From Sinomonas cyclohexanicum (GTDB taxonomy: Bacteria; Actinomycetota; Actinomycetes; Actinomycetales; Micrococcaceae), in the NCBI RefSeq assembly GCF_020886775.1, contig NZ_AP024525.1, positions 2,852,001 through 2,916,000 of the forward strand: a DNA stretch of 64,000 bases, written 5' to 3'. Positions 1 through 64,000 of this stretch are shown here, one piece after another. Under the pieces are notes generated by a model, which saw nothing but the letters and a program-made list of their open reading frames with translations, was not told the origin of the DNA and did no database searches. The translations under genes and the position numbers were made by a program. Every line of letters starts with the position of its first letter. The stretch's first letter is position 1.

Positions 1-354
1 GATGCCGAACAGCATGAAGAACGCGGCGCCCATCAGCACGGACGTGATGATGGAGAAGTAGCTGCCGTTCGGCGTGAAGAACGAGAGCAGGACACCGACG
101 AAGAGGCCGAACCACATACCGCTCAGGGCACCGTTGAGCGCCACCCGGGGATAGCTCAGCCTTCCGGTCACGCGCTCCACGAGCTTGAGGTCATTGCCGA
201 CAATCGCGACGAGCTCCACGGGGAACTGCTGGTCGGCGAGGTAGTCCACGGCCTTCTGCGCATCGAGGTAGGACGTGTAGGAGCCGACGGTTTCGCCCTC
301 CGGGAGCGCGCGGGTCGCGTCGGCGGGCTTGGCGGAACCGAACATGTTGGACAT
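1..354 (-). CDS. General stress protein (YflT/Gsp17M-like), C-terminus cut by window edge
   Basis: The frame reads leftward from an ATG at 354 and is still open at base 1, so only the first 118 residues are present. The N-terminal part (GETVGSYTSYLDAQKAVDYL and following) resembles the general stress protein 17M / YflT domain, which is cytosolic. It is followed by two hydrophobic stretches at about residues 70-90 and 95-115, giving the common actinobacterial layout of stress domain plus membrane hairpin. The function of the family is unknown beyond its name. It is divergent from the MgtE-N/CBS gene, with an 86-base gap between the start codons. The family call rests on pattern memory and is moderately secure. 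Confidence 0.7.
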   Translation of the reverse strand, partial: MSNMFGSAKPADATRALPEGETVGSYTSYLDAQKAVDYLADQQFPVELVAIVGNDLKLVERVTGRLSYPRVALNGALSGMWFGLFVGVLLSFFTPNGSYFSIITSVLMGAAFFMLFGI

Positions 355-428
355 GTCCCTATTCTTACCCGTATTGCGGCGCGGGGCGCGTGTTTCCGCT
401 GAGAGTGAGCGTTGAGTTTGCGCTGGAG

Positions 429-434
429 TAGCCT
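429..434 (+). promoter_or_regulatory. -10 box for a leaderless transcript
   Basis: TAGCCT lies six bases before the GTG at 441. This spacing fits the TANNNT -10 element of actinobacterial leaderless mRNAs, and no Shine-Dalgarno sequence is evident. It supports the GTG as the true start. Confidence 0.5.
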
Positions 435-440
435 AGAGCA

Positions 441-1715
441 GTGAGTTCGACCCCCGCCCGCATCTTCATCGCCAGGCTCCTCGGCCTGGACGTGTTCGAC
501 CCTGCCGGCGACCGGGTCGGGCGGCTGCGGGACGTCGTCGTGATCCCCCGCGGTACCCGGCCTCCGCAGGCCGTCGGCATCGTCGTCGAAGTGCCCGGGA
601 AGCGCCGCGTCTTCGTCCCCATGACGCGCGTGACGAGCATGGACCAGTCGCAGATCATCACCACCGGGCTCATCAACCTGCGTCGCTTCGAACAGCGCGG
701 TGCCGAGCAGCTCGTGCTGGGTGACGTCTTCGACCGCCATGTCACACTCGTCGAGGACGGCACGGAGGCCGCGATCGAGGACCTCGCAATGGATCAGCAG
801 CGCAACGGCGACTGGATCGTGAGCAAGCTGTTCGTGCGCCGACTCCTGAGCGGCCGCGGGCTGCGCCTGAGGAGGGGCGAGACGCTGATCGTCGACTGGG
901 ACGACACGCGCCAGACGGCCGGGCAGGCCCGAGGCGCGGCGCAGTTCCTCGCGACCCACGAGGACCTCAAGCCCGCAGACTTCGCCGACGCGATGCAGGA
1001 GATGAGCGACGAGCGCCGCTTCGAGGTCGTCGCCGAGCTCCAGGACGAGCGGCTGGCCGACGTGCTGCAGGAGCTCCCCGAGGATGACCAGGTGGAGATC
1101 CTGTCCGCGCTTGATCTCGAACGGGCCGCGGACGTGCTCGAGGAGATGGATCCGGACGACGCCGCCGACCTCCTCGCCGACCTGCCGGCGGACAAGGCGG
1201 AGGAGCTCCTGGCGCTCATGGAGCCGGAGGAGGCCGAGGACGTCCGCCGTCTCCTGCAGTACGACGAGGGCACCGCCGGCTCGGTCATGACGCCGGTCCC
1301 GGTGGTCCTGCCGCCGGAGGCGACCGTCGCGGAGGCGCTCGCCCATGTGCGCCGCGAGGAGCTCAGCCCCGCACTGGCCTCGGCGATCTTCATCTGCCGC
1401 CCGCCGCTGGAGACCCCCACGGGCCGCTATCTGGGCACGGTGCACATCCAGCAGCTGCTGCGCAGCGCGCCGCCGGAGCAGCTCGGCTCGATCGTGGACA
1501 AGAACCTCGAGCCGGTCCAGGATCTCGCATCCCTGGGCGATGTCGCTCACGTGATGGCGCAGTACAACCTCAATTCCCTGCCCGTGGTCAACGCGGACGG
1601 CCGCCTCGTGGGGGCCGTGACCGTGGATGACCTCCTCGACCACCTCCTGCCCGACGACTGGCGCGTGCACGAGGACGGCGAGCCCGTGAAGAAGTTCGGA
1701 GGACGCTTTGGCTGA
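441..1715 (+). CDS. PRC-barrel / MgtE N-domain / CBS-pair protein without a transporter domain
   Basis: The 424-residue cytosolic protein begins with a PRC-barrel-like segment (LLGLDVFDPAGDRVGRLRDV, about residues 10-80). It continues with the helical repeat of the MgtE intracellular N domain (residues about 170-270, with repeats such as DVLEEMDPDDAADLLADLP) and ends in a CBS pair (about 280-405). The membrane part of MgtE magnesium channels is absent. It could be a magnesium- or nucleotide-sensing partner, but that is inference. Its stop overlaps the TTG start of the DUF1003 gene by eight bases, so the two are probably translated together, and mrp follows directly. The same trio is common in actinobacteria (cf. 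Rv1232c-Rv1229c). The GTG start is supported by a -10 box six bases upstream. Confidence 0.8.
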   Translation: MSSTPARIFIARLLGLDVFDPAGDRVGRLRDVVVIPRGTRPPQAVGIVVEVPGKRRVFVPMTRVTSMDQSQIITTGLINLRRFEQRGAEQLVLGDVFDRHVTLVEDGTEAAIEDLAMDQQRNGDWIVSKLFVRRLLSGRGLRLRRGETLIVDWDDTRQTAGQARGAAQFLATHEDLKPADFADAMQEMSDERRFEVVAELQDERLADVLQELPEDDQVEILSALDLERAADVLEEMDPDDAADLLADLPADKAEELLALMEPEEAEDVRRLLQYDEGTAGSVMTPVPVVLPPEATVAEALAHVRREELSPALASAIFICRPPLETPTGRYLGTVHIQQLLRSAPPEQLGSIVDKNLEPVQDLASLGDVAHVMAQYNLNSLPVVNADGRLVGAVTVDDLLDHLLPDDWRVHEDGEPVKKFGGRFG

Positions 1716-2310
1716 GTCCCGCAAGCTGCCCGGTCTGGATACCCCCCTAGAGCAGCGAACGAGACTCATCCCGCGACTGAGCCCCGACCCCGACGCGTTC
1801 GGCCGCTTCGCCGAGAGCTTCGCCCGGTACATGGGCACGCCTCGGTTCCTCCTCTACATGACGCTGTTCTGTGTGGCCTGGCTGGGCTGGAACACGTTCG
1901 GGCCCGAGGAATGGCAGTTCGACCCGAAGTCGCTCAACTACACGCTCCTGACCCTGCTGCTCTCGCTCCAGGCCTCGTACGCCGCCCCCCTCATCCTCCT
2001 CGCGCAGAACCGGCAGGATGACAGGGACCGGGTCCAGATCGAGCAGGACCGTTCCCGCAACGAGCGCAGCCTCGCCGACACCGAGTACCTGACCCGCGAG
2101 CTCGCCTCCCTGCGCCTCGCGCTGCGCGAGGTTGCCACCCGCGACTTCGTCCGCGCCGAGCTGCGGTCCCTGCTCGAGGACCTCGCGAGCGATCAGGACG
2201 AGCCCGACGCCGACAGCCGCCCCGAGCCGAAGCCCCGCAAGGACCGCAAGCAGCGGTCGCCGAAGGCGCAGCAGGTCCCGCGCGTGCGCGAGGCAGGCGG
2301 CGCGGAGTGA
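1708..2310 (+). CDS. DUF1003 membrane protein
   Basis: This 200-residue protein starts with TTG inside the end of the previous gene, which implies coupled translation. Two hydrophobic helices (about residues 48-66 and 78-97, with YMTLFCVAWLGWNTFGP and LLTLLLSLQASYAAPLILLA) and the following QNRQDDRDR segment are the hallmark of the DUF1003 family. A long charged, probably coiled-coil, cytoplasmic tail follows, and the end is rich in Lys, Arg and Pro. The biochemical role of the family is not known. It overlaps the start of mrp by four bases (GTGA), so the three genes form one operon. Confidence 0.85.
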   Translation: MAESRKLPGLDTPLEQRTRLIPRLSPDPDAFGRFAESFARYMGTPRFLLYMTLFCVAWLGWNTFGPEEWQFDPKSLNYTLLTLLLSLQASYAAPLILLAQNRQDDRDRVQIEQDRSRNERSLADTEYLTRELASLRLALREVATRDFVRAELRSLLEDLASDQDEPDADSRPEPKPRKDRKQRSPKAQQVPRVREAGGAE

Positions 2311-3430
2311 GCACCATGCCCGCCTCGGAGGAGGCCGTCCGAGCCGCCCTGCACGGGGTCATCGACCCGGAGCTGCGCCGCCCGATCGACGAGCTCGGCA
2401 TGCTCGAATCCGTGGCGGTCGACGGCGGCCGGGTCACCGTGCGCGTGCTGCTCACCATCGCGGGGTGTCCCCTCCGCGGGACGATCGACGGCGACGTGCG
2501 CGCCGCCCTGGCCTCGGTTCCCGGGGTGGAGGAGGCGGCCGTCGAGCTCGACGTCATGACGCCGCAGCAGCGCCAGGAGCTCCGCGAGCGCCTCCGGCCC
2601 GAGCGCGGCATCCCGTTCAGCCGCCCCGACTCCCTGACCAAGGTCTTCGCCGTGGCCAGCGGCAAGGGCGGCGTGGGGAAGTCCTCCCTGACGGTGAACC
2701 TCGCGTGCGAGCTCGCCTCACGCGGCCTGAGCGTGGGCATCGTCGACGCGGATGTGCACGGCTTCTCCGTCCCCGGGCTCCTCGGGGCCGCCGGAACCCC
2801 CACCCAGGTGGACGACATGATCCTCCCGCCCGTGGCCCACGGCGTGAAGGTCATCTCGATCGGCATGTTCGTCGAGGGAAACCAGCCCGTCGCGTGGCGG
2901 GGGCCGATGCTGCACCGCGCGCTCGAGCAGTTCCTCGGCGACGTCTACTTCGGCGATCTGGACGTGCTGTTCCTGGACCTCCCGCCGGGCACGGGAGACA
3001 TCGCGATCTCGGTATCGCAGCTGCTGCCGAACGCCGAGCTGATCGTCGTGACGACACCGCAGGCCGCGGCGGCGGACGTCGCGGAGCGCGCCGGATCGGT
3101 CTCGGCGCAGACGGGCCAGAAGGTCGCCGGGGTCATCGAGAACATGTCCGGCCTGACGCTTCCGGACGGCACGGTCATGGAGGTGTTCGGGTCCGGCGGG
3201 GCCAGCGCGTGGCCGAGCGGCTCACGGCCGTGCTCGGCGCCCCGGTAGAACTGCTCGGGCAGGTGCCCCTCGACGTCGCCCTGCGCCAAGGCGGTGACGC
3301 GGGCGTCCCGATCGTGCTCGGAGCCCCGGATTCGCCCGCCGCCGTGGCGCTGCGCGGAGTTGCCGACAGGCTGGCCGCCCGGCCCCGGGGCCTCGCCGGC
3401 CGGAGCCTGGGCGTGACGCCGCGGGCCTGA
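2307..3430 (+). CDS. mrp: Mrp/NBP35-type Fe-S carrier P-loop ATPase, apparent frameshift near 3195-3205
   Basis: The protein binds and hands on Fe-S clusters in family members. An N-terminal DUF59/MIP18-like domain (residues 1-100) is followed by the deviant Walker A motif GKGGVGKS (about residue 117), a DADVHG segment and LDLPPGTGD. The first frame runs from the GTG at 2307 to a stop at 3248, but its last 17 residues are unrelated to the family. The expected continuation (AERLTAVLGAPVELLGQVPL and so on) lies in another frame and stops at 3430. One missing base in the G-rich run near 3197-3203 would give a normal protein of about 374 residues. This is either a real inactivating frameshift or a homopolymer sequencing error. 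It is last in the operon with the DUF1003 gene. Confidence 0.85.
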
Positions 3431-3446
3431 TCCCGCCGACCGCTCC

Positions 3447-3570
3447 CGTCTCGGGTACGCATACCCCCGCCCACAGCCGTCTCGGGTACGCATGCCCCCG
3501 CCCACAGCCGTCTCGGGTACGCACACCCCCGCCCACAGCCGTCTCGGGTACGCACACCCCCCGCCCTCGT
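3447..3570. repeat. Four tandem copies of a 31-bp unit between convergent genes
   Basis: CTCGGGTACGCA recurs at 3450, 3481, 3512 and 3543, exactly 31 bases apart, followed each time by a near-identical C-rich half. The array fills the gap between the ends of mrp and tatB. The same TCTCGGGTACG core is part of the palindromic repeats at 19.4-19.7 kb and 29.3 kb. Confidence 0.9.
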
Positions 3571-3584
3571 ACTCGAGATGCGGG

Positions 3585-4007
3585 TCAGGTGGCCTCGGTG
3601 TCGAAGGGGGCGCGCTCGCCAGCGCCGAGCCGCTCCGCCGTGCGCTCTGGGGCCGTCACCGCGGTTGCGGCGACGGAAGGTCCCGCGGCGGAGGCTCCGG
3701 CCGCAAGCGCGGGAGCCGCGACGGCCGCGGCAGCGGGAGCCGCGGGTGCGGCCTCGTCGTCGAGCAGCGCGTTGCGGATGATCTTGCGCGGGTCGTATTG
3801 GCGCGGATCATACTTTCGCCAGTCGACCTCGTTGAGGTCGACCCCCGTCTCCTCCTTGAGCTGCTCCTTGGCGCCCGCGGCCATCCGCCGGAGTTCCTTG
3901 ACGATGTTGGTGAGCTTCTGGGTGTATTCGGGCAGCCGCTGGGGACCGATCACGAGGATGCCGATGACCAGCAGGATCAGGAATTCCGGGCCGTTGATTC
4001 CGAACAC
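3585..4007 (-). CDS. tatB: Twin-arginine translocase subunit TatB-like
   Basis: It is a membrane-anchored component of the twin-arginine export machinery. The 140-residue protein has the TatA/B fold: one N-terminal membrane helix (PEFLILLVIGILVIGP, residues 7-22), a hinge with the conserved GP, and an amphipathic helix (QRLPEYTQKLTNIVKELRRM). An Ala/Pro-rich tail follows. Location next to sigE and its anti-sigma gene is the typical TatB context (sigE-rseA-htrA-tatB in mycobacteria), but htrA is missing here. It starts with GTG at 4007. TAATGT lies seven bases upstream, which suggests its own leaderless promoter as well as any read-through from sigE. Confidence 0.85.
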   Translation of the reverse strand: MFGINGPEFLILLVIGILVIGPQRLPEYTQKLTNIVKELRRMAAGAKEQLKEETGVDLNEVDWRKYDPRQYDPRKIIRNALLDDEAAPAAPAAAAVAAPALAAGASAAGPSVAATAVTAPERTAERLGAGERAPFDTEAT

Positions 4008-4064
4008 GCGTGCAACATTACCTTCTGCCCGCGAGCGCGGGCGACTCGATCAGCACGTGACGCA

Positions 4065-4568
4065 TCAGGGCCGTCCCGATGCGCCGAAGACCATGCGCAG
4101 ACCCCGCCCGAGACGGTCGAGCGGGTCCTCGCCGGTCGAGGCAGTCTGTGCGGAGACGGCCGGATGCGCCGCTTCCACGGAACCGTTCGCGGTGCGCACG
4201 AGGGAGGCAGACCCCCCGCCGGGAGTGGGCCGCATCTGGGGCTCCCCAGCAACCGCGTACGCCGTGACGGCCAGCGCGGCAACACACGCGGCCGCCCCGG
4301 CCACGGCAGCGAGGCCGGCGCGCGCCAGGCCCCCTCCGCGAGGGCGTGTCCGCTCGTCGTGCTCCGCCTGGGCGGCCAAGTACTGGGTGTGCTCGAGGAG
4401 CCGCTCGTGGAGGGAGTGGCTCGCACGGGGAACCTCGGCGTGGCGCAGCGACGCGAGGTAGCGCCGTTCAGTCTCCAGCTTGCCGCGGCACTCGGCGCAC
4501 GTGCTCACGTGCTCGGCGGAGGCCGGGTGTTCGTCAGGGAGGAGGCTCGTCCATCGGGGCAGACTCAT
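4065..4568 (-). CDS. Anti-sigma factor with zinc-finger (RseA-like)
   Basis: It is likely to hold the neighbouring SigE-type sigma factor inactive at the membrane. The 167-residue protein has the ZAS-type motif HVSTCAEC (about residues 20-27), a helical region, then a single membrane helix (AGLAAVAGAAACVAALAVTA, about 85-104) and an extracytoplasmic Ser/Gly-rich tail of about 60 residues. It starts 11 bases after the sigE stop, so it is probably co-transcribed. The family call comes from the motif and the context. The target being SigE is inference from adjacency and the rseA precedent. Confidence 0.8.
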   Translation of the reverse strand: MSLPRWTSLLPDEHPASAEHVSTCAECRGKLETERRYLASLRHAEVPRASHSLHERLLEHTQYLAAQAEHDERTRPRGGGLARAGLAAVAGAAACVAALAVTAYAVAGEPQMRPTPGGGSASLVRTANGSVEAAHPAVSAQTASTGEDPLDRLGRGLRMVFGASGRP

Positions 4569-4579
4569 GCAGTGCCCTC

Positions 4580-5344
4580 TCAGCGGGTGCCGCGGGCCAC
4601 GCGCGGAAGCGCCAGACGCTTCTTGGCGGCGCCACGGCGGGGGTCGCGGTGCGCGAGCTTCTCGCGCAGGAGTGTACGGCCGCGGTGGATGCGGCTGCGG
4701 ACCGTGCCGAGCTTGACCCCGAGCGCATCCGCCACCTCGTCGTAGGAGAGGCCCTCGAGGTCGCAGAGGACCACCGCTGCACGGAAGTCCGGCGGGAGTT
4801 CCTCGAGCGCCGCCTGGACGTCGAGGTCAAGGTGGTTCATCTCGAAGCTGCGCTCGGGGCCGGGATCGCGGCCCGGCAGCCGCGACTCCGCGTCCTCAGC
4901 GAGGGCGTCGAAACGAATGCGGCCCTTGCGCCGGGCCTGGTCGAGGAACAGATTCGTGGTGATGCGGTGGAGCCAGCCGTCCAAGGTTCCCGGCTTGAAG
5001 TTCTCGAGGGAGCGGAACACCCGGACGAAGACCTCCTGGGTGAGGTCCTCGGCGTCGTGCTGGTTGCCCGTGAGCCGGTACGCGAGGCGGTACACCTTGG
5101 CGGAGTGCTGTGTGACCACCTCTTCCCAGGTTGGCGGGACCCAGGGCTCGCCGTCGGGAGTCCCCTGAGGGGTCTGGGTGGCTGCAGCGGATCCAGCTGA
5201 CACGTCCACGCACCTGCCTTCGCTCTTCTTCGTTGCGGCCGGCGGATCCGTGGGTGCCGGGGCCGGGCCGCTCGGATAATCCAGTCTGCCAGTTCCGGCT
5301 GGGAGTTCGCCCGGTGTTCCGCCTCCAGCGTACAAGCTGCCCAC
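4580..5344 (-). CDS. sigE: ECF RNA polymerase sigma factor, SigE-like
   Basis: This is an extracytoplasmic-function sigma factor, the envelope-stress type by context. Region 2 (about residues 80-150, with [11 protein letters not shown] and the -10 recognition helix [15 protein letters not shown]) and region 4 (about 180-240, with [20 protein letters not shown] and [11 protein letters not shown]) are intact. The first 75 residues are low complexity. GTG at 5344 is preceded by AAGGGGG at a usable distance and a possible TATCGT -10 box near 5367. A second GTG at 5209 has AAGGCAGG upstream, so two starts are possible, as for mycobacterial SigE. It is divergent from an O-methyltransferase gene, the Rv1220c-sigE arrangement. 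Confidence 0.88.
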
Positions 5345-5427
5345 GGTCGACTGGCCCCCTTGGAACGATAGGCTTGATCAGCTCCCTAACCATCCGCCAA
5401 CATCCGCGCGCGAGACGAAAGTGGCCC

Positions 5428-6060
5428 ATGAGCTCCGAGAAGTCCACCAGCTGGTCCTACACCGAGGCGTTCGCGTCCGAGGACGCGGTGCTGGAGCGGG
5501 CCAGGGAGCGCTCGTTCGATCTCGGCGTCACGCCCGTGAGCCCCGGGGTGGGCGCGGTGCTCACCGTTCTCGCGGCGTCATCCAAGCCCCACGCCGCGGT
5601 CGAGATCGGCGCCGGCGCCGGGGTCTCCGGCGTGTGCATCCTGCGGGGCCTGCCGGCATCGGCCGTGTTCACGACGATCGACAGCGACGTGGAGCACCTC
5701 AAGGCAGCCCGCGAGGCCTTCGCCGAGGCGGGCGTCCCAGCGAACCGGGTACGGGCCATTCCGGGCCGTGCGGCGGCGGTGCTCCCCCGGCTCACCGACG
5801 CCGCGTACGACCTTGTCTTCGTCGATGCGGACAAGTCGAGCGCGCTCCTGTACGCCGAGCAGGGCATCCGGCTGCTGCGCCCGGGCGGCCTGCTCGTGGT
5901 CAACGACGCACTCGACCGCGACCGCGTGTCCAACCCCGCGTACCGCGAGCCCACGACCGTGAGGCTGCGTGAGCTGCATCGCGCCCTGCGCACGGACGAG
6001 CGCCTCGCCACGGCGATCCTGCCCACCGGAGACGGTCTCATCGTCGCCTCCCGTCGCTAG
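5428..6060 (+). CDS. SAM-dependent O-methyltransferase, family 3
   Basis: This 210-residue cytosolic enzyme is expected to move a methyl group from S-adenosylmethionine to a hydroxyl acceptor. The acceptor cannot be read from sequence. The glycine-rich SAM site is VEIGAGAGVSGVCIL (about residues 58-72), the acidic loop is TTIDSD, and the metal/catalytic region is DLVFVDADKSS with VVNDAL. The open frame extends far upstream, but that part is the antisense of sigE. ATG at 5428 begins the family-like sequence (MSSEKSTSWSYTEAF). It is divergent to sigE and homologous in position to Rv1220c. Confidence 0.85.
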   Translation: MSSEKSTSWSYTEAFASEDAVLERARERSFDLGVTPVSPGVGAVLTVLAASSKPHAAVEIGAGAGVSGVCILRGLPASAVFTTIDSDVEHLKAAREAFAEAGVPANRVRAIPGRAAAVLPRLTDAAYDLVFVDADKSSALLYAEQGIRLLRPGGLLVVNDALDRDRVSNPAYREPTTVRLRELHRALRTDERLATAILPTGDGLIVASRR

Positions 6061-6067
6061 CACGCGA

Positions 6068-6097
6068 AAGGGCCGACCCCGCGTGGGATCGGCCCTT
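6068..6097. terminator. Bidirectional terminator hairpin
   Basis: AAGGGCCGA (6068-6076) pairs with TCGGCCCTT (6089-6097) around a GC-rich loop. It lies just after the methyltransferase stop and just before the DUF3117 stop on the other strand, so it can serve both. No long T run follows, as usual in actinobacteria. Confidence 0.7.
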
Positions 6098-6124
6098 GCT
6101 GCGCCCTTGCTGGAGGCGCCCAGC

Positions 6125-6292
6125 CTATTCCGTGACGCCGACGAGGCACTCCTTGAGCTCCACCGCTTCCTCGGCGTTGAGCTCGACGACCAGACGGCCC
6201 CCGCCCTCGAGAGGAACGCGCATGATGAGGCTGCGGCCCTCCTTCGTGACCTCCATCGGCCCATCGCCGGTACGCGGTTTCATGGCTGCCAT
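6125..6292 (-). CDS. DUF3117 small protein
   Basis: This 55-residue protein has almost no variation in actinobacteria, and its role is unknown. It reads MAAMKPRTGDGPMEVTKEGR and then a short beta-rich segment (MRVPLEGGGRLVVELNAEEA) matching DUF3117 along its whole length. The frame is open upstream, but the family begins at MAAMK. An ATG at 6292 is preceded by GGAGGGG, a strong ribosome-binding site. The homologue Rv1211 lies in the same neighbourhood of the M. tuberculosis map. Confidence 0.9.
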   Translation of the reverse strand: MAAMKPRTGDGPMEVTKEGRSLIMRVPLEGGGRLVVELNAEEAVELKECLVGVTE

Positions 6293-6431
6293 GTGCTCTA
6301 CCCCTCCAGTCGGTCGTCCGCACGATGTGCTGTCCACAACATTACCAGCCGGCATACCGTGAGGTAGCCACGGACCGGAACGGGCGTGCCGATCGCAACT
6401 GTGTCCGGGAGGCGGCCCCGCGGAGGTCCGG

Positions 6432-7673
6432 TCACGGGGGCCAGTCGCCGCCCCCGGGCAGCTGCGCCCACACCCACAGCCATACGACCCACACGATCTG
6501 CAGCAGTGTGAACAGCACCAGGACCGCCCACCTGTAGGCGCGCGAGCGGGACAGCGCGGCCGTGGCCAGCGCGAGCGGGAACAGCGGCAGCATCATGCGG
6601 AACGTGCTCGTCTGCGGGTGCAGGACGGCGAGCAGATACGCCACGTAGGCCACGCACCACAGCTGCATCTCGAGCCCGATCCGACGCACGTGCGCGCTCG
6701 TGAAGTACAGGGCCGCGAGCGCCACGAGGACGAATGGCGCAATCGCCCCCAGCACCGGCCCGAAGAGGTACTGTCCTGTCTCGAACCACGGCAGGAACGG
6801 CACGAGCGGGCCGCCGCGCCACACGGTCTCCGTCGCCGTGTAGGCGTCCGGCACGCCCGTGACGGCCCACGCGATGAGGGGCCATGCGGCCGCCGAGGCG
6901 ACCCCGACGGCGGCGAGGCCGCCCAGCCGAGCCAGCTCGCCCGCCGTCGTGCGCTCTGGACCGCCGCCTGCGCGATAGCGCACGAGCCGCACAGCGAGCA
7001 GTCCGCAGAGCATCAGGGCGAACGGCACGCCGACCGGGCGGGTGAGCGCCGCGAGGGCCACCACGGGCATCGCGGCGAGGTAGCGGCGCTCGACGACCCA
7101 CAGCAGCGCCCACGCCAGGACCAGCAGCCCGAGCGACTCGGCGTACGGGATCTGCAGGATCGCCGAGATGGGGAAGAAGGCGACGAACGCGACGCCCCAC
7201 AGCGCGTCCGCATGCTGGGCGCGGTGCCGGAACAGCCGGTAGAGCACGACGGCGGCGGCGAACCCCGCGATGAGGGCCACCACTTGGGCCCACACCTGCC
7301 ACGGGAGGCCCGGCAGCCCGCTCAGCGCACGGACGAGGAGGGGGTAGACGGGATAGAACGCCCAGGCATTCTCCTGCACCTCGCCCGTGGGCGAGTGCGG
7401 GAGTGCGGAGGGATAGCCGTTCTGGACGATCCGGCCGTACCACTCCGAGTCCCAGATCTGCACGAAGTGCCAGTAGTCCGGCTGGGGGGCGAACCACGGG
7501 TTCGCGCCCTGCTGGAGTGCGGCCGCCGCCAGGATGCAGAAGCTCACGACCCGGCCCGCGGCGTAGACGGCGAGGACCTGGACCCACCACGGGAATGCCG
7601 CGAACCGCGATGTCGCCGCGCGGACCGCGGCTGCCAGGGCGGCATGCACGGGCGTGGGCCGCAGGTCAGTCAT
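6432..7673 (-). CDS. Multi-pass mannosyltransferase-like membrane protein (PIG-V family)
   Basis: The roughly 413-residue protein has about ten hydrophobic segments and an early luminal loop with WDSEWYGRIVQNGYP. That motif is shared by GPI-mannosyltransferase 2/PIG-V-like glycosyltransferases of the GT-C fold, where the acidic residue is catalytic and the donor is a polyprenyl-phosphate sugar. The product here is unknown. ATG at 7673 overlaps the TGA of the DivIVA-like gene (ATGACTGA), so coupled translation favours this start over the ATG at 7685. It forms an operon with the two genes upstream. The rest of the gap to DUF3117 (6293-6431) holds no gene. Confidence 0.75.
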   Translation of the reverse strand: MTDLRPTPVHAALAAAVRAATSRFAAFPWWVQVLAVYAAGRVVSFCILAAAALQQGANPWFAPQPDYWHFVQIWDSEWYGRIVQNGYPSALPHSPTGEVQENAWAFYPVYPLLVRALSGLPGLPWQVWAQVVALIAGFAAAVVLYRLFRHRAQHADALWGVAFVAFFPISAILQIPYAESLGLLVLAWALLWVVERRYLAAMPVVALAALTRPVGVPFALMLCGLLAVRLVRYRAGGGPERTTAGELARLGGLAAVGVASAAAWPLIAWAVTGVPDAYTATETVWRGGPLVPFLPWFETGQYLFGPVLGAIAPFVLVALAALYFTSAHVRRIGLEMQLWCVAYVAYLLAVLHPQTSTFRMMLPLFPLALATAALSRSRAYRWAVLVLFTLLQIVWVVWLWVWAQLPGGGDWPP

Positions 7674-7998
7674 CGGTAGGGGCATCGGCCCGGGGCGCGC
7701 CCTTGAGCTGAGCCGTGAGCGCCTCGATGAGCGCCGCCTGGACGCTGATCCTGTCCCTGAGCCTGACTAGCACCTGGTCAACCTGGTCCATCCGGTAGCC
7801 CCGGAAAGCGAGGGCGAACCGCACGGCGTCGATGTCCTCCGGGTTCGGGTGCTCCGGGAGGAGCACCGGCGGCAGCCCGGTCGGCGGCTCCTCGAGGCCC
7901 TCTGGCTGCGCGCTGGATGTTCCGCGGGCGATTCCGACAGCGAACCAGGCCAGGCCGCCGGCAAGAAGGATCGCGAGGAAGACGAGGAAGAAGCTCAC
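7666..7998 (-). CDS. DivIVA-domain small membrane protein
   Basis: The 110-residue protein begins with a membrane helix (FFLVFLAILLAGGLAWFAVG). A short proline-rich linker leads to a DivIVA-type segment, IDAVRFALAFRGYRMDQVDQVL (about residues 55-80), and a short coiled coil. DivIVA domains sense curved membrane and recruit cell-wall growth factors. This short form corresponds to the Rv1209 type, whose role is not established. It overlaps the LOG-family gene by four bases and the mannosyltransferase by eight. Confidence 0.8.
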   Translation of the reverse strand: MSFFLVFLAILLAGGLAWFAVGIARGTSSAQPEGLEEPPTGLPPVLLPEHPNPEDIDAVRFALAFRGYRMDQVDQVLVRLRDRISVQAALIEALTAQLKGAPRADAPTDD

Positions 7999-8879
7999 GC
8001 GCCCTCCGCGGTCCCGGCGTCGGGCTCGTCATCGACGATGCCGAAGTCGTCGTCCTCATCGTCGATGCTCGCGTTGCCGAACATCCCGCCGCGGCGCTCC
8101 GTCTCGCCGAGGCCCGCGAGGACACGGGTCACTGCATCCTCGGGGCTGTCCACCACGCTGATGAGGTTCAGGTCGGACGCGGAGATCATGCCCTCGCCCA
8201 CAAGCGTGGCCTCGATCCAGCCGATGAGCGGGTTCCAGAAGTCAGAGCCCAGCAGCACGATCGGGAACTGCGTCACCTTCCCCGTCTGAACCAGCACCAT
8301 GGCCTCGAACAGCTCGTCGAGCGTACCGAGGCCACCGGGGAGCACGATGAACCCGTGCGCGTACTTCACGAACATCGTCTTGCGGGCAAAGAAGTAGCGG
8401 AAGTTGACCCCGAGGTCCACCCACGAGTTCAGGCCCGTCTCGAAGGGCAGCTCAATGCCGAGGCCCACCGATGTGCCTGCGCCCTCGACCGCGCCGCGGT
8501 TCGCCGCCTCCATCGAGCCCGGGCCGCCGCCCGTGATGACGGCGACGCCGGCCTGTGCGAGAAGGCGGCCGATGGCGACGGCCGACTCGTAGTAGACCGT
8601 TCCCGGCTGGGTGCGCGCGGATCCGAAGACGCTCACCGCCGGCCCGAGCTCGGCGAGCGCACCGAACCCCTCGACGAACTCGCTCTGGATGCGCATGACC
8701 CGCCATGGATCCGTGTGGACAAAGCGGCCGGGGCCCTTCGTGTCGAGCAGATGCTGGTCAGCCGTGCCCTGCTTGGTCTGGCGGCGGCGCAGCTCGATGG
8801 GGCCCTTGCGGCGCCACGGCACGTTCGCTCCGCTGCGTGAGGAGTTCTGGTCGCCGCCCTGCGGGGATTCGGTGCTCAT
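7995..8879 (-). CDS. LOG-family Rossmann protein (TIGR00730), nucleoside 5'-monophosphate phosphoribohydrolase-like
   Basis: Family members cleave N6-modified AMP to free base and ribose 5-phosphate (cytokinin-activating enzymes), but many bacterial members have untested substrates. The 294-residue protein has the nucleotide site [17 protein letters not shown] (about residues 115-131) and the signature [13 protein letters not shown] (about 200-212), including the catalytic Glu. A 45-residue N-terminal extension and an acidic C-terminal tail are typical of the long actinobacterial form. It is the first gene of the operon with the DivIVA-like and mannosyltransferase genes. It is divergent from the glutamate importer across a 91-base gap. 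Confidence 0.87.
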
Positions 8880-8970
8880 GCACCCAAGGCTAGTCTCGCT
8901 TCAATCACGATTCGCACCCGCTGCGGCGTGCGCCCGAGCCCCCGACGGCATTCTCCGTTACATTTTCCCT

Positions 8971-9726
8971 ATGACTACCGACACTTCGGGCAGCCCACTT
9001 GTCTCTGTCAAGGGCGTGAACAAGCATTACGGCCAGCTCCACGTACTCCAGGACATCAATCTTGACGTCAACCGGGGCGAGGTCGTGGTGATCATCGGCC
9101 CGTCGGGCTCGGGCAAGTCGACCCTCTGCCGGGCGATCAACCGCCTCGAGACGATCGAGTCCGGAGAGATCTCCATCGACGGCAAGAAGCTGCCGGAGGA
9201 GGGGAAGGCCCTCGCGAAGCTCCGGGCCGACGTCGGCATGGTCTTCCAGTCGTTCAACCTCTTCGCACACAAGACGATCCTTGAGAACGTCACGCTCGGG
9301 CCCATCAAGGTCAAGGGCGTGGACAGGGCCACGGCCGAGAAGGACGCCATGGCGCTGCTCGAGCGGGTCGGCGTGGGGCATCAGGCGCCCAAGCTGCCGG
9401 CACAGCTCTCAGGCGGCCAGCAGCAGCGCGTCGCGATCGCACGCGCCCTCGCGATGAAGCCCAAGGTCATGCTCTTCGACGAGCCCACCTCTGCGCTCGA
9501 CCCGGAGATGATCAACGAGGTCCTCGATGTCATGGTCCAGCTGGCCAAGGAGGGCATGACCATGATCGTCGTGACGCACGAGATGGGGTTCGCGCGCAAG
9601 GCCGCGGACCGCGTCGTGTTCATGGCGGACGGGCAGATCGTCGAGCAGGCCAAGCCCGAGGAGTTCTTCACGAACCCGCAGTCGAGCCGCGCGAAGGACT
9701 TCCTGTCCAAGCTGCTCACCCACTGA
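8971..9726 (+). CDS. gluA: Glutamate-type ABC importer, ATP-binding protein
   Basis: This cytosolic ATPase drives polar amino-acid uptake. The 251-residue protein has Walker [10 protein letters not shown] (about 45), the Q-loop [12 protein letters not shown], the signature LSGGQQQR, Walker [14 protein letters not shown] and the H-loop VVTHEM. The FAHKT segment after the Q-loop is typical of GluA of Corynebacterium-type glutamate importers. It is the first of four co-directed genes in the order ATPase, binding protein, permease, permease, exactly that of gluABCD. The symbol rests on order and motifs. Aspartate, glutamine or another polar amino acid remains possible. Confidence 0.88.
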
Positions 9727-9790
9727 CACCACCTACCAATACTCGTTCGCACCCCGGGGTCGAATGGCCCCCGATGAAAGGAATGCTCGA

Positions 9791-10684
9791 ATGGCACTCT
9801 TCGGCAAGAAGGCCGTGCTGACCGCCGCCACGGCGGTCATGGCCCTCGCCCTGTCCGCCTGCGGGGGATCAGGCGGGTCCGGCGGGAGCTCCTCGGAGTC
9901 TGCTGCCCCCTATCAGGTCGCCACCAACGTCTCGCTCACCGGCAGCCCGACGTTCGACAAGATCAAGTCGGCCGGCAGGGTGACGATCGGCGTCAAGCAG
10001 GACCAGCCGGGCCTCGGCTTCATGGACGCAGCCACGGGCCAGTACAGCGGCTTCGACATCGAGATCGCCAAGTGGATGGCCGCTTCCCTCGGCTACGGCC
10101 CGGACAAGATCGACTTCAAGCCGATCCCGTCCGCCAACCGCGAGTCCGCGATCCAGAACGGTGACGTCAACTTCTACGTCGGCACCTACTCGATCACCGA
10201 CAAGCGCAAGCAGCTCGTGGACTTCGCCGGGCCGTACTTCATCACCGGGCAGGGCCTGCTCGTGAAGAAGGACAACACGACGATCAACAGCGAGAAGGAC
10301 CTCGCGGGCAAGAACGTCTGCTCGGCGACCGGCTCCACGCCGATCCAGAACATCAAGGCCAACTTCCCGCAGACCAAGACCACGGAGTTCGACACGTACT
10401 CGCAGTGCGTCGAGGCGCTCAAGAGCGGCTCGGTCGACGCCGTGACGACCGACCAGGCCATCCTCCTCGGCTACGCCGCGCAGGAGCCGGACACCCTCAA
10501 GGTGGTCGGCCAGCCCTTCACGACCGAGAAGTACGGCATCGGCCTGCCGAAGGGCGACACCGCGCTGCGGAAGTTCTTCAACGACACGCTGACCAACGGC
10601 AAGGACACGTGGCAGAAGATCTACGACTCGACGCTCGGCAAGTCGGGCACGAAGGTCGAGCAGCCCGCCGTCGACAACTACTGA
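9791..10684 (+). CDS. gluB: Glutamate-type ABC importer, substrate-binding lipoprotein
   Basis: This is the extracytoplasmic receptor of the importer, anchored by a lipid. A signal peptide ends in the lipobox ALSAC (Cys about residue 23), followed by a Gly/Ser linker and a family-3 solute-binding fold (VTIGVKQDQPGLGFMDAAT, YSGFDIEIAKWMA, DFAGPYFITGQGLLV). Length (297 residues) is normal. An AAAGGA site lies 8 to 13 bases before the ATG at 9791. It is followed by a hairpin before the permease genes, the usual way to make more receptor than permease. Confidence 0.87.
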   Translation: MALFGKKAVLTAATAVMALALSACGGSGGSGGSSSESAAPYQVATNVSLTGSPTFDKIKSAGRVTIGVKQDQPGLGFMDAATGQYSGFDIEIAKWMAASLGYGPDKIDFKPIPSANRESAIQNGDVNFYVGTYSITDKRKQLVDFAGPYFITGQGLLVKKDNTTINSEKDLAGKNVCSATGSTPIQNIKANFPQTKTTEFDTYSQCVEALKSGSVDAVTTDQAILLGYAAQEPDTLKVVGQPFTTEKYGIGLPKGDTALRKFFNDTLTNGKDTWQKIYDSTLGKSGTKVEQPAVDNY

Positions 10685-10692
10685 CAGGCACT

Positions 10693-10723
10693 GGTGGGCG
10701 GGGCGTGCAACGTCCCGCCCACC
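10693..10723 (+). terminator. Intra-operon hairpin between binding protein and permease genes
   Basis: GGTGGGCGGG (10693-10702) pairs with CCCGCCCACC (10714-10723), followed by GTCGTTT. It probably acts as a leaky terminator or a 3' mRNA stabiliser that sets a high receptor-to-permease ratio. Confidence 0.65.
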
Positions 10724-10754
10724 GTCGTTTCGGCTAGAAAGCGAAGGCTGTCGC

Positions 10755-11402
10755 GTGAACACGCTTCTCGACAATCTCGACCTCTTCACCACCGGTTTCA
10801 AGAACACCGTCATCCTGTTCGTCATCTCGGGAATCATCGCCCTGATCCTGGGCACCGTGGTCGGCGCGATGCGCGTCTCCCCTGTCCCGGCGATGCGGGC
10901 CTTCGGGACGATCTACGTCAACGTCATCCGCAACACCCCGCTGACGCTCGTCCTGTTCTTCTTCGCCCTCGGCTACCCGAAGCTCGGGCTGCCCGAGATC
11001 GACTTCATGACCGCCGCGATCATCGGCCTGAGCCTGTACACGGCGACCTACATTGCCGAGGTGCTGCGCTCGGGGATCAACACTGTGCCCGTCGGCCAGG
11101 CCGAGGCCGCCCGGGCGATCGGACTGCCGTTCACGCAGACCCTCACGCTCGTCGTGCTGCCCCAGGCGTTCCGTTCGGTCCTGCCGCCGCTGTTCAGCGT
11201 GCTCATCGCGCTCCTGAAGAACACCACCGTGGCCGCCGGCTTCTCGGTGGCCGAGGCGGGCGCGATCCGAGCCAACCTCTCCGAGCGCGGCTACCCCGCC
11301 ATGCAGGGGCTCCTCTGGGTGGCCCTGTTCTTCGTGATCCTCGTCCTGATCCTCGCCCAGCTCCAGCGCTACTTCGAGAAGAAGTGGAAGGTGGCCCGAT
11401 GA
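10755..11402 (+). CDS. gluC: Glutamate-type ABC importer, permease 1
   Basis: This inner-membrane permease of the His/Glu/Gln/Arg/opine class has 215 residues, about five membrane helices and the EAA loop (VGQAEAARAIGLPFTQTLTLVVLPQAF, about residues 112-140) that docks on the ATPase. It starts with GTG at 10755. Its TGA overlaps the ATG of the second permease (ATGA), so the two are coupled and presumably form a heterodimer. Confidence 0.87.
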   Translation: MNTLLDNLDLFTTGFKNTVILFVISGIIALILGTVVGAMRVSPVPAMRAFGTIYVNVIRNTPLTLVLFFFALGYPKLGLPEIDFMTAAIIGLSLYTATYIAEVLRSGINTVPVGQAEAARAIGLPFTQTLTLVVLPQAFRSVLPPLFSVLIALLKNTTVAAGFSVAEAGAIRANLSERGYPAMQGLLWVALFFVILVLILAQLQRYFEKKWKVAR

Positions 11403-12271
11403 GCTCCGTCCTCTACGACGCCCCCGGCCCGAAGGCCCGCTCCAGACACCTCATCATCGGGGTCATCGGCACGATCGTGATCCTCGCCATCGTCGGGTTC
11501 ATCGTCTGGCGCTTCGCGGAGACCGGACAGTTCAGCGCGGCGAAGTGGAAGATCTTCACGTTCCCACTCGTCCAGCAGACGATCCTCAACGCCGTCGGCG
11601 CGACGCTCTCGGCGTTCGCTGTCGCCGCCGTCGGGAGCATCGTTCTCGGCCTCGTCCTGGCCGTCGGCCGGCTCTCGGACCGCCCGTGGGTGTCCCGCCC
11701 GTTCCACTGGTTCACCGAGCTCTTCAGGGCTATCCCCGTGCTGATCCTCATGATGATGATCTACTACGGGCTGCCCCCGCTCGGCATGACCGGCATCACC
11801 CCGTTCACGGCCGTCGTCGTCGCCCTCATCCTCTACAACGGGTCAGTGCTCGCCGAGGTCTTCCGCGCAGGCATCGAAGCACTGCCGAAGGGACAGCGTG
11901 AGGCGGGCTTCGCGATCGGACTGCGCAAGTCCCAGGTGATGCAGAGCATCCTGCTGCCGCAGGCCGTCAGGTCCATGCTGCCCGTGATCATCTCCCAGCT
12001 TGTCGTGACCCTCAAGGACACTGCGTTGGGCTTCATCGTCACGTACAACGAGATCCTGTTCCAAGCGAAGTACTTTGGTTCGCAGGCCCAATACGGCGCC
12101 CCGATCGTGCCCGCCGCGATCGTTGCCGGCGTGCTCTACGTGGGGATGTGCCTCATCCTCTCGGGCCTCGCCAAGTACGCAGAGAGCAGGCTGCGCAAGA
12201 GCCAGCGGGTCTCCGGCAAGAAGGGCGGCGGAGCCATGGCCGCCGCGGCGGACGCCGCAGCCAAGGTCTGA
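11399..12271 (+). CDS. gluD: Glutamate-type ABC importer, permease 2
   Basis: This is the second membrane subunit of the importer (290 residues). It has about five to six membrane helices and the EAA loop KGQREAGFAIGLRKSQVMQS (about residues 163-182). Its N-terminus is longer than in permease 1. The C-terminal tail is Lys/Ala-rich. ATG at 11399 overlaps the gluC stop. A tandem repeat plus hairpin follows and ends the operon. Confidence 0.87.
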   Translation: MSSVLYDAPGPKARSRHLIIGVIGTIVILAIVGFIVWRFAETGQFSAAKWKIFTFPLVQQTILNAVGATLSAFAVAAVGSIVLGLVLAVGRLSDRPWVSRPFHWFTELFRAIPVLILMMMIYYGLPPLGMTGITPFTAVVVALILYNGSVLAEVFRAGIEALPKGQREAGFAIGLRKSQVMQSILLPQAVRSMLPVIISQLVVTLKDTALGFIVTYNEILFQAKYFGSQAQYGAPIVPAAIVAGVLYVGMCLILSGLAKYAESRLRKSQRVSGKKGGGAMAAAADAAAKV

Positions 12272-12285
12272 CCGACCCCTCCTGG

Positions 12286-12376
12286 GAGTCACCTTCCGGG
12301 GGCCACCTTCCGGGGGCCACGTCCCGGAGGCCACGTCCTGTGGGTCTGCCCGCAGGATCTGACCTCCGGGACGTGA
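12286..12376. terminator. 14-bp tandem repeats leading into a nested terminator hairpin
   Basis: CCACCTTCCGGGGG appears twice, then the variants CCACGTCCCGGAGG and CCACGTCCTG, at 14-base spacing. CACGTCCCGGAGG (about 12318-12330) pairs with CCTCCGGGACGTG (about 12364-12376), and the loop holds a second stem (CCTGTGGG/CCCGCAGG). It lies between the converging gluD and dapE genes and can serve both. Confidence 0.7.
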
Positions 12377-12451
12377 CCCTCAGACGTTGTGGGGGGCCGG
12401 GAGGGCTGCCGCGCACGACGGCGGTGGCTCGCCTCGCGACTGGTTGCGCGC

Positions 12452-13654
12452 CTAGGAGCGCAGCCACGCCTCGAGGGAGGCCAGGCACGCCCGGACGTCG
12501 GGACCGGCGACCCGCTCGTCGTCCTTGTGCGCCAGCAGGGCGTCGCCGGGACCGAAGTTGACCGCCGGCACGCCCAGGTCGGAGAACCGCGCGACGTCCG
12601 TCCACCCGTACTTGGGCAGCGGCTCGCGGCCCACCACTGCGACGAATGCCGCCGCCGCCGGGTGGGTCAGCCCGGGGCGCGCCCCGGACGCGCCGTCGGT
12701 GCGCACCACGTCGAACCCCTCGAGCAGCGCTCGGACGTGCTCCTCGGCCTGCTCGAGGTTCTTGTCGGGGGCGAAGCGGTAGTTGATGGTCACGGTGCAG
12801 CGGTCCGGGATGACGTTCCCTGCGGTCCCGCCGGCGATGCCCACGGCATTGAGGCTCTCGCGGAAGTCGAGGCCCTCCACGGTCACGGTCGCGGGCTCGT
12901 AGGCCGCAAGCCGCTCGAGGATCGGCGCCGCCGCGTGGATCGCGTTCCTCCCCATCCACGCCCTCGCCGAGTGCGCCGCCTCACCCACCGTCGTGGCTTC
13001 GACGCGGAGTGTGCCGTTGCAGCCGCCCTCTACGGTCCCGTTGGTGGGCTCGAGCAGGATCGCGAAGTCCCCCGCCAGCAGGTCGGGGTGGTTCCGCGCG
13101 AGGCGCCCGAGGCCGCTCTTGGACGCCTCGACCTCCTCATGGTCATAGAAGACGAAGGTGACGTCCCGCGTTGCAGGCACAGACTGAGCGCTGCCGGCGG
13201 CAGGCGAGCCGCCGCCGTCGTGCGCCGGATCAGCGCCGAAGAGCCGCGCGGCAAGTGCGAGCTGCACCGCGACGCCGCCCTTCATGTCGGTCGCACCACG
13301 GCCCCACAGGACACCGTCCCCGGGATCGCCGTCCCACGAGGACGGAACGGTGCCCCGGGCGCCGTCCGCGGTCGGCAGCGGGACGGTGTCGATGTGGCCG
13401 GCGAGGATGATCCGCTCCGCACAGCCATGGGAAGAGCGCGCGACGATCGCGTCGCCATCCCGGGTCACCTCGAGCGAGGTCTGGGTGCGGAGCGCCCCTT
13501 CGATCGCGTCGGCCAGCGCAGCCTCCCCACCCGAGACGCTCTCGACGTCGATGAGGGCCGCCGTGAGCAGCGCGACGTCCTGCGTGAGGTCGAGGAGGGG
13601 CCGGCCGTGCGGGGCAGACGACGCGGCGGGCGGGCGGGGATCCGTGGGGGTCAC
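12452..13654 (-). CDS. dapE: Succinyl-diaminopimelate desuccinylase
   Basis: It hydrolyses N-succinyl-LL-diaminopimelate to LL-DAP and succinate in the lysine and peptidoglycan pathway. The 400-residue M20 metallopeptidase has the metal ligand motif LAGHIDTVP, the catalytic and bridging region [22 protein letters not shown] with the catalytic Glu pair, and the later ligand regions ending near HKDDE. GTG at 13654 is chosen because the frame upstream is only the antisense of dapD. A family-specific insertion of about 20 residues (Gly/Ser/Ala-rich) follows LFGADP. It is divergent from dapD, 51 bases between start codons, as in Rv1201c/Rv1202. Confidence 0.9.
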
Positions 13655-13692
13655 CCGCCCAGCATAGTTCGAGGCGCACCGGGCCCCGCCGA

Positions 13693-13698
13693 TAGACT
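13693..13698 (+). promoter_or_regulatory. -10 box of dapD (leaderless)
   Basis: TAGACT ends seven bases before the dapD ATG, with GATAGACTGG context identical to that before the element integrase. No ribosome-binding site lies between box and start. Confidence 0.55.
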
Positions 13699-13705
13699 GG
13701 ACAGC

Positions 13706-14725
13706 ATGACTGAAACCCCTGCCGCATCCCGCGCTGCCCACGGCTTCGGGCTCGCCACGATCCACGTCGCCTCGGGCCCCGACGGCGCCGGCGAGGCCAC
13801 GGTCCTCGATGTCTGGTTCCCGTCTCCGGCCCTCGGCGAGGCCGCGGCGCACCTCTCCGACGACGCCGTCGTGGACTCCGCCCCCGCCGAGCTCGTCGCG
13901 GCCGCCGAGGACGGCGACGACGCCGACCGCGGCACCCAGACCAAGGTCGTGTTCGTCCAGATCGACCTCGATCGGGCCCCCGCGGACACCGCGGACGCGT
14001 ATCTGCGCCTCCACCTCCTCTCGCACCGGCTCGTGGCGCCCAACACGATCAACCTCGACGGCGTGTTCGGCAAGCTCCCCAACGTCGTGTGGACCAACTT
14101 CGGCCCATGCCACCCGGCCGGCTTCGAGATGACCCGCGCCAAGCTCCGCCGCCGCGGGGCCGTGACGGTGTTCGGCGTGGACAAGTTCCCGCGCATGGTC
14201 GACTACGTGGTCCCCTCCGGCGTGCGCATCGCCGACGCGGACCGCGTCCGCCTCGGCGCGCACCTCGCCGAGGGCACCACCGTGATGCACGAGGGCTTCG
14301 TGAACTTCAACGCCGGCACGCTTGGCACGTCCATGGTCGAGGGCCGCATCTCGGCCGGCGTCGTGGTGGGCGACGGCACCGATGTGGGCGGCGGCGCGTC
14401 CATCATGGGCACGCTCTCCGGCGGCGGCAAGGAACGCATCACGCTCGGCGAGCGCGTCCTCCTCGGCGCGAACTCGGGCGTGGGGATCTCCATCGGCGAC
14501 GACTCCGTCGTCGAGGCCGGCCTCTACGTCACCGCCGGGACGCGCGTGCGCATCAGCGGATTCAAGGACGCGTTCGGCGAGAACGCCGAGAAGGTGGTCA
14601 AGGCCGCAGACCTCTCCGGCCAGCCGAATCTCCTGTTCCGCCGCAACTCGACCAACGGCCAGGTCGAGGCGCTCCCCCGCGCGGGCCAGACGGTCGAGCT
14701 CAACGAAGCGCTGCACGCCAACTGA
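13706..14725 (+). CDS. dapD: Tetrahydrodipicolinate N-succinyltransferase, actinobacterial long type
   Basis: It transfers succinyl from succinyl-CoA to tetrahydrodipicolinate, the step that commits to the succinylase lysine route. The 339-residue protein has an N-terminal alpha/beta domain and a left-handed beta-helix of hexapeptide repeats (about residues 170-290: [51 protein letters not shown]), as in DapD of M. tuberculosis and not the shorter E. coli type. The start at 13706 is supported by the -10 box seven bases upstream. dapE is divergent and dapC is 7 kb away, so three of the four branch enzymes lie in this window. Confidence 0.92.
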
Positions 14726-14731
14726 TCCGAC

Positions 14732-14775
14732 GCACGACGGCGGGTGTGCGCCCAGGTGCGCGTCCGCCGTCGTGC
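14732..14775 (+). terminator. Terminator hairpin after dapD built from two GCACGACGGCG motifs
   Basis: GCACGACGGCGG (14732) and its complement CCGCCGTCGTGC (ending 14775) form a perfect stem around a GC-rich loop, directly after the dapD stop. Both arms are copies of the over-represented 11-mer described in the findings. Confidence 0.75.
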
Positions 14776-14848
14776 GCGGGGCCACCCCGGCCCGAATCGA
14801 AGGCCCTAGGGCCCTGATCCCCCTCGCCCAGTCCAAGGAGCACCCCGG

Positions 14849-15688
14849 ATGGCCCTCGCCCGCAGAGCGCGGCGCGCCCTCACCGTCCTCGTGGCCCTCG
14901 CCCTCGCCGCCGTGGGCATCTACATCGCTGCACTCGTGCTCAACCGCAACGACAAGCCGATCGTCGAGGGCTGCACGGCACCGCTCGGGAGCGCAACGCA
15001 ACAGCTCGCCACCGACCAGACCGCCAACGCCTCCCTCATCGCGGCGATCTCCGTGCGCCGCGGCCTCCCGGCGCGGGCCGCGACGATTGCCCTCGCGACG
15101 GCGATGCAGGAATCGAAGCTGCGCAATATCAATTACGGCCACGCGGACTCCCTCGGGCTGTTCCAGCAGCGCCCGTCGCAGGGCTGGGGCACGGCGGCGC
15201 AGATCATGGACCCCGTCTACGCGACGAACGCGTTCTACGACGGCCTCGTCAAGGTCCCCGGCTACGAGTCGCTGCCGATCACGGACGCCGCGCAGGCGGT
15301 GCAGCGTTCGGGCTACCCAGAGGCCTACGCGCAGCACGAGGACATGGGGCGTGCGTTCGCCTCGGCGCTGACCGGACTGTCGCAGGCCGCACTGACGTGC
15401 ACGCTCCGCGCGCCGGACGCCGCCGGCGACCCCGCCCAGGTCAAGTCGCAGCTCACCATCGCGTACGGGGCGATGGACGCGAGCACCGCGGGCAAGGCCC
15501 TCAGCGTCCCGGCCAACGGCGCGACCGGGTGGTCCATCGCGCAGTGGGCCGTCGCGAACGCGAAGCAGCTCGCGATCACCAAGATCGACTTTGCCGGCCA
15601 CACGTGGCTCAGGGACGGCAACAAGGGGTGGACGGACTCCGCCGCGCCCGACGGCACCGTGACGATCACGGTAGCCCAGGCCCCGTAG
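14849..15688 (+). CDS. Membrane-anchored or secreted lysozyme-like (transglycosylase-fold) protein
   Basis: This 279-residue protein has an N-terminal signal/anchor (LTVLVALALAAVGIYIAALVL, residues about 11-31). The exported part contains ATIALATAMQESKLRNINYG with a Glu in the position of the catalytic acid of lytic transglycosylases, and then DSLGLFQQRPSQGWG, a pattern common to SLT/Rpf-like domains of actinobacteria. The C-terminal half (about 190-279) is less conserved and resembles a peptidase- or hydrolase-associated domain. Cell-wall cleavage is inferred from the fold. Similar Streptomyces proteins are often left as hypothetical. It stands alone, with a 123-base gap after dapD. Confidence 0.6.
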   Translation: MALARRARRALTVLVALALAAVGIYIAALVLNRNDKPIVEGCTAPLGSATQQLATDQTANASLIAAISVRRGLPARAATIALATAMQESKLRNINYGHADSLGLFQQRPSQGWGTAAQIMDPVYATNAFYDGLVKVPGYESLPITDAAQAVQRSGYPEAYAQHEDMGRAFASALTGLSQAALTCTLRAPDAAGDPAQVKSQLTIAYGAMDASTAGKALSVPANGATGWSIAQWAVANAKQLAITKIDFAGHTWLRDGNKGWTDSAAPDGTVTITVAQAP

Positions 15689-15693
15689 CCACC

Positions 15694-15773
15694 TCCCTGC
15701 GCTGGGGCTCATGTCCCTGCGCTGAGGGCTCATGTCCCTGCGCTGAGGGGTCATGTCCCTGCGTTGAGGAGGC
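15694..15773. repeat. 20-21-bp tandem repeat, four copies, running into the end of the glycosyltransferase gene
   Basis: TCCCTGCGCTG starts at 15694, 15714, 15735 and, with one change, 15756, with GGGCTCATG between. The last copy forms the final six codons and the stop of the leftward glycosyltransferase. It fills a convergent gap. Confidence 0.85.
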
Positions 15774-17043
15774 GCTCGTCGACGAGATCCACGGCCCTGG
15801 CGGTGCCGCCCGCCGCCCGGATCGACGCGGCGAGCTCGCGCGCACGACGGCGGTAGGCCGGGTCCCCGAGGACCCTCGCCACGGCGTCGCGCACCTGCAC
15901 CGGGCTGGGCCGTCCCGTCTTGAGATCGATCCCGGCCCAGGCGACGCGACGCGCGATGTCCGGCTTGTCGATCGCCGCGCCCGCGATGACGAGCGGCACG
16001 CCCGCGCCGAGGGCCGCGAGCACGGTGCCGTACCCGCCGTTGCTCACCACGGCGCTCACATCCTTCAGGATCCGGGCGTACGGGAGGAAGTCGGCCGCGA
16101 AGGCACCTCGCGGGAGACCGCCAGGGTCACCGAACCCCTTGCCGCCGCCGGTCGCAAGCACGACGGCGGGCCGCCGCCCGATGGCTGCGGCTGCACCGTC
16201 CGTGAGGCCAGCCAGTGCGGGGCGCAGCAACTCGCTGGGGTCGACGTTGAACGTCCCCTGCGTCACGTGCACCACCGGCGCGTCAGCCGGCCACTGCCCC
16301 CACCACTCCGGCAGCGCGCCGGCCGAGGGCGGGACGAGCTGGCCGATGAGCTCGACGCCCGGGACGGGCTCGGGGCGGGGGTACTCGAGCTCGGGAATGC
16401 CCTGGGCGATGGTGAGCAGCTCCGAGTACACCGAGTCCAGACCCGGTCGTGGGGTCGGGCCGAGGCCGGCGCGGGCGCGCTGCCGGTTGACGAGCGCGCG
16501 CATGGCCCTGCCGGGGCCGGCAGCGAGGGCCGCCGCAAGTGCGCGGTTGCGCACAGCCGCCGCCCCGCCGCGCGCAGGGAGAAGTGGAGCCCCGGGCGGC
16601 GGGCCCCACGGGTTGTGGGCGCTCAGCGGAACGAGGGAGATCCCGGCCCACGGGACGCCCTCGCGCTGGGCCCAGAGCCCCGGCCCAAGGCAGAGGCAGT
16701 CAGCCACGACGGCGTCCGGCCGGGCAGCTTTAGCCAGCCCGGCGACGTCGTGCGCCTGCGCCGCGGCGGTCCCGATGAAGAGGTCCCGGATATTGCCGAG
16801 AATGGCGCGGAGGCCGCGTCCGTCGCCGATGCTCGGGAAGGTCTCACCAATCGCGAGGTCGTCGAAGTCCGGGGCCGAATGCCACAGCCACGGGCGAGCG
16901 CCCACGGCCTCGAACCTCTCCGCGTACTTCGCGCCCGTGTAGGCCAGGACGTCGTGTCCGCGCCGGACGAGCTCCCCGGCGATCGCGGCCACGGGATGGA
17001 CGTGGCCGGCAAACGGCATGGAGGCGACGAGGACGGTCCCCAT
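15751..17043 (-). CDS. UDP-sugar-type glycosyltransferase, GT1/MGT family
   Basis: This 430-residue cytosolic enzyme has a GT-B fold. The N-terminal half begins VLVASMPFAGHVHPVAAIAG, with the conserved His that acts as general base in the family. The C-terminal nucleotide-sugar domain contains HVTQGTFNVDPSELLRP and the donor-site region VVSNGGYGTVLAALGAGVPLV. Acceptors of related enzymes are macrolides, flavonoids and other small molecules, and none can be assigned here. Its last codons are made from a 21-bp tandem repeat. It is followed upstream, with three bases between, by an unknown gene that may be co-transcribed. Confidence 0.8.
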   Translation of the reverse strand: MGTVLVASMPFAGHVHPVAAIAGELVRRGHDVLAYTGAKYAERFEAVGARPWLWHSAPDFDDLAIGETFPSIGDGRGLRAILGNIRDLFIGTAAAQAHDVAGLAKAARPDAVVADCLCLGPGLWAQREGVPWAGISLVPLSAHNPWGPPPGAPLLPARGGAAAVRNRALAAALAAGPGRAMRALVNRQRARAGLGPTPRPGLDSVYSELLTIAQGIPELEYPRPEPVPGVELIGQLVPPSAGALPEWWGQWPADAPVVHVTQGTFNVDPSELLRPALAGLTDGAAAAIGRRPAVVLATGGGKGFGDPGGLPRGAFAADFLPYARILKDVSAVVSNGGYGTVLAALGAGVPLVIAGAAIDKPDIARRVAWAGIDLKTGRPSPVQVRDAVARVLGDPAYRRRARELAASIRAAGGTARAVDLVDERLLNAGT

Positions 17044-17046
17044 ACC

Positions 17047-17658
17047 TCACATTAAAAGCTCGACCACCGGCTTGAGGTAGCTCCGGAACGCTTCCTTGTC
17101 CTCCAGGAGGCTCTGGCTCATGATCACCTTGTCCGCGTTGACGAGCCAGGCGCGGTCTTCGCAGAGCGGGAGCTCAATGATCGTGAGCGTGAAGTCGCGG
17201 GCGGCCGGCCCCACCTCCAGCTGGCGCTCCTCGACGATCTCGCGCAGCACGTCCGTCGCGCCGGTCGCCTCGCGCTCCTTCTCGAGACGCTCGTATTCCG
17301 CCCGGCGTTCGCGGGCCCACGTGAGGGCCGCGCCGAAGTGGGCCTGGAGCGAGCGCTGCAGCGCAGGCGCTTCCCGGAACGCGCCGAAGTTCGGCGGCTC
17401 GACTGCGGGGCTCATCTCCGGGTGGTTCTCGATCAGGTGCTGCCACCAGGCCTCCCACTCGCGGCGCAGCGCAGGAAGGCCCCCCACATGCTGGGTGATC
17501 TGGTGGTGGTCAGCCTCGCGGACCCGCGGCTGGGCGGGGGCGACCGGAGGCATACCAGCGCCGTTGAGCCCCGCATGGTCCTTCAGGTAGAGCGCTAGGA
17601 GCATGGGGCCGGACGTATCCATGGTGATCCGCCAGGCGGGCCCTCCAGTGTGGTGCAT
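17047..17658 (-). CDS. Conserved hypothetical protein, soluble, about 200 residues
   Basis: I do not recognise the family. The protein is soluble and mostly helical, with an acidic Tyr/Trp-rich middle (LRREWEAWWQHLIENHPEM) and a helical coiled stretch (WARERRAEYERLEKEREA, about residues 117-134). The end, SQSLLEDKEAFRSYLKPVVE, looks like a real folded domain and codon use is normal for the chromosome. The start may be ATG 17658 or ATG 17622; neither has a clearly better ribosome-binding site. It ends three bases before the glycosyltransferase start, suggesting one mRNA. A role with that enzyme is a guess. Confidence 0.6.
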   Translation of the reverse strand: MHHTGGPAWRITMDTSGPMLLALYLKDHAGLNGAGMPPVAPAQPRVREADHHQITQHVGGLPALRREWEAWWQHLIENHPEMSPAVEPPNFGAFREAPALQRSLQAHFGAALTWARERRAEYERLEKEREATGATDVLREIVEERQLEVGPAARDFTLTIIELPLCEDRAWLVNADKVIMSQSLLEDKEAFRSYLKPVVELLM

Positions 17659-17722
17659 CAGTCGATTCGCTTCCTTGCCGGTCTTCTCCCAGTGTATTCC
17701 CGCAGCGGCACTTCAGATCCTG

Positions 17723-18313
17723 CTACCCGATGCCCGCCACCTGCGCGCGAATCACGTCGAGGCACAGCCGCGCGTCGAGCCAGCGGCCCTGCAGCATCGC
17801 GTGGAGGCCGAGGCCCTCGACGGTCGCGAGCAGCCGCTCGGCCTCCACGACGAGCTCGTCGGGGCCGAGTGACGGGTGCAGCTCGCGGAGGGTCCGGCCG
17901 ACCTCCGCGGCGACCGCGCGGTGGCTGCGCTCGGCCGTCGCCTCGAGTTCGGGGCGGGTGCGGGCTGCGAGCTTGAACTCGGTCCATGCGCAGAGATCGA
18001 CGGCGCGCTCCTCGTCGAGCGGCAGGAGCTGGCACAGCTGTGCGACAACGGCCTCCTGATGGACGGCCGCACCTCCGGGTCCGGGCGCCGACTCCCTCAG
18101 CCGCGCCAGCACGGCGTCAACCACCGCCTCGAACGAGCAGGCGAGCAGCTCGGCGGACGAGGCGAAGTAGTGCCGCACCGAGCCGACGACGAGCCCGGCC
18201 TCAGTCGCCACCTCCCGCAGCGACACCCGGTCGAGGCCATCCGCGACGATGATCCGCTTGACGGAGTCCACGACCTCCCGGCGGCGCACCGCCGCGTCCA
18301 CGTTTCTGGGCAC
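17723..18313 (-). CDS. TetR-family transcriptional regulator
   Basis: The 196-residue protein has the TetR helix-turn-helix in residues about 10-55 (VSLREVATEAGLVVGSVRHYFAS) and a ligand-binding C-terminal domain with a TetR_C_6-like look (ELLACSFEAVVDAVLARLRE). The ligand is unknown. It is divergent from galE, with 85 bases between starts, and precedes the unknown gene and glycosyltransferase on the same strand, either of which could be its target. Confidence 0.8.
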   Translation of the reverse strand: MPRNVDAAVRRREVVDSVKRIIVADGLDRVSLREVATEAGLVVGSVRHYFASSAELLACSFEAVVDAVLARLRESAPGPGGAAVHQEAVVAQLCQLLPLDEERAVDLCAWTEFKLAARTRPELEATAERSHRAVAAEVGRTLRELHPSLGPDELVVEAERLLATVEGLGLHAMLQGRWLDARLCLDVIRAQVAGIG

Positions 18314-18385
18314 ACCACCTATCTAGCACACCCGTGCCCGGGCTCCCAATGCCGTCACGGGATCGGGCCGGAAGCGGCCGCTCGA

Positions 18386-18391
18386 TAGGAT
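18386..18391 (+). promoter_or_regulatory. -10 box of galE (leaderless)
   Basis: TAGGAT ends seven bases before ATG 18399. Because the box overlaps the upstream ATG at 18390, that ATG cannot start translation from this promoter, so 18399 is preferred. Confidence 0.5.
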
Positions 18392-18398
18392 GATGGCC

Positions 18399-19415
18399 AT
18401 GCGAATCCTCGTCACCGGCGGCACCGGCTACATCGGCTCCCACACGGTCCTGACCCTCCTCGAGGCGGGCCACGATGTGGTCGCCATCGACAACCTCTCC
18501 AACTCAAGCCCCGAGTCCCTGAGGCGGGTCGGGGAGCTCGCGGGCCGCGAGGCCACGTTCATCGAGGCCGACATCACCGACGAGGACGCTTTGGGCGCCG
18601 TCTTCGCCGAGCACTCCCCCGAGGCCGTGATCCACTTCGCGGGGCTCAAGGCCGTGGGCGAGTCCGTCAGCATCCCGCTCGACTACTACTTCAACAACGT
18701 GGCCGGGACCATCGCGCTCCTGCGTGTCATGGAGCGCCACGGCGTCCGCACCATCGTCTTCTCCTCGTCGGCGACGGTGTACGGCGACCACAACCCGACC
18801 CCGTACATCGAGAAGATGGAGATCGGGGCGATGAACCCCTACGGGCGCACCAAGGAGCAGATCGAGGACATCCTCGCCGACCTGGGCGGCTCGAACCCGG
18901 CCTGGCGCATAGCACTGCTGCGCTACTTCAACCCGGTGGGCGCCCACCCGTCCGGCCGGATCGGCGAGGACCCCCAGGGCATCCCGAACAACCTCGTCCC
19001 GTTCATCGCCCAGGTCGCCGTGGGCCGGCGCGAGAAGCTCATGGTCTTCGGCGGGGACTACCCCACCCCGGACGGTACGTGCCAGCGGGACTTCATCCAC
19101 GTCGTCGACCTCGCCGAGGGGCACGCGGCGGCGCTGAAGTACCTCGAGGGCCACGAGGGCGTCTACCGGTGGAACCTCGGCTCCGGAAAGGGAACGAGCG
19201 TCCTTGAGATGCTGCACGCGTTCGAGAAGGCCGTGGGCTCGCCGATCCCCTACGAGATCGCCCCGCGCCGCGCCGGCGACCTCCCCGCGTTCTGGGCCGA
19301 CCCCTCGGCCGCCCTCGCCGACCTCGGCTGGTCCACCACCAAGACCGTGGACCAGATGTGCGAGGACCACTGGCGCTGGCAGAAGAACAACCCGATGGGC
19401 TACCAGGACGCCTGA
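18399..19415 (+). CDS. galE: UDP-glucose 4-epimerase
   Basis: It interconverts UDP-glucose and UDP-galactose with tightly bound NAD, for galactose use and for wall polysaccharide precursors. The 338-residue short-chain dehydrogenase-type enzyme starts MRILVTGGTGYIGSHT (Rossmann GxxGxxG). It has the SSSATVYG motif with catalytic Ser and the Tyr-Lys pair (NPYGRTKEQIEDIL), LLRYFNPVGAHPSG, and TCQRDFIHVVDLAEGH. Length and motifs are typical of GalE and distinguish it from other epimerases. ATG 18399 is favoured over 18390 by the -10 position. No other gal genes are near. Confidence 0.92.
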   Translation: MRILVTGGTGYIGSHTVLTLLEAGHDVVAIDNLSNSSPESLRRVGELAGREATFIEADITDEDALGAVFAEHSPEAVIHFAGLKAVGESVSIPLDYYFNNVAGTIALLRVMERHGVRTIVFSSSATVYGDHNPTPYIEKMEIGAMNPYGRTKEQIEDILADLGGSNPAWRIALLRYFNPVGAHPSGRIGEDPQGIPNNLVPFIAQVAVGRREKLMVFGGDYPTPDGTCQRDFIHVVDLAEGHAAALKYLEGHEGVYRWNLGSGKGTSVLEMLHAFEKAVGSPIPYEIAPRRAGDLPAFWADPSAALADLGWSTTKTVDQMCEDHWRWQKNNPMGYQDA

Positions 19416-19435
19416 GCCCGCCCTGCCCCCAGCAC

Positions 19436-19672
19436 CTGTTTCGGGTACACGTATCTCCGCTGGATCCCGTTTCGGGTACGAAGCCGTGGGGCGGCTTCCG
19501 CGCGGAAGCCGCACCACTGCGTCGTGCGCCGGAGCCGCTACAGCACGTACGACGGCGGCCGGTGCCTTCCGCGCGGAAGGCACCGGCCGCCGTCGTACCC
19601 GAGAGAGGGATTGAGCCGATTATCTGTACCCGAAACGGGAAAGGACGCGATTTCGCGTACCTGAAACGGGGA
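19436..19672. repeat. Intergenic palindromic repeat cluster with TTTCGGGTACG motifs
   Basis: The convergent gap between galE and citrate synthase holds two forward TTTCGGGTAC motifs (about 19439 and 19472) and three inverted ones (GTACCCGAGA, GTACCCGAAAC, GTACCTGAAAC). Between them is a short palindrome (GCGGCTTCCGCGCGGAAGCCGC, about 19491-19512) and a perfect 52-bp palindrome at 19547-19598. The 48 bases 19557-19604 recur exactly at 29326-29373. It is probably a dispersed repeat that can also end transcription from both sides. Confidence 0.85.
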
Positions 19673-19680
19673 CGGGAAGG

Positions 19681-20964
19681 TCAGCGGGCCGGGTAGGGGC
19701 GCTCCGCCTCGCCGACGTAGAGCTGCCGCGGACGGCCGATCTTGGTCTGCGGGTCCTTGATCATCTCGCGCCACTGGGCGATCCAGCCCGGCAGGCGCCC
19801 GATCGCGAAGAGCACGGTGAACATCTTCTCCGGGAAGCCCATCGCCTTGTAGATCAGGCCCGTGTAGAAGTCGACGTTCGGGTACAGCTTGCGCTGGATG
19901 AAGTAGTCGTCCGCGAGGGCCTTCTCCTCGAGCCGCATGGCGATGTCGAGGAGCTCGTCGTTGCCGCCGAGCTTTCCGAGGATCTCGTGCGCGGTGGCCT
20001 TGATGATCTTGGCGCGGGGATCGTAGTTCTTGTAGACGCGGTGCCCGAAGCCCATGAGCCGGACGCCGTCCTCCTTGTTCTTGACCTTCTCCATGAAGTC
20101 CTCGGGCTTGATGCCGTCGGCCTGGATGCGGCGGAGCATGTTGAGGACAGCCTCGTTGGCGCCGCCGTGCAGCGGGCCGAAGAGCGCATTGATGCCCGCG
20201 GAGACGGACGCGAACATGTTCGCGTTCGCGGAGCCGACGAGGCGCACCGTCGAGGTGGAGCAGTTCTGCTCGTGGTCCGCGTGCAGGATCAGGAGGGTGT
20301 CGAGGGCCTTCACGACGAGCGGGTCGAGCTCGTACGGCTCGGCCGGCAGGCCGAAGGAGAGGCGCAGGAAGTTCTCCACGAGGTTCATGGAGTTGTCCGG
20401 GTACAGGAGCGCCTGGCCGATGGATTTCTTGTGCGCGTACGCGGCGATGACCGGCAGCTTCGCCATGAGGCGGATGGTGGAGAGCTCCACCTGCTCCTCG
20501 TTGAACGGGTCGAGCGAGTCCTGGTAGAACGTGGACAGCGCGGACACGGCCGAGGACAGCACGGGCATGGGGTGCGCGTCGCGGGGGAAGCCGGCGAAGA
20601 AGCTCTTGAGCTCCTCGTGCAGGAGCGTGTGGCGGCGGATCTTCTGGTCGAACTCCTCGAGCTCGGCCCCCGTCGGGAGGTTCCCGTAGATGAGGAGGTA
20701 GGAGACCTCGAGGAAGCTCGAGTGCTGCGCGAGCTGCTCAATCGGGTAGCCGCGGTAGCGCAGGATGCCCTCGTCGCCGTCGATGAACGTGATCGCCGAG
20801 GTCGTGGCAGCAGTGTTCATGAAGCCGGGATCGAAGGTGACGGCGCCCGTCTCCTTGAGCAGCTTCGAAACGTCATAGCCGTCGTTCCCCTCGACAGCGG
20901 CGATGCGGGGAAGCTGGAGCTCTCCCCCTTCGTGACGCAGGACAGCGCCGTTCATCTCAGACAT
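19681..20964 (-). CDS. gltA: Citrate synthase, type II
   Basis: It condenses oxaloacetate and acetyl-CoA to citrate and is the entry enzyme of the TCA cycle. The 427-residue protein has the family features: GDEGILRYRGYPIEQLA, the His of LILHADHEQNCSTSTVRLVGS, GPLHGGANEAVLNML, the catalytic segment MGFGHRVYKNYDPRA, and DFYTGLIYKAMGFPEKMFT with the catalytic Asp. The size and N-terminal domain match the NADH-sensitive hexameric type of actinobacteria. It is monocistronic, and a 105-base gap separates it from dapC on the same strand. Confidence 0.95.
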   Translation of the reverse strand: MSEMNGAVLRHEGGELQLPRIAAVEGNDGYDVSKLLKETGAVTFDPGFMNTAATTSAITFIDGDEGILRYRGYPIEQLAQHSSFLEVSYLLIYGNLPTGAELEEFDQKIRRHTLLHEELKSFFAGFPRDAHPMPVLSSAVSALSTFYQDSLDPFNEEQVELSTIRLMAKLPVIAAYAHKKSIGQALLYPDNSMNLVENFLRLSFGLPAEPYELDPLVVKALDTLLILHADHEQNCSTSTVRLVGSANANMFASVSAGINALFGPLHGGANEAVLNMLRRIQADGIKPEDFMEKVKNKEDGVRLMGFGHRVYKNYDPRAKIIKATAHEILGKLGGNDELLDIAMRLEEKALADDYFIQRKLYPNVDFYTGLIYKAMGFPEKMFTVLFAIGRLPGWIAQWREMIKDPQTKIGRPRQLYVGEAERPYPAR

Positions 20965-21069
20965 GGTTCCCCTTCAATGGGTAGCTCGCAACATTCATAC
21001 GCTACTCCGAGTTCAGTGCCGGGACTAATCGATACCGGGCGTCCTGTGAGTCCCCTCACGTTCTCTGGA

Positions 21070-22227
21070 CTATCGCGCGGTCAGCCGCTCCACTGCCGCG
21101 TCGATCCGCTCATCGGTGCCTGTGAGCGCCACCCGGACGAACCCCTGGCCCGCCTCGCCATAGAAGACGCCGGGCCCGACGACGATTCCCAGCTCGGCGA
21201 GCCGGCCCACCGTGGTCCACGTGTCCTCGCCTGCGGTGCACCACAGGTAGAGCCCCGCCTCGGAGTGCGAGAGCGTGAGCCCGAACGCCTCGAGCGCGGG
21301 CAGGAGCCGCTCGCGGCGGGAACGGTAGATGTCCTTCTGGGCCAGGACGTGGGCCTCGTCGCCGAGGGCGACCCGCATGGCCTCCTGCACGGGGTACGGC
21401 ATGATCATGCCCGCGTGCTTGCGGCTGTTGACGAGGTTGGGCATGAGCTCGGGCGCGCCGGCGACGAATGCCGCGCGGTACCCGGCGAGGTTGGACTGCT
21501 TGCTCAGCGAATACACGCTCAGCAGGCCGGTGAGGTCGCCGCCGCTCACGCGCGGGTCGAGCACCGAGGGGACGGGCTCGCCGCCGCGCTGGGCGTCCCA
21601 CGCGCCCCAGCCGAGCTCGGCGTAGCACTCGTCGGAGGCGACGACGGCTCCCAGCGACCGCGCGCGGTCGACGACGGCGCGCAACGACTCCGCGTCACGC
21701 ACCGCGCCGGTGGGATTGCCCGGGGAGTTGACCCAGACGAGGCGCACCCGGGCGCGCGTCGCGTCGTCGAGCTCGTCGAGGCTGTCCGCCGCGACGGCGG
21801 TCGCCCCGGCGAGCCGCGCCCCGATGTCGTACGTGGGGTAGGCGACGGTCGGGCGCACCACCACGTCCCCCGGCCGCAGGCCGAGCAGGAACGGCAGCCA
21901 GGCCACGAGCTCCTTCGACCCCACGGTGGGCATGACCGCCTGCTCGTCGAGACCCGTCACACCGCGCCGGCGACCGAACCACTCGACCACGGCCTCGCGC
22001 AGCGCCGCCGTGCCGTGCACGGTCGGGTACCCGTGGGCGTCCGCGGCGCTCCGGAGCGCGTCCTGGATCACCTCGGGAGTCGGATCCACGGGCGTGCCGA
22101 TGGACAGGTTCACGGCCCCGCCGGGGTGGCGGGCGGCCGTGGACGCATACGGCGCCATGGCCTCCCAGGGGTAGTCGGGCAGGTCGAGGCCGAATGCCCG
22201 GCCCGTGGCGCGCTGAAGGTCCTCCAC
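21070..22227 (-). CDS. dapC: Succinyldiaminopimelate transaminase
   Basis: It makes N-succinyl-LL-2,6-diaminopimelate from the keto compound with glutamate, between DapD and DapE. The 385-residue fold-type I aminotransferase has NSPGNPTGAV, the Asp/Tyr pair DECYAELGW and the PLP lysine site SLSKQSNLAGYR. GTG at 22227 follows two bases after the ferredoxin TGA. Upstream frame is only antisense or alternate-frame sequence. The pairing fdxA-dapC is the conserved actinobacterial one (Rv1177-Rv1178). The assignment to DapC rests on that pairing as well as family. Confidence 0.88.
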   Translation of the reverse strand: MEDLQRATGRAFGLDLPDYPWEAMAPYASTAARHPGGAVNLSIGTPVDPTPEVIQDALRSAADAHGYPTVHGTAALREAVVEWFGRRRGVTGLDEQAVMPTVGSKELVAWLPFLLGLRPGDVVVRPTVAYPTYDIGARLAGATAVAADSLDELDDATRARVRLVWVNSPGNPTGAVRDAESLRAVVDRARSLGAVVASDECYAELGWGAWDAQRGGEPVPSVLDPRVSGGDLTGLLSVYSLSKQSNLAGYRAAFVAGAPELMPNLVNSRKHAGMIMPYPVQEAMRVALGDEAHVLAQKDIYRSRRERLLPALEAFGLTLSHSEAGLYLWCTAGEDTWTTVGRLAELGIVVGPGVFYGEAGQGFVRVALTGTDERIDAAVERLTAR

Positions 22228-22229
22228 GC

Positions 22230-22556
22230 TCAGCTGGCCGGGACCTGCGGGGGGAGCGCCGCGACGAGCGGGTGGTCCTTGTGGGTGTTGCCGAGCTTCG
22301 CGGCGCCGCCGGGGGACCCGAGGTCGTCGAAGAACTCGACGTTTGCCTTGTAGTAATCGGACCATTCCTCGGGGACGTCGTCCTCGTAGTAGATGGCCTC
22401 GACGGGGCACACCGGCTCGCACGCCCCGCAGTCGACGCACTCGTCCGGATGGATGTACAGCGACCGCTCGCCCTCGTAGATGCAGTCGACGGGACACTCC
22501 TCGACGCAGGCCTTGTCCTTCACATCGACGCACGGCTGTGCGATCACGTATGTCAC
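22230..22556 (-). CDS. fdxA: 7Fe ferredoxin
   Basis: This small electron carrier has one 3Fe-4S and one 4Fe-4S cluster. The first cluster motif is within VKDKACVEECPVDCIYEG (one Cys spaced as in seven-iron ferredoxins) and the second is CVDCGACEPVCPVEAI. The C-terminal extension (about 40 residues, PEEWSDYYKANVEFFDDLG) is normal for mycobacterial FdxC types. The 108-residue protein starts with GTG 22556 after AGAGGGTGG. It is the first gene of the operon with dapC. The electron partner is unknown. Confidence 0.92.
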   Translation of the reverse strand: MTYVIAQPCVDVKDKACVEECPVDCIYEGERSLYIHPDECVDCGACEPVCPVEAIYYEDDVPEEWSDYYKANVEFFDDLGSPGGAAKLGNTHKDHPLVAALPPQVPAS

Positions 22557-22686
22557 GGTGCCACCCTCTCTTCCCTCGGCCGCACTGCTGACGTGTTTCG
22601 CAGTTCTTCCGCGGCCGATTGAGCCTATTATCCCCCGGCCCGCTCTCGCCACTCCAGCGTCACACGGGCCGTAGCAGTGGCGCGCC

Positions 22687-22692
22687 TAGGAT
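22687..22692 (+). promoter_or_regulatory. -10 box (leaderless)
   Basis: TAGGAT ends five bases before the GTG at 22698, supporting GTG 22698 and not the upstream frame opening at 22677. Confidence 0.4.
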
Positions 22693-22697
22693 GGAGC

Positions 22698-22937
22698 GTG
22701 CCCTCCTCGCCTGCAGACCGCCTGAGATCACTGCCCCTCGGCACGCGCGTGGTCGTGCGGAGCCGGATCGAGGGCGGCTTCACGGATGCGCTCGGTGATC
22801 TGGTGGCGCACGACGGCGCGACGGTCACCGTCCGCACGAGGCGCGGCGACGCCGTCGTGCGCCTGACGGATGTGGTGGCGGCCAAGCCTGTGCCGCCTCC
22901 CCCGCCGCTCCGCTCGGGACGCACCTCCGAGGCCTAG
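22698..22937 (+). CDS. Stand-alone SH3-like domain of Rv0428c-type acetyltransferases
   Basis: This 79-residue protein is a small beta-rich domain (LGTRVVVRSRIEGGFTDALG, TVTVRTRRGDAVVRLTDVVA) ending in AKPVPPPPP. It closely resembles the N-terminal SH3-like domain that precedes the GNAT catalytic domain in Rv0428c-type proteins. No acetyltransferase part follows, because the frame stops at 22937. It may be a free regulatory or RNA-binding piece, or a degenerate remnant. It overlaps the last codons of the convergent secreted-protein gene by four bases. Confidence 0.55.
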   Translation: MPSSPADRLRSLPLGTRVVVRSRIEGGFTDALGDLVAHDGATVTVRTRRGDAVVRLTDVVAAKPVPPPPPLRSGRTSEA

Positions 22938-23712
22938 GGCTGGACCATCCGCTGGTCGGTGTTCGTGTAGCTGATCGAGTCCGCGGTCGACCCGACGAGG
23001 CCCATGGTGACCCGCAGAAGGCCGGGAGCGACGTCGTCCAGAGGCGGCGGCGTGTCCGTGCCAAGGGTCAGCCCGCGGCCGCTGGACGTCGTCCCAGTGA
23101 TCGATCCCACGTAGACGGTGACGTGACCGCTGAGGACCATCGTGTCCGCGGACGTGACCAGACCGGGGCCCTGGGGCTGCCGGACGGTGAGCGTGAACCC
23201 CTTGACGGTGATCGAGTCGGCGGTGATCTTCAGGACCCGCATGCCGCCGCCGTCGACGGTCGGGACGGTCACTACGCTGACCGAGCTCAGGCCCGTGAAG
23301 GACAGGCCCTCAGATCCCATGGACGCGGGCGTCTTGGTGAAGACCGCGGCCCCGCTGTCCCGGGGTGCGGGCACTGGCGCGCCGGACGCGGGGTCCGACG
23401 TCGGGGCGGGCACCGGCACCGGCGATTCAACGCCAGGAATCGGCACGGCGCTCGGGACTGGACCGACGCCCGGCAGCAGTGCGCCAGGATCAGTCGGGAC
23501 GGTCCCCGGCGCCACGGCAGGCAGGGTGGGATCGCTCGGGCCGGGGACTGGGGCCGAGGGACCCGAGCTCGCTGAGGGGCACGAGGAGACGAGCGGCAGG
23601 CACAGGTCCGTCGGCACGCTGTCGGGGGCCGCGCCGCCCCGAGGGCAAGAGGCGCCACAAGGACCGATCCCGTCAGGGCGGCGGCCACGGCGCAAGTGCG
23701 GCGCAGCCTCAC
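22934..23712 (-). CDS. Secreted protein of the DUF6230/DUF6114 cluster, apparent frameshift near 23640
   Basis: The start is GTG 23712, overlapping the DUF6114 stop as GTGA. From there the frame encodes a good signal peptide (LRRTCAVAAALTGSVLVAPLALGA) but soon becomes nonsense. The mature sequence (APDSVPTDLCLPLVSSCPSA, then a Pro/Ser/Val-rich linker and a beta-rich domain ending TNTDQRMVQP) is in another frame. One lost base in the GC-rich stretch near 23635-23645 explains it. The product would be exported. The C-terminal domain resembles that of the DUF6230 protein at 24149, with short phrases on hydrophobic beta strands. It is last in a three-gene operon. Confidence 0.6.
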
Positions 23713-24134
23713 TCCACCCTCTCTTCCCGTAGGGCTCCCGGCGGGCCCATCCACGCCACGACCAGCACGCCGCCGATTCCCGCCAGAAGCATGCCGATGA
23801 TGAACCCGCCCATGTTCACGCCGACCAGGGAGTAGACGGCCACCACGAGCGTCAGGATCCCGTAGAACACATGGTGTGCGGGCATTGCGACGGACAGGAC
23901 CCCGAGCAGCACGAGCGCAACCGGGATGACGGTGGCCTGGAGACCTTCGATCCCGAGCTGGATGTGGAGGTGGCCGATGTCGAGCTGCCCGGAGAAGAAC
24001 ATCTCCACCCCGCCCAGTGCGGCCAGCAGGCCGCCGATGAACGGCCGGCTGCGGCGCCAGTGGCGGAATCCGTGCGACTGCCCGGCCGCCTCCGCGCTCC
24101 GCGGCGTCGCGATTGCGCCCTCCTCCGACGTCAT
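23709..24134 (-). CDS. DUF6114 membrane protein
   Basis: This 141-residue protein has four hydrophobic helices (FIGGLLAALGGVEMFFSG, LQATVIPVALVLLGVLSVAM, FYGILTLVVAVYSLVGVNMGG, FIIGMLLAGIGGVLVVAWMG). It matches the DUF6114 layout known beside DUF6230 genes in streptomycetes and other actinobacteria, where the pair is often mislabelled. ATG 24134 has GAGG six bases upstream; the ATG at 24158 has no proper spacing. It sits between the DUF6230 gene (15 bases upstream) and the frameshifted secreted gene (four-base overlap). Function is unknown, and an envelope role is inferred. Confidence 0.75.
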   Translation of the reverse strand: MTSEEGAIATPRSAEAAGQSHGFRHWRRSRPFIGGLLAALGGVEMFFSGQLDIGHLHIQLGIEGLQATVIPVALVLLGVLSVAMPAHHVFYGILTLVVAVYSLVGVNMGGFIIGMLLAGIGGVLVVAWMGPPGALREERVE

Positions 24135-24148
24135 CGACGCCTCGTCAT

Positions 24149-24763
24149 TCAGAAGCATCCCTTGGACCCGTCTGTCATTTCCATGCTCATCCCGGTCAGG
24201 GTGAACACCGACGCCTGCGTGCTCCAGGCCGTCTGCTGGAGATTCGTGATCGTGATGCCGTCGGAGTCCTGTGCGAAGTCGCCTGCCGAGCCCTTCGCGG
24301 CCGTATTGACGGTCGAGGCGTCCACACCGATGCGAATCCTGCCGAAGGACGCATCGCCCTTCAGCCCGGTCATCCCGATCTGCAGGTCTGAGGCCGTCGC
24401 CGGATTGCCCCCGCCACCGGCCTTGATGAGCACGCCCACCGTGCCAAGAGGAGTCTGAGTGACAACGGCCTGGCACAGGTCCGAAAGGCTCGCGCTCTTG
24501 ATGTTGGCGATCGCCACGGCGTGGTCGGTGCCCTCGGAGTCCTTCGCGACGCCGGCATACTGCGAGAACCCAGACCCCTCGAGCTTCGAGGCGCCGATCT
24601 GGAACTGGCTGCCGGAGACGGCAAAGGACACAGGCACCGCGCCCTGCGCGACCCCGCCCATCAGAATCGTCGCGGCGAGGGCCGTGGGCACGGCAACGAG
24701 GGTGATGCGCCCGGCGTGGGACGTTGTCATCTTGCGGACGCGGGATGAGACGGGGAACTTCAT
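24149..24763 (-). CDS. DUF6230 exported protein
   Basis: The 204-residue protein has an N-terminal signal (ITLVAVPTALAATILMGGVAQGA, residues about 20-42). A beta-rich mature domain (VPVSFAVSGSQFQIGASKLEG, VVTQTPLGTVGVLIKAGGGG, two Cys far apart: DLCQAV and the C-terminal KGCF) follows. These match DUF6230, a family of surface proteins with no known activity. A strong AGGAGG lies just before the ATG at 24763. It is the first gene of the operon and is divergent from a TetR regulator with a palindromic operator in between. Confidence 0.78.
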   Translation of the reverse strand: MKFPVSSRVRKMTTSHAGRITLVAVPTALAATILMGGVAQGAVPVSFAVSGSQFQIGASKLEGSGFSQYAGVAKDSEGTDHAVAIANIKSASLSDLCQAVVTQTPLGTVGVLIKAGGGGNPATASDLQIGMTGLKGDASFGRIRIGVDASTVNTAAKGSAGDFAQDSDGITITNLQQTAWSTQASVFTLTGMSMEMTDGSKGCF

Positions 24764-24820
24764 TGATCCTCCTGAGACGGGCGCCGCCCGGCGGCGGCAA
24801 CACCGTCGAAGATACTGACA

Positions 24821-24841
24821 CTATTGACGTGGAGTCAATAG
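24821..24841. promoter_or_regulatory. Likely TetR operator
   Basis: CTATTGAC (24821-24828) and GTCAATAG (24834-24841) form a perfect inverted repeat with a five-base centre in the 117-base divergent region. TTGACG within the left arm could double as a -35 box for the TetR gene. Autoregulation and control of the DUF6230 operon are inferred. Confidence 0.65.
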
Positions 24842-24868
24842 TCGCGCGAGACGCGATGGCGGGATCAG

Positions 24869-24874
24869 TAGACT
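24869..24874 (+). promoter_or_regulatory. -10 box of the TetR gene (leaderless)
   Basis: TAGACT ends six bases before GTG 24881. The operator palindrome ends 27 bases upstream of it. Confidence 0.5.
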
Positions 24875-24880
24875 TCTCGT

Positions 24881-25480
24881 GTGTCCGAATCGCAGCGCTC
24901 CCGCCTCAGCCCGCAGGACCGGAGAGCGCAGCTCATCGCGGCGGGCGTGAACTTCCTCACCGACCACACGCTGGACGAGCTGACCATGGACGAGCTCGCT
25001 CGTCTGGCCGGCGTCTCACGGCCCCTCCTCTTCCACTACTTCGAGACCCGCCAGGGTATGCAGCTCGCCGTGGTCACGACGGCGAGGGACAGCCTGCTCC
25101 TCGCCACCACACCGCGTCAGGACCTCGCGCCGCAGGACCGGATCCGCGACACCCTGCTGCGGATCACCCAGTTCGTCCAGCAGCACCACGGCACCTTCTA
25201 CTCACTGGTCAGGGGCACCGCAAGCGGCGATCCTGCGGTCCGCCGGCTCGTCGACGAGTCACGCGAGCTCAATGCCGAACGCCTGCGCGAGGCCTTCGTC
25301 GAACTCGGCATGCCAGACACCACCCTGCTGCACATCGCACTGCGGTCCTGGGTCGCCTTCGCGGAGGAAGCGCTCATCAGCCTCGCGATCGAGCGTGCCG
25401 CTGACGCAGACGACGTGGTGCGCTTCTTGGAAGCATCACTGCACGGCGTGGTGAACTCCCTCGACGACCAGGAGCTTTGA
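24881..25480 (+). CDS. TetR-family regulator facing the DUF6230 operon
   Basis: The 199-residue protein has the TetR DNA-binding domain (RRAQLIAAGVNFLTDHTLDELT, then MDELARLAGVSRPLLFHYFETRQGM, about residues 15-65). The C-terminal domain resembles TetR regulators of lipid or stress genes (SLVRGTASGDPAVRRLVDESRE). GTG 24881 is supported by the -10 box. It is divergent from the DUF6230/DUF6114 operon and shares the operator region, so repression of that operon is a reasonable inference. The effector is unknown. An insertion sequence begins about 40 bases after its stop. Confidence 0.82.
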   Translation: MSESQRSRLSPQDRRAQLIAAGVNFLTDHTLDELTMDELARLAGVSRPLLFHYFETRQGMQLAVVTTARDSLLLATTPRQDLAPQDRIRDTLLRITQFVQQHHGTFYSLVRGTASGDPAVRRLVDESRELNAERLREAFVELGMPDTTLLHIALRSWVAFAEEALISLAIERAADADDVVRFLEASLHGVVNSLDDQEL

Positions 25481-25521
25481 GGGGCAGCCACACGCGGCTC
25501 CGGGCACTCCGTAGTGCCTCA

Positions 25522-26880
25522 TGTCAAGATGCTCGCGAGGTTGGTTCGCGTGCCTCATCTTGTTTTGCTCGCGAAATGGTGGCGGTGAGCGCGTCGGTCT
25601 TGGCGGCTGCGAGTTCGATGAGCCGGGTCTGTATGGCGGTGATCTTCCGTGTGAGCTCGGCGGGGTTGGTGGCCTCGAAGAGGGCGGCGAGCTCGGCGGC
25701 CTTCGCTGGGGTGAGCACGCCGGTATCGAGGACGCGCTGGTAGGGGGTGCGTGGGGCGTCGTAGACGCGGGTGTTCTTTCCGTTCCGGTTGGACCTCCAG
25801 CCGATGGCCTTGGTGGTCGCGGTGAACATGTTCAGGCGGACCCTGACGAGGTCGTAGAGCTCGTTGAGCAGGCGCAGCTCGGCCGGGGTGTCGTACCGGT
25901 AGTGGAAGGCGTGGCGGCGCACGACGTCGCCGTTCTTCTGCTCGACGTGGGCGTTGTCGTTGGAGCGGTAGGGCCGGGATCTGGTGAAGTACAGGTCCCG
26001 GTCCTGGGCCCAGCCGATCAGGGCGTGGTTGATGAACTCACCGCCGTTGTCGCAGTCGATCCCGACCAGCGGGTAGGGCAGGCGCTGCTCGATGCGGGGC
26101 ATCGCCTCCAGGACCCACCGGTGGGCGCCGTTCTTGAGCGCGATGTTCTCGGTCCAGCCGGTGAACACGTCCGTGACGGTCATCGTGCGGGCGAACTCGC
26201 CCCTCAGGGTCGGCCCGCAGTGCAGGACCAGGTCGGCCTCGCAGAACCCCGGGGCCTGCTCCTGCTCGTCCCCGGCCCTGCGGACCTGGATCGAGTTGCG
26301 CAGCAGCGCCCCCGGCCTGGTGCCCGAGATCCCGGACGGCGCCATCCCGTCCCGGGTCGGCTTGAGCAGCCGGTCGATCGTGGCCGCCGAGACGGCCAGC
26401 AGCTGGGCGCGGGTGTGCTCGGTGAGCCGGTGCGCGTCCTCGCCGAACTCGCCGTGCTCCTCGAGCTTGGGCAGCCACAGCGGCATCGTCGCTGCGAGGT
26501 ACTTCCCCGAGGGCTGCCCGGCCAGCCGCCACACCCGGATCAGGAGCCTGAGGGTGTCGTACCCGTACGTCCGGGGCCGCGGCGCGCGCTTGACCGCACG
26601 CTGGGGGCCCTTCCGCGCCGCCGCCGCACGGACCTGCCGGCGGGCGTTCGCCCTCGACCAGCCGGTCGTGGCGACCAACTCGTCGAGCATCCGCCCGCGC
26701 TCCTTCTTCGACGCGGCCGCATACCCGCGGGCGTACTTCTTCGTGATCTCACGCCTGGTCGCCATCGACAGCTCCGATCCCATACCGGCCAGCAGACTCC
26801 AGCGCCCGCACCGGGACCGGCATTTCGCGAGCAGATCCCAGATGAGGCACGCGCCGCGTTTCGCGAGCACCTTAGACGAG
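25522..26880 (-). mobile_element. Insertion sequence with a DDE integrase-type transposase and multi-motif ends
   Basis: The ends are imperfect inverted repeats of about 55 bases. Each carries TGCTCGCGA near the tip, GCGTGCCTCATCT about 20 bases further in, and TGCTCGCGAAAT after that (left 25529-25576; right 26821-26871 inverted). The exact tips and the target duplication could not be fixed from the sequence. The single gene is the transposase. The element separates a TetR gene from an unknown gene and appears intact. Confidence 0.75.
25524..26765 (-). CDS. DDE-type integrase/transposase
   Basis: The 413-residue protein begins MATRREITKKYARGYAAASK, followed by a helix-turn-helix (LVATTGWSRANARRQVRAA) and a retroviral integrase-like core. 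The core has acidic residues in FCEADLVLHCG, GIDCDNGGEFINHAL and NDNAHVEQKNGDVVRR, consistent with D-D-E. The C-terminal part is basic. IS481 or the unclassified ISNCY group are possible homes, and I cannot decide. The frame is open further upstream to 26909, but that part covers the inverted repeat. The stop codon is within the left end of the element. No frameshift is seen, so it may be active. Confidence 0.8.
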   Translation of the reverse strand: MATRREITKKYARGYAAASKKERGRMLDELVATTGWSRANARRQVRAAAARKGPQRAVKRAPRPRTYGYDTLRLLIRVWRLAGQPSGKYLAATMPLWLPKLEEHGEFGEDAHRLTEHTRAQLLAVSAATIDRLLKPTRDGMAPSGISGTRPGALLRNSIQVRRAGDEQEQAPGFCEADLVLHCGPTLRGEFARTMTVTDVFTGWTENIALKNGAHRWVLEAMPRIEQRLPYPLVGIDCDNGGEFINHALIGWAQDRDLYFTRSRPYRSNDNAHVEQKNGDVVRRHAFHYRYDTPAELRLLNELYDLVRVRLNMFTATTKAIGWRSNRNGKNTRVYDAPRTPYQRVLDTGVLTPAKAAELAALFEATNPAELTRKITAIQTRLIELAAAKTDALTATISRAKQDEAREPTSRAS

Positions 26881-26916
26881 TCAAGTCGCACTCTTGTGAG
26901 GAGCGGCACGCGGGCC

Positions 26917-26946
26917 TATAATTAATCCAATTGATAGCGTAATTGG
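26917..26946 (+). promoter_or_regulatory. TATAAT box followed by an inverted repeat
   Basis: A consensus TATAAT (26917-26922) is followed by CCAATT-N8-AATTGG (26927-26946), so the dyad covers the probable transcription start of the gene at 26983. This fits a repressor site. The sequence is markedly AT-rich for this genome. Confidence 0.5.
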
Positions 26947-26982
26947 GTTGGAGCTGGGCCGGCCCCGTTGAGGAGACCTGCC

Positions 26983-27450
26983 ATGTCCTTGAATTCTGTG
27001 CTGGGCGCGATCGCCCGGACCAACCTCCCGCCACTCATACTCGAGGAGCCCAAGCTGGACCGCGTCGCAGTCCTCCCCAGCGCGGACGGACTACGCATCG
27101 ACGTGAGCCTGGCGATGCTCGGCCTCATGCCGCTCGGGAGCGCCCGTGCGACGGCCAGGTTCACGGCCGTCCTCGAGCGGCAGGGCCCGGACGGAAACGC
27201 GGTCCGCCGCGCCGTCGCGAGCATCGAGTCCTGCGACGGGACGTTCAAGCGCGAAGGCCTCGGCCTTGCGAACGCCTCCCTCCTCCTGCGTCCGCCGCAG
27301 GCCCGCCGCTTCTGGCCGAGGATCGGCGCAACGGCGGGCCAGAGAGTCGAGCTCGTCGACCTTGCGTGGACGGACCTCATGGTCACGGCCCCCAGCCACC
27401 GCCTCGTCCGGCGGATCCGGGGCGAGTGGCGCCATGCGGAGACAGCCTGA
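26983..27450 (+). CDS. Hypothetical protein, 155 residues
   Basis: I do not recognise it. The soluble protein starts MSLNSVLGAIARTNLPPLIL after a good GGAG site. It appears to be alpha/beta, with no export signal, no metal motif, and a hydrophobic core segment (DVSLAMLGLMPLGSARATAR). Two basic stretches occur near the end (RLVRRIRGEWR). Codon usage looks native. It is preceded by an operator-like dyad and ends 26 bases from the converging MFS gene stop. The IS lies just upstream of its promoter. Confidence 0.55.
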   Translation: MSLNSVLGAIARTNLPPLILEEPKLDRVAVLPSADGLRIDVSLAMLGLMPLGSARATARFTAVLERQGPDGNAVRRAVASIESCDGTFKREGLGLANASLLLRPPQARRFWPRIGATAGQRVELVDLAWTDLMVTAPSHRLVRRIRGEWRHAETA

Positions 27451-27475
27451 ACGGAACACTGCCGGGACTGACGCG

Positions 27476-28750
27476 TCAGGCCTCGTTGGCATCCGGCAGC
27501 GTCCGCATGCCGAAGAAAGGGCCGATAGCCACCGGCAGGACGCCGAGCAGCATCCCGACGATCGAGATCCACAGCGTGGGCGCGAGCCCTAGCCGCTCAC
27601 CGAGCACCCCGCCGAGCAGCGAGCCGATGGGCATGACGCCCCACACGACGCAGCGGATGGAGGCGTTCATGCGCCCGAGGAGCCGCGTCGGGCACACGCG
27701 CTGACGCATGCTGACCTGCATGATGTTGTAGACGATCACCCCGAAGCTGAAGGCGAACTCACCAACGCTCAGCATCACGAGCGCGAGCGGACCCGGACCC
27801 GAGGCGAGCGCGAGGGGGAAGAGCACGACGGCGGCCCCTGCCAGCAGGAGCCCAAGCGGCAGCAGGGCCCCCTCCCCCACGAGTCCGCCGAGCCGCGGTC
27901 CCGCGAGGGCGCCGAGGAGCCCACCCACCGCGCCGATCGACATCATCACGCCCAGCCCCACGGGACCGAGGCCGAGCTCACGGAGGATCACGAGCGGCAT
28001 GAGCACCCACAGCACCGAGGAGAACAGGTTGCTGAGAGCGGTGCAGGCCACAACGCGGCGGATCAGGCCATGGCGTGCCACGAAGGCGGTGCCCTCGCGG
28101 ATCTCGGCCCAGAGGCTGCTGCCCTCGGCACGCTCGGCCGCCTTCTCCGAGTCGCGCACCCTGCCCAGGCACAGTGCCGACGCGAGGTACCCGGCCGCCT
28201 CCGCGGCGAACAGCACCGGGGCGCTGACGAGGGTCAGGAGGAAGCCGCCCAGTGCCGGGCCGCCCATGCGCGCCACCTGGGCTGTGGACTCGAGCTTGCC
28301 GTTAGCGTCGGGCACCTGGGTCCGGTGCACAAGCAGCGGGATATAGCTCTGATAGGCCACGTCGAAGAACACTGTCGCGACGCCCACCACGGCCGCGACG
28401 ACGTAGAGGTGCCACATCTGCAGGGCCCCGGCCCACCACAGCAGCGGCACGGCGAACATCGCGGCCATGCGGACCAGGTCTGCGCGGATCATGGTGCGGC
28501 GCTTGAGCCAGCGGTCCACCCAGGCGCCCGCAGGCAGCCCCACGATGAGGAACGCGGCCATCGAGGCCGCGTTCAGGACGCCGAGGTCCATCTCCCCCGC
28601 GCCGAGCAGGCTCACGGCGAGGACCGGGAGCGCGAGCTGGCCGAGCTGGACGCCGAGCTGGCTGATGCCCTGCCCCAGCCAGAACGCGAGGAAAGGGCGG
28701 CTGCGGATGAGCCGCGGCGCGGCCAGCTCGCCGGTGGGTGGGGTGGTCAT
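27476..28750 (-). CDS. MFS exporter (MFS_3/EntS-like)
   Basis: The 424-residue inner-membrane protein has about 12 helices. The family loop after helix 2 reads GLPAGAWVDRWLKRRTMI, the MFS motif A type, and the overall sequence resembles the MFS_3 drug/siderophore efflux group. ATG 28750 lies at the edge of the operator shared with the divergent ArsR-type regulator. A TTGACA box within the dyad is a plausible -35. Drug or metabolite export controlled by that regulator is the likely role. The substrate is unknown. Confidence 0.8.
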   Translation of the reverse strand: MTTPPTGELAAPRLIRSRPFLAFWLGQGISQLGVQLGQLALPVLAVSLLGAGEMDLGVLNAASMAAFLIVGLPAGAWVDRWLKRRTMIRADLVRMAAMFAVPLLWWAGALQMWHLYVVAAVVGVATVFFDVAYQSYIPLLVHRTQVPDANGKLESTAQVARMGGPALGGFLLTLVSAPVLFAAEAAGYLASALCLGRVRDSEKAAERAEGSSLWAEIREGTAFVARHGLIRRVVACTALSNLFSSVLWVLMPLVILRELGLGPVGLGVMMSIGAVGGLLGALAGPRLGGLVGEGALLPLGLLLAGAAVVLFPLALASGPGPLALVMLSVGEFAFSFGVIVYNIMQVSMRQRVCPTRLLGRMNASIRCVVWGVMPIGSLLGGVLGERLGLAPTLWISIVGMLLGVLPVAIGPFFGMRTLPDANEA

Positions 28751-28766
28751 GCCGACAGTGTGCGCC

Positions 28767-28792
28767 GAGTGATTGGGAAGTGTCAATCACTC
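28767..28792. promoter_or_regulatory. Operator dyad between MFS exporter and ArsR-type regulator
   Basis: GAGTGATTG (28767-28775) and CAATCACTC (28784-28792) form a perfect dyad. The regulator -10 box (TAGAGT, 28798-28803) lies just beside it. A second near-copy is at 40327-40353. Confidence 0.75.
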
Positions 28793-28810
28793 AGCGCTAG
28801 AGTGATTTCC

Positions 28811-29302
28811 ATGAGCGAATCGGACGAGGCCGCGAAGGGGCGCGCACTGAGCTCTCCCCTGCGCCTCCGGATACTGCGCATGTGCCTGCACCACGCGCGC
28901 ACCAACAAGGAGATCGCCGATCTGCTCGGTATCAACCCCGCCTCGTGCCTCCACCACGTCCGCACGCTCGTGGCCACCGGCTTCCTCGAGGCACAGCCCG
29001 AGCGCCGGGGCGCCCGCGGGGCCAAGGAGGTCCCCTACCTCGCCACCCGCAAGTCCTGGAGCCAGCACGTCGACGACGTCTCGCCCATCCTCATCGAGAC
29101 CTTCGTCCAGGAGACCGCGGCTCTGCCACCGGAGGACATCACGGTGTGGCGTCTCGGCCTCAAGCTCAACGAGCAGCACCGCAACGAGCTCATGGACAAG
29201 CTCCGCGCGGTCGTCGACGAGTACGTCGCCATGCCCACCGACCCAGACGGCGAGGCGACCTCCCTCATGATCGCCCACCACCGCGACCCCACCGCGGACT
29301 AG
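28811..29302 (+). CDS. ArsR-type winged-helix regulator of the MFS gene
   Basis: The 163-residue protein has an N-terminal winged helix-turn-helix (ALSSPLRLRILRMCLHHART, then NKEIADLLGINPASCLHHVRTLVATGFLEA) and a C-terminal domain of about 80 residues that could bind a ligand or dimerise. No Cys-based metal site of the classic ArsR kind is visible, so a metal role is unlikely. The start at 28811 follows TAGAGT by seven bases (leaderless). The divergent MFS exporter and the dyad imply local repression of export. Confidence 0.8.
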   Translation: MSESDEAAKGRALSSPLRLRILRMCLHHARTNKEIADLLGINPASCLHHVRTLVATGFLEAQPERRGARGAKEVPYLATRKSWSQHVDDVSPILIETFVQETAALPPEDITVWRLGLKLNEQHRNELMDKLRAVVDEYVAMPTDPDGEATSLMIAHHRDPTAD

Positions 29303-29305
29303 TCC

Positions 29306-29374
29306 ATCTCGGGTACGCACGAGGGGGCCGGTGCCTTCCGCGCGGAAGGCACCGGCCGCCGTCGTACCCGAGAT
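29306..29374. repeat. Palindromic intergenic element of the TCTCGGGTACG family
   Basis: ATCTCGGGTACG (29306-29317) and CGTACCCGAGAT (29363-29374) flank a perfect 32-bp palindrome (29326-29357). 29326-29373 matches 19557-19604 exactly. A further GTACCCGAGA follows near 29395. It lies between the converging ArsR-type and typA genes and would also form a strong terminator. Confidence 0.88.
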
Positions 29375-29439
29375 CGCCAGAGGGACGGATATCTGTACCC
29401 GAGACGTTCAGGGGCGCAGATGTCAGCGCCCCGGAAGGG

Positions 29440-31365
<1,926 letters not shown>

Positions 31366-31586
31366 ACGCGTGAGGCTCAATTCGGGTGGGTCGCGACTTG
31401 TCCGCCCGCCCGGCGCTGTCCCAGGCGAGGGAGGGCGGAAGGCACAACGGAACGGACCCCGTTCAGGGCCAGCACGTCAATTTTACTCTCTCCGAGGCAC
31501 TGCCCGCTCCGTGGGCGCCATCACAGTGGCCGGTCCGCCCCGTGAGGCCGCATGATGGTGACGTCCGCCCCCATGGAAGGACAGGC

Positions 31587-32471
31587 ATGAACGGAGGCTC
31601 CCACCGCGCCGGACGCATGGCCCTGCGCGCGCTCGCGCGTGCCCTCGTGCTGGCCCTCGCGGGCGCGCCGCTCGCCGGGTGCGCCGCCGCGGCGGCCGGC
31701 CCCGCGCCGTCGTCCGCCCCGAGCGCCTCGGCGTCCGCGACCGCCCGGCCCGCACCGGCAGCCGTGCCGTTCGGCACGGCTCCCCTCGCCATCACCCCGC
31801 GCACGACGGCGCCCCGTCGCCTCACGCCGCCGGCCCTTCTGCCGCTGGGGTCCTTCGCCGTCAACCCGGCTACGCAGCGCCCCGAGCCGGTGCTCGGCGA
31901 CCTCTCGCGCACGGCAGTCCTGATCGGCGACTCGCAGTCCGAGCCGCTGGACAGCTGGGTGCGGCAGGGCCTCACGCGCGCCGGGTACTTCGTGTACTTC
32001 GGAGGGGCCGGCGGCACGGGGTACTCCGTCGGCAACGGCAAGGTCCGCGACTACGTCGACGCCCTCAGGCTCGGCGACTGGCTGCTGCCGGACGGGAGCC
32101 CAGGGCTCGTGGTGGTGCAGGGCGGCGGGAACGACGCGTCCCGCGGAGCGACCGACGCCGCGGTCGTCTCCGGCGCCACCGCGATCGTCACCGAGCTGCG
32201 CCGCACATACCCCGGTGCGCGGATCGTCATGGTCGGCACCCTCGCGAAGTCCGTGTCCGACGGGGGCGGGCGCCGCGCTCAGGTGGATGCGCTGCTGGCG
32301 CGCACGGCACCCGGCCTCGGGGTGGCCTTCATCTCGTGCGGCGACTGGATCTCGCGGTATGGCCTCGCGGGAGAACTGGCCGACGCCGTGCACCTCAAGA
32401 CCACGGGCAAGGCCCGCCTTGCGCCCGTCCTCGCGGAGGCGCTTGCGAAGGAGGGGCTCACCCTCAGGTGA
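31587..32471 (+). CDS. SGNH/GDSL-type hydrolase, putative lipoprotein
   Basis: The 294-residue protein has a signal peptide with lipobox PLAGC (Cys about residue 32) and an Ala/Ser/Pro-rich linker of about 70 residues. The SGNH-type hydrolase domain follows: block I VLIGDSQSEPLDSW, oxyanion Asn in VVQGGGNDAS and the catalytic pair in LADAVHLKTTGKARLA. It is likely an esterase or acyl-modifying enzyme acting on surface glycans or lipids, without a known substrate. GGAAGGACA precedes ATG 31587. It is monocistronic between typA and the dead ABC tail. Confidence 0.72.
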   Translation: MNGGSHRAGRMALRALARALVLALAGAPLAGCAAAAAGPAPSSAPSASASATARPAPAAVPFGTAPLAITPRTTAPRRLTPPALLPLGSFAVNPATQRPEPVLGDLSRTAVLIGDSQSEPLDSWVRQGLTRAGYFVYFGGAGGTGYSVGNGKVRDYVDALRLGDWLLPDGSPGLVVVQGGGNDASRGATDAAVVSGATAIVTELRRTYPGARIVMVGTLAKSVSDGGGRRAQVDALLARTAPGLGVAFISCGDWISRYGLAGELADAVHLKTTGKARLAPVLAEALAKEGLTLR

Positions 32472-32487
32472 GCCCCTCCGGGGTCTC

Positions 32488-32652
32488 CTACGCCGCCGCG
32501 TTCGGCGGGAGCAGGAGCTTCCCGCCCGGGATCGCGTCGAGGAGCGCGCGGGTGTACTCCTGCTGGGGCGCGTCGAACACGTGCTCCGTGGCGCCCTTCT
32601 CAACGAGCCTGCCCTTCTCCATGACGCACACGTGGTCGGAAACGTCAGATAC
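32488..32652 (-). pseudogene. C-terminal remnant of a peptide ABC-transporter ATPase
   Basis: About 54 residues (SDHVCVMEKGRLVEKG, then APQQEYTRALLDAIPGG) match the very end of oligopeptide-type ATPases after the H-loop. Walker A, signature and Walker B are all missing. The sequence loses similarity near 32650, where unrelated sequence and a perfect hairpin follow. It differs from the end of the intact double ATPase next door, so it derives from a second transporter gene and not from a recent duplication of that one. Confidence 0.75.
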
Positions 32653-32693
32653 GAAAGAACTGTTTGTGAGACCGTGATGTGAGCGTGCGGAGC

Positions 32694-32747
32694 GCACGAC
32701 GACGAGAGGGGAACCTGGGCACTCAGGTTCCCCTCTCGTCGTCGTGC
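32694..32747 (-). terminator. Perfect 24-bp-arm terminator hairpin
   Basis: GCACGACGACGAGAGGGGAA and four further bases (32694-32717) pair perfectly with 32724-32747 around the loop GGCACT. It lies just after the stop of the double-ATPase gene. The very long perfect stem is unusual for a terminator and could also be a trace of a mobile repeat. Confidence 0.8.
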
Positions 32748-32756
32748 TCAACGGAT

Positions 32757-34637
32757 CTAGTCGATGCCGCTCGCGAGGAGGAGCTCGCGCAGCTCGCGGC
32801 GCTCGCGCTGCTTCTCCGGGTCGGGCAGCGGGACCGCGGCGAGGAGGCGCTGCGTGTAGGCCTCCTGCGGGTTGCGCAGGATCGCATCGCGGCTGCCCTG
32901 CTCGACGATCCTGCCGCGCTGCATCACGCAGATGTAGTCGGCGAGGACGTCGATGACCGCGAGGTCGTGGGTGACGAACAGGCACGCGAAGCCGAGCTCC
33001 TGCTGGAGCGCCTGGAACAGCTCGAGCACCTTCGCCTGGACGGACACGTCCAGCGCGGAGGTCGGCTCGTCCGCGACCATGAGCTTGGGCTTGAGCGAGA
33101 GGGCCCGGGCGATCCCGACCCGCTGCTTCTGGCCGCCCGAGAGCTCGTGCGGGTACCGGTTGCGGTACGAGCGAGGCAGCTCGACCTGGTCCAGGAGCGT
33201 CTCGACCCGCTTCTGCAGGTCAGCGCCCTTCGCGACGCCCGCCAGGAGCATGGGCTCGCCGATCGACTCGCCGATGGGCAGGCGCGGGTTGAGGGAGGAG
33301 GACGGGTCCTGGAACACCATGCCCACCGAGCGGCGGATCTCGTGGAGCTCCCTCGAGTTCTTCTTCAGGGCCGAGATCTCGCGGCCCGTCACCTTGAGCG
33401 AGCCCTCCGCGACGGGCAGCAGCCCGACGGCTGCCCGGCCGATCGTCGTCTTGCCCGAGCCGGACTCCCCCACGAGCCCGACAACCTGACCCGGGTAGAC
33501 CGTCAGGTTGGCGCCCTCGACGGCGCGGAACGCCGCCACACGGCCCTGCTTCGGGTACTCGATCGCGACGTCCTTGAGCGTCAGGACCGGCTCGCCGCGA
33601 TGCGAGGCCGCGGCCTCAGCCTGGGCGAGCGCGCGCTCGTTCTCCCGCTCACGCTCCCTAAGCTCCGAGGTGTCGACCGCGTCGAGCTCCGCACCCGTGG
33701 CGGCTGCGAGCGCCGCGGTGATGTCGACGTCGTCCTCGCTGCCCTCGCCGCCCTGGCCGAGGTGCGGGACCGCCGCGAGGAGGGCCTGCGTGTACGGGTG
33801 CTGCGGGTTGTGGAAGATCTCGCCCGCAGTGCCGGTCTCCACGATCACGCCGCGACGCATGACGGCGATGCGGTCGGCGAGATCCGCGACGACGCCCATG
33901 TCATGGGTGATGAGGATGACGGCCGAGTTGAGCTTGTCCTTGAGGTGGCGCATGAGGTCGAGGATCTCTGCCTGGACCGTCACGTCGAGCGCCGTGGTCG
34001 GCTCGTCCGCGATAAGCAGCTTCGGATCGCACGAGAGCGACTGAGCGATCATCGCGCGCTGGCGCTGGCCGCCGGAGAGCTGGTGCGGGTAGGACTTGAA
34101 GGCCTTCTCCGGGTCCGGCAGCTCCACGAGCTCGAGCATCGTGATCGCGCGGGCCTTCGCCTCGTCCGGCGAGACCGGGTTGTGGAGGCGGATTGTCTCC
34201 ACGATCTGGTTGCCGATCGTGTACACCGGGTTGAGCGCGGTCATGGGCTCCTGGAAGATGACGGCGACGTCGTCGCCGCGCACGTTCCGGGTCGCGGCGG
34301 CGCTGTCCTTGCCCATGAGCTCGCGTCCCATGAGCTTGACGCTGCCCGAAACCCGGCTGTTGGAGGGCAGGAGCCCGAGCAGGGCCATGGAGCTGGCGGA
34401 CTTGCCCGAGCCGGACTCGCCCACGATCGCGAGGACCTCGCCGGCCTTGACCTCGTAGTTGAGGCCGATCGCCGCGGGGACCCACTCCTTCTCCACGCCG
34501 AAGTCGACGCTCAGGTCCTTCACCTCGAGGACCTTCTGGCCCTTGACCAGGTCCGCGCCGATCCCGGTGCCCCTCTTGGCCTCGCGGCCCTTCGCCTGGC
34601 GGCGGGGCTGGCCCGCCGTGCCGAGGTTCTCAGCCAT
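32757..34637 (-). CDS. Peptide ABC importer, fused double ATP-binding protein (DppD-DppF type)
   Basis: One 626-residue chain carries both ATPases of an oligopeptide/dipeptide importer. Domain 1 spans about residues 35-300 (Walker A GESGSGKSAS at 73-82, LSGGQRQRAMIAQ, DEPTTALDVTVQ). Domain 2 spans about 355-615 (Walker [39 protein letters not shown]). A charged linker rich in Glu/Arg joins them. Each domain ends in the oligopeptide-specific tail (HPYTQALLAAVPHL, EAYTQRLLAAVPLP), which in known members holds an Fe-S or regulatory motif. ATG 34637 follows AAGGA. The permeases and binding protein are upstream on the same strand, with a PH-like gene on the other strand between. Confidence 0.88.
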   Translation of the reverse strand: MAENLGTAGQPRRQAKGREAKRGTGIGADLVKGQKVLEVKDLSVDFGVEKEWVPAAIGLNYEVKAGEVLAIVGESGSGKSASSMALLGLLPSNSRVSGSVKLMGRELMGKDSAAATRNVRGDDVAVIFQEPMTALNPVYTIGNQIVETIRLHNPVSPDEAKARAITMLELVELPDPEKAFKSYPHQLSGGQRQRAMIAQSLSCDPKLLIADEPTTALDVTVQAEILDLMRHLKDKLNSAVILITHDMGVVADLADRIAVMRRGVIVETGTAGEIFHNPQHPYTQALLAAVPHLGQGGEGSEDDVDITAALAAATGAELDAVDTSELRERERENERALAQAEAAASHRGEPVLTLKDVAIEYPKQGRVAAFRAVEGANLTVYPGQVVGLVGESGSGKTTIGRAAVGLLPVAEGSLKVTGREISALKKNSRELHEIRRSVGMVFQDPSSSLNPRLPIGESIGEPMLLAGVAKGADLQKRVETLLDQVELPRSYRNRYPHELSGGQKQRVGIARALSLKPKLMVADEPTSALDVSVQAKVLELFQALQQELGFACLFVTHDLAVIDVLADYICVMQRGRIVEQGSRDAILRNPQEAYTQRLLAAVPLPDPEKQRERRELRELLLASGID

Positions 34638-34731
34638 CCTTGTGCTTCCTTCCCTGCGCCGCCCCGGCCGAGCGGGTGTGCTCGGGGGACGGAATCCGTG
34701 TTTGCATCCGACGTCCTGCATCATGGGGGGC

Positions 34732-35358
34732 ATGAGCGCTCTGCAGCATGCCGGCCCCACCGACGTCTTCAAAGCCCGCAGCAACAGACTGCTGGCCATT
34801 GCCCTGTGGGTGCTCGCCGCTCTGGGCCTCGTGGTCACGATCGTCCAGGCCGGGCTGCCGGGCCTGCGTTACATCGCTCCGCTCGCGCTCATGGCGTGGA
34901 TCGCCTGGGCGCTGTTCTGGCGACCCGCCGTCGTGGTGAGCGACGCGGGCGTCGAACTCGTCAACCCGGTGCGCCGCATCGGCGTGCCGTGGGAGGCGCT
35001 CGCCTTCGTCGACACGAAGTACGCCCTGACCCTCGGCACCGGGGCGGGCCGGTTCACGGCGTGGGCCGCGCCGGGCCCCGGGGCGATGGGCGCCCGGCGC
35101 GCTCGCCCCGAACACCTGACTGGGCTCCCGGAGTCCAGCTACGGCCCCGAGCACACCGTGCGCCCGGGAGATCTCGGCAACACCGTGTCCGGTCAAGCGG
35201 CGATCCTCGTGCGACGCCGCTGGGCCGAGGAGGTGGCCCGCGGCGCGGTGGAGACGGGCCGGGTCGAGGAGACCCCCGTGCTGCGCACCGTCGCGTGGGG
35301 CATCCTCGCGCTGGGCGTGGTGCTGGCGGCGGCCACGATCATCACGTTCGTGGTCTGA
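34732..35358 (+). CDS. PH-domain (bPH2-like) membrane protein
   Basis: The 208-residue protein has two N-terminal membrane helices (LLAIALWVLAALGLVVTIV and YIAPLALMAWIAWALFW), a central PH-like segment (VVVSDAGVELVNPVRRIGVPWEALAFVDTKY, about residues 65-95) and a C-terminal helix (ILALGVVLAAATIITFVV). The role is unknown. It is the Arthrobacter-type protein often found alone. It sits on the + strand inside the peptide-transporter cluster, between the ATPase and the permeases, so it may have been inserted there. ATG 34732 follows GGGGGGC. Confidence 0.65.
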   Translation: MSALQHAGPTDVFKARSNRLLAIALWVLAALGLVVTIVQAGLPGLRYIAPLALMAWIAWALFWRPAVVVSDAGVELVNPVRRIGVPWEALAFVDTKYALTLGTGAGRFTAWAAPGPGAMGARRARPEHLTGLPESSYGPEHTVRPGDLGNTVSGQAAILVRRRWAEEVARGAVETGRVEETPVLRTVAWGILALGVVLAAATIITFVV

Positions 35359-35401
35359 GCAGGCCGCAGCGCGGGGTACCTCACTCGCGATTCGCCACAC
35401 G

Positions 35402-36616
35402 TCAGGGGTTCCTGCCTGTGGTGGTGTCCTCGCCGGGCTCCGGCGCCCCGCCGAAGGCCTCGCTGTCCGGCACGTAGCCCGACACGGGGCTCACCGAGCC
35501 GTCGACGTCGAGAGACGGCGCCAGCTCGACTCCCTCAGCCGTGACAGCTGCTGCGCTCGCGTGGGCGCGCCGCGCCTTCGCCTTCTTCGCGTTGAACTTC
35601 TTCTGGCGCGGATCGAACGCGTCGCGCAGGCCGTCGCCGATGAAGTTGATGCAGAGGCAGATGAGGACGATGAACAGGCCGGGCCACCAGAACAACCATG
35701 GCCGCGTGGAGAACGCCTCCTGGTTCTGGGAGATGAGAAGGCCAAGCGACGTATCGGGCGCCTTCACGCCGACGCCGAGGTAGGACAGCGCCGTCTCGAG
35801 AAGGATCGCCGAGGACATGAGCAGCGTCCCGTTCACGATCACGACGCCGACGGCGTTCGGGAGGATGTGCTTGAAGATGATCCGCGCGTTCGAGGCCCCC
35901 GAGATGCGCGCGGCGTCGACGAACTCCCGCTCGCGCAGGGAGAGGAACTCGCCGCGCACGAGCCGGGCGAGGCCCACCCAGGCGACCAGACCCAGGAAGA
36001 TGCCGAGCACCACCACGCCATTGGACGCGGCGAACTGCGCGAACCACGTGCCCGCGTCGCGGCGTCCCGCGGTCTGGGACATGACCGCCGCCAGGAGCAG
36101 GACGGGGATGATGATGATGATGTCGGTCAGGCGCATGAGGACCGCCTCGACCCAGCCGCGGAAGTAGCCTGCGAGGGCGCCGACCACGACGCCGATGATC
36201 CCTGCGACGAGGCCGATGATGATCATGATGATGATGGACTGCTGAGCTCCGCGCATGGTCATCGCGAACAGGTCGCGGCCGATGCGGTCCTGGCCGAAGG
36301 GGTGGTCGCCGAAGCTGAACGGCAGGGTCCACGTCGGGACGCCGTCGTTGACGAGCGGGGTGACCTGATCGTGCTGGTACTTCCACCACCCCGGGATCGG
36401 GCCCCAGCCCTCCGATGAGAACGCGAGGACGAAGATGATCGCGAAGACGATGAGGCCCGCCATGGCGCCGGCGTGGCCGAAGAACCGCTTGCGGACGATC
36501 TGCCCGAGGCTCAGCCCCTTGGCCTCGATCACGGGCTCGATGCCGGCCGCAGGCTCCGTCTGCTTTGCGGCCTCGGCCGCGGCCACGGCCTCTTGCTGCT
36601 GAGACTGCTGGCTCAT
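35402..36616 (-). CDS. oppC: Peptide ABC importer, permease (OppC/DppC type)
   Basis: This inner-membrane permease has 404 residues. An N-terminal cytoplasmic segment leads to the first helix (GAMAGLIVFAIIFVLAFSS), followed by a long external loop that includes HPFGQDRIGRDLFAMTMRGA, typical of OppC, and four to five more helices. The EAA loop is within EREFVDAARISGASNARIIFKHILPN. The C-terminal tail of about 70 residues is acidic and unlike the family. It begins two bases after the oppB stop. The transported peptide class is not predictable. Confidence 0.87.
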   Translation of the reverse strand: MSQQSQQQEAVAAAEAAKQTEPAAGIEPVIEAKGLSLGQIVRKRFFGHAGAMAGLIVFAIIFVLAFSSEGWGPIPGWWKYQHDQVTPLVNDGVPTWTLPFSFGDHPFGQDRIGRDLFAMTMRGAQQSIIIMIIIGLVAGIIGVVVGALAGYFRGWVEAVLMRLTDIIIIIPVLLLAAVMSQTAGRRDAGTWFAQFAASNGVVVLGIFLGLVAWVGLARLVRGEFLSLREREFVDAARISGASNARIIFKHILPNAVGVVIVNGTLLMSSAILLETALSYLGVGVKAPDTSLGLLISQNQEAFSTRPWLFWWPGLFIVLICLCINFIGDGLRDAFDPRQKKFNAKKAKARRAHASAAAVTAEGVELAPSLDVDGSVSPVSGYVPDSEAFGGAPEPGEDTTTGRNP

Positions 36617-36617
36617 G

Positions 36618-38147
36618 TCACTTCACCCTTACGCGAGGATCGAGCGCGGAATAGATGAGGTCCGCGATGAGATTGAAGGCCAGGGCCGTGATGGCGACGC
36701 ACACGAACACACCCATGACCGGGTTCGGGTCCACGTGCGAGATGCCGTCGAGGAACATGAAGCCCATGCCCCGCACCGAGAAGACCGTCTCAGTGATGAC
36801 CGCGCCGCCGATCAGCTGGCCGATGTCCAGTGCGACGACGGTTGCGATCGGGATCAGTGCGTTGCGGAAAGCGTGGCGCATGACAACGCTCCGCTCGCTC
36901 ACGCCCTTCGCGCGGGCCGTGCGGATGTAGTCCATGTTCATGACCTCGAGCATCGACGACCGTGTGTACCGCGTGTAGCTCGCGAGCGAGATCAGGATGA
37001 GGGCCGCCGTCGGGAGGACCAGGTGGGTGAACGAGTCGATGCCGGACAGCCAGAAGTCTCCCTGCAGGTTGGGGGTCGCCGCGCCGATGGTCGCGATCGG
37101 CCTGCCACGGATGTGGCTATCGTCGAAGTACGCTGGCCACGCCTGCATGAAGCGGTCGAGCAGGACCATGAAGGCGACGATGAACGCCGTGATGCCGCCC
37201 ACGCGCATGCCCTGGCTGCGGTCGTACCCGCCCCAGAAGTACCCGGCGGCGATGCCGACGGCGATCGCGACGAGCGCGAGGATGACCACCATGAGCGGAG
37301 TCGCGAGGTCCAGCAGCGGCTGGATCGGGAAGTAGACGACCGCCCCGACGACCACCGTGGTGAGGCCCGCGTACAGCGCGCGGCGGTTCTGGAGGCCTGC
37401 GGCGAGGACGGTCACGGCGAACGCGATGCCGACGCCGGCGATCAGGATGACGCCGAGGCCGAGGCCCGGATACCGGAACCACTGCGTGAGGCCCGCCACG
37501 ATGAGCACGAGGCCGACGAATGCGAAGACGATGGCTCCGACGGTCAGCCTGCGCCGCATCTTCCCGCCCGCGACGATCACCGCCACGATGCCGAACACGA
37601 GGGCGATGCCGAGAGCCACGGGGATCGGGATGTCCGGATGCCCGAGGAAGTTGTTGAAACCGATGGCGCCGTACTCCTTGAGCAGGACGGCGACCCAGAA
37701 GATCGGGAGCGAGAAGAAGAGGAACGCCATGAACGTGACGCCATAGTCCAGGGCGCTGTACTGCCGAAGGGCGGTGACGATGCCGAGCGCAACACCGATC
37801 AGGATCGCGAGGATGGTCGCGGCAGTCACGAGTGACAGGGTCTGGATCAGGGCCTGGCCGAGAGCCTGGGTCACGGGCTGGCCGACGAGGTTCTTGCCGA
37901 GATCACAGTTGCCGACGAGGCATCCTGCCGCACCTCCGAGCCACTTGAAGTAGCGGATCGGTGCGGGGGTATCCAGGTCAAGGAGTTGGGAGCGAGCCTG
38001 CATGAGCTGGGCCGCGTTGGGAAGATTGCTGGCGCGGAATTCCTCGAGCGGATCTCCCGAGAGCGCTGTCAGGTTGTAAACCAGGAACGACGCTCCGAGG
38101 AGGATCAACGCTGCGGTGATGAGGCGCCGGACGACGTAAGTCACCAT
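36618..38147 (-). CDS. oppB: Peptide ABC importer, permease (OppB/DppB type), with an extended membrane insert
   Basis: The 509-residue permease is longer than the usual 310-340. The normal OppB parts are at the N-terminus (VVRRLITAALILLGASFLVY, ALGQALIQTLSLVTAATI) and C-terminus (LPTAALILISLASYTRYTRSSMLEVMNMDYIRTARAKG, which is the EAA loop). Between them is an insert of about 170 residues with four to five extra hydrophobic segments (about 195-330: GIALVFGIVAVIVAGG, LTVGAIVFAFVGLVLIVAGL, LGVILIAGVGIAFAVTVLAAG). Similar long OppB forms exist in Micrococcaceae. The insert's role is unknown. It is followed by oppC after one base. Confidence 0.86.
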   Translation of the reverse strand: MVTYVVRRLITAALILLGASFLVYNLTALSGDPLEEFRASNLPNAAQLMQARSQLLDLDTPAPIRYFKWLGGAAGCLVGNCDLGKNLVGQPVTQALGQALIQTLSLVTAATILAILIGVALGIVTALRQYSALDYGVTFMAFLFFSLPIFWVAVLLKEYGAIGFNNFLGHPDIPIPVALGIALVFGIVAVIVAGGKMRRRLTVGAIVFAFVGLVLIVAGLTQWFRYPGLGLGVILIAGVGIAFAVTVLAAGLQNRRALYAGLTTVVVGAVVYFPIQPLLDLATPLMVVILALVAIAVGIAAGYFWGGYDRSQGMRVGGITAFIVAFMVLLDRFMQAWPAYFDDSHIRGRPIATIGAATPNLQGDFWLSGIDSFTHLVLPTAALILISLASYTRYTRSSMLEVMNMDYIRTARAKGVSERSVVMRHAFRNALIPIATVVALDIGQLIGGAVITETVFSVRGMGFMFLDGISHVDPNPVMGVFVCVAITALAFNLIADLIYSALDPRVRVK

Positions 38148-38273
38148 GATTCGTTGTACCTCGAATGTGGACCGCCCCGATAGATGGCGGGGCGACGCGG
38201 AAGGGGCCGGGGGGCTGTGCCACGCGGTCGGCGCGGAGCCCGACAGCTGGTGGCGGGATATGCCGGGGGCGCT

Positions 38274-38314
38274 GCGAAGCGCCGGGACCCACTAGCTCGG
38301 TCCCGGCGCTTCGC
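38274..38314 (-). terminator. Hairpin between binding-protein and permease genes
   Basis: GCGAAGCGCCGGGACC (38274-38289) pairs perfectly with GGTCCCGGCGCTTCGC (38299-38314). It lies after the oppA stop and before oppB, so it probably limits read-through or protects the oppA mRNA, giving excess binding protein. Confidence 0.75.
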
Positions 38315-38338
38315 GGGCGCATCAGAACTCGGGTCAGG

Positions 38339-40111
38339 CTACTTCGTAGCCCACTCCCAGAAGTTCCACCAGACGCCGGTCTGGTTCGGCATGTACTTCA
38401 CGCCAGTGACCTTGTCGCTGTAGGCGTCCACGCCCACCGACTGGAACAGCGGGACACCGTAGGAGGAGGCCCAGATCTTCTGGTCGATTTGCTTCTCGAG
38501 GTCCACCTGCTTGCTCGTGTCCGTGGTCTGGATGAGCTGCTCCATGAGCTTGTCGGCCTCGGGATCGGAGAACTTGTTGAAGTTCGAGCCGTTGCCCGTC
38601 TTGAAGATCTGCGGGACGCCGGAGACGCCGACGCCCGGGTTGATCCAACCGAAGATGGAGGCGTCGTAGCCGCCCTTGCCGAGGGCCTTGCCCCAGTCGG
38701 ACTTGCCCAGACCGCCGTCCACGATGTTGAAGCCGGCCTTGGTCGCGTTGGCCGCGATCAGGGTGTACGCGTCAACACGGTTCGGGTTGTCCTTGTTGTA
38801 CATGATGCGGATGGTCGGCGTCTTGCCGGCCAGGAGCTGCTTGGCCTTGTCGATGTTGACCTGGTCGTAGGCGGACGAGCCGTTGTTCTTGACCGAGTCC
38901 GCGTAGGCAGCCTGGTCCGGGACGAAGATCTGCGAGTCGAGCAGCTTGGCGTTCGGGTCAAGCTTCTTGATGATCTTGTCCAGGATGTCCTGGCGGGGAA
39001 CCGTCAGCATGAATGCGGTCCGAACATCCTTGTCCGCGAGCGGACCGTAGAAGTTCAGGTCGAGGTGGTCGTAGGCGAGCTGGTTGCCCTGGTCGACCGT
39101 GACGCCCGGGATGGCTTTGAGCTGCTCGATCGTGTCAGCGGAGGCCTGCGGGGCGATGATGTCCGCCTCGCCGTTCTTGAGGGCCTGGACCTGCGCCGGG
39201 GACGAGCCGATGTACCTGACGACGATCGAGTCGACGTTCGGGGTCGGGCCCCAGTTGTAGTCCTTGTTGCGCACGAGGGTCATCGACTGGTCCGGAACGA
39301 TGTCCTTGACGATGAACGGGCCGTTCGAGAGGAACAGGCTGGTGTCGCCCGGCAGCGTCTTGGTGTCGAAGCCCGTGTTGTAGAAGTCAGCGGCCTTCTT
39401 GAGGGTCTCGTTGACCGGCTGCGGGCTGGCCGGATCGCCCTTCTTCATGCCCTTCATGAGGTCGAAGAGCGCCTTGCCGTCGGCGAGGCCGGCATGCTTG
39501 GCGACGACGTTGGAGGGGATGTCCACGACGGAGCCGAGCGCAATCTCCCAGTCCGCGAACGGCTTCGTGTACGTCAGCGTCAGCGACTTGCCGTCGGCGG
39601 AGACCTCGGGGATGTTCGTCGAGTTGAGGCCGGTGGGGTCACCCGCGGTCGAGAAGTAAGCGGTACCGGTCTTGCCATCGGGGCTTGCGTCATCGAACCA
39701 GCTCGAGGCGGCCGCCCACTGGAGTGCGACGTCGTAGGCGGTCACCGGCGTGCCGTCGGACCACTTGACGCCATCGTTGATCGTGTACTTGACGGTCAGC
39801 GGGCTGTCGGAGACCTTCTCGAGCTTGCCGAACTTGTCGTTGTGCACAACGTTCAGCTTGTTGTCGATGTAGTAGAAGCCCGAGTGGGTCGGGTAGCTGA
39901 TCTTCGAGTTGATGTCGGTGTTGCCATCAGCCGTGTTGGAGTTGAACGTGTTGAACGCGTTCACCTCGACGACCGTGACAGTGCCACCCTGCTTGGCGCT
40001 GGCAGATGCGGTGTTGCTCGAACCGCCCCCGCCCTGGGTCGCGCAGGCGCTGAGGGCGATCGCTGCTGCTGCAGCGACGCCGACCGCCTTGGAAATACGC
40101 CCGAAACGCAT
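38339..40111 (-). CDS. oppA: Peptide ABC importer, substrate-binding lipoprotein (OppA type)
   Basis: This is the extracytoplasmic receptor for peptides. The 590-residue protein has a signal peptide ending in the lipobox ALSAC (Cys about residue 23). A family-5 solute-binding domain follows (DGVKWSDGTPVTAYDVALQW, LTYTKPFADWEIALGS, AFMLTVPRQDILDKI). A proteinaceous ligand is assumed from family, but nickel or glycans are used by some relatives. ATG 40111 is preceded by GGAGG. It is the first gene of the transport operon, with oppB, oppC and the double ATPase following. Confidence 0.88.
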   Translation of the reverse strand: MRFGRISKAVGVAAAAAIALSACATQGGGGSSNTASASAKQGGTVTVVEVNAFNTFNSNTADGNTDINSKISYPTHSGFYYIDNKLNVVHNDKFGKLEKVSDSPLTVKYTINDGVKWSDGTPVTAYDVALQWAAASSWFDDASPDGKTGTAYFSTAGDPTGLNSTNIPEVSADGKSLTLTYTKPFADWEIALGSVVDIPSNVVAKHAGLADGKALFDLMKGMKKGDPASPQPVNETLKKAADFYNTGFDTKTLPGDTSLFLSNGPFIVKDIVPDQSMTLVRNKDYNWGPTPNVDSIVVRYIGSSPAQVQALKNGEADIIAPQASADTIEQLKAIPGVTVDQGNQLAYDHLDLNFYGPLADKDVRTAFMLTVPRQDILDKIIKKLDPNAKLLDSQIFVPDQAAYADSVKNNGSSAYDQVNIDKAKQLLAGKTPTIRIMYNKDNPNRVDAYTLIAANATKAGFNIVDGGLGKSDWGKALGKGGYDASIFGWINPGVGVSGVPQIFKTGNGSNFNKFSDPEADKLMEQLIQTTDTSKQVDLEKQIDQKIWASSYGVPLFQSVGVDAYSDKVTGVKYMPNQTGVWWNFWEWATK

Positions 40112-40326
40112 TCCGCCTCCTCTAAGTGCATCTGTAGACGTGTGCCGGCTTGCCCGGACCAGACGGGCCCACCTTCCCCAGCGGAAGACGTGGCGCGCCT
40201 CACATGTCCGACACACTAGTCCCCCGTCGCAGCCAATGGCTACGAAAGTTCCGTTTCAGATCCGCGTCGTTATGAAGATGCAACATATCTTTCAGGTTCT
40301 GGGGGCGAGGGTCTCGATTCAACCCC

Positions 40327-40353
40327 GGTGATTGGGTAATCCCAATCACTCAG
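40327..40353. promoter_or_regulatory. Operator-like dyad matching the ArsR-type site at 28768-28794
   Basis: GTGATTGGG-TAAT-CCCAATCAC is a perfect dyad, and the 27-base window matches the MFS/ArsR operator at 22 positions with identical spacing. It lies 216 bases upstream of oppA and 60 bases downstream of xfp. A third half-site (CCAATCACTC) is near 40396. It could be a regulatory site of oppA or a terminator of xfp. The rest of the 40112-40411 gap holds no gene. Confidence 0.5.
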
Positions 40354-40411
40354 GGGTCCTGATCACGCGGGCTACTAGAGGGTAGCCGCAGCACGCCAAT
40401 CACTCGCGCAG

Positions 40412-42808
40412 TCAGCGGGCCTCGAGCTTCCAGTCGCGGATCTCGGCCGGATCCTCGCCGAAATCGCGGGTGTGGGCACGTACTCGGACGAGCTCATCCA
40501 CGTACCGCTGGCGAAGGCCTGCATGGCGCAGGCCGAGCCCCGGCACTCTGTCCAGCACGTCGATCGCGAGGTGGAACCGGTCGATCCTGTTCAGCATGGC
40601 CATATCGAACGGAGTCGTCGTCGTGCCCTCCTCAACGTATCCGCGAACGTGGAGGTTGCCGTGGTTGGTGCGCCGGTACGTCAGTCGGTGGATCAGCCAA
40701 GGGTACCCGTGGTAGGCGAAGATCACGGGCTTGTCCTGCGTGAACAGCGCGTCGAACTCCGCGTTCGCCAGCCCGTGCGGGTGTTCCTTCTCGTCCTGGA
40801 GACGCATGAGGTCGACGGCGTTGACCACCCTGACTTTCAGGTCTGGCAGGTCCCGGCGAAGCATCTGGGCCGCCGCGATCGCCTCGGCCGTGGGCACGTC
40901 GCCCGCGCAGCCGAGTACGACGTCGGGCTCTTCCCCGGGCACCTCGGTGCCCGCGAACTCCAGGATCCCGATCCCCCGGGCGCAGTGCAGTTCGGCGTCG
41001 GCGGGGCTGAACCACTGGAGCGCCGGAGCCTTGCCCGCCACGACGACGTTGACGTAGTCGCGGCTGCGGAGGCAGTGGTCCATCGTGGAGACGAGCGTGT
41101 TCGCGTCCACCGGCAGGTAGACGCGCACGACCTCGGCCTTCTTGTTCACCACATGGTCGATGAAGCCGGGGTCCTGGTGCGAGAAACCGTTGTGGTCCTG
41201 CTGCCACACGTGGCTCGAGAGCAGGTAGGTCAGGGAGGCGACGGGCATGCGCCACGGGAGCGCGCGGTGCACCTTGAGCCACTTGGCGTGCTGGTTGAAC
41301 ATCGAGTCGACGATGTGGATGAAGGCCTCGTAGGACGTGAACAGCCCGTGTCTGCCGGTCAGGAGGTACCCCTCGAGCCAGCCCTCGCACAGGTGCTCGC
41401 TCAGGACCTCCATGACGCGGCCCGCCCGGGCCAGGTGCTCGTCGACCTCCGCGATCCGCTCCTGCCACACCTTGTCCGTGGCCTCGTACACGTCCATGAG
41501 ACGGTTCGACGCGGTCTCATCCGGCCCGAAGAGCCGGAAGTTGTCCGGATTGGCGCGGATCACCTCCCGCAGCCACCCTCCGAGGTTGTTCATCGCCCCC
41601 GCACGCACGACGCCGGGCGCCTCCACCGGGACCATGTGCTCCACCGCGTCGGGCAGCTTGAGGTCGCGGAGGAGCCGGCCGCCATTCGCATACGGAGTCG
41701 CGCTCATGCGGAGATCGCCGCGTGGGGCGAGGCGGGAAAGCTCCGGCGAGCGTGCGCCGTCGTGCGTGAAGAGCTCCTCCGGGCGGTAGGAGCGCATCCA
41801 CTCCTCGAGCTGCGCGAGGTGCCCCGGGTTCTCGTGGATCTGGCTGAGCGGGACCTGGTGGGCGCGCCACGTGCCCTCGACCGGCTTGCCGTCCACGACG
41901 GCGGGGCCCGTCCATCCCTTCGGGGAGCGGAAGATGATGAGCGGCCACGGCTCGGGGGTGGAGTCGGCCGGCCGTTCCCCCGCGTCGCGGGCGCGCTGCT
42001 GGATGGCGTGGATCGCGTCGAGGCTGTCGTCGAGGGCGGCCGCGAAATCCCTGTGGGCCTGGGGCTGGGCGGCGGGATCGCTCACCGTGACGAAGCGCGG
42101 CGCCCAGCCCATCCCCTCGAAGTATGCGCGGAGCTGGTCCTCGGGGCGCCGCGCGAGGACCGTCGGATTGGCGATCTTGTAGCCGTTGAGATGGAGGATC
42201 GGCAGGACCGCACCGTCCCGCGCGGCGTTGAGGAACGCGGTCGACTGCCAGCTCGTGGCAAGTGGACCGGTCTCTGCCTCTCCGTCGCCGACCACGCACG
42301 CGACCACGAGCTCCGGGTTGTCGAAGGCCGCGCCGAACGCGTGGGCGAGGGAATAGCCGAGCTCGCCGCCCTCGCTGATCGATCCCGGCGTCTCGGGGGC
42401 GGCGTGGCTCGGGATCCCGCCTGGATAGGAGAACTGCCTGAAGAGCTCGCGGAGGGAATCCTCGTCGTCGTCGAAGCGCGTGTAGATCTCCGAGTACGTG
42501 CCTTCGAGGTAGGCGTTGGCCACGTTCGCCGGGCCGCCGTGGCCCGGTCCGGTGACGAACAGGATGGGCTGGTCACGCTCGACGATGGTGCGGTTCAGGT
42601 GCGCGTAGATGAAGTTCAGGCCGGTGGTGGTGCCCCAGTGGCCGAGCAGGCGCTTCTTGACGTGGGCGGCTTCGAGCGGTTCCTTCAGGAGCGGGTTGTC
42701 CCGCAGGTAGATCTGTCCGACCGAGAGGTAGTTCGCCGCGCGCCACCAGCGGTGGAGGTCCTCGACCTGCTCGTCGGAGAGATTCGTCGTCGTCCCGCTG
42801 GCTGTCAT
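40412..42808 (-). CDS. xfp: Phosphoketolase (xylulose-5-phosphate / fructose-6-phosphate)
   Basis: It cleaves xylulose 5-phosphate or fructose 6-phosphate with phosphate to acetyl phosphate and an aldose phosphate using thiamine diphosphate. The 798-residue protein carries the family motifs: [39 protein letters not shown], the ThDP loop [14 protein letters not shown] and [17 protein letters not shown] 42808 ([14 protein letters not shown]) is the family start; the frame upstream is unrelated. It is monocistronic here, and acetate kinase is not in the window. It would give a bypass from the pentose pathway to acetyl-CoA feeding citrate synthase. Confidence 0.95.
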
Positions 42809-43000
42809 CGCGCGGCCCTGCCTTCCCTCGGCTCGCCGCGGCATGGATGGCGTCCGCGGCCGGTCCTTGCCCAGCCTAGCCCGAGAGGTTGCCGGAGGCC
42901 CGGGTGTTCGTGTCGCTCAGGTGGCGGGGAGGTGAAGGGATGGTGTGCGCGTACCTGAGAAGCCCGTGGTCAACGACCCGGTCGCGAGGTGCTCCCCGGT

Positions 43001-44086
43001 CTAGACGTTGAAGCGGAACTCCACCACGTCGCCGTCGGCCATCACGTAGTCCTTGCCCTCGATCCGGACCTTGCCGCGGGCCTTGGCCTCGGCCATGGAC
43101 CCGGCGTCGACCAGGTCTTCGAAGTGGACCACCTCGGCCTTGATGAAGCCGCGCTGGAAGTCCGTGTGGATCACACCGGCGGCCTGCGGGGCGGTGTCGC
43201 CCTGATGGATGGTCCAGGCGCGCGCCTCCTTCGGACCTGCGGTGAGGTAGGTCTGGAGGCCGAGCGTGTGGAAGCCGACGCGTGCGAGCTGGTCGAGGCC
43301 GGACTCGTCCTGGCCATTCATCTCGAGCATCTCGCGGGCTTCCTCCTCGGAGAGCTCCACGAGGTCGGACTCGAGCTTGGCGTCGAGGAAGATCGCGTCG
43401 GCCGGCGCGACGAGGGCACGCAGCTCCTCCTGCTTCTCAGGGCTCGTGAGGATGCCCTCGTCCGCGTTGAAGACATAGATGAACGGCTTCGCGGTGAGGA
43501 GGTTGAGCTCCCTGAGGTGCTCCATGTCGAGCTTGTCTGAGGCGACGGACGAGAAGATCGTATCTCCGCGCTCGAGGACCTTCTGGGCGGCCTCGATCGC
43601 GGCGAGCTCGGCAGCGTCGCGCTTCTTGATCTTGACCTCCTTCTCGACGCGCGGAAGGGCCTTCTCGATGGTTTGGAGGTCGGCGAGGATGAGCTCGGTG
43701 TTGATGGTCTCCATGTCGGAGCGCGGGTCCACCTTGCCCTCCACGTGCACCACGTCGGAGTCCTCGAACACGCGGATCACCTGGGCGATCGCCTGGGCCT
43801 CGCGGATGTTGGCGAGGAACTGGTTGCCGAGGCCCTCGCCCTCGGACGCGCCCTTGACGATGCCGGCGATGTCCACGAAAGAGACGGTTGCCGGGAGGAT
43901 GCGCTGCGAGCCGAAGATCTCGGCGAGCTTGTCGAGGCGCGGATCGGGGAGGCTCACCACACCCACGTTCGGCTCGATGGTCGCGAACGGGTAGTTCGCC
44001 GCGAGGACCTGGTTCCGGGTCAGGGCGTTGAAGAGCGTCGACTTGCCGACGTTGGGGAGACCGACGATTCCGATAGTGAGAGCCAC
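43001..44086 (-). CDS. ychF: Ribosome-binding ATPase/GTPase YchF
   Basis: This is an Obg-family ATPase that binds ribosomes and affects the oxidative stress response. The 361-residue protein has ALTIGIVGLPNVGKSTLFNAL (P-loop), FVDIAGIVKGASEGEGLGNQ, the NxxE-type motif region (FIYVFNADEG), and the TGS domain (QTYLTAGPKEARAWTIHQG ... DFQRGFIKAEVVHFEDL). The NKXD box is changed, as always in YchF, which explains the preference for ATP. GTG 44086 is preferred over ATG 44092: it matches the family start and leaves a TATGAT -10 box eight bases upstream. Confidence 0.93.
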   Translation of the reverse strand: MALTIGIVGLPNVGKSTLFNALTRNQVLAANYPFATIEPNVGVVSLPDPRLDKLAEIFGSQRILPATVSFVDIAGIVKGASEGEGLGNQFLANIREAQAIAQVIRVFEDSDVVHVEGKVDPRSDMETINTELILADLQTIEKALPRVEKEVKIKKRDAAELAAIEAAQKVLERGDTIFSSVASDKLDMEHLRELNLLTAKPFIYVFNADEGILTSPEKQEELRALVAPADAIFLDAKLESDLVELSEEEAREMLEMNGQDESGLDQLARVGFHTLGLQTYLTAGPKEARAWTIHQGDTAPQAAGVIHTDFQRGFIKAEVVHFEDLVDAGSMAEAKARGKVRIEGKDYVMADGDVVEFRFNV

Positions 44087-44149
44087 GGTCATCCATCATA
44101 CCGGCGGGACATCGCGAGAAATGTCGGAACCCTGTGCGAGCGTGGGCAC

Positions 44150-45481
44150 ATGGACGGAACTCAGATTCTCGTGGCAGTGCTGGTGGCGGCGCTCGTGGCA
44201 TTGTTCGCCTTCGTTGTGGGCTGGGTGGGCGGCGCCACTGCGGCCCGGCGTCGGGCTGCGCACGACGGCGGCAGCCTCCCCGCGCTGCAGTCTCGCCTCG
44301 CGTCGGCGGAGGCCTCGCTCGCCGCGGCGTCGGCGGAGCGGGACCTCCTCGCGCGCCAGAACGCGGCGCTGACCTCAATGGACGAGCAGGAGAACACCGT
44401 GCTGCACGCACTCGCGCCCGTGGCGGAGAAGCTCGGCGCGGTACAGCGGGCGGTGGCCCTGCTCGAGCGGGACCGCGTCGAGCAGTTCGGTCAGCTCGCC
44501 CAGCAGCTTCAGGAGGCTCGCGCGTCCGACGTCGCGCTGCTGGCTTCCGCGCACTCCCTCACCGCGGCGCTGGCTAACAACTCCGCGCGCGGCACGTGGG
44601 GGGAGGTCCAGCTGCGCAGGGTCGTCGAGGCCGCGGGCATGCTTGAGCGGGTCGACTTCGCGGAGCAGGTGTCTACCTCCGGGGACACCGGCGCCGTGCG
44701 CCCAGACCTCGTGGTGATGCTGCCCGGGAGCAAGCAGATCGTGGTCGACTCCAAGGTCCCCCTCGGGGCGTACCTCAAGGCGCAGGACCACGCCCAGGAC
44801 CTGAGCCCGGCCGGCCTCGCCCAGCGGGACCGGCACCTCGCCGAGCACGCGAAGGCCGTCAAGGCCCACATCGACGCGCTCGGGTCGAAGAAGTACTGGG
44901 AGGCGGTCGGGTCCAGCCCGGAGCTCGTGGTCTGCTTCCTCCCGGCCGAGTCATTCCTCGCCGAGGCGCTCCGGGCCGATGCCGGGCTGCTCGACTATGC
45001 GTTCGCCAAGAACGTCGCGCTCGCCTCCCCCGCGACGCTCATGGCGCTGCTCAAGGGCGTGGCGTTCGGGTGGCGGCAGGAGCTCCTGACGGAGAACGCC
45101 CGCGAGCTGTTCGACCTGTCGACCCAGCTCTATGGGCGCCTGAGCACCATGGGCGGCCATGTGGCCCGGCTCGGTTCCTCGCTCAAGGGGTCGGTGGAGA
45201 GGTACAACGCGTTCATCGGGGCCCTCGAGTCCCGCGTGCTGCCCACCGCACGTCGGATCAGCGCGCTGGACCTCGGCGCGCCCGAGACGCTTCCCGATCT
45301 GCCTCCCGTCGAGACGACGCCTCGCGTCCTCTCGGCCAGCGAGCTTCTGGACGAGCAGATGTGGCGGGACAACGGCATCGCTCCCCTCCCCGGAACGCTC
45401 GGGGGCGGCTCTGGGGACGTGGACACAAACTCCCGCAGCCGAGCTGATCATGCCGAGGGTTCGCGACGGCAGTCGGCCTGA
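44150..45481 (+). CDS. rmuC: DNA recombination protein RmuC
   Basis: This is a membrane-tethered putative nuclease of the PD-(D/E)XK superfamily that limits rearrangements at inverted repeats in E. coli. The 443-residue protein has an N-terminal helix (ILVAVLVAALVALFAFVVGWVGG, residues 5-27) and a coiled coil (about 45-110). The RmuC domain (about 140-380) includes GTWGEVQLRRVVEAAGML, RPDLVVMLPGSKQIVVDSKVPL and KKYWEAVGSSPELVVCFLPAE, and the acidic/Lys pair of the nuclease site is visible. It is divergent from ychF. It shares a tandem-repeat gap with ispH. Confidence 0.9.
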   Translation: MDGTQILVAVLVAALVALFAFVVGWVGGATAARRRAAHDGGSLPALQSRLASAEASLAAASAERDLLARQNAALTSMDEQENTVLHALAPVAEKLGAVQRAVALLERDRVEQFGQLAQQLQEARASDVALLASAHSLTAALANNSARGTWGEVQLRRVVEAAGMLERVDFAEQVSTSGDTGAVRPDLVVMLPGSKQIVVDSKVPLGAYLKAQDHAQDLSPAGLAQRDRHLAEHAKAVKAHIDALGSKKYWEAVGSSPELVVCFLPAESFLAEALRADAGLLDYAFAKNVALASPATLMALLKGVAFGWRQELLTENARELFDLSTQLYGRLSTMGGHVARLGSSLKGSVERYNAFIGALESRVLPTARRISALDLGAPETLPDLPPVETTPRVLSASELLDEQMWRDNGIAPLPGTLGGGSGDVDTNSRSRADHAEGSRRQSA

Positions 45482-45483
45482 GC

Positions 45484-45560
45484 ACGCCGAGATCGGGTCC
45501 CCTGACGCCGAGATGGGGTCGTCTGACGCCGAGGTCGGGTCCCCTGACCCGATCTCGGCG
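45484..45560. repeat. Three 21-bp tandem repeats plus inverted copy (bidirectional terminator)
   Basis: ACGCCGAGATCGGGTCCCCTG begins at 45484, 45505 and 45526 with few changes, and ACCCGATCTCGGCG (45547-45560) is the inverted partner. It can fold against any of the three copies. The convergent gap is between rmuC and ispH. Confidence 0.85.
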
Positions 45561-45570
45561 AAGGCGGGGA

Positions 45571-46656
45571 TCAGTTCTGGGGGCGCTGTCCTCGGCCGCC
45601 GAGGCCACGGCTGCTGTCGCCATTCTCCTTGAGCGTGGCGCGCAGCTCCTTCGGCAGGGAGAACAGGATGTCCTCCTCAGCGGTCACGACCTCCTCGACC
45701 GTGCCGTAGCCGTACTCGGCGGCGAGCCGCAGGACGTCCTGGACGAGGACCTCCGGTACGGAGGCACCTGAGGTAAGGCCGATGGTCGTGACCCCCTCGA
45801 ACCATGACTCGTCCACTTCCTTGGCGAAGTCGACCCGATGGGCGGCCTTGGCACCGTACTCGAGGGCCACCTCCATGAGGCGGACGGAGTTCGACGAGTT
45901 GGAGGACCCGACCACGATCACGAGATCGGCCTCGGGGGCGATCTTCTTGATCGCGGCCTGGCGGTTGGAGGTCGCGTAGCAGATGTCGTCGCTGGGCGGG
46001 TCCTGCAGGTTCGGGAACCGCTCGCGCAGCCGGCGGACCGTGTCCATCGTCTCGTCGACGGAAAGCGTTGTCTGGGAGAGCCAGATGAGCTTGTCCGGAT
46101 CCTTCACCTGGATTGTGTCCGCCTCCTCCGGCGAATTCACGATCTGGGTGTTCTCCGGGGCCTCGCCGTAGGTTCCCTCGACCTCCTCGTGGCCCTCGTG
46201 CCCGATGAGGAGGATCTCGTAGTCGTCCTTGGCGAAGCGCACGGCCTCGCGGTGAACCTTGGTCACGAGCGGACACGTCGCGTCGATGGTCCGCAGGCCC
46301 CGGTCCTCCGCCGAGCGCACGACGGCGGGGCTCACCCCGTGCGCGGAGAAGACGACGAGCGCTCCCTCGGGAACCTCATCGGTCTCGTCCACGAAGACTG
46401 CGCCGCGCTCCTCGAGGGTCTCGACAACATGGCGGTTGTGGACGATCTGCTTGCGCACGTACACGGGGGCACCGTAGTGCTCGAGGGCCTTCTCCACCGC
46501 GATCACCGCCCGGTCCACACCCGCGCAGTAGCCACGCGGCGCGGCGAGCAGGACCTTCTTCTCACCGGTGACCGGACCCGCCGAGGCCACATCCTCGGGC
46601 GTGCGGCGCTGCCGCGGCACCGTGGGCATGGAAAGGGAAACGGAGGTGGAGCTCAT
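45571..46656 (-). CDS. ispH: 4-hydroxy-3-methylbut-2-enyl diphosphate reductase (LytB)
   Basis: It is the last enzyme of the MEP isoprenoid pathway and makes IPP and DMAPP, using a [4Fe-4S] cluster. The three cluster Cys are in [29 protein letters not shown] and [26 protein letters not shown] and [14 protein letters not shown] are typical. The 361-residue protein starts at ATG 46656: TAGCAT is seven bases upstream and GGGAGG sits between, so either leaderless or Shine-Dalgarno initiation is possible. The -10 box overlaps the stop codon of the membrane-protein gene upstream. Position near xseA and ychF is conserved in actinobacteria. Confidence 0.95.
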
Positions 46657-46666
46657 GCCTCCCATG

Positions 46667-47500
46667 CTACCGGCGCGCCGCCGACCGTCGTCCCACTGCC
46701 CCGACCACGAGGGCCACCAGCAGGAACACCGCGCCGACGATGGCCACGGCAGCGGCCCACGGCATGAACGAATCAGCGAACAGCGGGCCCACACGGCTCG
46801 CGAACACCGTCGCGACGCTGCCGCCGCCGCCCTGTCCACCCGCGAGCATCGACCCCAGGAACGCGCCTGCGCCGAGTACCGCGGCAACCAGAAGCAGCCC
46901 GAGACCGGCCCAGCCGAGGGCGACCTCCCGCCGTCGTGCGAACAGCAGCCCCAGGACGAAGGCCAGGACGGCGCCGACGGACAGGGGCAGCGCGAGGTTC
47001 CCCGCGTCCTGGATCGCGCTGAGCCAGGAACGCTGCTGGGACGTCCCCACCGGGACCTCGATGCTCGGCGCATCCCCAAGGGGCACACCCAAAGACGACC
47101 CCAGCCGGTTCAGCAGAACCGCGGCGAGGGGCCGCAGCTGGAGGGTGAACGCCGAGGTGGAGGCGGTGCCCGGCGAGAAGTTGAGGCGGTGGCTCTCGCG
47201 AAGCGTCTCATCCCACGCGGCAGGGAAGCCCGGGTCCGTGCTCAGCCCGTTGACAATGCCCTTGACCAGCTGTGTGGCCGGCTGCTGCAGCGCGTCGGGG
47301 ATGTGCGAGGCGGAGACGACGGTCGTCGCGAGCGAGGACCCAAGCGCCGTCTGGAAGCCGTTGTCGCTGCGCAGCGGGGAGAGCAGACTCACGAAGCCGC
47401 CCTCGTCGACCACGTTGCGCTCGATCCAGAGCGACGGCACAGCGGCCGCGGTGAGCACGACGGCGAGCAGCACGGACAGGGCAGAGAGGACGGTTCGCAT
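46667..47500 (-). CDS. Membrane protein of unknown function upstream of ispH
   Basis: The 277-residue protein has one N-terminal helix ([22 protein letters not shown]). A roughly 140-residue extracytoplasmic domain follows ([41 protein letters not shown]), then three helices at the C-terminus (about 170-190, 197-218, 240-265). I do not recognise the family, although the layout of signal-anchor, soluble domain and helical bundle is seen in uncharacterised Micrococcaceae proteins. Its stop is 11 bases before the ispH ATG, so the two may be co-transcribed. The integrated element starts about 100 bases upstream of its start. Confidence 0.65.
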
Positions 47501-47602
47501 GGACTTCCCGGGATCGGCAACCCGATCATCCTAGCGGCGGCAGCCCGCGCTTCGCTGGAGGCCCGCTGGACTCCTCCCCCGAATGTCGGAGGGCCGTGAT
47601 AG

Positions 47603-47614
47603 TCCTGAACTATG
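47603..47614. other. attL core (12 bp)
   Basis: TCCTGAACTATG is the left copy of the direct repeat that bounds the element. It is 89 bases beyond the last chromosomal gene start and 125 bases before the integrase. Only these 12 bases match exactly between the two ends. The rest of 47501-47738 holds no gene. Confidence 0.7.
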
Positions 47615-47725
47615 CGAACTGGGCTCACTGTGCGCTTCACTGTGTTTTCGCCGGTCTGACGCGCCTTTCGGGGCCTTACGTGAGACACGCTAGCACGGCA
47701 CAACGCTCGTGGTCCAGATATCGGA

Positions 47726-47731
47726 TAGACT
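47726..47731 (+). promoter_or_regulatory. -10 box of the integrase gene (leaderless)
   Basis: TAGACT ends seven bases before ATG 47739, with the same GATAGACTGG context as dapD. It supports ATG 47739 over the GTG at 47709. Confidence 0.5.
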
Positions 47732-47738
47732 GGCTGTC

Positions 47739-48641
47739 ATGAAGGCGAGCGAGACCCCGGACCTAGGCGTCCTCCTGCCGTCCTGGGTGCTCACACTCCG
47801 CGCCGAGCGCAAGAGCCCCGCAACGATCCGCACCTATACCGACGGCATCGGCGCGTTCCTCGCGTGGGCCGACACCACTGGCACGCCGGCCGTTCTCGAC
47901 CGCCGCACCGTCACCGCGTTCTGTGCTCACCTTGTGGACGAGGGCCGAGAGGGTGCCACTGTCCGCGCGCGTCAGCTCGCGCTGCGCCGATTCTCCGCAT
48001 GGCTCACGGAAGAGGGCGAGATCCCTCAGGACCGGCTCTTGGGCATCAAGCCGGCCAAGCTCGACCAGAAGGTGGTGGATCCCCTAACCGAGGACCAGCT
48101 CAAGGCCATGCTCAAGGCGTGCAGCGGATCTAGCTTCATGGACCGCCGGGACGAAGCCATGCTCAGGCTCATGGCCGAGACCGGGATGCGCGCCGGGGAG
48201 TGCGTGGCCCTCGAGGCAAGAGACCTCGACCTCATGGCCGGAACCGTCGTGATCCGCCGAGGCAAGGGCGGCAAGGGCCGCGTGGTCCCGTTCGGCCCGC
48301 AGACCGCTAGGGCCCTCGACCGCTACCGCCGCGCGAGGGCACAGCATCCCATGGCGGACACGGCCCCGTTCTGGCTCGCCGTCCGCAGCCGCAGCTTCGG
48401 TTACGACGGCCTCCGCAAGGCCCTTGTGACGCGCGCGAAAGCCGCGGGCATAGAAGGCTTCCACCCTCACCAGCTCCGCCACACGGCAGCCCACAGGTGG
48501 CTTGCCGCGGGCGGTTCCGAGGGCGGCCTCATGGCCGTCGCGGGCTGGTCCCGACCCGACATGCTCGTGCGCTACACCAAGGCCCGCGCCTCGGAGCGCG
48601 CCGCCACCGAAGCACGATCACTGAACCTAGGAGACCTGTGA
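47739..48641 (+). CDS. int: Tyrosine recombinase/integrase
   Basis: It would catalyse integration and excision of the element by strand exchange at att. The 300-residue protein has an N-terminal SAM-like core-binding domain (residues about 12-100) and a catalytic domain with Arg151 (ETGMRAGECVAL), a Lys-rich beta hairpin near 176, His244/Arg247 (HPHQLRHTA), Trp270 in the place of the second His, and nucleophile Tyr279 (LVRYTKARAS). It is XerC/D-like in size but sits beside attL. It reads toward the element interior. The GTGA overlap with the next gene implies coupling. Confidence 0.9.
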   Translation: MKASETPDLGVLLPSWVLTLRAERKSPATIRTYTDGIGAFLAWADTTGTPAVLDRRTVTAFCAHLVDEGREGATVRARQLALRRFSAWLTEEGEIPQDRLLGIKPAKLDQKVVDPLTEDQLKAMLKACSGSSFMDRRDEAMLRLMAETGMRAGECVALEARDLDLMAGTVVIRRGKGGKGRVVPFGPQTARALDRYRRARAQHPMADTAPFWLAVRSRSFGYDGLRKALVTRAKAAGIEGFHPHQLRHTAAHRWLAAGGSEGGLMAVAGWSRPDMLVRYTKARASERAATEARSLNLGDL

Positions 48642-48991
48642 GCAAGAAGACGGGGCGTATCCGGTGCGGCTCATGCCAGCGCGTCTTGGAAGATCCGGAC
48701 GCATATCGGAAACCCACCCGGGGAGAATTGTCCGATTATGACCGACTTCCGGATTCAATGGCAAAGGGCCGACAGCTGTATGAGCTGAGAAAGCCAAGCC
48801 CCATGTCCAGCACAGGGGACATGTGGCAGGACCCCACCGGGGAATGGTGGAGGGGCTGGCATTGCCGGTGTGGCCGGGCCTACGCCATAGCCGACGATGA
48901 GCTGGCGTTGCTGCGTGTGGAAGCAAAAAGCGACCGCGGCGAAGACCTGTTTCTGACAAACGCCCACCTGCTGCGGCCGACACGCCGATAA
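48638..48991 (+). CDS. Small Cys-rich (zinc-ribbon-like) protein
   Basis: The 117-residue protein starts with GTG inside the integrase stop. It has two Cys pairs, RCGSCQRV near the start and HCRCGRAY about residue 75, spaced as in a zinc ribbon, with a WRGWHC segment before the second pair. I do not recognise the family. Being coupled to the integrase, a role in excision or in regulation of the element is possible, but this is inference. Confidence 0.55.
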   Translation: MSKKTGRIRCGSCQRVLEDPDAYRKPTRGELSDYDRLPDSMAKGRQLYELRKPSPMSSTGDMWQDPTGEWWRGWHCRCGRAYAIADDELALLRVEAKSDRGEDLFLTNAHLLRPTRR

Positions 48992-49149
48992 AGGACGATA
49001 AAAGCGGTGTGCACGGAATGTCGTGTACGCTGTGAAATGTACTGAATACCGGATTCGGGGCCATCACGGTTCCCCGCCCGGCAGCATCGGACGGCATCTG
49101 CTGAGTGAGACGTCCCGCTTGATCCCACGGGGGTCGCGGGAGAACTCGT

Positions 49150-49470
49150 ATGCCAGTACCATCGACCGAACGTCGGCTCATGGCCCAGATCGCGGCCAAT
49201 GAATCGTGGGCTCAGACCGAGGACAGGTCAGCTCGCACCGCCCCAGCCCGCGCCGCGATGCTCGCCAAGTTCGAGCACGAGGCGGACCCCGAGGGACGGC
49301 TGCTCCCAGCCGAGCGGGCCCGCCGCGCCGAGCACCTCCGCAAGGCACACTTCCAGCGCCTCGCCCTCAAGTCCGCACAGTCGCGCCGCCGCGCGAAGGC
49401 GGCCACCGCGGCAGCCGAAGCGGCAGAGGCAGAGCTAGCCCAGCTCGAGGCCGGCGGTGACGCGAAGTAA
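49150..49470 (+). CDS. Small helical basic protein of the element
   Basis: The 106-residue protein is highly charged and largely alpha-helical (ERARRAEHLRKAHFQRLALK, then an Ala/Glu-rich helix AAAEAAEAELAQLEAG). I do not recognise it. It may bind nucleic acid. A 158-base gap precedes it and holds a GATCCCACGGGGGTCGCGGGAG dyad-like stretch but no gene. Its last 16 codons and stop lie in the 81-bp sequence duplicated by the following insertion sequence. Originally its TAA overlapped the ATG of the next gene (TAATG). Confidence 0.55.
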   Translation: MPVPSTERRLMAQIAANESWAQTEDRSARTAPARAAMLAKFEHEADPEGRLLPAERARRAEHLRKAHFQRLALKSAQSRRRAKAATAAAEAAEAELAQLEAGGDAK

Positions 49471-49503
49471 TGCGCACCGCTGACGCCGGGGCGATGGCCC
49501 CCA
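49423..49503 (+). repeat. Left copy of the 81-bp direct repeat flanking the IS1634-type element
   Basis: These 81 bases are identical to 51273-51353. They contain the end of the small helical gene and the beginning of the next gene, so they represent a long target duplication. Confidence 0.9.
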
Positions 49504-51272
49504 CCTGAGTTTGGTCATTTGCTTAGTGCCTGAGATTTCCCGGTGGTGAGGGCGTCGATGATGGCCTGCCGGTCGGGGTCGATGTGGGGCGCGATGGTCT
49601 GGGTGGTGCCGTTGGAGGCGACGGTGGCTGAGCGCAGGGGCCTGAGCTGGCGGACGATGTTGCGGATCGCGAGGCCGGTGCGGGTCTGGGCCTCGCGGGA
49701 GACTGCGAGGGCGGTGAAGACGATGGTCAGGTGGGCCTCGATCGCGTCGCGGGTGCGGACGAACATGGGTCGCGCGGCGAGGTCGGTCTTGGACATCCGG
49801 AAGGACTGCTCGACATGCCAGAGCTCGTGGTACGAGGCGATGACCTCGCCGGCGGGCATGAGGTGCGCGGGGATGTTGGTCACGTAGCCCTTGAGCCCGA
49901 CCAGGCGGCGGGCGCGGGCCAGGGCGGCTTCGTCCAGGGTGTGCCCGTCGCCGCTGGTCTTGACGAACCGCGGGGCGCGGGCGGCCTTCTCGCCGGCGAT
50001 GACCGCCCGGGCGCGGTCCTCCTGCAGTGTCAGGGTCTTGCCGTCCCGCACGGCCCGCTTGGCCGAGTAGGCCCACACGGCCCGCCAGGAGCCGGGGTGC
50101 GTCTCGGGGTCCCAGACGGGTTCGGCGCGCAGGAGCTCGTTGTTCTCGCTGCGCCGGCCGGTCCTGGGCGTGATGGTGTCGATGACCTGCGCGTCGGTGA
50201 ACGCGTCGCCGTGCCAGCGGAAGTGGGAGGCCAGGTCCAGCGGGGCCTTGACGGCGCGGGAGCCGACGATGAAGCGCAGGCCCGCCTCCTCGAGCGCGGT
50301 GAGGTTGGCCGCGGAGAGCATGCCGGCGTCGGCGACCACGACCATGTCCCCGATGCCATGCCTGTCCTGGAACTGCTTCACGATCGGGATGATCGTGGTC
50401 TGCTCGGCCCTGTTGCCCTCGTAGCAGCCGATCTCCAGCGGGAACCCTTCCCGGTCCACGAGCAGGCCGACGACGATCTGCGGGTCGACCCGGCGTTCCT
50501 TGGAGTAGCCGACCTTCCGCAGCCCGTCTTCCTTCTCGGCCTCGAAGTACAGGGTCGTCACGTCGTACAGGCACAGCGAGACATCGCCGCTGGCCGCGGC
50601 GTGCTCGAAGCACGCCCTGGCGATCTGGTCCCGGTAGCTGCCCCTGTGCGCGCGGGACAGGGTGCGCCGCATCGTCTTCTCGCTCGCCGGGCGCACGCCC
50701 AGGTCGCCCAGCACGCGGGCGGTGTCCAGGATGGAGGTCGGCTCCACGATCCGGGCGACCACCAGGTCCCGGAACACCTCGTCGGCGAGGGCGTCGAAGC
50801 CGAGGTCGTCGAACACCGCCGCGAGCGTGTCGAAGAGGACCCGTGAGGCGGTGGCGACCACCCGTGGCGGGGCAACCGCCGATCGCCCTGGCACCGGTGT
50901 CCCCGGGTTCTCGAAGAGCGCCGGCTCCCCGGGCGGGCCGATCAGTGCAGTCCTGGGCGCAGCAGGGGCCAGGCCCAAGTCGAGCTCGCCCTGGCCGGGG
51001 TCGTCCAGCAGCTCCCGCGCCCGCTCGACCAGGAGCCCGAGCTCAGCCTCGGTATGGGCCGAGCCGACGTGGGCCACGATCCGCCGCCGCCCGTCGACGG
51101 ACTCGGCGATCTGCACGGCCGTCGCCCCGGAGGCCGTCCGAACCCGCCGAATCCATGCCACAGCCACCACAGTAGAGCACCAATTAGTGCCTCAGAACCG
51201 CTCCCGCGACAGCGTTACCGCAGGTCAGCAGGCAGTCCTCTCGAAACCGACCGCAAAGTGACCAAACTCAGG
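49504..51272 (-). mobile_element. IS1634/IS1549-type insertion sequence
   Basis: The element is 1,769 bp with ends CCTGAGTTTGGTCA (left, 49504) and the matching complement TGACCAAACTCAGG (right, 51259-51272). One large transposase gene is present. Elements of this family are known to make long direct repeats of variable length at the target, and here the repeat is 81 bp. It appears intact. Confidence 0.88.
49515..51170 (-). CDS. IS1634-family transposase
   Basis: The 551-residue DDE transposase has features of the IS1634/IS4-group core: VSLCLYDVTTLYFE with the first Asp, MVVVADAGMLSAANL with the second, and HELWHVEQSFRMSKTDLAARPMFVRT, the YREK-like region containing the catalytic Glu. An N-terminal part (VRTASGATAVQIAESVDGRRRIVAHVGS) is typical of the family. 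No frameshift is present, so the gene is probably functional. It is transcribed opposite to the host element genes. Confidence 0.88.
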   Translation of the reverse strand: MVAVAWIRRVRTASGATAVQIAESVDGRRRIVAHVGSAHTEAELGLLVERARELLDDPGQGELDLGLAPAAPRTALIGPPGEPALFENPGTPVPGRSAVAPPRVVATASRVLFDTLAAVFDDLGFDALADEVFRDLVVARIVEPTSILDTARVLGDLGVRPASEKTMRRTLSRAHRGSYRDQIARACFEHAAASGDVSLCLYDVTTLYFEAEKEDGLRKVGYSKERRVDPQIVVGLLVDREGFPLEIGCYEGNRAEQTTIIPIVKQFQDRHGIGDMVVVADAGMLSAANLTALEEAGLRFIVGSRAVKAPLDLASHFRWHGDAFTDAQVIDTITPRTGRRSENNELLRAEPVWDPETHPGSWRAVWAYSAKRAVRDGKTLTLQEDRARAVIAGEKAARAPRFVKTSGDGHTLDEAALARARRLVGLKGYVTNIPAHLMPAGEVIASYHELWHVEQSFRMSKTDLAARPMFVRTRDAIEAHLTIVFTALAVSREAQTRTGLAIRNIVRQLRPLRSATVASNGTTQTIAPHIDPDRQAIIDALTTGKSQALSK

Positions 51273-51353
51273 GCAGAGGCAGAGCTAGCCCAGCTCGAGG
51301 CCGGCGGTGACGCGAAGTAATGCGCACCGCTGACGCCGGGGCGATGGCCCCCA
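51273..51353 (+). repeat. Right copy of the 81-bp direct repeat
   Basis: This copy carries the ATG of the downstream gene and re-creates the TAATG junction, so the downstream gene is intact despite the insertion. Confidence 0.9.
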
Positions 51354-51592
51354 GCAAGTTCGAACCCCTCAGCAAGGACGAGTGGCCCGGACTCATGACC
51401 GAGGCCGAGCGAGCCGCCATCGAGTCGATGCTCGAGGATGCCCGGCAGGCCGGCTACTGGGCCGGCTACCACGCCCGCACCGTTGAATGCGTGGCCGAGC
51501 ACGGCACTGTGCTCCGCGCGATCGACCAGGCCGCGCAGAAGTTCTACCTGCTCACGGCCGAGGACGCACACGCCAAGGCGGTGGGCGCATGA
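51320..51592 (+). CDS. Small protein upstream of the primase
   Basis: The 90-residue soluble protein has a helical middle (MTEAERAAIESMLEDARQAGYWAGYHARTVE) and no motif I recognise. Similar small helical proteins often precede primases in actinobacterial elements. Its ATG lies in the right direct repeat, and it has lost the upstream coupling gene because of the insertion. It overlaps the ATG used for the primase (ATGA at 51589). Confidence 0.55.
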   Translation: MRTADAGAMAPSKFEPLSKDEWPGLMTEAERAAIESMLEDARQAGYWAGYHARTVECVAEHGTVLRAIDQAAQKFYLLTAEDAHAKAVGA

Positions 51593-53039
51593 CGATCCAC
51601 GACACCTACCCACTCCCCGATGGCGCGGACACGTCATATGGTGCGCGGCCGACGCCTACGCCGACGAGAGCACGGCCGACGAGCTCGCCAGCGCCGAGAG
51701 GCAGCACCGCGGCCAGGCCCGCATGGCGTACCGGCTCGCGATGGCCAACGCCGGGCATCTCATGTACGTGCGCGGCATCGGCTGGCATGTTTGGGACGGC
51801 CAGCGGTGGGCCGAGGACGAGAAGGACGCGGCGAAGAATGCCGTCCTCGAGGTTCTCCGCGCCGCGCTGGCCGAGTCCCTGACCGACAAGGAGCTCCGGC
51901 CGGACGTGCGCCGTTGCGAGTCGGCATCCGGCATCAACGGCGTCCTCGACATCGCGTCCGCCCTTCCAGGACTCCGCGCCTCCATCGCCGAGCTCGACGC
52001 GGACCCATTCCTGATCAACTGTGCCAACGGGACGCTCGACCTCCGCACGCGCACCGTGCGCGAAGCCTCCCCAGCGGACAGGATCACGAAGCTGGCCCGC
52101 GGCGCATACGACCCGGCCGCCGACCGCACGGTCTGGGAGGCGTTCCTCGAGCGCATCCTCCCCGATGCGGCCGAACGGTCCTATCTCCAGCGCGTGATCG
52201 GGCAGGCAGCCTACGGCAGGGTGCGCGAGCACCTGTTCCCCGTGCTCACCGGCACCGGGCAGAACGGCAAGGGCACCACCTATGAGGCGATCCTCCATGC
52301 GCTCGGAGACTACGGGACCGTCGTGGACCCCGCCATGCTCATGGCCGGCGACAGGTCAGGCGGGCCCGAGATGATGACCCTGCTCGGGGCGCGTCTCGTG
52401 ATCGGCTCCGAGACCGAGGAGGGCCGCAAGCTCGACGCCGCGACCATGAAGCGGCTCACGGGCGGCGACACGCTCACGGCCCGGCGCCTCTACCAGGAGC
52501 CCGTGACGTGGGCGCCGACGCACCAGCTCGTCTACGTCACGAACCACCTTCCCCAGGTCAAGGGCAATGACCCGGCAGTGTGGCGGCGTCTGCGCATCGT
52601 CCCGTTCGATGTGGTGATCCCGGACTCGGAGAAGGACGGCAAGCTCCCCGAGAGGCTCCAGCTCGCCGCGGACGCGATTCTCACGTGGGCGATTGAAGGA
52701 TGGTTCGACTACGAGGACCGCGGCGGCATGGATGAACCGGAGAACGTCCTCAACGCGACCGACAAATACCAGACCGAATCCGACGCCGTGAAGCGGTTCA
52801 CAAACGACCAAGACGAATGCGTGCTAAACCCCCACGTTCACGCCGGCACCCGCGATCTGCACATGGCGTAGCAGGCCTGGGCAGCCCTTGACGGGGCCGA
52901 GCCAATGAGCGAGAAGGCGTTCGCCAAGGAGCTGGATCGGCTCGGATACCCGACACGCAGGAGCAACGGCCGGACGTTCCGGCAGGGCATCGCACTGGCG
53001 GTCAAGGACGAGGGAGTGCAGCGTAGTGCAGCGTTTTAG
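51589..53039 (+). pseudogene. Phage/plasmid primase-helicase (P4/D5-like), broken by a TAG and an apparent frameshift
   Basis: The middle of the protein is well preserved: a D5-N-like region (MAYRLAMANAGHLMYVRGIG and onward) and an SF3 helicase core with Walker A FPVLTGTGQNGKGTTYE, Walker B-like ARLVIGSETEEG, and VYVTNHLPQVKGNDPAVWRR. The expected ATG (51589, coupled to the previous gene) reads MTIHDTYPLPDGADTSYG and then leaves the frame. The core is in another frame from about 51650, consistent with two extra bases in the GCGCGG stretch near 51642. At 52869 a TAG interrupts, but the same frame continues with AWAALDGAEPMSEKAFAKEL to 53039, the normal C-terminal domain. It is likely non-functional unless the stop is read through and a later start is used. 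Confidence 0.8.
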
Positions 53040-53129
53040 CAAACCTCCACACGAGGAAGTTACTAGGGAAAGTTTCCGAAAACCCTGCACTACCCTGCAC
53101 TGCCCCGGAATCATGCGGGAGGCGGCCCG

Positions 53130-53315
53130 GTGAAGCTCGCCAAGATCAAGGCCCTCGCATACGTGTGGAACCTCGGGAAGAGCGACGAGACACCCGGCAT
53201 CGCGCTGCGCACCCGCGACAGGTTCATAGCCCACATGAGCTACGACGAAGCCCGAGCCATCGCCGAAACCATCCTCGACCTTTGCGACCAGCACAACCAG
53301 GAGGCGACCCGATGA
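53130..53315 (+). CDS. Mini-protein, paralog family member 1
   Basis: The 61-residue protein starts with GTG after GGGAGG. Its core (PGIALRTRDRFIAHMSYDEA, then RAIAETILDLCDQHNQE) is closely similar to the proteins at 53506 and 53706. The predicted fold is two strands and a helix. It is unknown to me. It is the first gene of a run of seven overlapping genes. Confidence 0.6.
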   Translation: MKLAKIKALAYVWNLGKSDETPGIALRTRDRFIAHMSYDEARAIAETILDLCDQHNQEATR

Positions 53316-53509
53316 GCACCGAGCAGGAGACCGAGCGCGCGCAGATCCCGCCCCTCGGGTGGACCATCCCGCGATGGCTGGAGCCCTTCAACCGCACCGA
53401 GCTCGCCTACCTGGCCGAGCGCCAGGACATGCGCTGCCGCGAGCTTCGGAACATCATCACCCGCCTTCGCGAAGAGCTCCGCCGCGCCGAACAGGAGCCC
53501 ACGAAATGA
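53312..53509 (+). CDS. Mini-protein with a basic C-terminal helix
   Basis: The 65-residue protein begins with ATG overlapping the previous stop (ATGA). A proline/tryptophan-rich start (PPLGWTIPRWLEPFNRTELA) is followed by a charged helix (MRCRELRNIITRLREELRRAE). I do not recognise the family, and it could bind nucleic acid. Confidence 0.5.
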   Translation: MSTEQETERAQIPPLGWTIPRWLEPFNRTELAYLAERQDMRCRELRNIITRLREELRRAEQEPTK

Positions 53510-53709
53510 GCTACACGCACCGCCGGCCGGTGACCGCGGACCACTACGTCTGGGGCCGCAACGAGCCCACCCCCCAGCCCGGCATCGCCATCAAACGCGG
53601 CGGATACATCGTGGCACACCTCGGCTACGACGACGCGAGGAGCCTCGCCGATTCCATCCATGACCTCGTCGACGAACACGAGACCGAAGAACAGGAGGCG
53701 GCGCATTGA
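53506..53709 (+). CDS. Mini-protein, paralog family member 2
   Basis: This is a 67-residue protein. The core PGIAIKRGGYIVAHLGYDDA / RSLADSIHDLVDEHETEE aligns with member 1 without gaps and with about half of the positions identical. It starts with ATG overlapping the previous stop. It ends in a TTG-overlap with member 3. Confidence 0.6.
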   Translation: MSYTHRRPVTADHYVWGRNEPTPQPGIAIKRGGYIVAHLGYDDARSLADSIHDLVDEHETEEQEAAH

Positions 53710-53936
53710 GCGGCTACGTGCTCCGCTGGGTCATCCGCCGGGACCGCTGGGACCGCCACCTCGAGGACTCCCGCACCGCGACCGCACGCCCCGCGATCGG
53801 ACCCGATGGTGAACCGGGAGTGGCGATCCTCACCTCCGGCCTTGCCCGGGTGACTCTCACCCTCGATGCCGCATACACCCTGGCCGGACAGCTCGCGAGA
53901 GTCATCGACGACATGGCCGAGCGGGAGGCCCAGTGA
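53706..53936 (+). CDS. Mini-protein, paralog family member 3
   Basis: This 76-residue protein starts with TTG inside the stop of member 2. It is the most diverged member: PGVAILTSGLARVTLTLDAA / YTLAGQLARVIDDMAERE follows the same pattern of PG-V/I-A, strand, strand, helix. It lacks the His and Asp pattern of the others in part. Confidence 0.55.
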   Translation: MSGYVLRWVIRRDRWDRHLEDSRTATARPAIGPDGEPGVAILTSGLARVTLTLDAAYTLAGQLARVIDDMAEREAQ

Positions 53937-54232
53937 GCATCCGCAGAACCGCCCGCACGGCCAAGGCCACGCCCGTGGTCCCGGAGAGCGTCGCTGATGG
54001 CTGTGCGGCCGTCGTGTGCCCCATCTGCGGCGACCTCCACCACTATGGCGCCGCCCAGCTCCAGCCCGTCCCCATCCGCCCCGGCCAGACCCGCACGGTC
54101 ACATGCGTCAGGGCGCGCACCCTCGCCGCCCAGCGCCGATCCCTCGACGCGATGCGGGAGCTCGTGTGGTCCGGCTACGGCAGCGGACGGTTCGCCATCA
54201 AGTTCACGCATCAACCAAAGGAGAAAGCATGA
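53933..54232 (+). CDS. Small protein with a CPICG metal-binding knuckle
   Basis: The 99-residue protein starts with GTG (GTGA overlap). It contains VVCPICGDLHHYG, a zinc-knuckle-like Cys pair followed by His residues, and one later Cys (VTCVRARTL). A short basic end follows. It could be a nucleic-acid-binding protein of the element. The family is unknown. Confidence 0.55.
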   Translation: MSIRRTARTAKATPVVPESVADGCAAVVCPICGDLHHYGAAQLQPVPIRPGQTRTVTCVRARTLAAQRRSLDAMRELVWSGYGSGRFAIKFTHQPKEKA

Positions 54233-54390
54233 CCAGCATCCAGAAGGGCCGCGACTTGTTCGCCGCCCGCCATCCCAACGGCCAGCCCGAGACCGAGGAC
54301 ACCGACCCGGGCAAGGCCGGGACCGTCCAATCCGGCCGCGACCTCTTCGCCAAGTTCCACCCCACCACTCAGAAGGAGAATGACCGATGA
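54229..54390 (+). CDS. 53-residue protein with an internal duplication
   Basis: The sequence GRDLFAARHP (residues 7-16) recurs as GRDLFAKFHP (residues 36-45). Such duplicated peptides are often binding motifs for a partner protein. It starts with ATG overlapping the previous stop, after AAAGGAGAAAGC. No family is recognised. Confidence 0.5.
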   Translation: MTSIQKGRDLFAARHPNGQPETEDTDPGKAGTVQSGRDLFAKFHPTTQKENDR

Positions 54391-55142
54391 ACCGCTACCC
54401 GCTCACGTCCGAGCACCACCACCTCCCCGCCCAGATTGCCCGCATCCTCCGCGTCCTCGGCGTCGAAGGGCTCCCGGCCGGCATCCTCGAGGGCCCGGCC
54501 ACCGCGCACCGCGGGAACGCCGCCGACATGGTCAACGCCGTGCACCAGCACGTGGACCACCTCGAGGCCGCAGCGCAGGCCGTCCTGCGTGGTGAGGACC
54601 CGACCGAGCACCTCGTCCTCCACGCGGCGTGGTCCAACTTCCCGGCGCTCATCCAGCGCATCGACGAGGGAAGCCGCGACGGGTACATGGCCCTGCTCAA
54701 CACCCACGCCGACCTCATCCTCCGGGCCGTCCGCGAGCAGATCTTCGAGCCCGCCCTCGACGAGCTCCAGGGACTCGTGGACGAGCATCCCGAGATCGTG
54801 TGGGACGAGATGTCCGCGGCGATGAGCGGCGACTACAAGGCCGCCGTCCTCATCCGTGACGCGCAGCCCCTCGCCGCCCGCCTCGCCCAGGCTGTCGAGC
54901 TGAGGGAGAAGCTGCATCCCCGGGCGTTCGATGACGAGGCCGCGTGGGCCCTCGAGCCCGGCGCGCTCAACCGCTCCGACCCCGAGCCGGGCAAGCTCAC
55001 GTTCTGGGTCGGGATCCTCGGTGCGGGCCTCACGCCGGACTACCCCACCATCCGCGAGTGGGAGGAGCGCCGGGACTCGGAGCAGTTCGCCGGCCCCGAG
55101 GCCGAGCCCCTCGTCTCCCGCGCGTGGGTCACGCGCGACTGA
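54387..55142 (+). CDS. Unknown acidic helical protein of the element, 251 residues
   Basis: This is the largest product of the small-gene run. It is soluble, acidic and mostly helical (ADMVNAVHQHVDHLEAAAQAVL, then LILRAVREQIFEPALDELQGL). The last third contains a conserved-looking region (WVGILGAGLTPDYPTIREWEER). I do not recognise it. It begins with ATG overlapping the previous stop and is followed by a hairpin that could end the transcript. Confidence 0.5.
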   Translation: MNRYPLTSEHHHLPAQIARILRVLGVEGLPAGILEGPATAHRGNAADMVNAVHQHVDHLEAAAQAVLRGEDPTEHLVLHAAWSNFPALIQRIDEGSRDGYMALLNTHADLILRAVREQIFEPALDELQGLVDEHPEIVWDEMSAAMSGDYKAAVLIRDAQPLAARLAQAVELREKLHPRAFDDEAAWALEPGALNRSDPEPGKLTFWVGILGAGLTPDYPTIREWEERRDSEQFAGPEAEPLVSRAWVTRD

Positions 55143-55156
55143 GGACACACGCTGCC

Positions 55157-55183
55157 CGCCCCGGAGCCAAGCGTTCCGGGGCG
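55157..55183 (+). terminator. Hairpin before the HNH gene
   Basis: CGCCCCGGA (55157-55165) pairs with TCCGGGGCG (55175-55183), flanked by further G/C pairs. It probably ends the run of small genes or separates it from the HNH gene, which has its own ribosome-binding site (GAAAGGGA). Confidence 0.6.
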
Positions 55184-55213
55184 CGGCAGCCCAACACAGG
55201 GAAAGGGACCAGC

Positions 55214-55522
55214 ATGGCGACCAGTCGCACAGGCACCACGCGATGGCTCAAGGTCAGGGCCCAGGCACTCAGGCTAGCCCGGCTCAACGGCGTCACGCAC
55301 TGCATGTTCTGCCGCGTCGAGCTCGACTACAAGCAAGGACGGACACCTCGGAGCGCCGAGGTCGACCATCTCGTGCCTCACTCCCGAGGAGGCGAAGACG
55401 TCCTTGAGAACTGCGCGGTAATCTGCCGCCGCTGCAACCAGTCGAAGGGCAACCGCGCCGCGCCCAGCCAGGTCACCGTACTGGCAGCCAAGCCGCTGAA
55501 GGTCAGCCGGCGGTGGTCGTGA
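55214..55522 (+). CDS. HNH endonuclease
   Basis: The 102-residue nuclease has a zinc Cys pair (HCMFCRVEL), the HNH core EVDHLVPHSRGGEDVLENCAVICRRCNQSKGNR, with catalytic DH and the second Cys pair, and a basic tail. In many cos phages an HNH protein lies next to the terminase genes and is needed for cos cutting. Here it is 130 bases before the terminase small subunit gene, which fits that role. ATG 55214 follows GAAAGGGA. Confidence 0.85.
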   Translation: MATSRTGTTRWLKVRAQALRLARLNGVTHCMFCRVELDYKQGRTPRSAEVDHLVPHSRGGEDVLENCAVICRRCNQSKGNRAAPSQVTVLAAKPLKVSRRWS

Positions 55523-55652
55523 CAACTGAGACACCCACCCCCGGTTACCCTCCCGTGGCCCTGTCCTCGCTCCCTCGGCCCAGCGGGATCGGTATCCCTC
55601 CGGAAGCCGGATCAATCGACCTATTGACGCATCAAACAGAAAGGAGTGGGCG
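55523..55652 (+). other. Gene-free gap between HNH nuclease and terS: possible packaging (cos) site
   Basis: No gene is seen. The gap contains CACCCCCGGTTACC and TTGACGCATCAAAC, with AGAAAGGAG (a ribosome-binding site) just before terS. In HNH-type cos phages the cos site is usually in this position. This is inference from position only. Confidence 0.3.
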
Positions 55653-55997
55653 ATGACTGCCCCAGATGTACCCTCAGGGCTCCGAGCACCCGGCCGGAAG
55701 CTCTGGAAAGCGGTTGTCGACGACTATGAGCGGGGGGAGCACGAGCTCGTGGTCCTCCTCGAGGCGGCCCGGACGGTGGACGCGCTGGATGCCCTCGAGG
55801 CGATCGTCAGGACCGAGGGCGTCACGAACGTGTCGCCGCAGGGAGTGAGGGCCCATCCTGCCCTGGTCGAGGCGCGGAACCAACGCGTGACGCTGGCCAA
55901 GCTTGTGGCCTCGTTGCGGATCCCGCTGGACGACGCCGAGGCCGTGGGCCGCACCCAACAGCGCGTGGGCGTCCGTGCAGTCTCGGGCCTGAAGTGA
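55653..55997 (+). CDS. terS: Phage terminase small subunit, P27 family
   Basis: The small terminase subunit recognises DNA for packaging. The 114-residue protein has the P27 start (PSGLRAPGRKLWKAVVDDY, about residues 7-25), the helical middle (HELVVLLEAARTVDALDALE) and the region (VEARNQRVTLAKLVASLRIPLD) common in actinophage TerS. No large-subunit gene follows, only two small genes and a terminator. It overlaps the next gene by four bases (GTGA). Confidence 0.85.
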   Translation: MTAPDVPSGLRAPGRKLWKAVVDDYERGEHELVVLLEAARTVDALDALEAIVRTEGVTNVSPQGVRAHPALVEARNQRVTLAKLVASLRIPLDDAEAVGRTQQRVGVRAVSGLK

Positions 55998-56203
55998 AGC
56001 GCCGGCGTCAGGAGCCATCAAACGCGATCCCGGAGCACCTGCGGGTCGGCTCGTCGCTGCAGTTGGCCTCGTTCGATGAATGGCTCCGTCAGCGTCTGGC
56101 ATTCATGTCCGAGGTGGGCCGTGACGGGCTCCTCGCGCTCGGGACGAGCCCCGTTGAGTGGGTTATCGAGTGTGTCGAGGTCCGCAAGGCGGTGAAGGGA
56201 TGA
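55994..56203 (+). CDS. Small protein after terS
   Basis: The 69-residue protein starts with GTG in the terS stop. It is helical and basic at the start (MKRRRQEPSNAIPEHLRVG), with a Trp-containing middle (FDEWLRQRLAFMSEVGR). No family is recognised. Co-translation with terS suggests a packaging or capsid-redirecting role, a guess. Confidence 0.5.
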   Translation: MKRRRQEPSNAIPEHLRVGSSLQLASFDEWLRQRLAFMSEVGRDGLLALGTSPVEWVIECVEVRKAVKG

Positions 56204-56454
56204 GGCGCCGTCGGCCGGCACTCCCGGCACCCCTGGACTTCGAGCAGGCGCTCCCCGAGTTCGTCGATGACCTCTCTGAGCCCTACCCGGTGCGGCGGGC
56301 GCGGTGGGATGCGTGGATGGTCGGCTGGGAGGAGCTGGACGCCTCGGTGAAGGCTTGGTACGCGGTCAAGGGCATCGAGGAGCCGCCGGAGGATGCGCTG
56401 GACCGTATCCGCCTCAGACCGATGCAGCCGTTCGACGGGTACGACGGCGTCTAG
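56200..56454 (+). CDS. Small acidic protein after terS
   Basis: The 84-residue protein starts with ATG overlapping the previous stop. It is acidic with many Trp (RWDAWMVGWEELDASVKAWYA). It is unknown to me and is the last gene of the terS operon before a strong terminator. Confidence 0.5.
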   Translation: MRRRRPALPAPLDFEQALPEFVDDLSEPYPVRRARWDAWMVGWEELDASVKAWYAVKGIEEPPEDALDRIRLRPMQPFDGYDGV

Positions 56455-56459
56455 GACAG

Positions 56460-56487
56460 CCCCCGGAACCAGGAATGGTTCCGGGGG
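56460..56487 (+). terminator. Terminator of the terS operon
   Basis: CCCCCGGAACC (56460-56470) pairs perfectly with GGTTCCGGGGG (56477-56487), followed by CCTCTGTCGTTGTC. It ends the rightward packaging-type operon before the accessory module. Confidence 0.85.
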
Positions 56488-56599
56488 CCTCTGTCGTTGT
56501 CGCTTAGGCGGGCCAGTACGGCCCGCCCCAAGCATGGGTAGTAGAATCGCTTGTTCGTTCCTGATTTACTAGCACCGACAGCAACCTAAAGGGGGAGTC

Positions 56600-56818
56600 A
56601 TGCCAAGGACGCGTAGAACCCAACGGAGGCGTGCGGCGGCCTTCCGTGCAGCTGGGAGCATGTTGGACCTGTCCGGACGGTCAACGGCTACTATCATCTC
56701 GGGGTTTGTGACTGCGCGCCGCTCAACGCCTGGTGACTGGTATCAGGTTGGTCGCGACATCACAGTCGCCATGGGACGGCAGGGAAAGACCCTCAGCGCT
56801 AAGAAGAGTGGCTTCTGA
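56600..56818 (+). CDS. Small basic protein of the accessory module
   Basis: The 72-residue protein starts MPRTRRTQRRRAAAFRAAGS after GGGGGAG. It has a basic N-terminus and no recognised domain. The local base composition is clearly lower in GC than the rest of the element, suggesting separate acquisition. It overlaps the start of the DUF2335 gene. Confidence 0.45.
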   Translation: MPRTRRTQRRRAAAFRAAGSMLDLSGRSTATIISGFVTARRSTPGDWYQVGRDITVAMGRQGKTLSAKKSGF

Positions 56819-57251
56819 CATCGAGAGGGTCAATGATGACCCTCAGCCTGAAGGCCGAGTCGATGGGTACTTCCAGCCAGAGCTGGACGCAGGATCGCCG
56901 CAGCAGATCTTCGCATATGAGTACAGGCACAGCGGCCCGCTTCCTTCAGCCGCAGACCTCGCGGCATATAAGGCGATCGACCCCGAGCTACCTCGTGAAA
57001 TCCTTGAGATGGCCAAGCGAGAACAGAGCCATCGGCATCAGATGGACCGGGATGAGTTGCGCGAAGGCGTTTCCGTCACGAAACGTGGGCAGAGCTTGGG
57101 CTTTTGGATTGCCGTCGTCGTCATGGCAGTTGCCGTTGTGCTCGGACTAGCCGGCCAACCATGGGTCGCTGGCCTGCTTGGGACAGTTGATCTAGTAGCG
57201 CTGGTGACCGTATTTGTGCTGGGACGAAGCGAACGAAAGCCGGAACAGTGA
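56808..57251 (+). CDS. DUF2335 membrane protein
   Basis: The 147-residue protein has the DUF2335 signature (HSGPLPSAADLAAYKAIDPE, then REILEMAKREQSHRHQMDRD, about residues 45-85). Two membrane helices follow (LGFWIAVVVMAVAVVLGLAG and LLGTVDLVALVTVFVLG). DUF2335 proteins are frequent cargo of phage-like and mobile elements. Their function is unknown, and roles in superinfection or defence are only suspected. The start is GTG 56808. Confidence 0.75.
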   Translation: MASDIERVNDDPQPEGRVDGYFQPELDAGSPQQIFAYEYRHSGPLPSAADLAAYKAIDPELPREILEMAKREQSHRHQMDRDELREGVSVTKRGQSLGFWIAVVVMAVAVVLGLAGQPWVAGLLGTVDLVALVTVFVLGRSERKPEQ

Positions 57252-57288
57252 TTGTGTCTGCAACCTCCCGCGCCAACGTCATCCTCTC

Positions 57289-57588
57289 CTAATCCCGCCC
57301 GAGCCATTGCGGCTCGATCGCGCGGCGCTGGACCCTCGAGGCGTCCACCCAGAACTCTGTCGCGGCCTCGAAATACTCTTTGGGCCAGAGCACCTGCACC
57401 CGTACCCGGTCATGTGTCCAAGCCAGGGCGAACCCGCGCTTGTACGCCTCGCCGCCCTCGTCGGTTGGCACGTTCACCCAGACCGGGCGGGCCTTGGCCG
57501 GCCGTGTGACGTTCCCTGAGGGCTCGGGAGCGGATAGCGGCCGCGGCTCGCGTGTGAGGGCCACGGGGGCGGCATGCGCTGTCTCCAT
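57289..57588 (-). CDS. Hypothetical protein of the accessory module
   Basis: The 99-residue protein reads leftward. Its second half looks folded (PVWVNVPTDEGGEAYKRGFA, VQVLWPKEYFEAATEFWVDA), while the first 30 residues are low complexity. No family is recognised. It is on the opposite strand to the DUF2335 gene, with 37 bases between the converging stops. Confidence 0.5.
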   Translation of the reverse strand: METAHAAPVALTREPRPLSAPEPSGNVTRPAKARPVWVNVPTDEGGEAYKRGFALAWTHDRVRVQVLWPKEYFEAATEFWVDASRVQRRAIEPQWLGRD

Positions 57589-57627
57589 GCCAGCAGTGTG
57601 CGCCTGGGGTCCGACAGAGGCCAGCGG

Positions 57628-57942
57628 CTAGGCCCGCTCGCCTCTCGCCTTCCCTAGTTCGACCTCGGCAACGCGCCGAGCCTCGGCTACGCTCACCCTC
57701 TGTCCGCGGCGGCTGGCCGCCTCGATGAGCTTGAGTGCGATTGAATCCACGGTGTCTTCAGGGCCGAACGGGACCGACACGGCTAGCGTGGCCGCAGCAC
57801 TCACGGGACGCTGTTGTTTGGCGCGTCTCCGCTTCCTCTTGACGACGCCCCAGACGACCAGGCCGACGAGCCCTATCGTAAGTGGCCATGCAAGCCACGG
57901 GACGTATCGGAACAGAATGGTAATCCACACCAGCACGGCCAC
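57628..57942 (-). CDS. Small two-helix membrane protein
   Basis: The 104-residue protein starts with GTG and has two hydrophobic helices (LVWITILFRYVPWLAWP, LTIGLVGLVVWGVV). A basic stretch (KRKRRRAKQQR) and a C-terminal helical domain (ALKLIEAASRRGQRVSVAEARRVAEVEL) follow. It is of unknown function, possibly holin-like by layout, but no known holin motif is present. The start region is 192 bases from the lipoprotein gene. Confidence 0.5.
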   Translation of the reverse strand: MAVLVWITILFRYVPWLAWPLTIGLVGLVVWGVVKRKRRRAKQQRPVSAAATLAVSVPFGPEDTVDSIALKLIEAASRRGQRVSVAEARRVAEVELGKARGERA

Positions 57943-58121
57943 GGGAACGAAAATCCAGCCCAGGAGGTTGCTGTTTCTGCCGGATCGTCAGGATTGCCAT
58001 GCTTGGAGCGTAGGCGAGCAGACTGACAAACGACAGCCCGCGACGAACCCACGAGGTCGTGCAGCGCCTCGCGTCGGCGCGGGCATGTGCTGCCCCATCT
58101 AGGCGAGCCGCGCCCGGTGGC

Positions 58122-58127
58122 TAACAT
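58122..58127 (+). promoter_or_regulatory. -10 box of the lipoprotein gene (leaderless)
   Basis: TAACAT ends seven bases before ATG 58135, the same spacing as at dapD and the integrase gene. Confidence 0.45.
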
Positions 58128-58134
58128 GGGCAGC

Positions 58135-58719
58135 ATGGTCCGCCGCCGCATTTGGTCCGTCGCTGCCCTCTGCCTCGCGCTAACCGGATGCTCGGGAGGA
58201 CCAGCGCCTGGCATGCCGACGTTCCCGCCGCCTACTCCCACCGACTCCCACGCAAAGCTCGCGACCGTGGGCGACCCCATTACCGTGGACTACGGCGGAC
58301 AGCGCATCGAGGTAACCGTTTCCGATCTGAAGTACCTGAAGCAGGGGAAGAGCGGATCGGGAGTGCTGTTCAATGTGAGCCTAAGGAACCTTTCGGATCA
58401 GCCGTACCGCTTGAAATACGGTGAGTTCATGGCGGCCAATCTGCTCTCGGGCGGCGGTCCGCTGAGTTTTGATGATCGGCATCCGATACTTCCATTGCCC
58501 GGCTTTGACTTCACGCAGTATGGCAAGCCTCTCCCATATGTGGGAGTCGTTGGCCCGATGCAGACGGTTTCGGGGCTTGTCTGGCTTGAAGGCCCATCCG
58601 GGGACGACAAGACGGATATTCTCTACATGCCCGGGGCCAACGCCGACTACAGCACCAAGAACGCTCAGGGGACGTACACGCCGGACGATTTCAGCGTGTA
58701 CGCAGTGTGGCCAGCCTGA
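58135..58719 (+). CDS. Putative lipoprotein with a DUF4352-like beta domain
   Basis: The 194-residue protein has a short signal with lipobox LTGC (Cys about residue 19), a proline-rich linker, and a beta-sandwich-like domain (TVDYGGQRIEVTVSDLKYLK, VLFNVSLRNLSDQPYRLKYGEF, QTVSGLVWLEGPSGDDK) of the DUF4352/TRP-like type. Surface proteins of this type in mobile elements may affect phage adsorption. That is a guess. ATG 58135 is chosen because of the -10 box; an ATG three codons upstream is possible. Confidence 0.6.
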   Translation: MVRRRIWSVAALCLALTGCSGGPAPGMPTFPPPTPTDSHAKLATVGDPITVDYGGQRIEVTVSDLKYLKQGKSGSGVLFNVSLRNLSDQPYRLKYGEFMAANLLSGGGPLSFDDRHPILPLPGFDFTQYGKPLPYVGVVGPMQTVSGLVWLEGPSGDDKTDILYMPGANADYSTKNAQGTYTPDDFSVYAVWPA

Positions 58720-59141
58720 GGAGGCCCACGGCCCGCCCCTGTGACCGGGCACGAGCAGGTCAAAGGCGGTCAGGGACTCACGGGGCGGTGTTTTCCTGCC
58801 ATGCGACCTCCCGCGGGATCCAGAGCCGGAGGACGTCCTCGAGATCGCCCTTGAGCACGTCGGCGCCTGCGCTGGTGGCCCCACGGCCGGGCGTGGTGAG
58901 CTCCTTTCTAGGGGAGTGAGCGAGTGCGCGGTTGACGAAGGGTGCGATGTTGGCTTCGAGCCAGTCGCCGGCTTCGTCGGGCGCATTCCTTCCTCCCCAG
59001 CGATCGATCGCGACGTGCGCCAAGGGGCGCTGGCGGTCGAGTTCCACGTCGATGCGGAGGTGCCCGGACGGGACGGGGATCCGCCAGTGGGTTTCGTGCT
59101 TGACGGCACCGAGGCCGGCCAGGAGCTGGTCAAGTCCTTTT

Positions 59142-60525
59142 GAGTGGTGTATGTGCTCGGTGATCCCTCGGTGGGTTATGCGGTGAGGGTGTGGAGCTCG
59201 GCGGTGGGGTCCTCCTCTTCGGGGTCGGGTTCGCCGACGCGGCGTGCGTGGGTGAGGGCGTCGAGGCCGAAGTAGCGGCGCTGTTCGGCCCATTCGTCGT
59301 GCTGCTCGGCCAGTACGGCGCCGACGAGGCGGATGATGGAGTCCCGGTCGGGGAAGATGCCCACGACGTCGGTGCGCCGGCGGATCTCGCGGTTGAGCCG
59401 CTCGTTGGGGTTGTTCGACCAGATCTGGCGCCAGATGGACTTCGGGAATGCGGTGAACGCCAGGATCTCCTCGCGGGCGTCCTCGAGGTGGGCGAAGGCC
59501 TTGGGGAGCTTGTGCTCGAGGGTCTCCAGGACGCGGTCGAACTGGGCGTGCACGGCCTCGGCGTCGGGCTGGTCGAAGACGGTGCTCAGGAGCGTCTTGA
59601 CCCAGGGCCAGGAGCTCTTGGGCGTGGTGGACATGAGGTTGGCGGCGTAGTGGGTGCGGCAGCGCTGCCAGGCGGCGCCGGGCAGCGTCGCCCCCGTCGC
59701 GGCGACCAGACCGGCGTGGGCGTCGGAGGTGACGAGCTTGACCCCGGTCAGGCCCCGGGCGACGAGGTCGCGGAAGAACCCCAGCCAGCCGGCTCCGTCC
59801 TCGGCGGAGCTGACCTGCAGGCCAAGGACTTCGCGGTAGCCCTCGGCGTTGACCCCCGTGGCGACCAGGACCGCGACCTTGACCACACGCCCGCCCTCGC
59901 GCACCCGCATGGTCAGCGCGTCCGCGGCGACGAAAGTGTATGGGCCCGCATCCAGGGGCCGGGTGCGGAAGGCCTCGACCTGGGCGTCGAGGTCCTTGGC
60001 CATCTCCGAGACCTGGGACTTGGACAGGCCGGTGATCCCGAGGGTCTGGACGAGTTTCTCCATCCGCCTCGTGGAGACGCCCAGGAGGTAGCAGTTGGCC
60101 ACCACGGTGGTCAGGGCTGCCTCGGCACGGCGGCGCCGCTCCAGCAGCCAGTCCGGGAAGTACGACCCGGCCCGCAGCTTCGGGATCGCGACGTCGATCG
60201 TGCCGGCGCGGGTGTCGAAGTCACGGTGCCGGTACCCGTTGCGCCGGTTCACGCGCTCCGGGCTGGCGGTGCCGTAGGAGGCTCCGCAGACCGCGTCGGC
60301 GTCTGCGGAGAGCAGTGCGTTGACGAACGTCCTCATCATCTCCCGCAGCAGGTCCGGAGAGGCCTGGGCCAGATGCTCTTCGAGGAAACGGGCAGGATCG
60401 ATACTGTTGGGTGCGACGGTCATCGCGGCCGTCCTTTCGAGTCGAGGTAGAAGACTTCTCGAAGGATCACGCGGTGACCGTCCTCGTCCTACGACGACAC
60501 GCTCACCGGGAGCCGTACACCACTC
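59142..60525 (-). mobile_element. IS256-family insertion sequence
   Basis: The element has ends GAGTGGTGTA (59142) and TACACCACTC (ending 60525) and a complete transposase gene. The length of about 1.38 kb is normal for the family. No 8-bp target duplication is visible (59134-59141 and 60526-60533 differ), suggesting a deletion at one side after insertion. Confidence 0.85.
59176..60423 (-). CDS. IS256-family transposase (mutator type)
   Basis: The 415-residue protein has the family start (LREMMRTFVNALLSADADAV), the core (YTFVAADALTMRVREGGRVV with first Asp; LVTSDAHAGLVAATGATLPG with the second), the CxxH box WQRCRTHYAANLM and SNNPNERLNREIRRRTDVVG with the catalytic Glu. It is full length without frameshift. 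Confidence 0.92.
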   Translation of the reverse strand: MTVAPNSIDPARFLEEHLAQASPDLLREMMRTFVNALLSADADAVCGASYGTASPERVNRRNGYRHRDFDTRAGTIDVAIPKLRAGSYFPDWLLERRRRAEAALTTVVANCYLLGVSTRRMEKLVQTLGITGLSKSQVSEMAKDLDAQVEAFRTRPLDAGPYTFVAADALTMRVREGGRVVKVAVLVATGVNAEGYREVLGLQVSSAEDGAGWLGFFRDLVARGLTGVKLVTSDAHAGLVAATGATLPGAAWQRCRTHYAANLMSTTPKSSWPWVKTLLSTVFDQPDAEAVHAQFDRVLETLEHKLPKAFAHLEDAREEILAFTAFPKSIWRQIWSNNPNERLNREIRRRTDVVGIFPDRDSIIRLVGAVLAEQHDEWAEQRRYFGLDALTHARRVGEPDPEEEDPTAELHTLTA

Positions 60526-60616
60526 TGCCGGACGCTACTCAGGAGCTCAGTTAGTTCGGCGGTGTTGTTCATTTGCGGACTCCAATCTGGACATGGTTGA
60601 TCCGGCGTTTAGGGAG

Positions 60617-60772
60617 CTAGTGGTTATCCGAGAAGTGCAGTTCGATAGGGCGAACGTCGATATTGATCCGTGTGTGTTTGCCGCCGTCGCGCTCGGTGAT
60701 TGTTGCGGGCAGCTCGATCCGCTCGCCGCACTCGGAGCAGATCAGGACGCGGACTGTCTCTTTGGATTCCAT
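60617..60772 (-). CDS. 51-residue Cys-pair protein
   Basis: It is not obvious from long open frames because of its size. The leftward frame from ATG 60772 reads MESKETVRVLICSECGERIE, followed by a beta-strand pattern and a stop at 60617. CSECG resembles one half of a zinc ribbon, and a single CxxC may pair with another chain. It is upstream of the split gene in the same direction, with a 44-base gap. No family is recognised. Confidence 0.5.
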   Translation of the reverse strand: MESKETVRVLICSECGERIELPATITERDGGKHTRINIDVRPIELHFSDNH

Positions 60773-61138
60773 GCCGTCAATCCTCGCACCCGGGCACCTT
60801 CCGAGTTCAAGCCGCGTGGACAGCGGGGGCCCTACGGCTCGCCTTTGCTTGACCCCGGCCCCAAACTCCCGCCGCCCCCGTCTCCGCTCAACGACATTCG
60901 CCCACGACGACCGGACCCGGCCCGGTTCGGGACGCGTCTACGTGTGGACCTAGGCCGGTGATCAGTCGGGACCTCACGACGGCGGCACGTCGTGTTCGGT
61001 GGAGATTGTGAGCCGCGGCCCTCTGGGTACGTGGGAGGGTCAGTAACACGCGAGCGGCGCTCGGAGCGCCCAACCGTGACCGAGGGGGACGGCCGCGGTT
61101 GAGCGGTCCCAGCGCCCCCGTGGGGGCGTGGAAGCCGG
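60773..61138. other. Gene-free region with small hairpins
   Basis: I see no convincing gene on either strand in these 366 bases. Short dyads such as GGCGCTCGGAGCGCC (about 61050) and GCGCCCCCGTGGGGGCG (about 61112) are present and may end the leftward operon or separate it from the 51-residue gene. Confidence 0.5.
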
Positions 61139-61228
61139 CTATGCGGGTGTGACCGCCTCGAGGATGACGCGCAGGAGCCCGGCCAGAGCGACGGCCGCGA
61201 GGACCAGCGTGGGCGTGTAGCGGTTCAC
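61139..61228 (-). CDS. 29-residue membrane peptide
   Basis: GTG 61228 overlaps the stop of the preceding peptide gene (GTGA). The product is almost a single hydrophobic helix (TLVLAAVALAGLLRVILEAV). It is coupled to the two genes upstream. It could be a small membrane effector or holin-like peptide, but its length makes it uncertain that it is real. Confidence 0.4.
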   Translation of the reverse strand: MNRYTPTLVLAAVALAGLLRVILEAVTPA

Positions 61229-61338
61229 GAGGCGGTCCAACCCGGCACGAGCCACGGCAGGACCGGGAACAGGACCATCGGGGCCATCAAGGTCAGCCAG
61301 ATGACGAGCACAAGCAGGTTCACGGGAACGTCTCGCAT
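61225..61338 (-). CDS. 37-residue membrane peptide
   Basis: ATG 61338 overlaps the stop of the 179-residue gene (TGATG). The sequence MRDVPVNLLVLVIWLTLMAP and its continuation form one hydrophobic helix with a short tail. The tight overlaps on both sides argue for translation. Confidence 0.45.
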   Translation of the reverse strand: MRDVPVNLLVLVIWLTLMAPMVLFPVLPWLVPGWTAS

Positions 61339-61877
61339 CAGAGCTCACCGCCGATCGCGTCGGCCACGGGGAACGCCTCGCCGAGGTGCGCGTCCTCGAA
61401 CTGGTGGCCGTCCGTGTGTCGGGTGAGGATCCAGCGCCGGGATGCCGCGATGAGCGACTGGCCGAGGGCAAAGGCCTGCGAGGGTGTGAGCTGTGGGTCT
61501 TGGCCCTCGTCGCCGCCGCGGATGACGGGCCAGAACACGACCGATCGGCGCTCGATGCTGTACATGGTGTCGATGAGCCAGCCGTCGCCTTCGATCTGCG
61601 GCCCGTCGAAGTGCGAGATTTCCCCGTCCATGTCCTCGGCGGGCGTGAAGCCTGCGGGGACGTCCTCGAACGGGACCAGCTCGGCTGGGAAGAACGTGCG
61701 CACGATCCCGGAGTCGAGGGCGACGGCGATGAGTCCGTTGTCCTCCTGGCCGGACTCGCCGGTGACGACGGTCCCGCGCTGGCCCACGAGATAGGCCCGG
61801 GTCTCAGTCGTGAACTCATCCGAGTGGACCACCAGCACCCGCTGGCCGAGGGGGAATGTGGGGGTAGGCTTGTTCAT
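61338..61877 (-). CDS. Unknown soluble protein, first gene of the right-end leftward operon
   Basis: The 179-residue acidic protein begins with a small beta-barrel-like part (QRVLVVHSDEFTTETRAYLVG, GTVVTGESGQEDNGLIAVAL, about residues 12-65). A second domain follows (IEGDGWLIDTMYSIERRSVV, TPSQAFALGQSLIAASRRWI). I do not recognise it. Its mRNA leader holds a nested hairpin and a stem that covers the ribosome-binding site, so translation may be regulated. It is followed by two overlapping membrane-peptide genes. Confidence 0.6.
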   Translation of the reverse strand: MNKPTPTFPLGQRVLVVHSDEFTTETRAYLVGQRGTVVTGESGQEDNGLIAVALDSGIVRTFFPAELVPFEDVPAGFTPAEDMDGEISHFDGPQIEGDGWLIDTMYSIERRSVVFWPVIRGGDEGQDPQLTPSQAFALGQSLIAASRRWILTRHTDGHQFEDAHLGEAFPVADAIGGEL

Positions 61878-61962
61878 CGGTTCGGCCTCTCAACTAGGCC
61901 TTGGACCGTAGGCCCCGGTCCGGTGTTTCCAGCACCGCCGGGGCCGCCTTTGTCGGTCCAAG
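61878..61962 (-). promoter_or_regulatory. Structured mRNA leader with a sequestered ribosome-binding site
   Basis: In the leftward mRNA, CTTGGACCG and CGGTCCAAG close a long stem that contains GGCCCCGG/CCGGGGCC and a GGTG-N7-CACC tip (61900-61962). Directly after it GGCCT and AGGCC can pair, which hides the GAGAGG ribosome-binding site eight bases before ATG 61877. This suggests translational control. The mechanism is inferred. Confidence 0.5.
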
Positions 61963-62040
61963 ATATTACGCCCCACAACGCTCCAAACCGATCCCAACAC
62001 CTACGGGGTAACCCGTGATCCTGCACAATGCTCAGCCGCC

Positions 62041-62046
62041 TAGACT
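62041..62046 (+). promoter_or_regulatory. -10 box for xseA supplied by the element end
   Basis: TAGACT lies eight bases before the xseA ATG and mostly outside the 12-bp att core, so in the present arrangement the -10 element comes from the integrated DNA. Confidence 0.4.
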
Positions 62047-62057
62047 CCTGAACTATG
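62046..62057. other. attR core (12 bp) covering the xseA start codon
   Basis: TCCTGAACTATG is the right copy of the repeat, and its last three bases are the xseA ATG. Excision would place the chromosomal sequence now left of attL directly before xseA. Confidence 0.7.
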
Positions 62058-63437
62058 GTGGCTGAGATGGAAGAACGCACGAGCGAAGGCTGGGGCGAAG
62101 GCCAGAACGCCGGCCCAGATGGCTCCTCCGGCGAGCGCCCGGCCTCGACGCTGCCGGAGCGCGCCGCGGACACCACGCCGGAGAACCCGTGGCCGCTGCA
62201 CGTGCTCTCCCGCAAGCTCAAGGAGCACATTGAGCGCTCGCCGCAGGTGTGGATCGAGGGCCAGGTCATCGAGATGAACCGCCGGGGCCAGACGGCATAC
62301 CTGACGCTGCGGGACGTCGACGCCGAGATCTCACTGCCCGCCTCGGCGTGGGGCACCGTGATGGCACGCCTGCGGGAGCCGGTCCAACGGGGCTCCCGCG
62401 TGGTGGCCCTCGTGAAGCCCGAGATGTGGCTCAAGACGGGGCGCCTCAACATGGCGGTGCGGGACATGCGCCCGGTGGGCCTCGGCGACCTCCTGGCCCG
62501 CATCGAGAACCTCCGACAGGCCCTCGGCGGGGAGGGCCTCTTCTCCGAGTCGCGCAAGAAGCCGCTGCCCCTGCTCCCCCACCGGATCGGCCTCATCACG
62601 GGGCGCGACTCCGACGCCAAGAAGGACGTGCTCCGCAACGCGGCCCTGCGTTGGCCGGCCGTGGCCTTCGAGATCCGCGAGGTCGCCGTCCAGGGGGTCA
62701 ACGCCGTCTCCGAGGTCATGGCCGCCCTCCGGGAGCTCGACTCCCACCAAGACGTGGACGTGATCGTGATCGCCCGCGGCGGCGGCTCGCTCGAGGACCT
62801 GCTCCCGTTCAGCAACGAGGCGCTCGTCCGTGCCGTCTCCGACGCCCGGACCCCGGTGGTGAGCGCGATTGGCCACGAGGCCGACCGCCCCATCCTCGAC
62901 GACGTGGCTGACCTGCGTGCCTCGACCCCCACGGACGCGGCCAAGCGGATCGTCCCCGACGTGGCCGAGGAGCTCCTGAGGGTGAGGCAGTGCAGGGACC
63001 GGATCGACCGGCAGGTCCGGCTCTTCGTGGAGCGCGAGTCCGAGCGGCTCGCCTCGATCCGCAGCCGACCGGTACTCGCGGCCCCGCAGACCATGGTGCA
63101 GGGACGCCACGAGGAACTCGAGAGGCTCCGGGTGAGGTCGCACGCGGCGGTGAGCGGCGCCGTCGTGCGCGCTGCCGACGCCGTGGCTCACCTGCGGGCA
63201 CAAGTCCGCGCCCTCTCCCCGCAGCAGACGCTCGACCGCGGCTACTCCGTGGTGCAGATCCTCGACGGGCCCGCCGCCGCCGTGGTGCGCTCGCCCGGAG
63301 ACGCCCCGGCCGGGACCGCGCTGCGCGTCCGGCTCGCACGCGGCACCATCGCCGCGCACAGCGACGGCGAGCTCCCAGACATCACGCACCGCGGGGACCA
63401 GACCGCACCAGCCCAGAAAGGACCATCCCATGAGTGA
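62055..63437 (+). CDS. xseA: Exodeoxyribonuclease VII large subunit
   Basis: It degrades single-stranded DNA from both ends to oligonucleotides, together with XseB. The 460-residue protein has an N-terminal OB-fold ([20 protein letters not shown], about residues 65-130), the catalytic core with [20 protein letters not shown] and [20 protein letters not shown] followed by [10 protein letters not shown], and a long coiled coil for small-subunit binding. The 45-residue N-terminal tail is disordered. Its ATG lies inside attR. It overlaps xseB by eight bases. Confidence 0.95.
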
Positions 63438-63651
63438 GAAGACCCCGGAGACGTTCGAGGAGCTCAGCTACGAGGACGCCCGCGAACAGCTGGTGGCGGT
63501 GGTATCCCGCCTTGAGGCGGGCGGCGTGAGCCTCGAGGAGTCACTCGCGCTGTGGGAGCGGGGCGAGGCCCTCGCGGCACGGTGCGAGGAGTGGCTCGAG
63601 GGGGCACGACGAAGGCTGGACGCCGCCCGCCGCCCCAACGACGACGCCTGA
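63430..63651 (+). CDS. xseB: Exodeoxyribonuclease VII small subunit
   Basis: The 73-residue helical subunit has the family sequence [20 protein letters not shown] followed by [23 protein letters not shown]. It caps and stabilises the large subunit. The overlap with xseA suggests coupled synthesis. Confidence 0.95.
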
Positions 63652-63675
63652 GCGCCCGGGGTCACGCCCTGGCGC

Positions 63676-64000
63676 TCAGTCTTCGAGGCTGACGACCTCG
63701 ATCCGCTCTGCTGGCCCGACGAGAACCAGGACACGCTTGGCCACTATCCCCGAGAGGGCGCGGGCGACGTCCTCGGGCGCGGGGGCCGGTACCGCGACGT
63801 GTTCCCCGTCCCCGGCCGGAGGCAGGGTTGCCCGCACGGAAGCCGGCGCGGCGCCGGCGGGAGCCTCTGCCCGCCGCCAGACCTTGACGGTGGCGCCTGT
63901 GGCGTCCTCGATCGCCCGCGCGAACGGCGCAGGGTCCAGGGACGTGACCAGGAAGACGCGCCCGCCCGTGCGCCGGGGGCCCTGCACGGCGGAGAGCGCC
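63676..64000 (-). CDS. Unknown protein, N-terminus beyond the window edge
   Basis: The leftward frame is open at base 64000 and stops at 63676, so only about 107 C-terminal residues are seen (RVFLVTSLDPAPFARAIEDA, then GATVKVWRRAEAPAG, ending LVGPAERIEVVSLED). Composition and strand-helix pattern look like a true coding region. I do not recognise the family. It converges on xseB. Confidence 0.55.
   Translation of the reverse strand, partial: ALSAVQGPRRTGGRVFLVTSLDPAPFARAIEDATGATVKVWRRAEAPAGAAPASVRATLPPAGDGEHVAVPAPAPEDVARALSGIVAKRVLVLVGPAERIEVVSLED

Follow-up and report, generated by a model that had tools for sequence, protein, structure and literature searches.

If an integrated element that carries a small terminase gene were what is left of an ordinary prophage, its close relatives should run on from terS into genes for the large terminase (TerL), portal and capsid. 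The chromosome of Sinomonas cyclohexanicum raises this question within a 64,000-nucleotide stretch of DNA (the window), where an element with integrase, replication, terS and cargo genes and no structural genes had been read as a satellite resembling the PICIs. Our analysis supports that original prediction: the element is inserted site-specifically, encodes an integrase, a primase with an adjoining iteron repeat, an HNH nuclease and TerS, has neither TerL nor structural genes, and belongs to a lineage of kindred elements. We consider it highly probable that it is an integrated PICI-like phage satellite of Sinomonas, and the packaging mechanism proposed below likely.

The insertion point lies before xseA, between 12-bp exact direct repeats that coincide with the ends originally proposed (Table 1). 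An empty site with its two arms adjoining occurs in all 14 other Sinomonas genomes compared, although in the six most distant some 0.2 kb around the junction fails to align, and the empty site of L036 retains an intact single copy of the core. With its IS copies, the element is close to the roughly 15 kb typical of PICIs (PMC6092414). The integrase, the primase-helicase, the run of tiny overlapping genes, the HNH nuclease and the two IS copies read from the sequence alone were all recovered, both transposases matching known families. The supposed P27-type terS is a terS by its PHROG family, a gene that some PICIs possess (PMC6092414), but its P27 label was not reproduced by Pfam. As for an undescribed family at xseA, an undescribed actinobacterial family is compatible with the literature consulted, but xseA is not its fixed location: of the five copies in the element's integrase clade, four are located after a sigma factor gene. 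Integrases 64–71% identical to that of the element occur in G000, G011, G136 and G142.

Table 1. Features of the integrated element, in coordinates of the window
Feature	Position	Strand	Evidence or remark
Whole element	47603-62057		14,443 bp including IS copies; ~11 kb without the two IS copies
attL core TCCTGAACTATG	47603-47614		Longest word common to both flanks
Tyrosine integrase, 300 aa	47739-48641	+	PF00589 (Phage_integrase) 3.4e-27
Cysteine-rich protein, 116 aa	48641-48991	+	Open frame; no Pfam or PHROG family above cut-off
Early gene, 106 aa	49150-49470	+	phrog_2842 2.5e-08; conserved across the element's integrase clade
First IS insertion	49422-51353		Flanked by 82-bp perfect direct repeats
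First IS transposase	49515-51170	-	DDE_Tnp_1 3.1e-15
90-aa protein	51320-51592	+	Open frame
D5-type primase-helicase frame	51438-53039	+	D5_N 7.1e-35; PHROG primase 1.8e-97; start coordinate provisional
Candidate replication origin	53009-53107		Inverted iteron doublets flanking an AT-richer spacer, just after primase
Six tiny genes, 4-bp overlaps	53130-54390	+	Several with homologues in other F1 elements
Marker protein F1, 251 aa	54387-55142	+	
HNH endonuclease, 102 aa	55214-55522	+	PF01844 2.9e-12
Conserved non-coding motif, candidate cos/TerS site	55607-55625	+	46 bp before terS
Small terminase subunit TerS, 114 aa	55653-55997	+	phrog_1496 6.7e-16
69-aa protein 3' of terS	55994-56203	+	Open frame
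Small partner gene 3' of terS, 84 aa	56200-56454	+	
Accessory membrane protein, DUF2335	56733-57251	+	PF10097 2.6e-12
Accessory gene	57289-57588	-	No Pfam match
Accessory gene	57628-57942	-	No Pfam match
Accessory gene	58132-58719	+	Lipoprotein-like by eye; no Pfam match
Second IS, Mutator-family transposase	59176-60423	-	PF00872 1.8e-141
Right-end accessory gene, 179 aa	61338-61877	-	
attR core TCCTGAACTATG	62046-62057		Start of xseA; second copy of the 12-bp exact repeat

The integrase and early genes all lie on one strand, and neither an xis nor a divergent repressor is recognisable among the open frames and Pfam matches of this copy, unlike in many relatives (an xis-like gene occurs in 9 of 15 terS relatives); the PICI layout of an integrase beside a regulator followed by an opposite-strand xis (PMC6092414) is thus absent here. 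A second Sinomonas element has counterparts of the 106-aa early gene (82% identical) and of the right-end gene (62% over 82 aa). Just after the primase lies a 36-nt inverted repeat (83%) that scores 26, against a best of 18 among 300 shuffles, and from its sequence we propose this iteron-type repeat as a new candidate replication origin. SaPI origins have an iteron-flanked layout, and a D5 primase with adjoining iteron doublets matches the PICI replication module, although the primase frame is broken by an in-frame stop (52869-52871) that was absent from the earlier reading. Together with the two IS copies, the stop points to decay: this copy is probably damaged, and may therefore rely on others by now or have lost its mobility.

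Neither TerL, portal, capsid and tail families (Pfam, PHROG) nor a lytic gene appeared among the scanned window proteins, and blastx of the element with eight TerL, six portal, three capsid and three tape-measure proteins gave no match, whereas the same panel recovered TerL in nine of nine control loci, in eight of them through the TerL of another phage. Once integrase, primase and transposases are set aside, the longest called gene encodes only 251 aa. The original observation of an element without large terminase or capsid genes is confirmed.

Of the 395 family genomes searched, 32 contain relatives of the TerS, and we read 15 of the 34 places outside the window at which these lie in this set. 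These loci come from at least eight genera other than Sinomonas, and 13 have a recombinase upstream of terS. The continuation into TerL, portal and capsid genes that marks an ordinary prophage, and that the original prediction had named as its own refutation, was found neither in the element nor in any of the 15 loci. By comparison, all seven full-size phages among eight phage records with a related TerS have TerL next, within 0.4 kb, which argues for a satellite lineage rather than a prophage that has only recently lost genes. To be sure, temperate phages are known to have all of HNH, TerS, primase and integrase, the IS copies and the stop signal decay, and one element with F1 (L018) has tail-fibre-like pieces after HNH, as might be seen in the remnant of an ordinary temperate siphophage that had lost the structural genes after terS. 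However, the layout free of structural genes recurs in all 15 fetched loci (L098 alone has a tape measure); TerS identity to the element is 42–77% in these relatives vs. about 32–35% for the best phage TerS; and a TerS tree separates 16 satellite from 8 phage rows by a single label change, with support of only 66/78. A deleted prophage is accordingly very unlikely.

Integrase and replication genes are also common to mobilisable or conjugative actinobacterial elements of the AICE/IME type, one of which might have acquired HNH and terS. Judged by gene size, however, no unassigned called gene is large enough to encode FtsK/TraB or a relaxase, and terS and its upstream motif are conserved as a unit, such that we give this origin hardly any credence.

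TerS is 60–76% identical in eight aligned satellites, and a conserved motif lies upstream of terS in all ten elements whose TerS reaches at least 60% identity (the window included) and in none of five distant ones. The window copy agrees with 17 of 19 consensus positions, a value reached by none of 200 shuffles, and L138, found by protein search only, also has the motif (18/19). Scanned genome-wide, the motif occurs in 21 of 395 genomes vs. one for a reversed control; because only seven of the 21 sites lie inside satellites, the other 14 having no satellite terS or F1 within the surrounding 3 kb, the pattern alone is non-diagnostic. No Rfam family reached its gathering score within the element. 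We put the motif forward, from sequence conservation, as a new candidate cos. It might instead be a promoter or operator of the terS operon, the element still being a satellite, and its position 42–62 bp before terS in 8 of the 10 elements would suit such a role; but the distance grows to 179 bp in L090 and 213 bp in L091, and the motif follows the TerS subfamily; we rate this alternative as less likely but plausible. Downstream of terS, the 84-aa partner gene is matched at 36% by the equivalent L138 gene, and by eye its RWDAW-like pattern resembles one in C4 proteins from other elements.

The marker protein F1 occurs in 10 of 395 family genomes, two of these being weak matches. Neither F1 nor the right-end gene has a match among 50,697 phage records, in keeping with the element-unique genes of PICIs (PMC6092414), and IMG/VR, queried for F1 with one or two brief peptide patterns, returned none. 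Its profile match to the protein that occupies the equivalent position in terS loci is weak (probability 25%), so the two are only possible homologues. L025 and L026 were dropped as F1 loci, being very weak matches with an internal stop in what appears to be ordinary chromosome.

Under the satellite reading, growth of a helper phage would cause the element to excise from the chromosome and to replicate from its own candidate origin; its TerS would then bind the conserved site upstream of terS, and TerS and HNH together may direct the TerL of the helper to cut satellite DNA and package it into helper particles. Identification of a helper by a shared cos was rejected, as the motif searches gave nothing useful: phage records returned two chance-level matches to the motif regions in one search and none in another, none carrying the motif, and IMG/VR returned four stretches on two contigs with no satellite gene nearby. 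A resident prophage, located via its portal (matched in 1 of 18 genomes), was rejected as parent or helper because no protein of the element matches the 20 kb of it that were read. The TerL profiles PF03354 and phrog_9 each matched none of the 18 genomes; since both miss the TerL of this prophage, they are not all-seeing.

Candidate PICIs of Mycobacterium (PMC10654092) and Streptomyces satellites (PMC10690885) have been published, so actinobacterial satellites are already known as a kind; for the present lineage we found no published description. Going by the passages of PMC6092414 on Gram-positive PICIs and SaPIs with TerS, the element resembles them in size, integrase, primase, TerS, accessory genes and lack of structural genes, and many of its relatives likewise have xis and an opposite-strand integrase. 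It differs in having HNH beside TerS and its own presumed cos-like site, in lacking a recognisable repressor or xis, and in that our searches of phage records and of the resident prophage found no helper. That paper also names, as PICI features, an attachment site that prophages never use, and induction, interference and packaging that depend on a phage; what we observed of the present site is that it is empty in the 14 congeners. Capsid-forming PICIs, as outlined in PMC10690885, have HNH and TerS in common with the element but additionally possess genes for TerL, portal, protease, capsid and connectors; we found none of these in the element. The Mycobacterium candidates, too, are integrated in actinobacteria and have some phage genes; the definition given in that account (PMC10654092) is an integrase plus a major capsid gene, a pair present in the G011 element, whereas we found no capsid gene in the window. 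Mulch and Flayer of Streptomyces are also actinomycete satellites, but, in the portions of PMC10690885 that describe them, they have both terminase subunits, portal and capsid, no primase homologues, and virulent phages as hosts. The eighth phage record with a related TerS, Mycolicibacterium phage Alyssa1 (OR387110, 11,078 bp), is small, has TerS without TerL, and itself looks like a satellite. It has a serine integrase, and its TerS is only 27% identical to that of the element, with otherwise weak matches only (integrase 22–28% to L092 and L084); unlike the element, it has capsid, connector and tape-measure genes.

Relatives do carry single virion parts (tape measure, capsid or protease). The tape-measure gene of L098 is the sole one among the 15 fetched loci, the tape-measure genes of three relatives match the one in Arthrobacter phage Hum25 at 53–58% identity, and among 14 relatives from IMG/VR terL follows terS in one (L141) and a capsid gene is present in three. 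One relative with a virion part sits on a circular 10.6-kb contig, L145, whose 111-bp terminal repeat indicates a circular 10,582-bp form. The L098 tape measure also has a weak 80-aa match to the resident prophage.

Within the sections of PMC12987554 concerned, the Vibrio satellite PLE11 replaces the tape-measure protein of its helper, giving chimeric tails, and putative tmp genes are noted in capsid-forming PICIs; some relatives here may likewise replace the tape measure of a helper, whereas the element in the window has no such gene. A broader view, which we rate slightly less likely than not, is that TerS and the small partner gene, with a cognate site in one subfamily, make up the core set of a class of satellites across the Micrococcales and probably beyond, whose members would swap virion parts (tape measure, capsid, protease, connector, HNH/terL), each replacing one piece of the helper particle. 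No connection of PLEs with the present lineage is known to us. If this view is true, those members whose tape measure is Hum25-like would determine the tail of the particle in which they travel, something so far shown for a Vibrio PLE.

Satellites shape gene exchange between phages and bacteria, and those of actinobacteria are thinly described. In a scan of ten proteins for defence families, five matched, all from relatives (AbiD, TIR-TM, RelA/SpoT-type PDC-S33, PD-T4-5 and PDC-M03B), and the three window proteins included had no match. The lineage offers a packaging cassette that is compact and can be tested (HNH, site and TerS), a readable origin and, in several members, defence-type cargo. 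Many other soil bacteria contain related elements, and the Hum25-like tape-measure genes of three relatives point the way to a real helper phage in soil bacteria that are harmless.

The element is established as an integrated unit with a defined gene set. It measures 14,443 bp in a 4.41-Mb genome of the genus Sinomonas, and at its insertion site the arm carrying the upstream gene adjoins the xseA arm in all 14 other Sinomonas genomes examined, with about 0.2 kb unaligned at the junction in the six most distant; a single copy of the 12-bp core is present at the empty site in one of them (locus L036). Its G+C content is 0.675, and that of the left and right flanks 0.687 and 0.732. Profile matches confirmed the integrase, D5 primase-helicase, HNH and TerS genes of the original prediction, and the run of tiny overlapping genes proved to consist of six, with 4-bp overlaps between neighbours, situated between the primase and F1, a 251-aa protein matching no Pfam family. 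Two IS copies, with a DDE and a Mutator transposase, make up about 3 kb of the element; the first lies between perfect direct repeats of 82 bp, unusually long, as if they were a long target duplication. Because of these IS copies and an in-frame stop interrupting the primase frame, the window copy is likely impaired.

Coordinates of features in the window element and in related loci
Feature	Location	Description
Window element	47603-62057	bounded by 12-bp repeat TCCTGAACTATG
First IS copy	49422-51353	between the 82-bp repeats
Primase stop	52869-52871	in frame
Inverted pair of iteron doublets	53015-53033 and 53083-53101	36-nt inverted repeat around AT-richer spacer, between primase and tiny genes
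19-bp motif, window copy	55607-55625	score 17
Second integrase-clade copy, window's genome	L006:16217-16867	head-protease-like gene
Second integrase-clade copy, window's genome	L125:5830-9015	tape-measure gene, SLT domain
G011 integrase-clade copy (Sinomonas)	L082:9315-10538	lone HK97-type major capsid gene
Sinomonas gamaensis element	L018:6706-9571	HNH, tail-fibre-like pieces, RelA/SpoT-domain defence candidate (PDC-S33)
TerL-bearing contig	L141:857-3073	TerS, small gene, HNH, TerL, then reversed genes and serine integrase

The iteron repeat scores 26, the highest among 252 stretches of the element (runner-up, 20), and 300 shuffles reach at most 18. In seven relatives whose region after the replication gene was judged by eye, comparable inverted doublets occur in L023 and L087, partial ones in L092 and L130, repeats of a different pattern in L085, and none in L086 or L088. 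The sequence supports the repeat as the putative replication origin of the element.

The satellite reading turns on whether the terS operon of relatives runs into terL, portal and capsid genes, and it does so in none of 15 loci. TerS matches occurred in 32 of 395 genomes of the family, and these 15 of the 34 places outside the window were the best scoring, minus one nearly identical to another; their genes, called with a custom script, place small, replication or unknown genes beside terS, with a recombinase upstream in 13 (exceptions, L087 and L090) and an excisionase-like gene in nine. A blastx panel of eight TerL, six portal, three capsid and three tape-measure proteins matched nothing in the 15 loci and the window element except a tape-measure gene in L098, and it recovered TerL in 9 of 9 control loci, eight through a TerL other than their own. 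Among 19 larger neighbours in these loci, Pfam returned cargo or host genes, eight proteins without a family, and the L098 tape measure; PHROGs returned no packaging or virion family for 10 proteins (from L084, L087, L088, L091, L092, L096 and L097; one also scanned with Pfam).

Control phages were drawn from 38 records matching TerS, and in all seven full-size ones examined (Hum25, Bauer, Footloose, Dulcita, OhShagHennessy, prophiGD21-1 and Aziz) terL follows terS within 0.4 kb; Alyssa1, an 11-kb Mycolicibacterium phage with a related TerS, has no terL. Across 18 of the genomes concerned, the TerL models PF03354 and phrog_9, which both miss the TerL of the resident prophage, each matched in none, and the portal model PF04860 matched in one, the genome that contains the window, at a resident prophage. 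That prophage (L127) encodes a separate set of terS, terL, portal and capsid genes, the first two labelled from sequence, and the 20 kb examined has no protein match to the window element.

At the level of the order, a TerS model had matches in 23 of 307 genomes, including five of the window's family. Ten new loci among 24 places, with about 1.5 kb inspected on each side, gave no TerL match; a tape-measure gene like that of the Arthrobacter phage Hum25 follows terS in two, and one has a weak capsid match. IMG/VR supplied 14 contigs with relatives, their genes identified by script and PHROGs; gene absence there says little because several are short. Tape-measure genes occur in four (L138; L139, before terS; L145, by a weak profile match; L150, by blastp only), capsid genes in L146, L148 and L151, a protease in L145 and L151, a connector, by profile, in L148, and terL in one, L141, which is a TerL-bearing variant with no portal seen. 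L145 carries a 111-bp terminal repeat, pointing to a circular form of 10,582 bp. A tape-measure gene after terS recurs in L138, L145, L150, L158, L160 and L098.

F1 matched in 10 of the 395 genomes (two doubtful), in elements whose operons resemble one another; F1 is followed by HNH in L018, L021 and L022. The L018 and L088 elements adjoin a YajQ-like gene (labelled from sequence), whose neighbourhood may be an integration hotspot. The integrase clade comprises five copies in four of the 395 genomes, four of them after a principal sigma factor gene (again a sequence label), including the G011 copy, and only the window copy at xseA. Besides a TIR gene, the other copy within the window's genome has a head-protease-like gene and encodes a tape-measure protein of 1061 aa, with no terminase seen.

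A 19-bp motif, consensus CTGGATGAATCGRCCTATT, lies 42-213 bp before terS in all 10 elements with TerS at least 60% identical (the window's included), scoring 14-19 and above all 200 shuffles in each, a test that flatters the motif because the consensus derives from the same elements. It scored at chance in all five elements with more distant TerS and was found in none of the phage records. In an eleventh element (G350) the motif is about 1.5 kb upstream of terS and separated from it by an IS, which is not an independent test because a genome motif scan located it; L138, found independently by its TerS protein, has a motif scoring 18. Since the motif falls between terS and either HNH or F1, it may be a cos or TerS site, and the sequence supports it as a candidate packaging site of the element.

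Features of known satellites were taken from PMC6092414 (PICIs), PMC10690885 (capsid-forming PICIs, Mulch and Flayer) and PMC10654092 (Mycobacterium candidates). In PMC12987554, PLE11 replaces the tape measure, and PMC10023795 does no more than suggest a possible satellite nature for small elements of actinobacteria. Because of this comparison, and because no description of the family appears among the literature matches listed, which do not include de Sousa et al.'s large survey, we call the element a new form of PICI-like satellite rather than a proven PICI. Such an element would be induced and transferred using the TerL of a helper phage. Identity to the Hum25 tape measure is 53-58% for those of L138, L158 and L160, and since it reaches 58% in L138, Hum25-like phages are the best helper lead.
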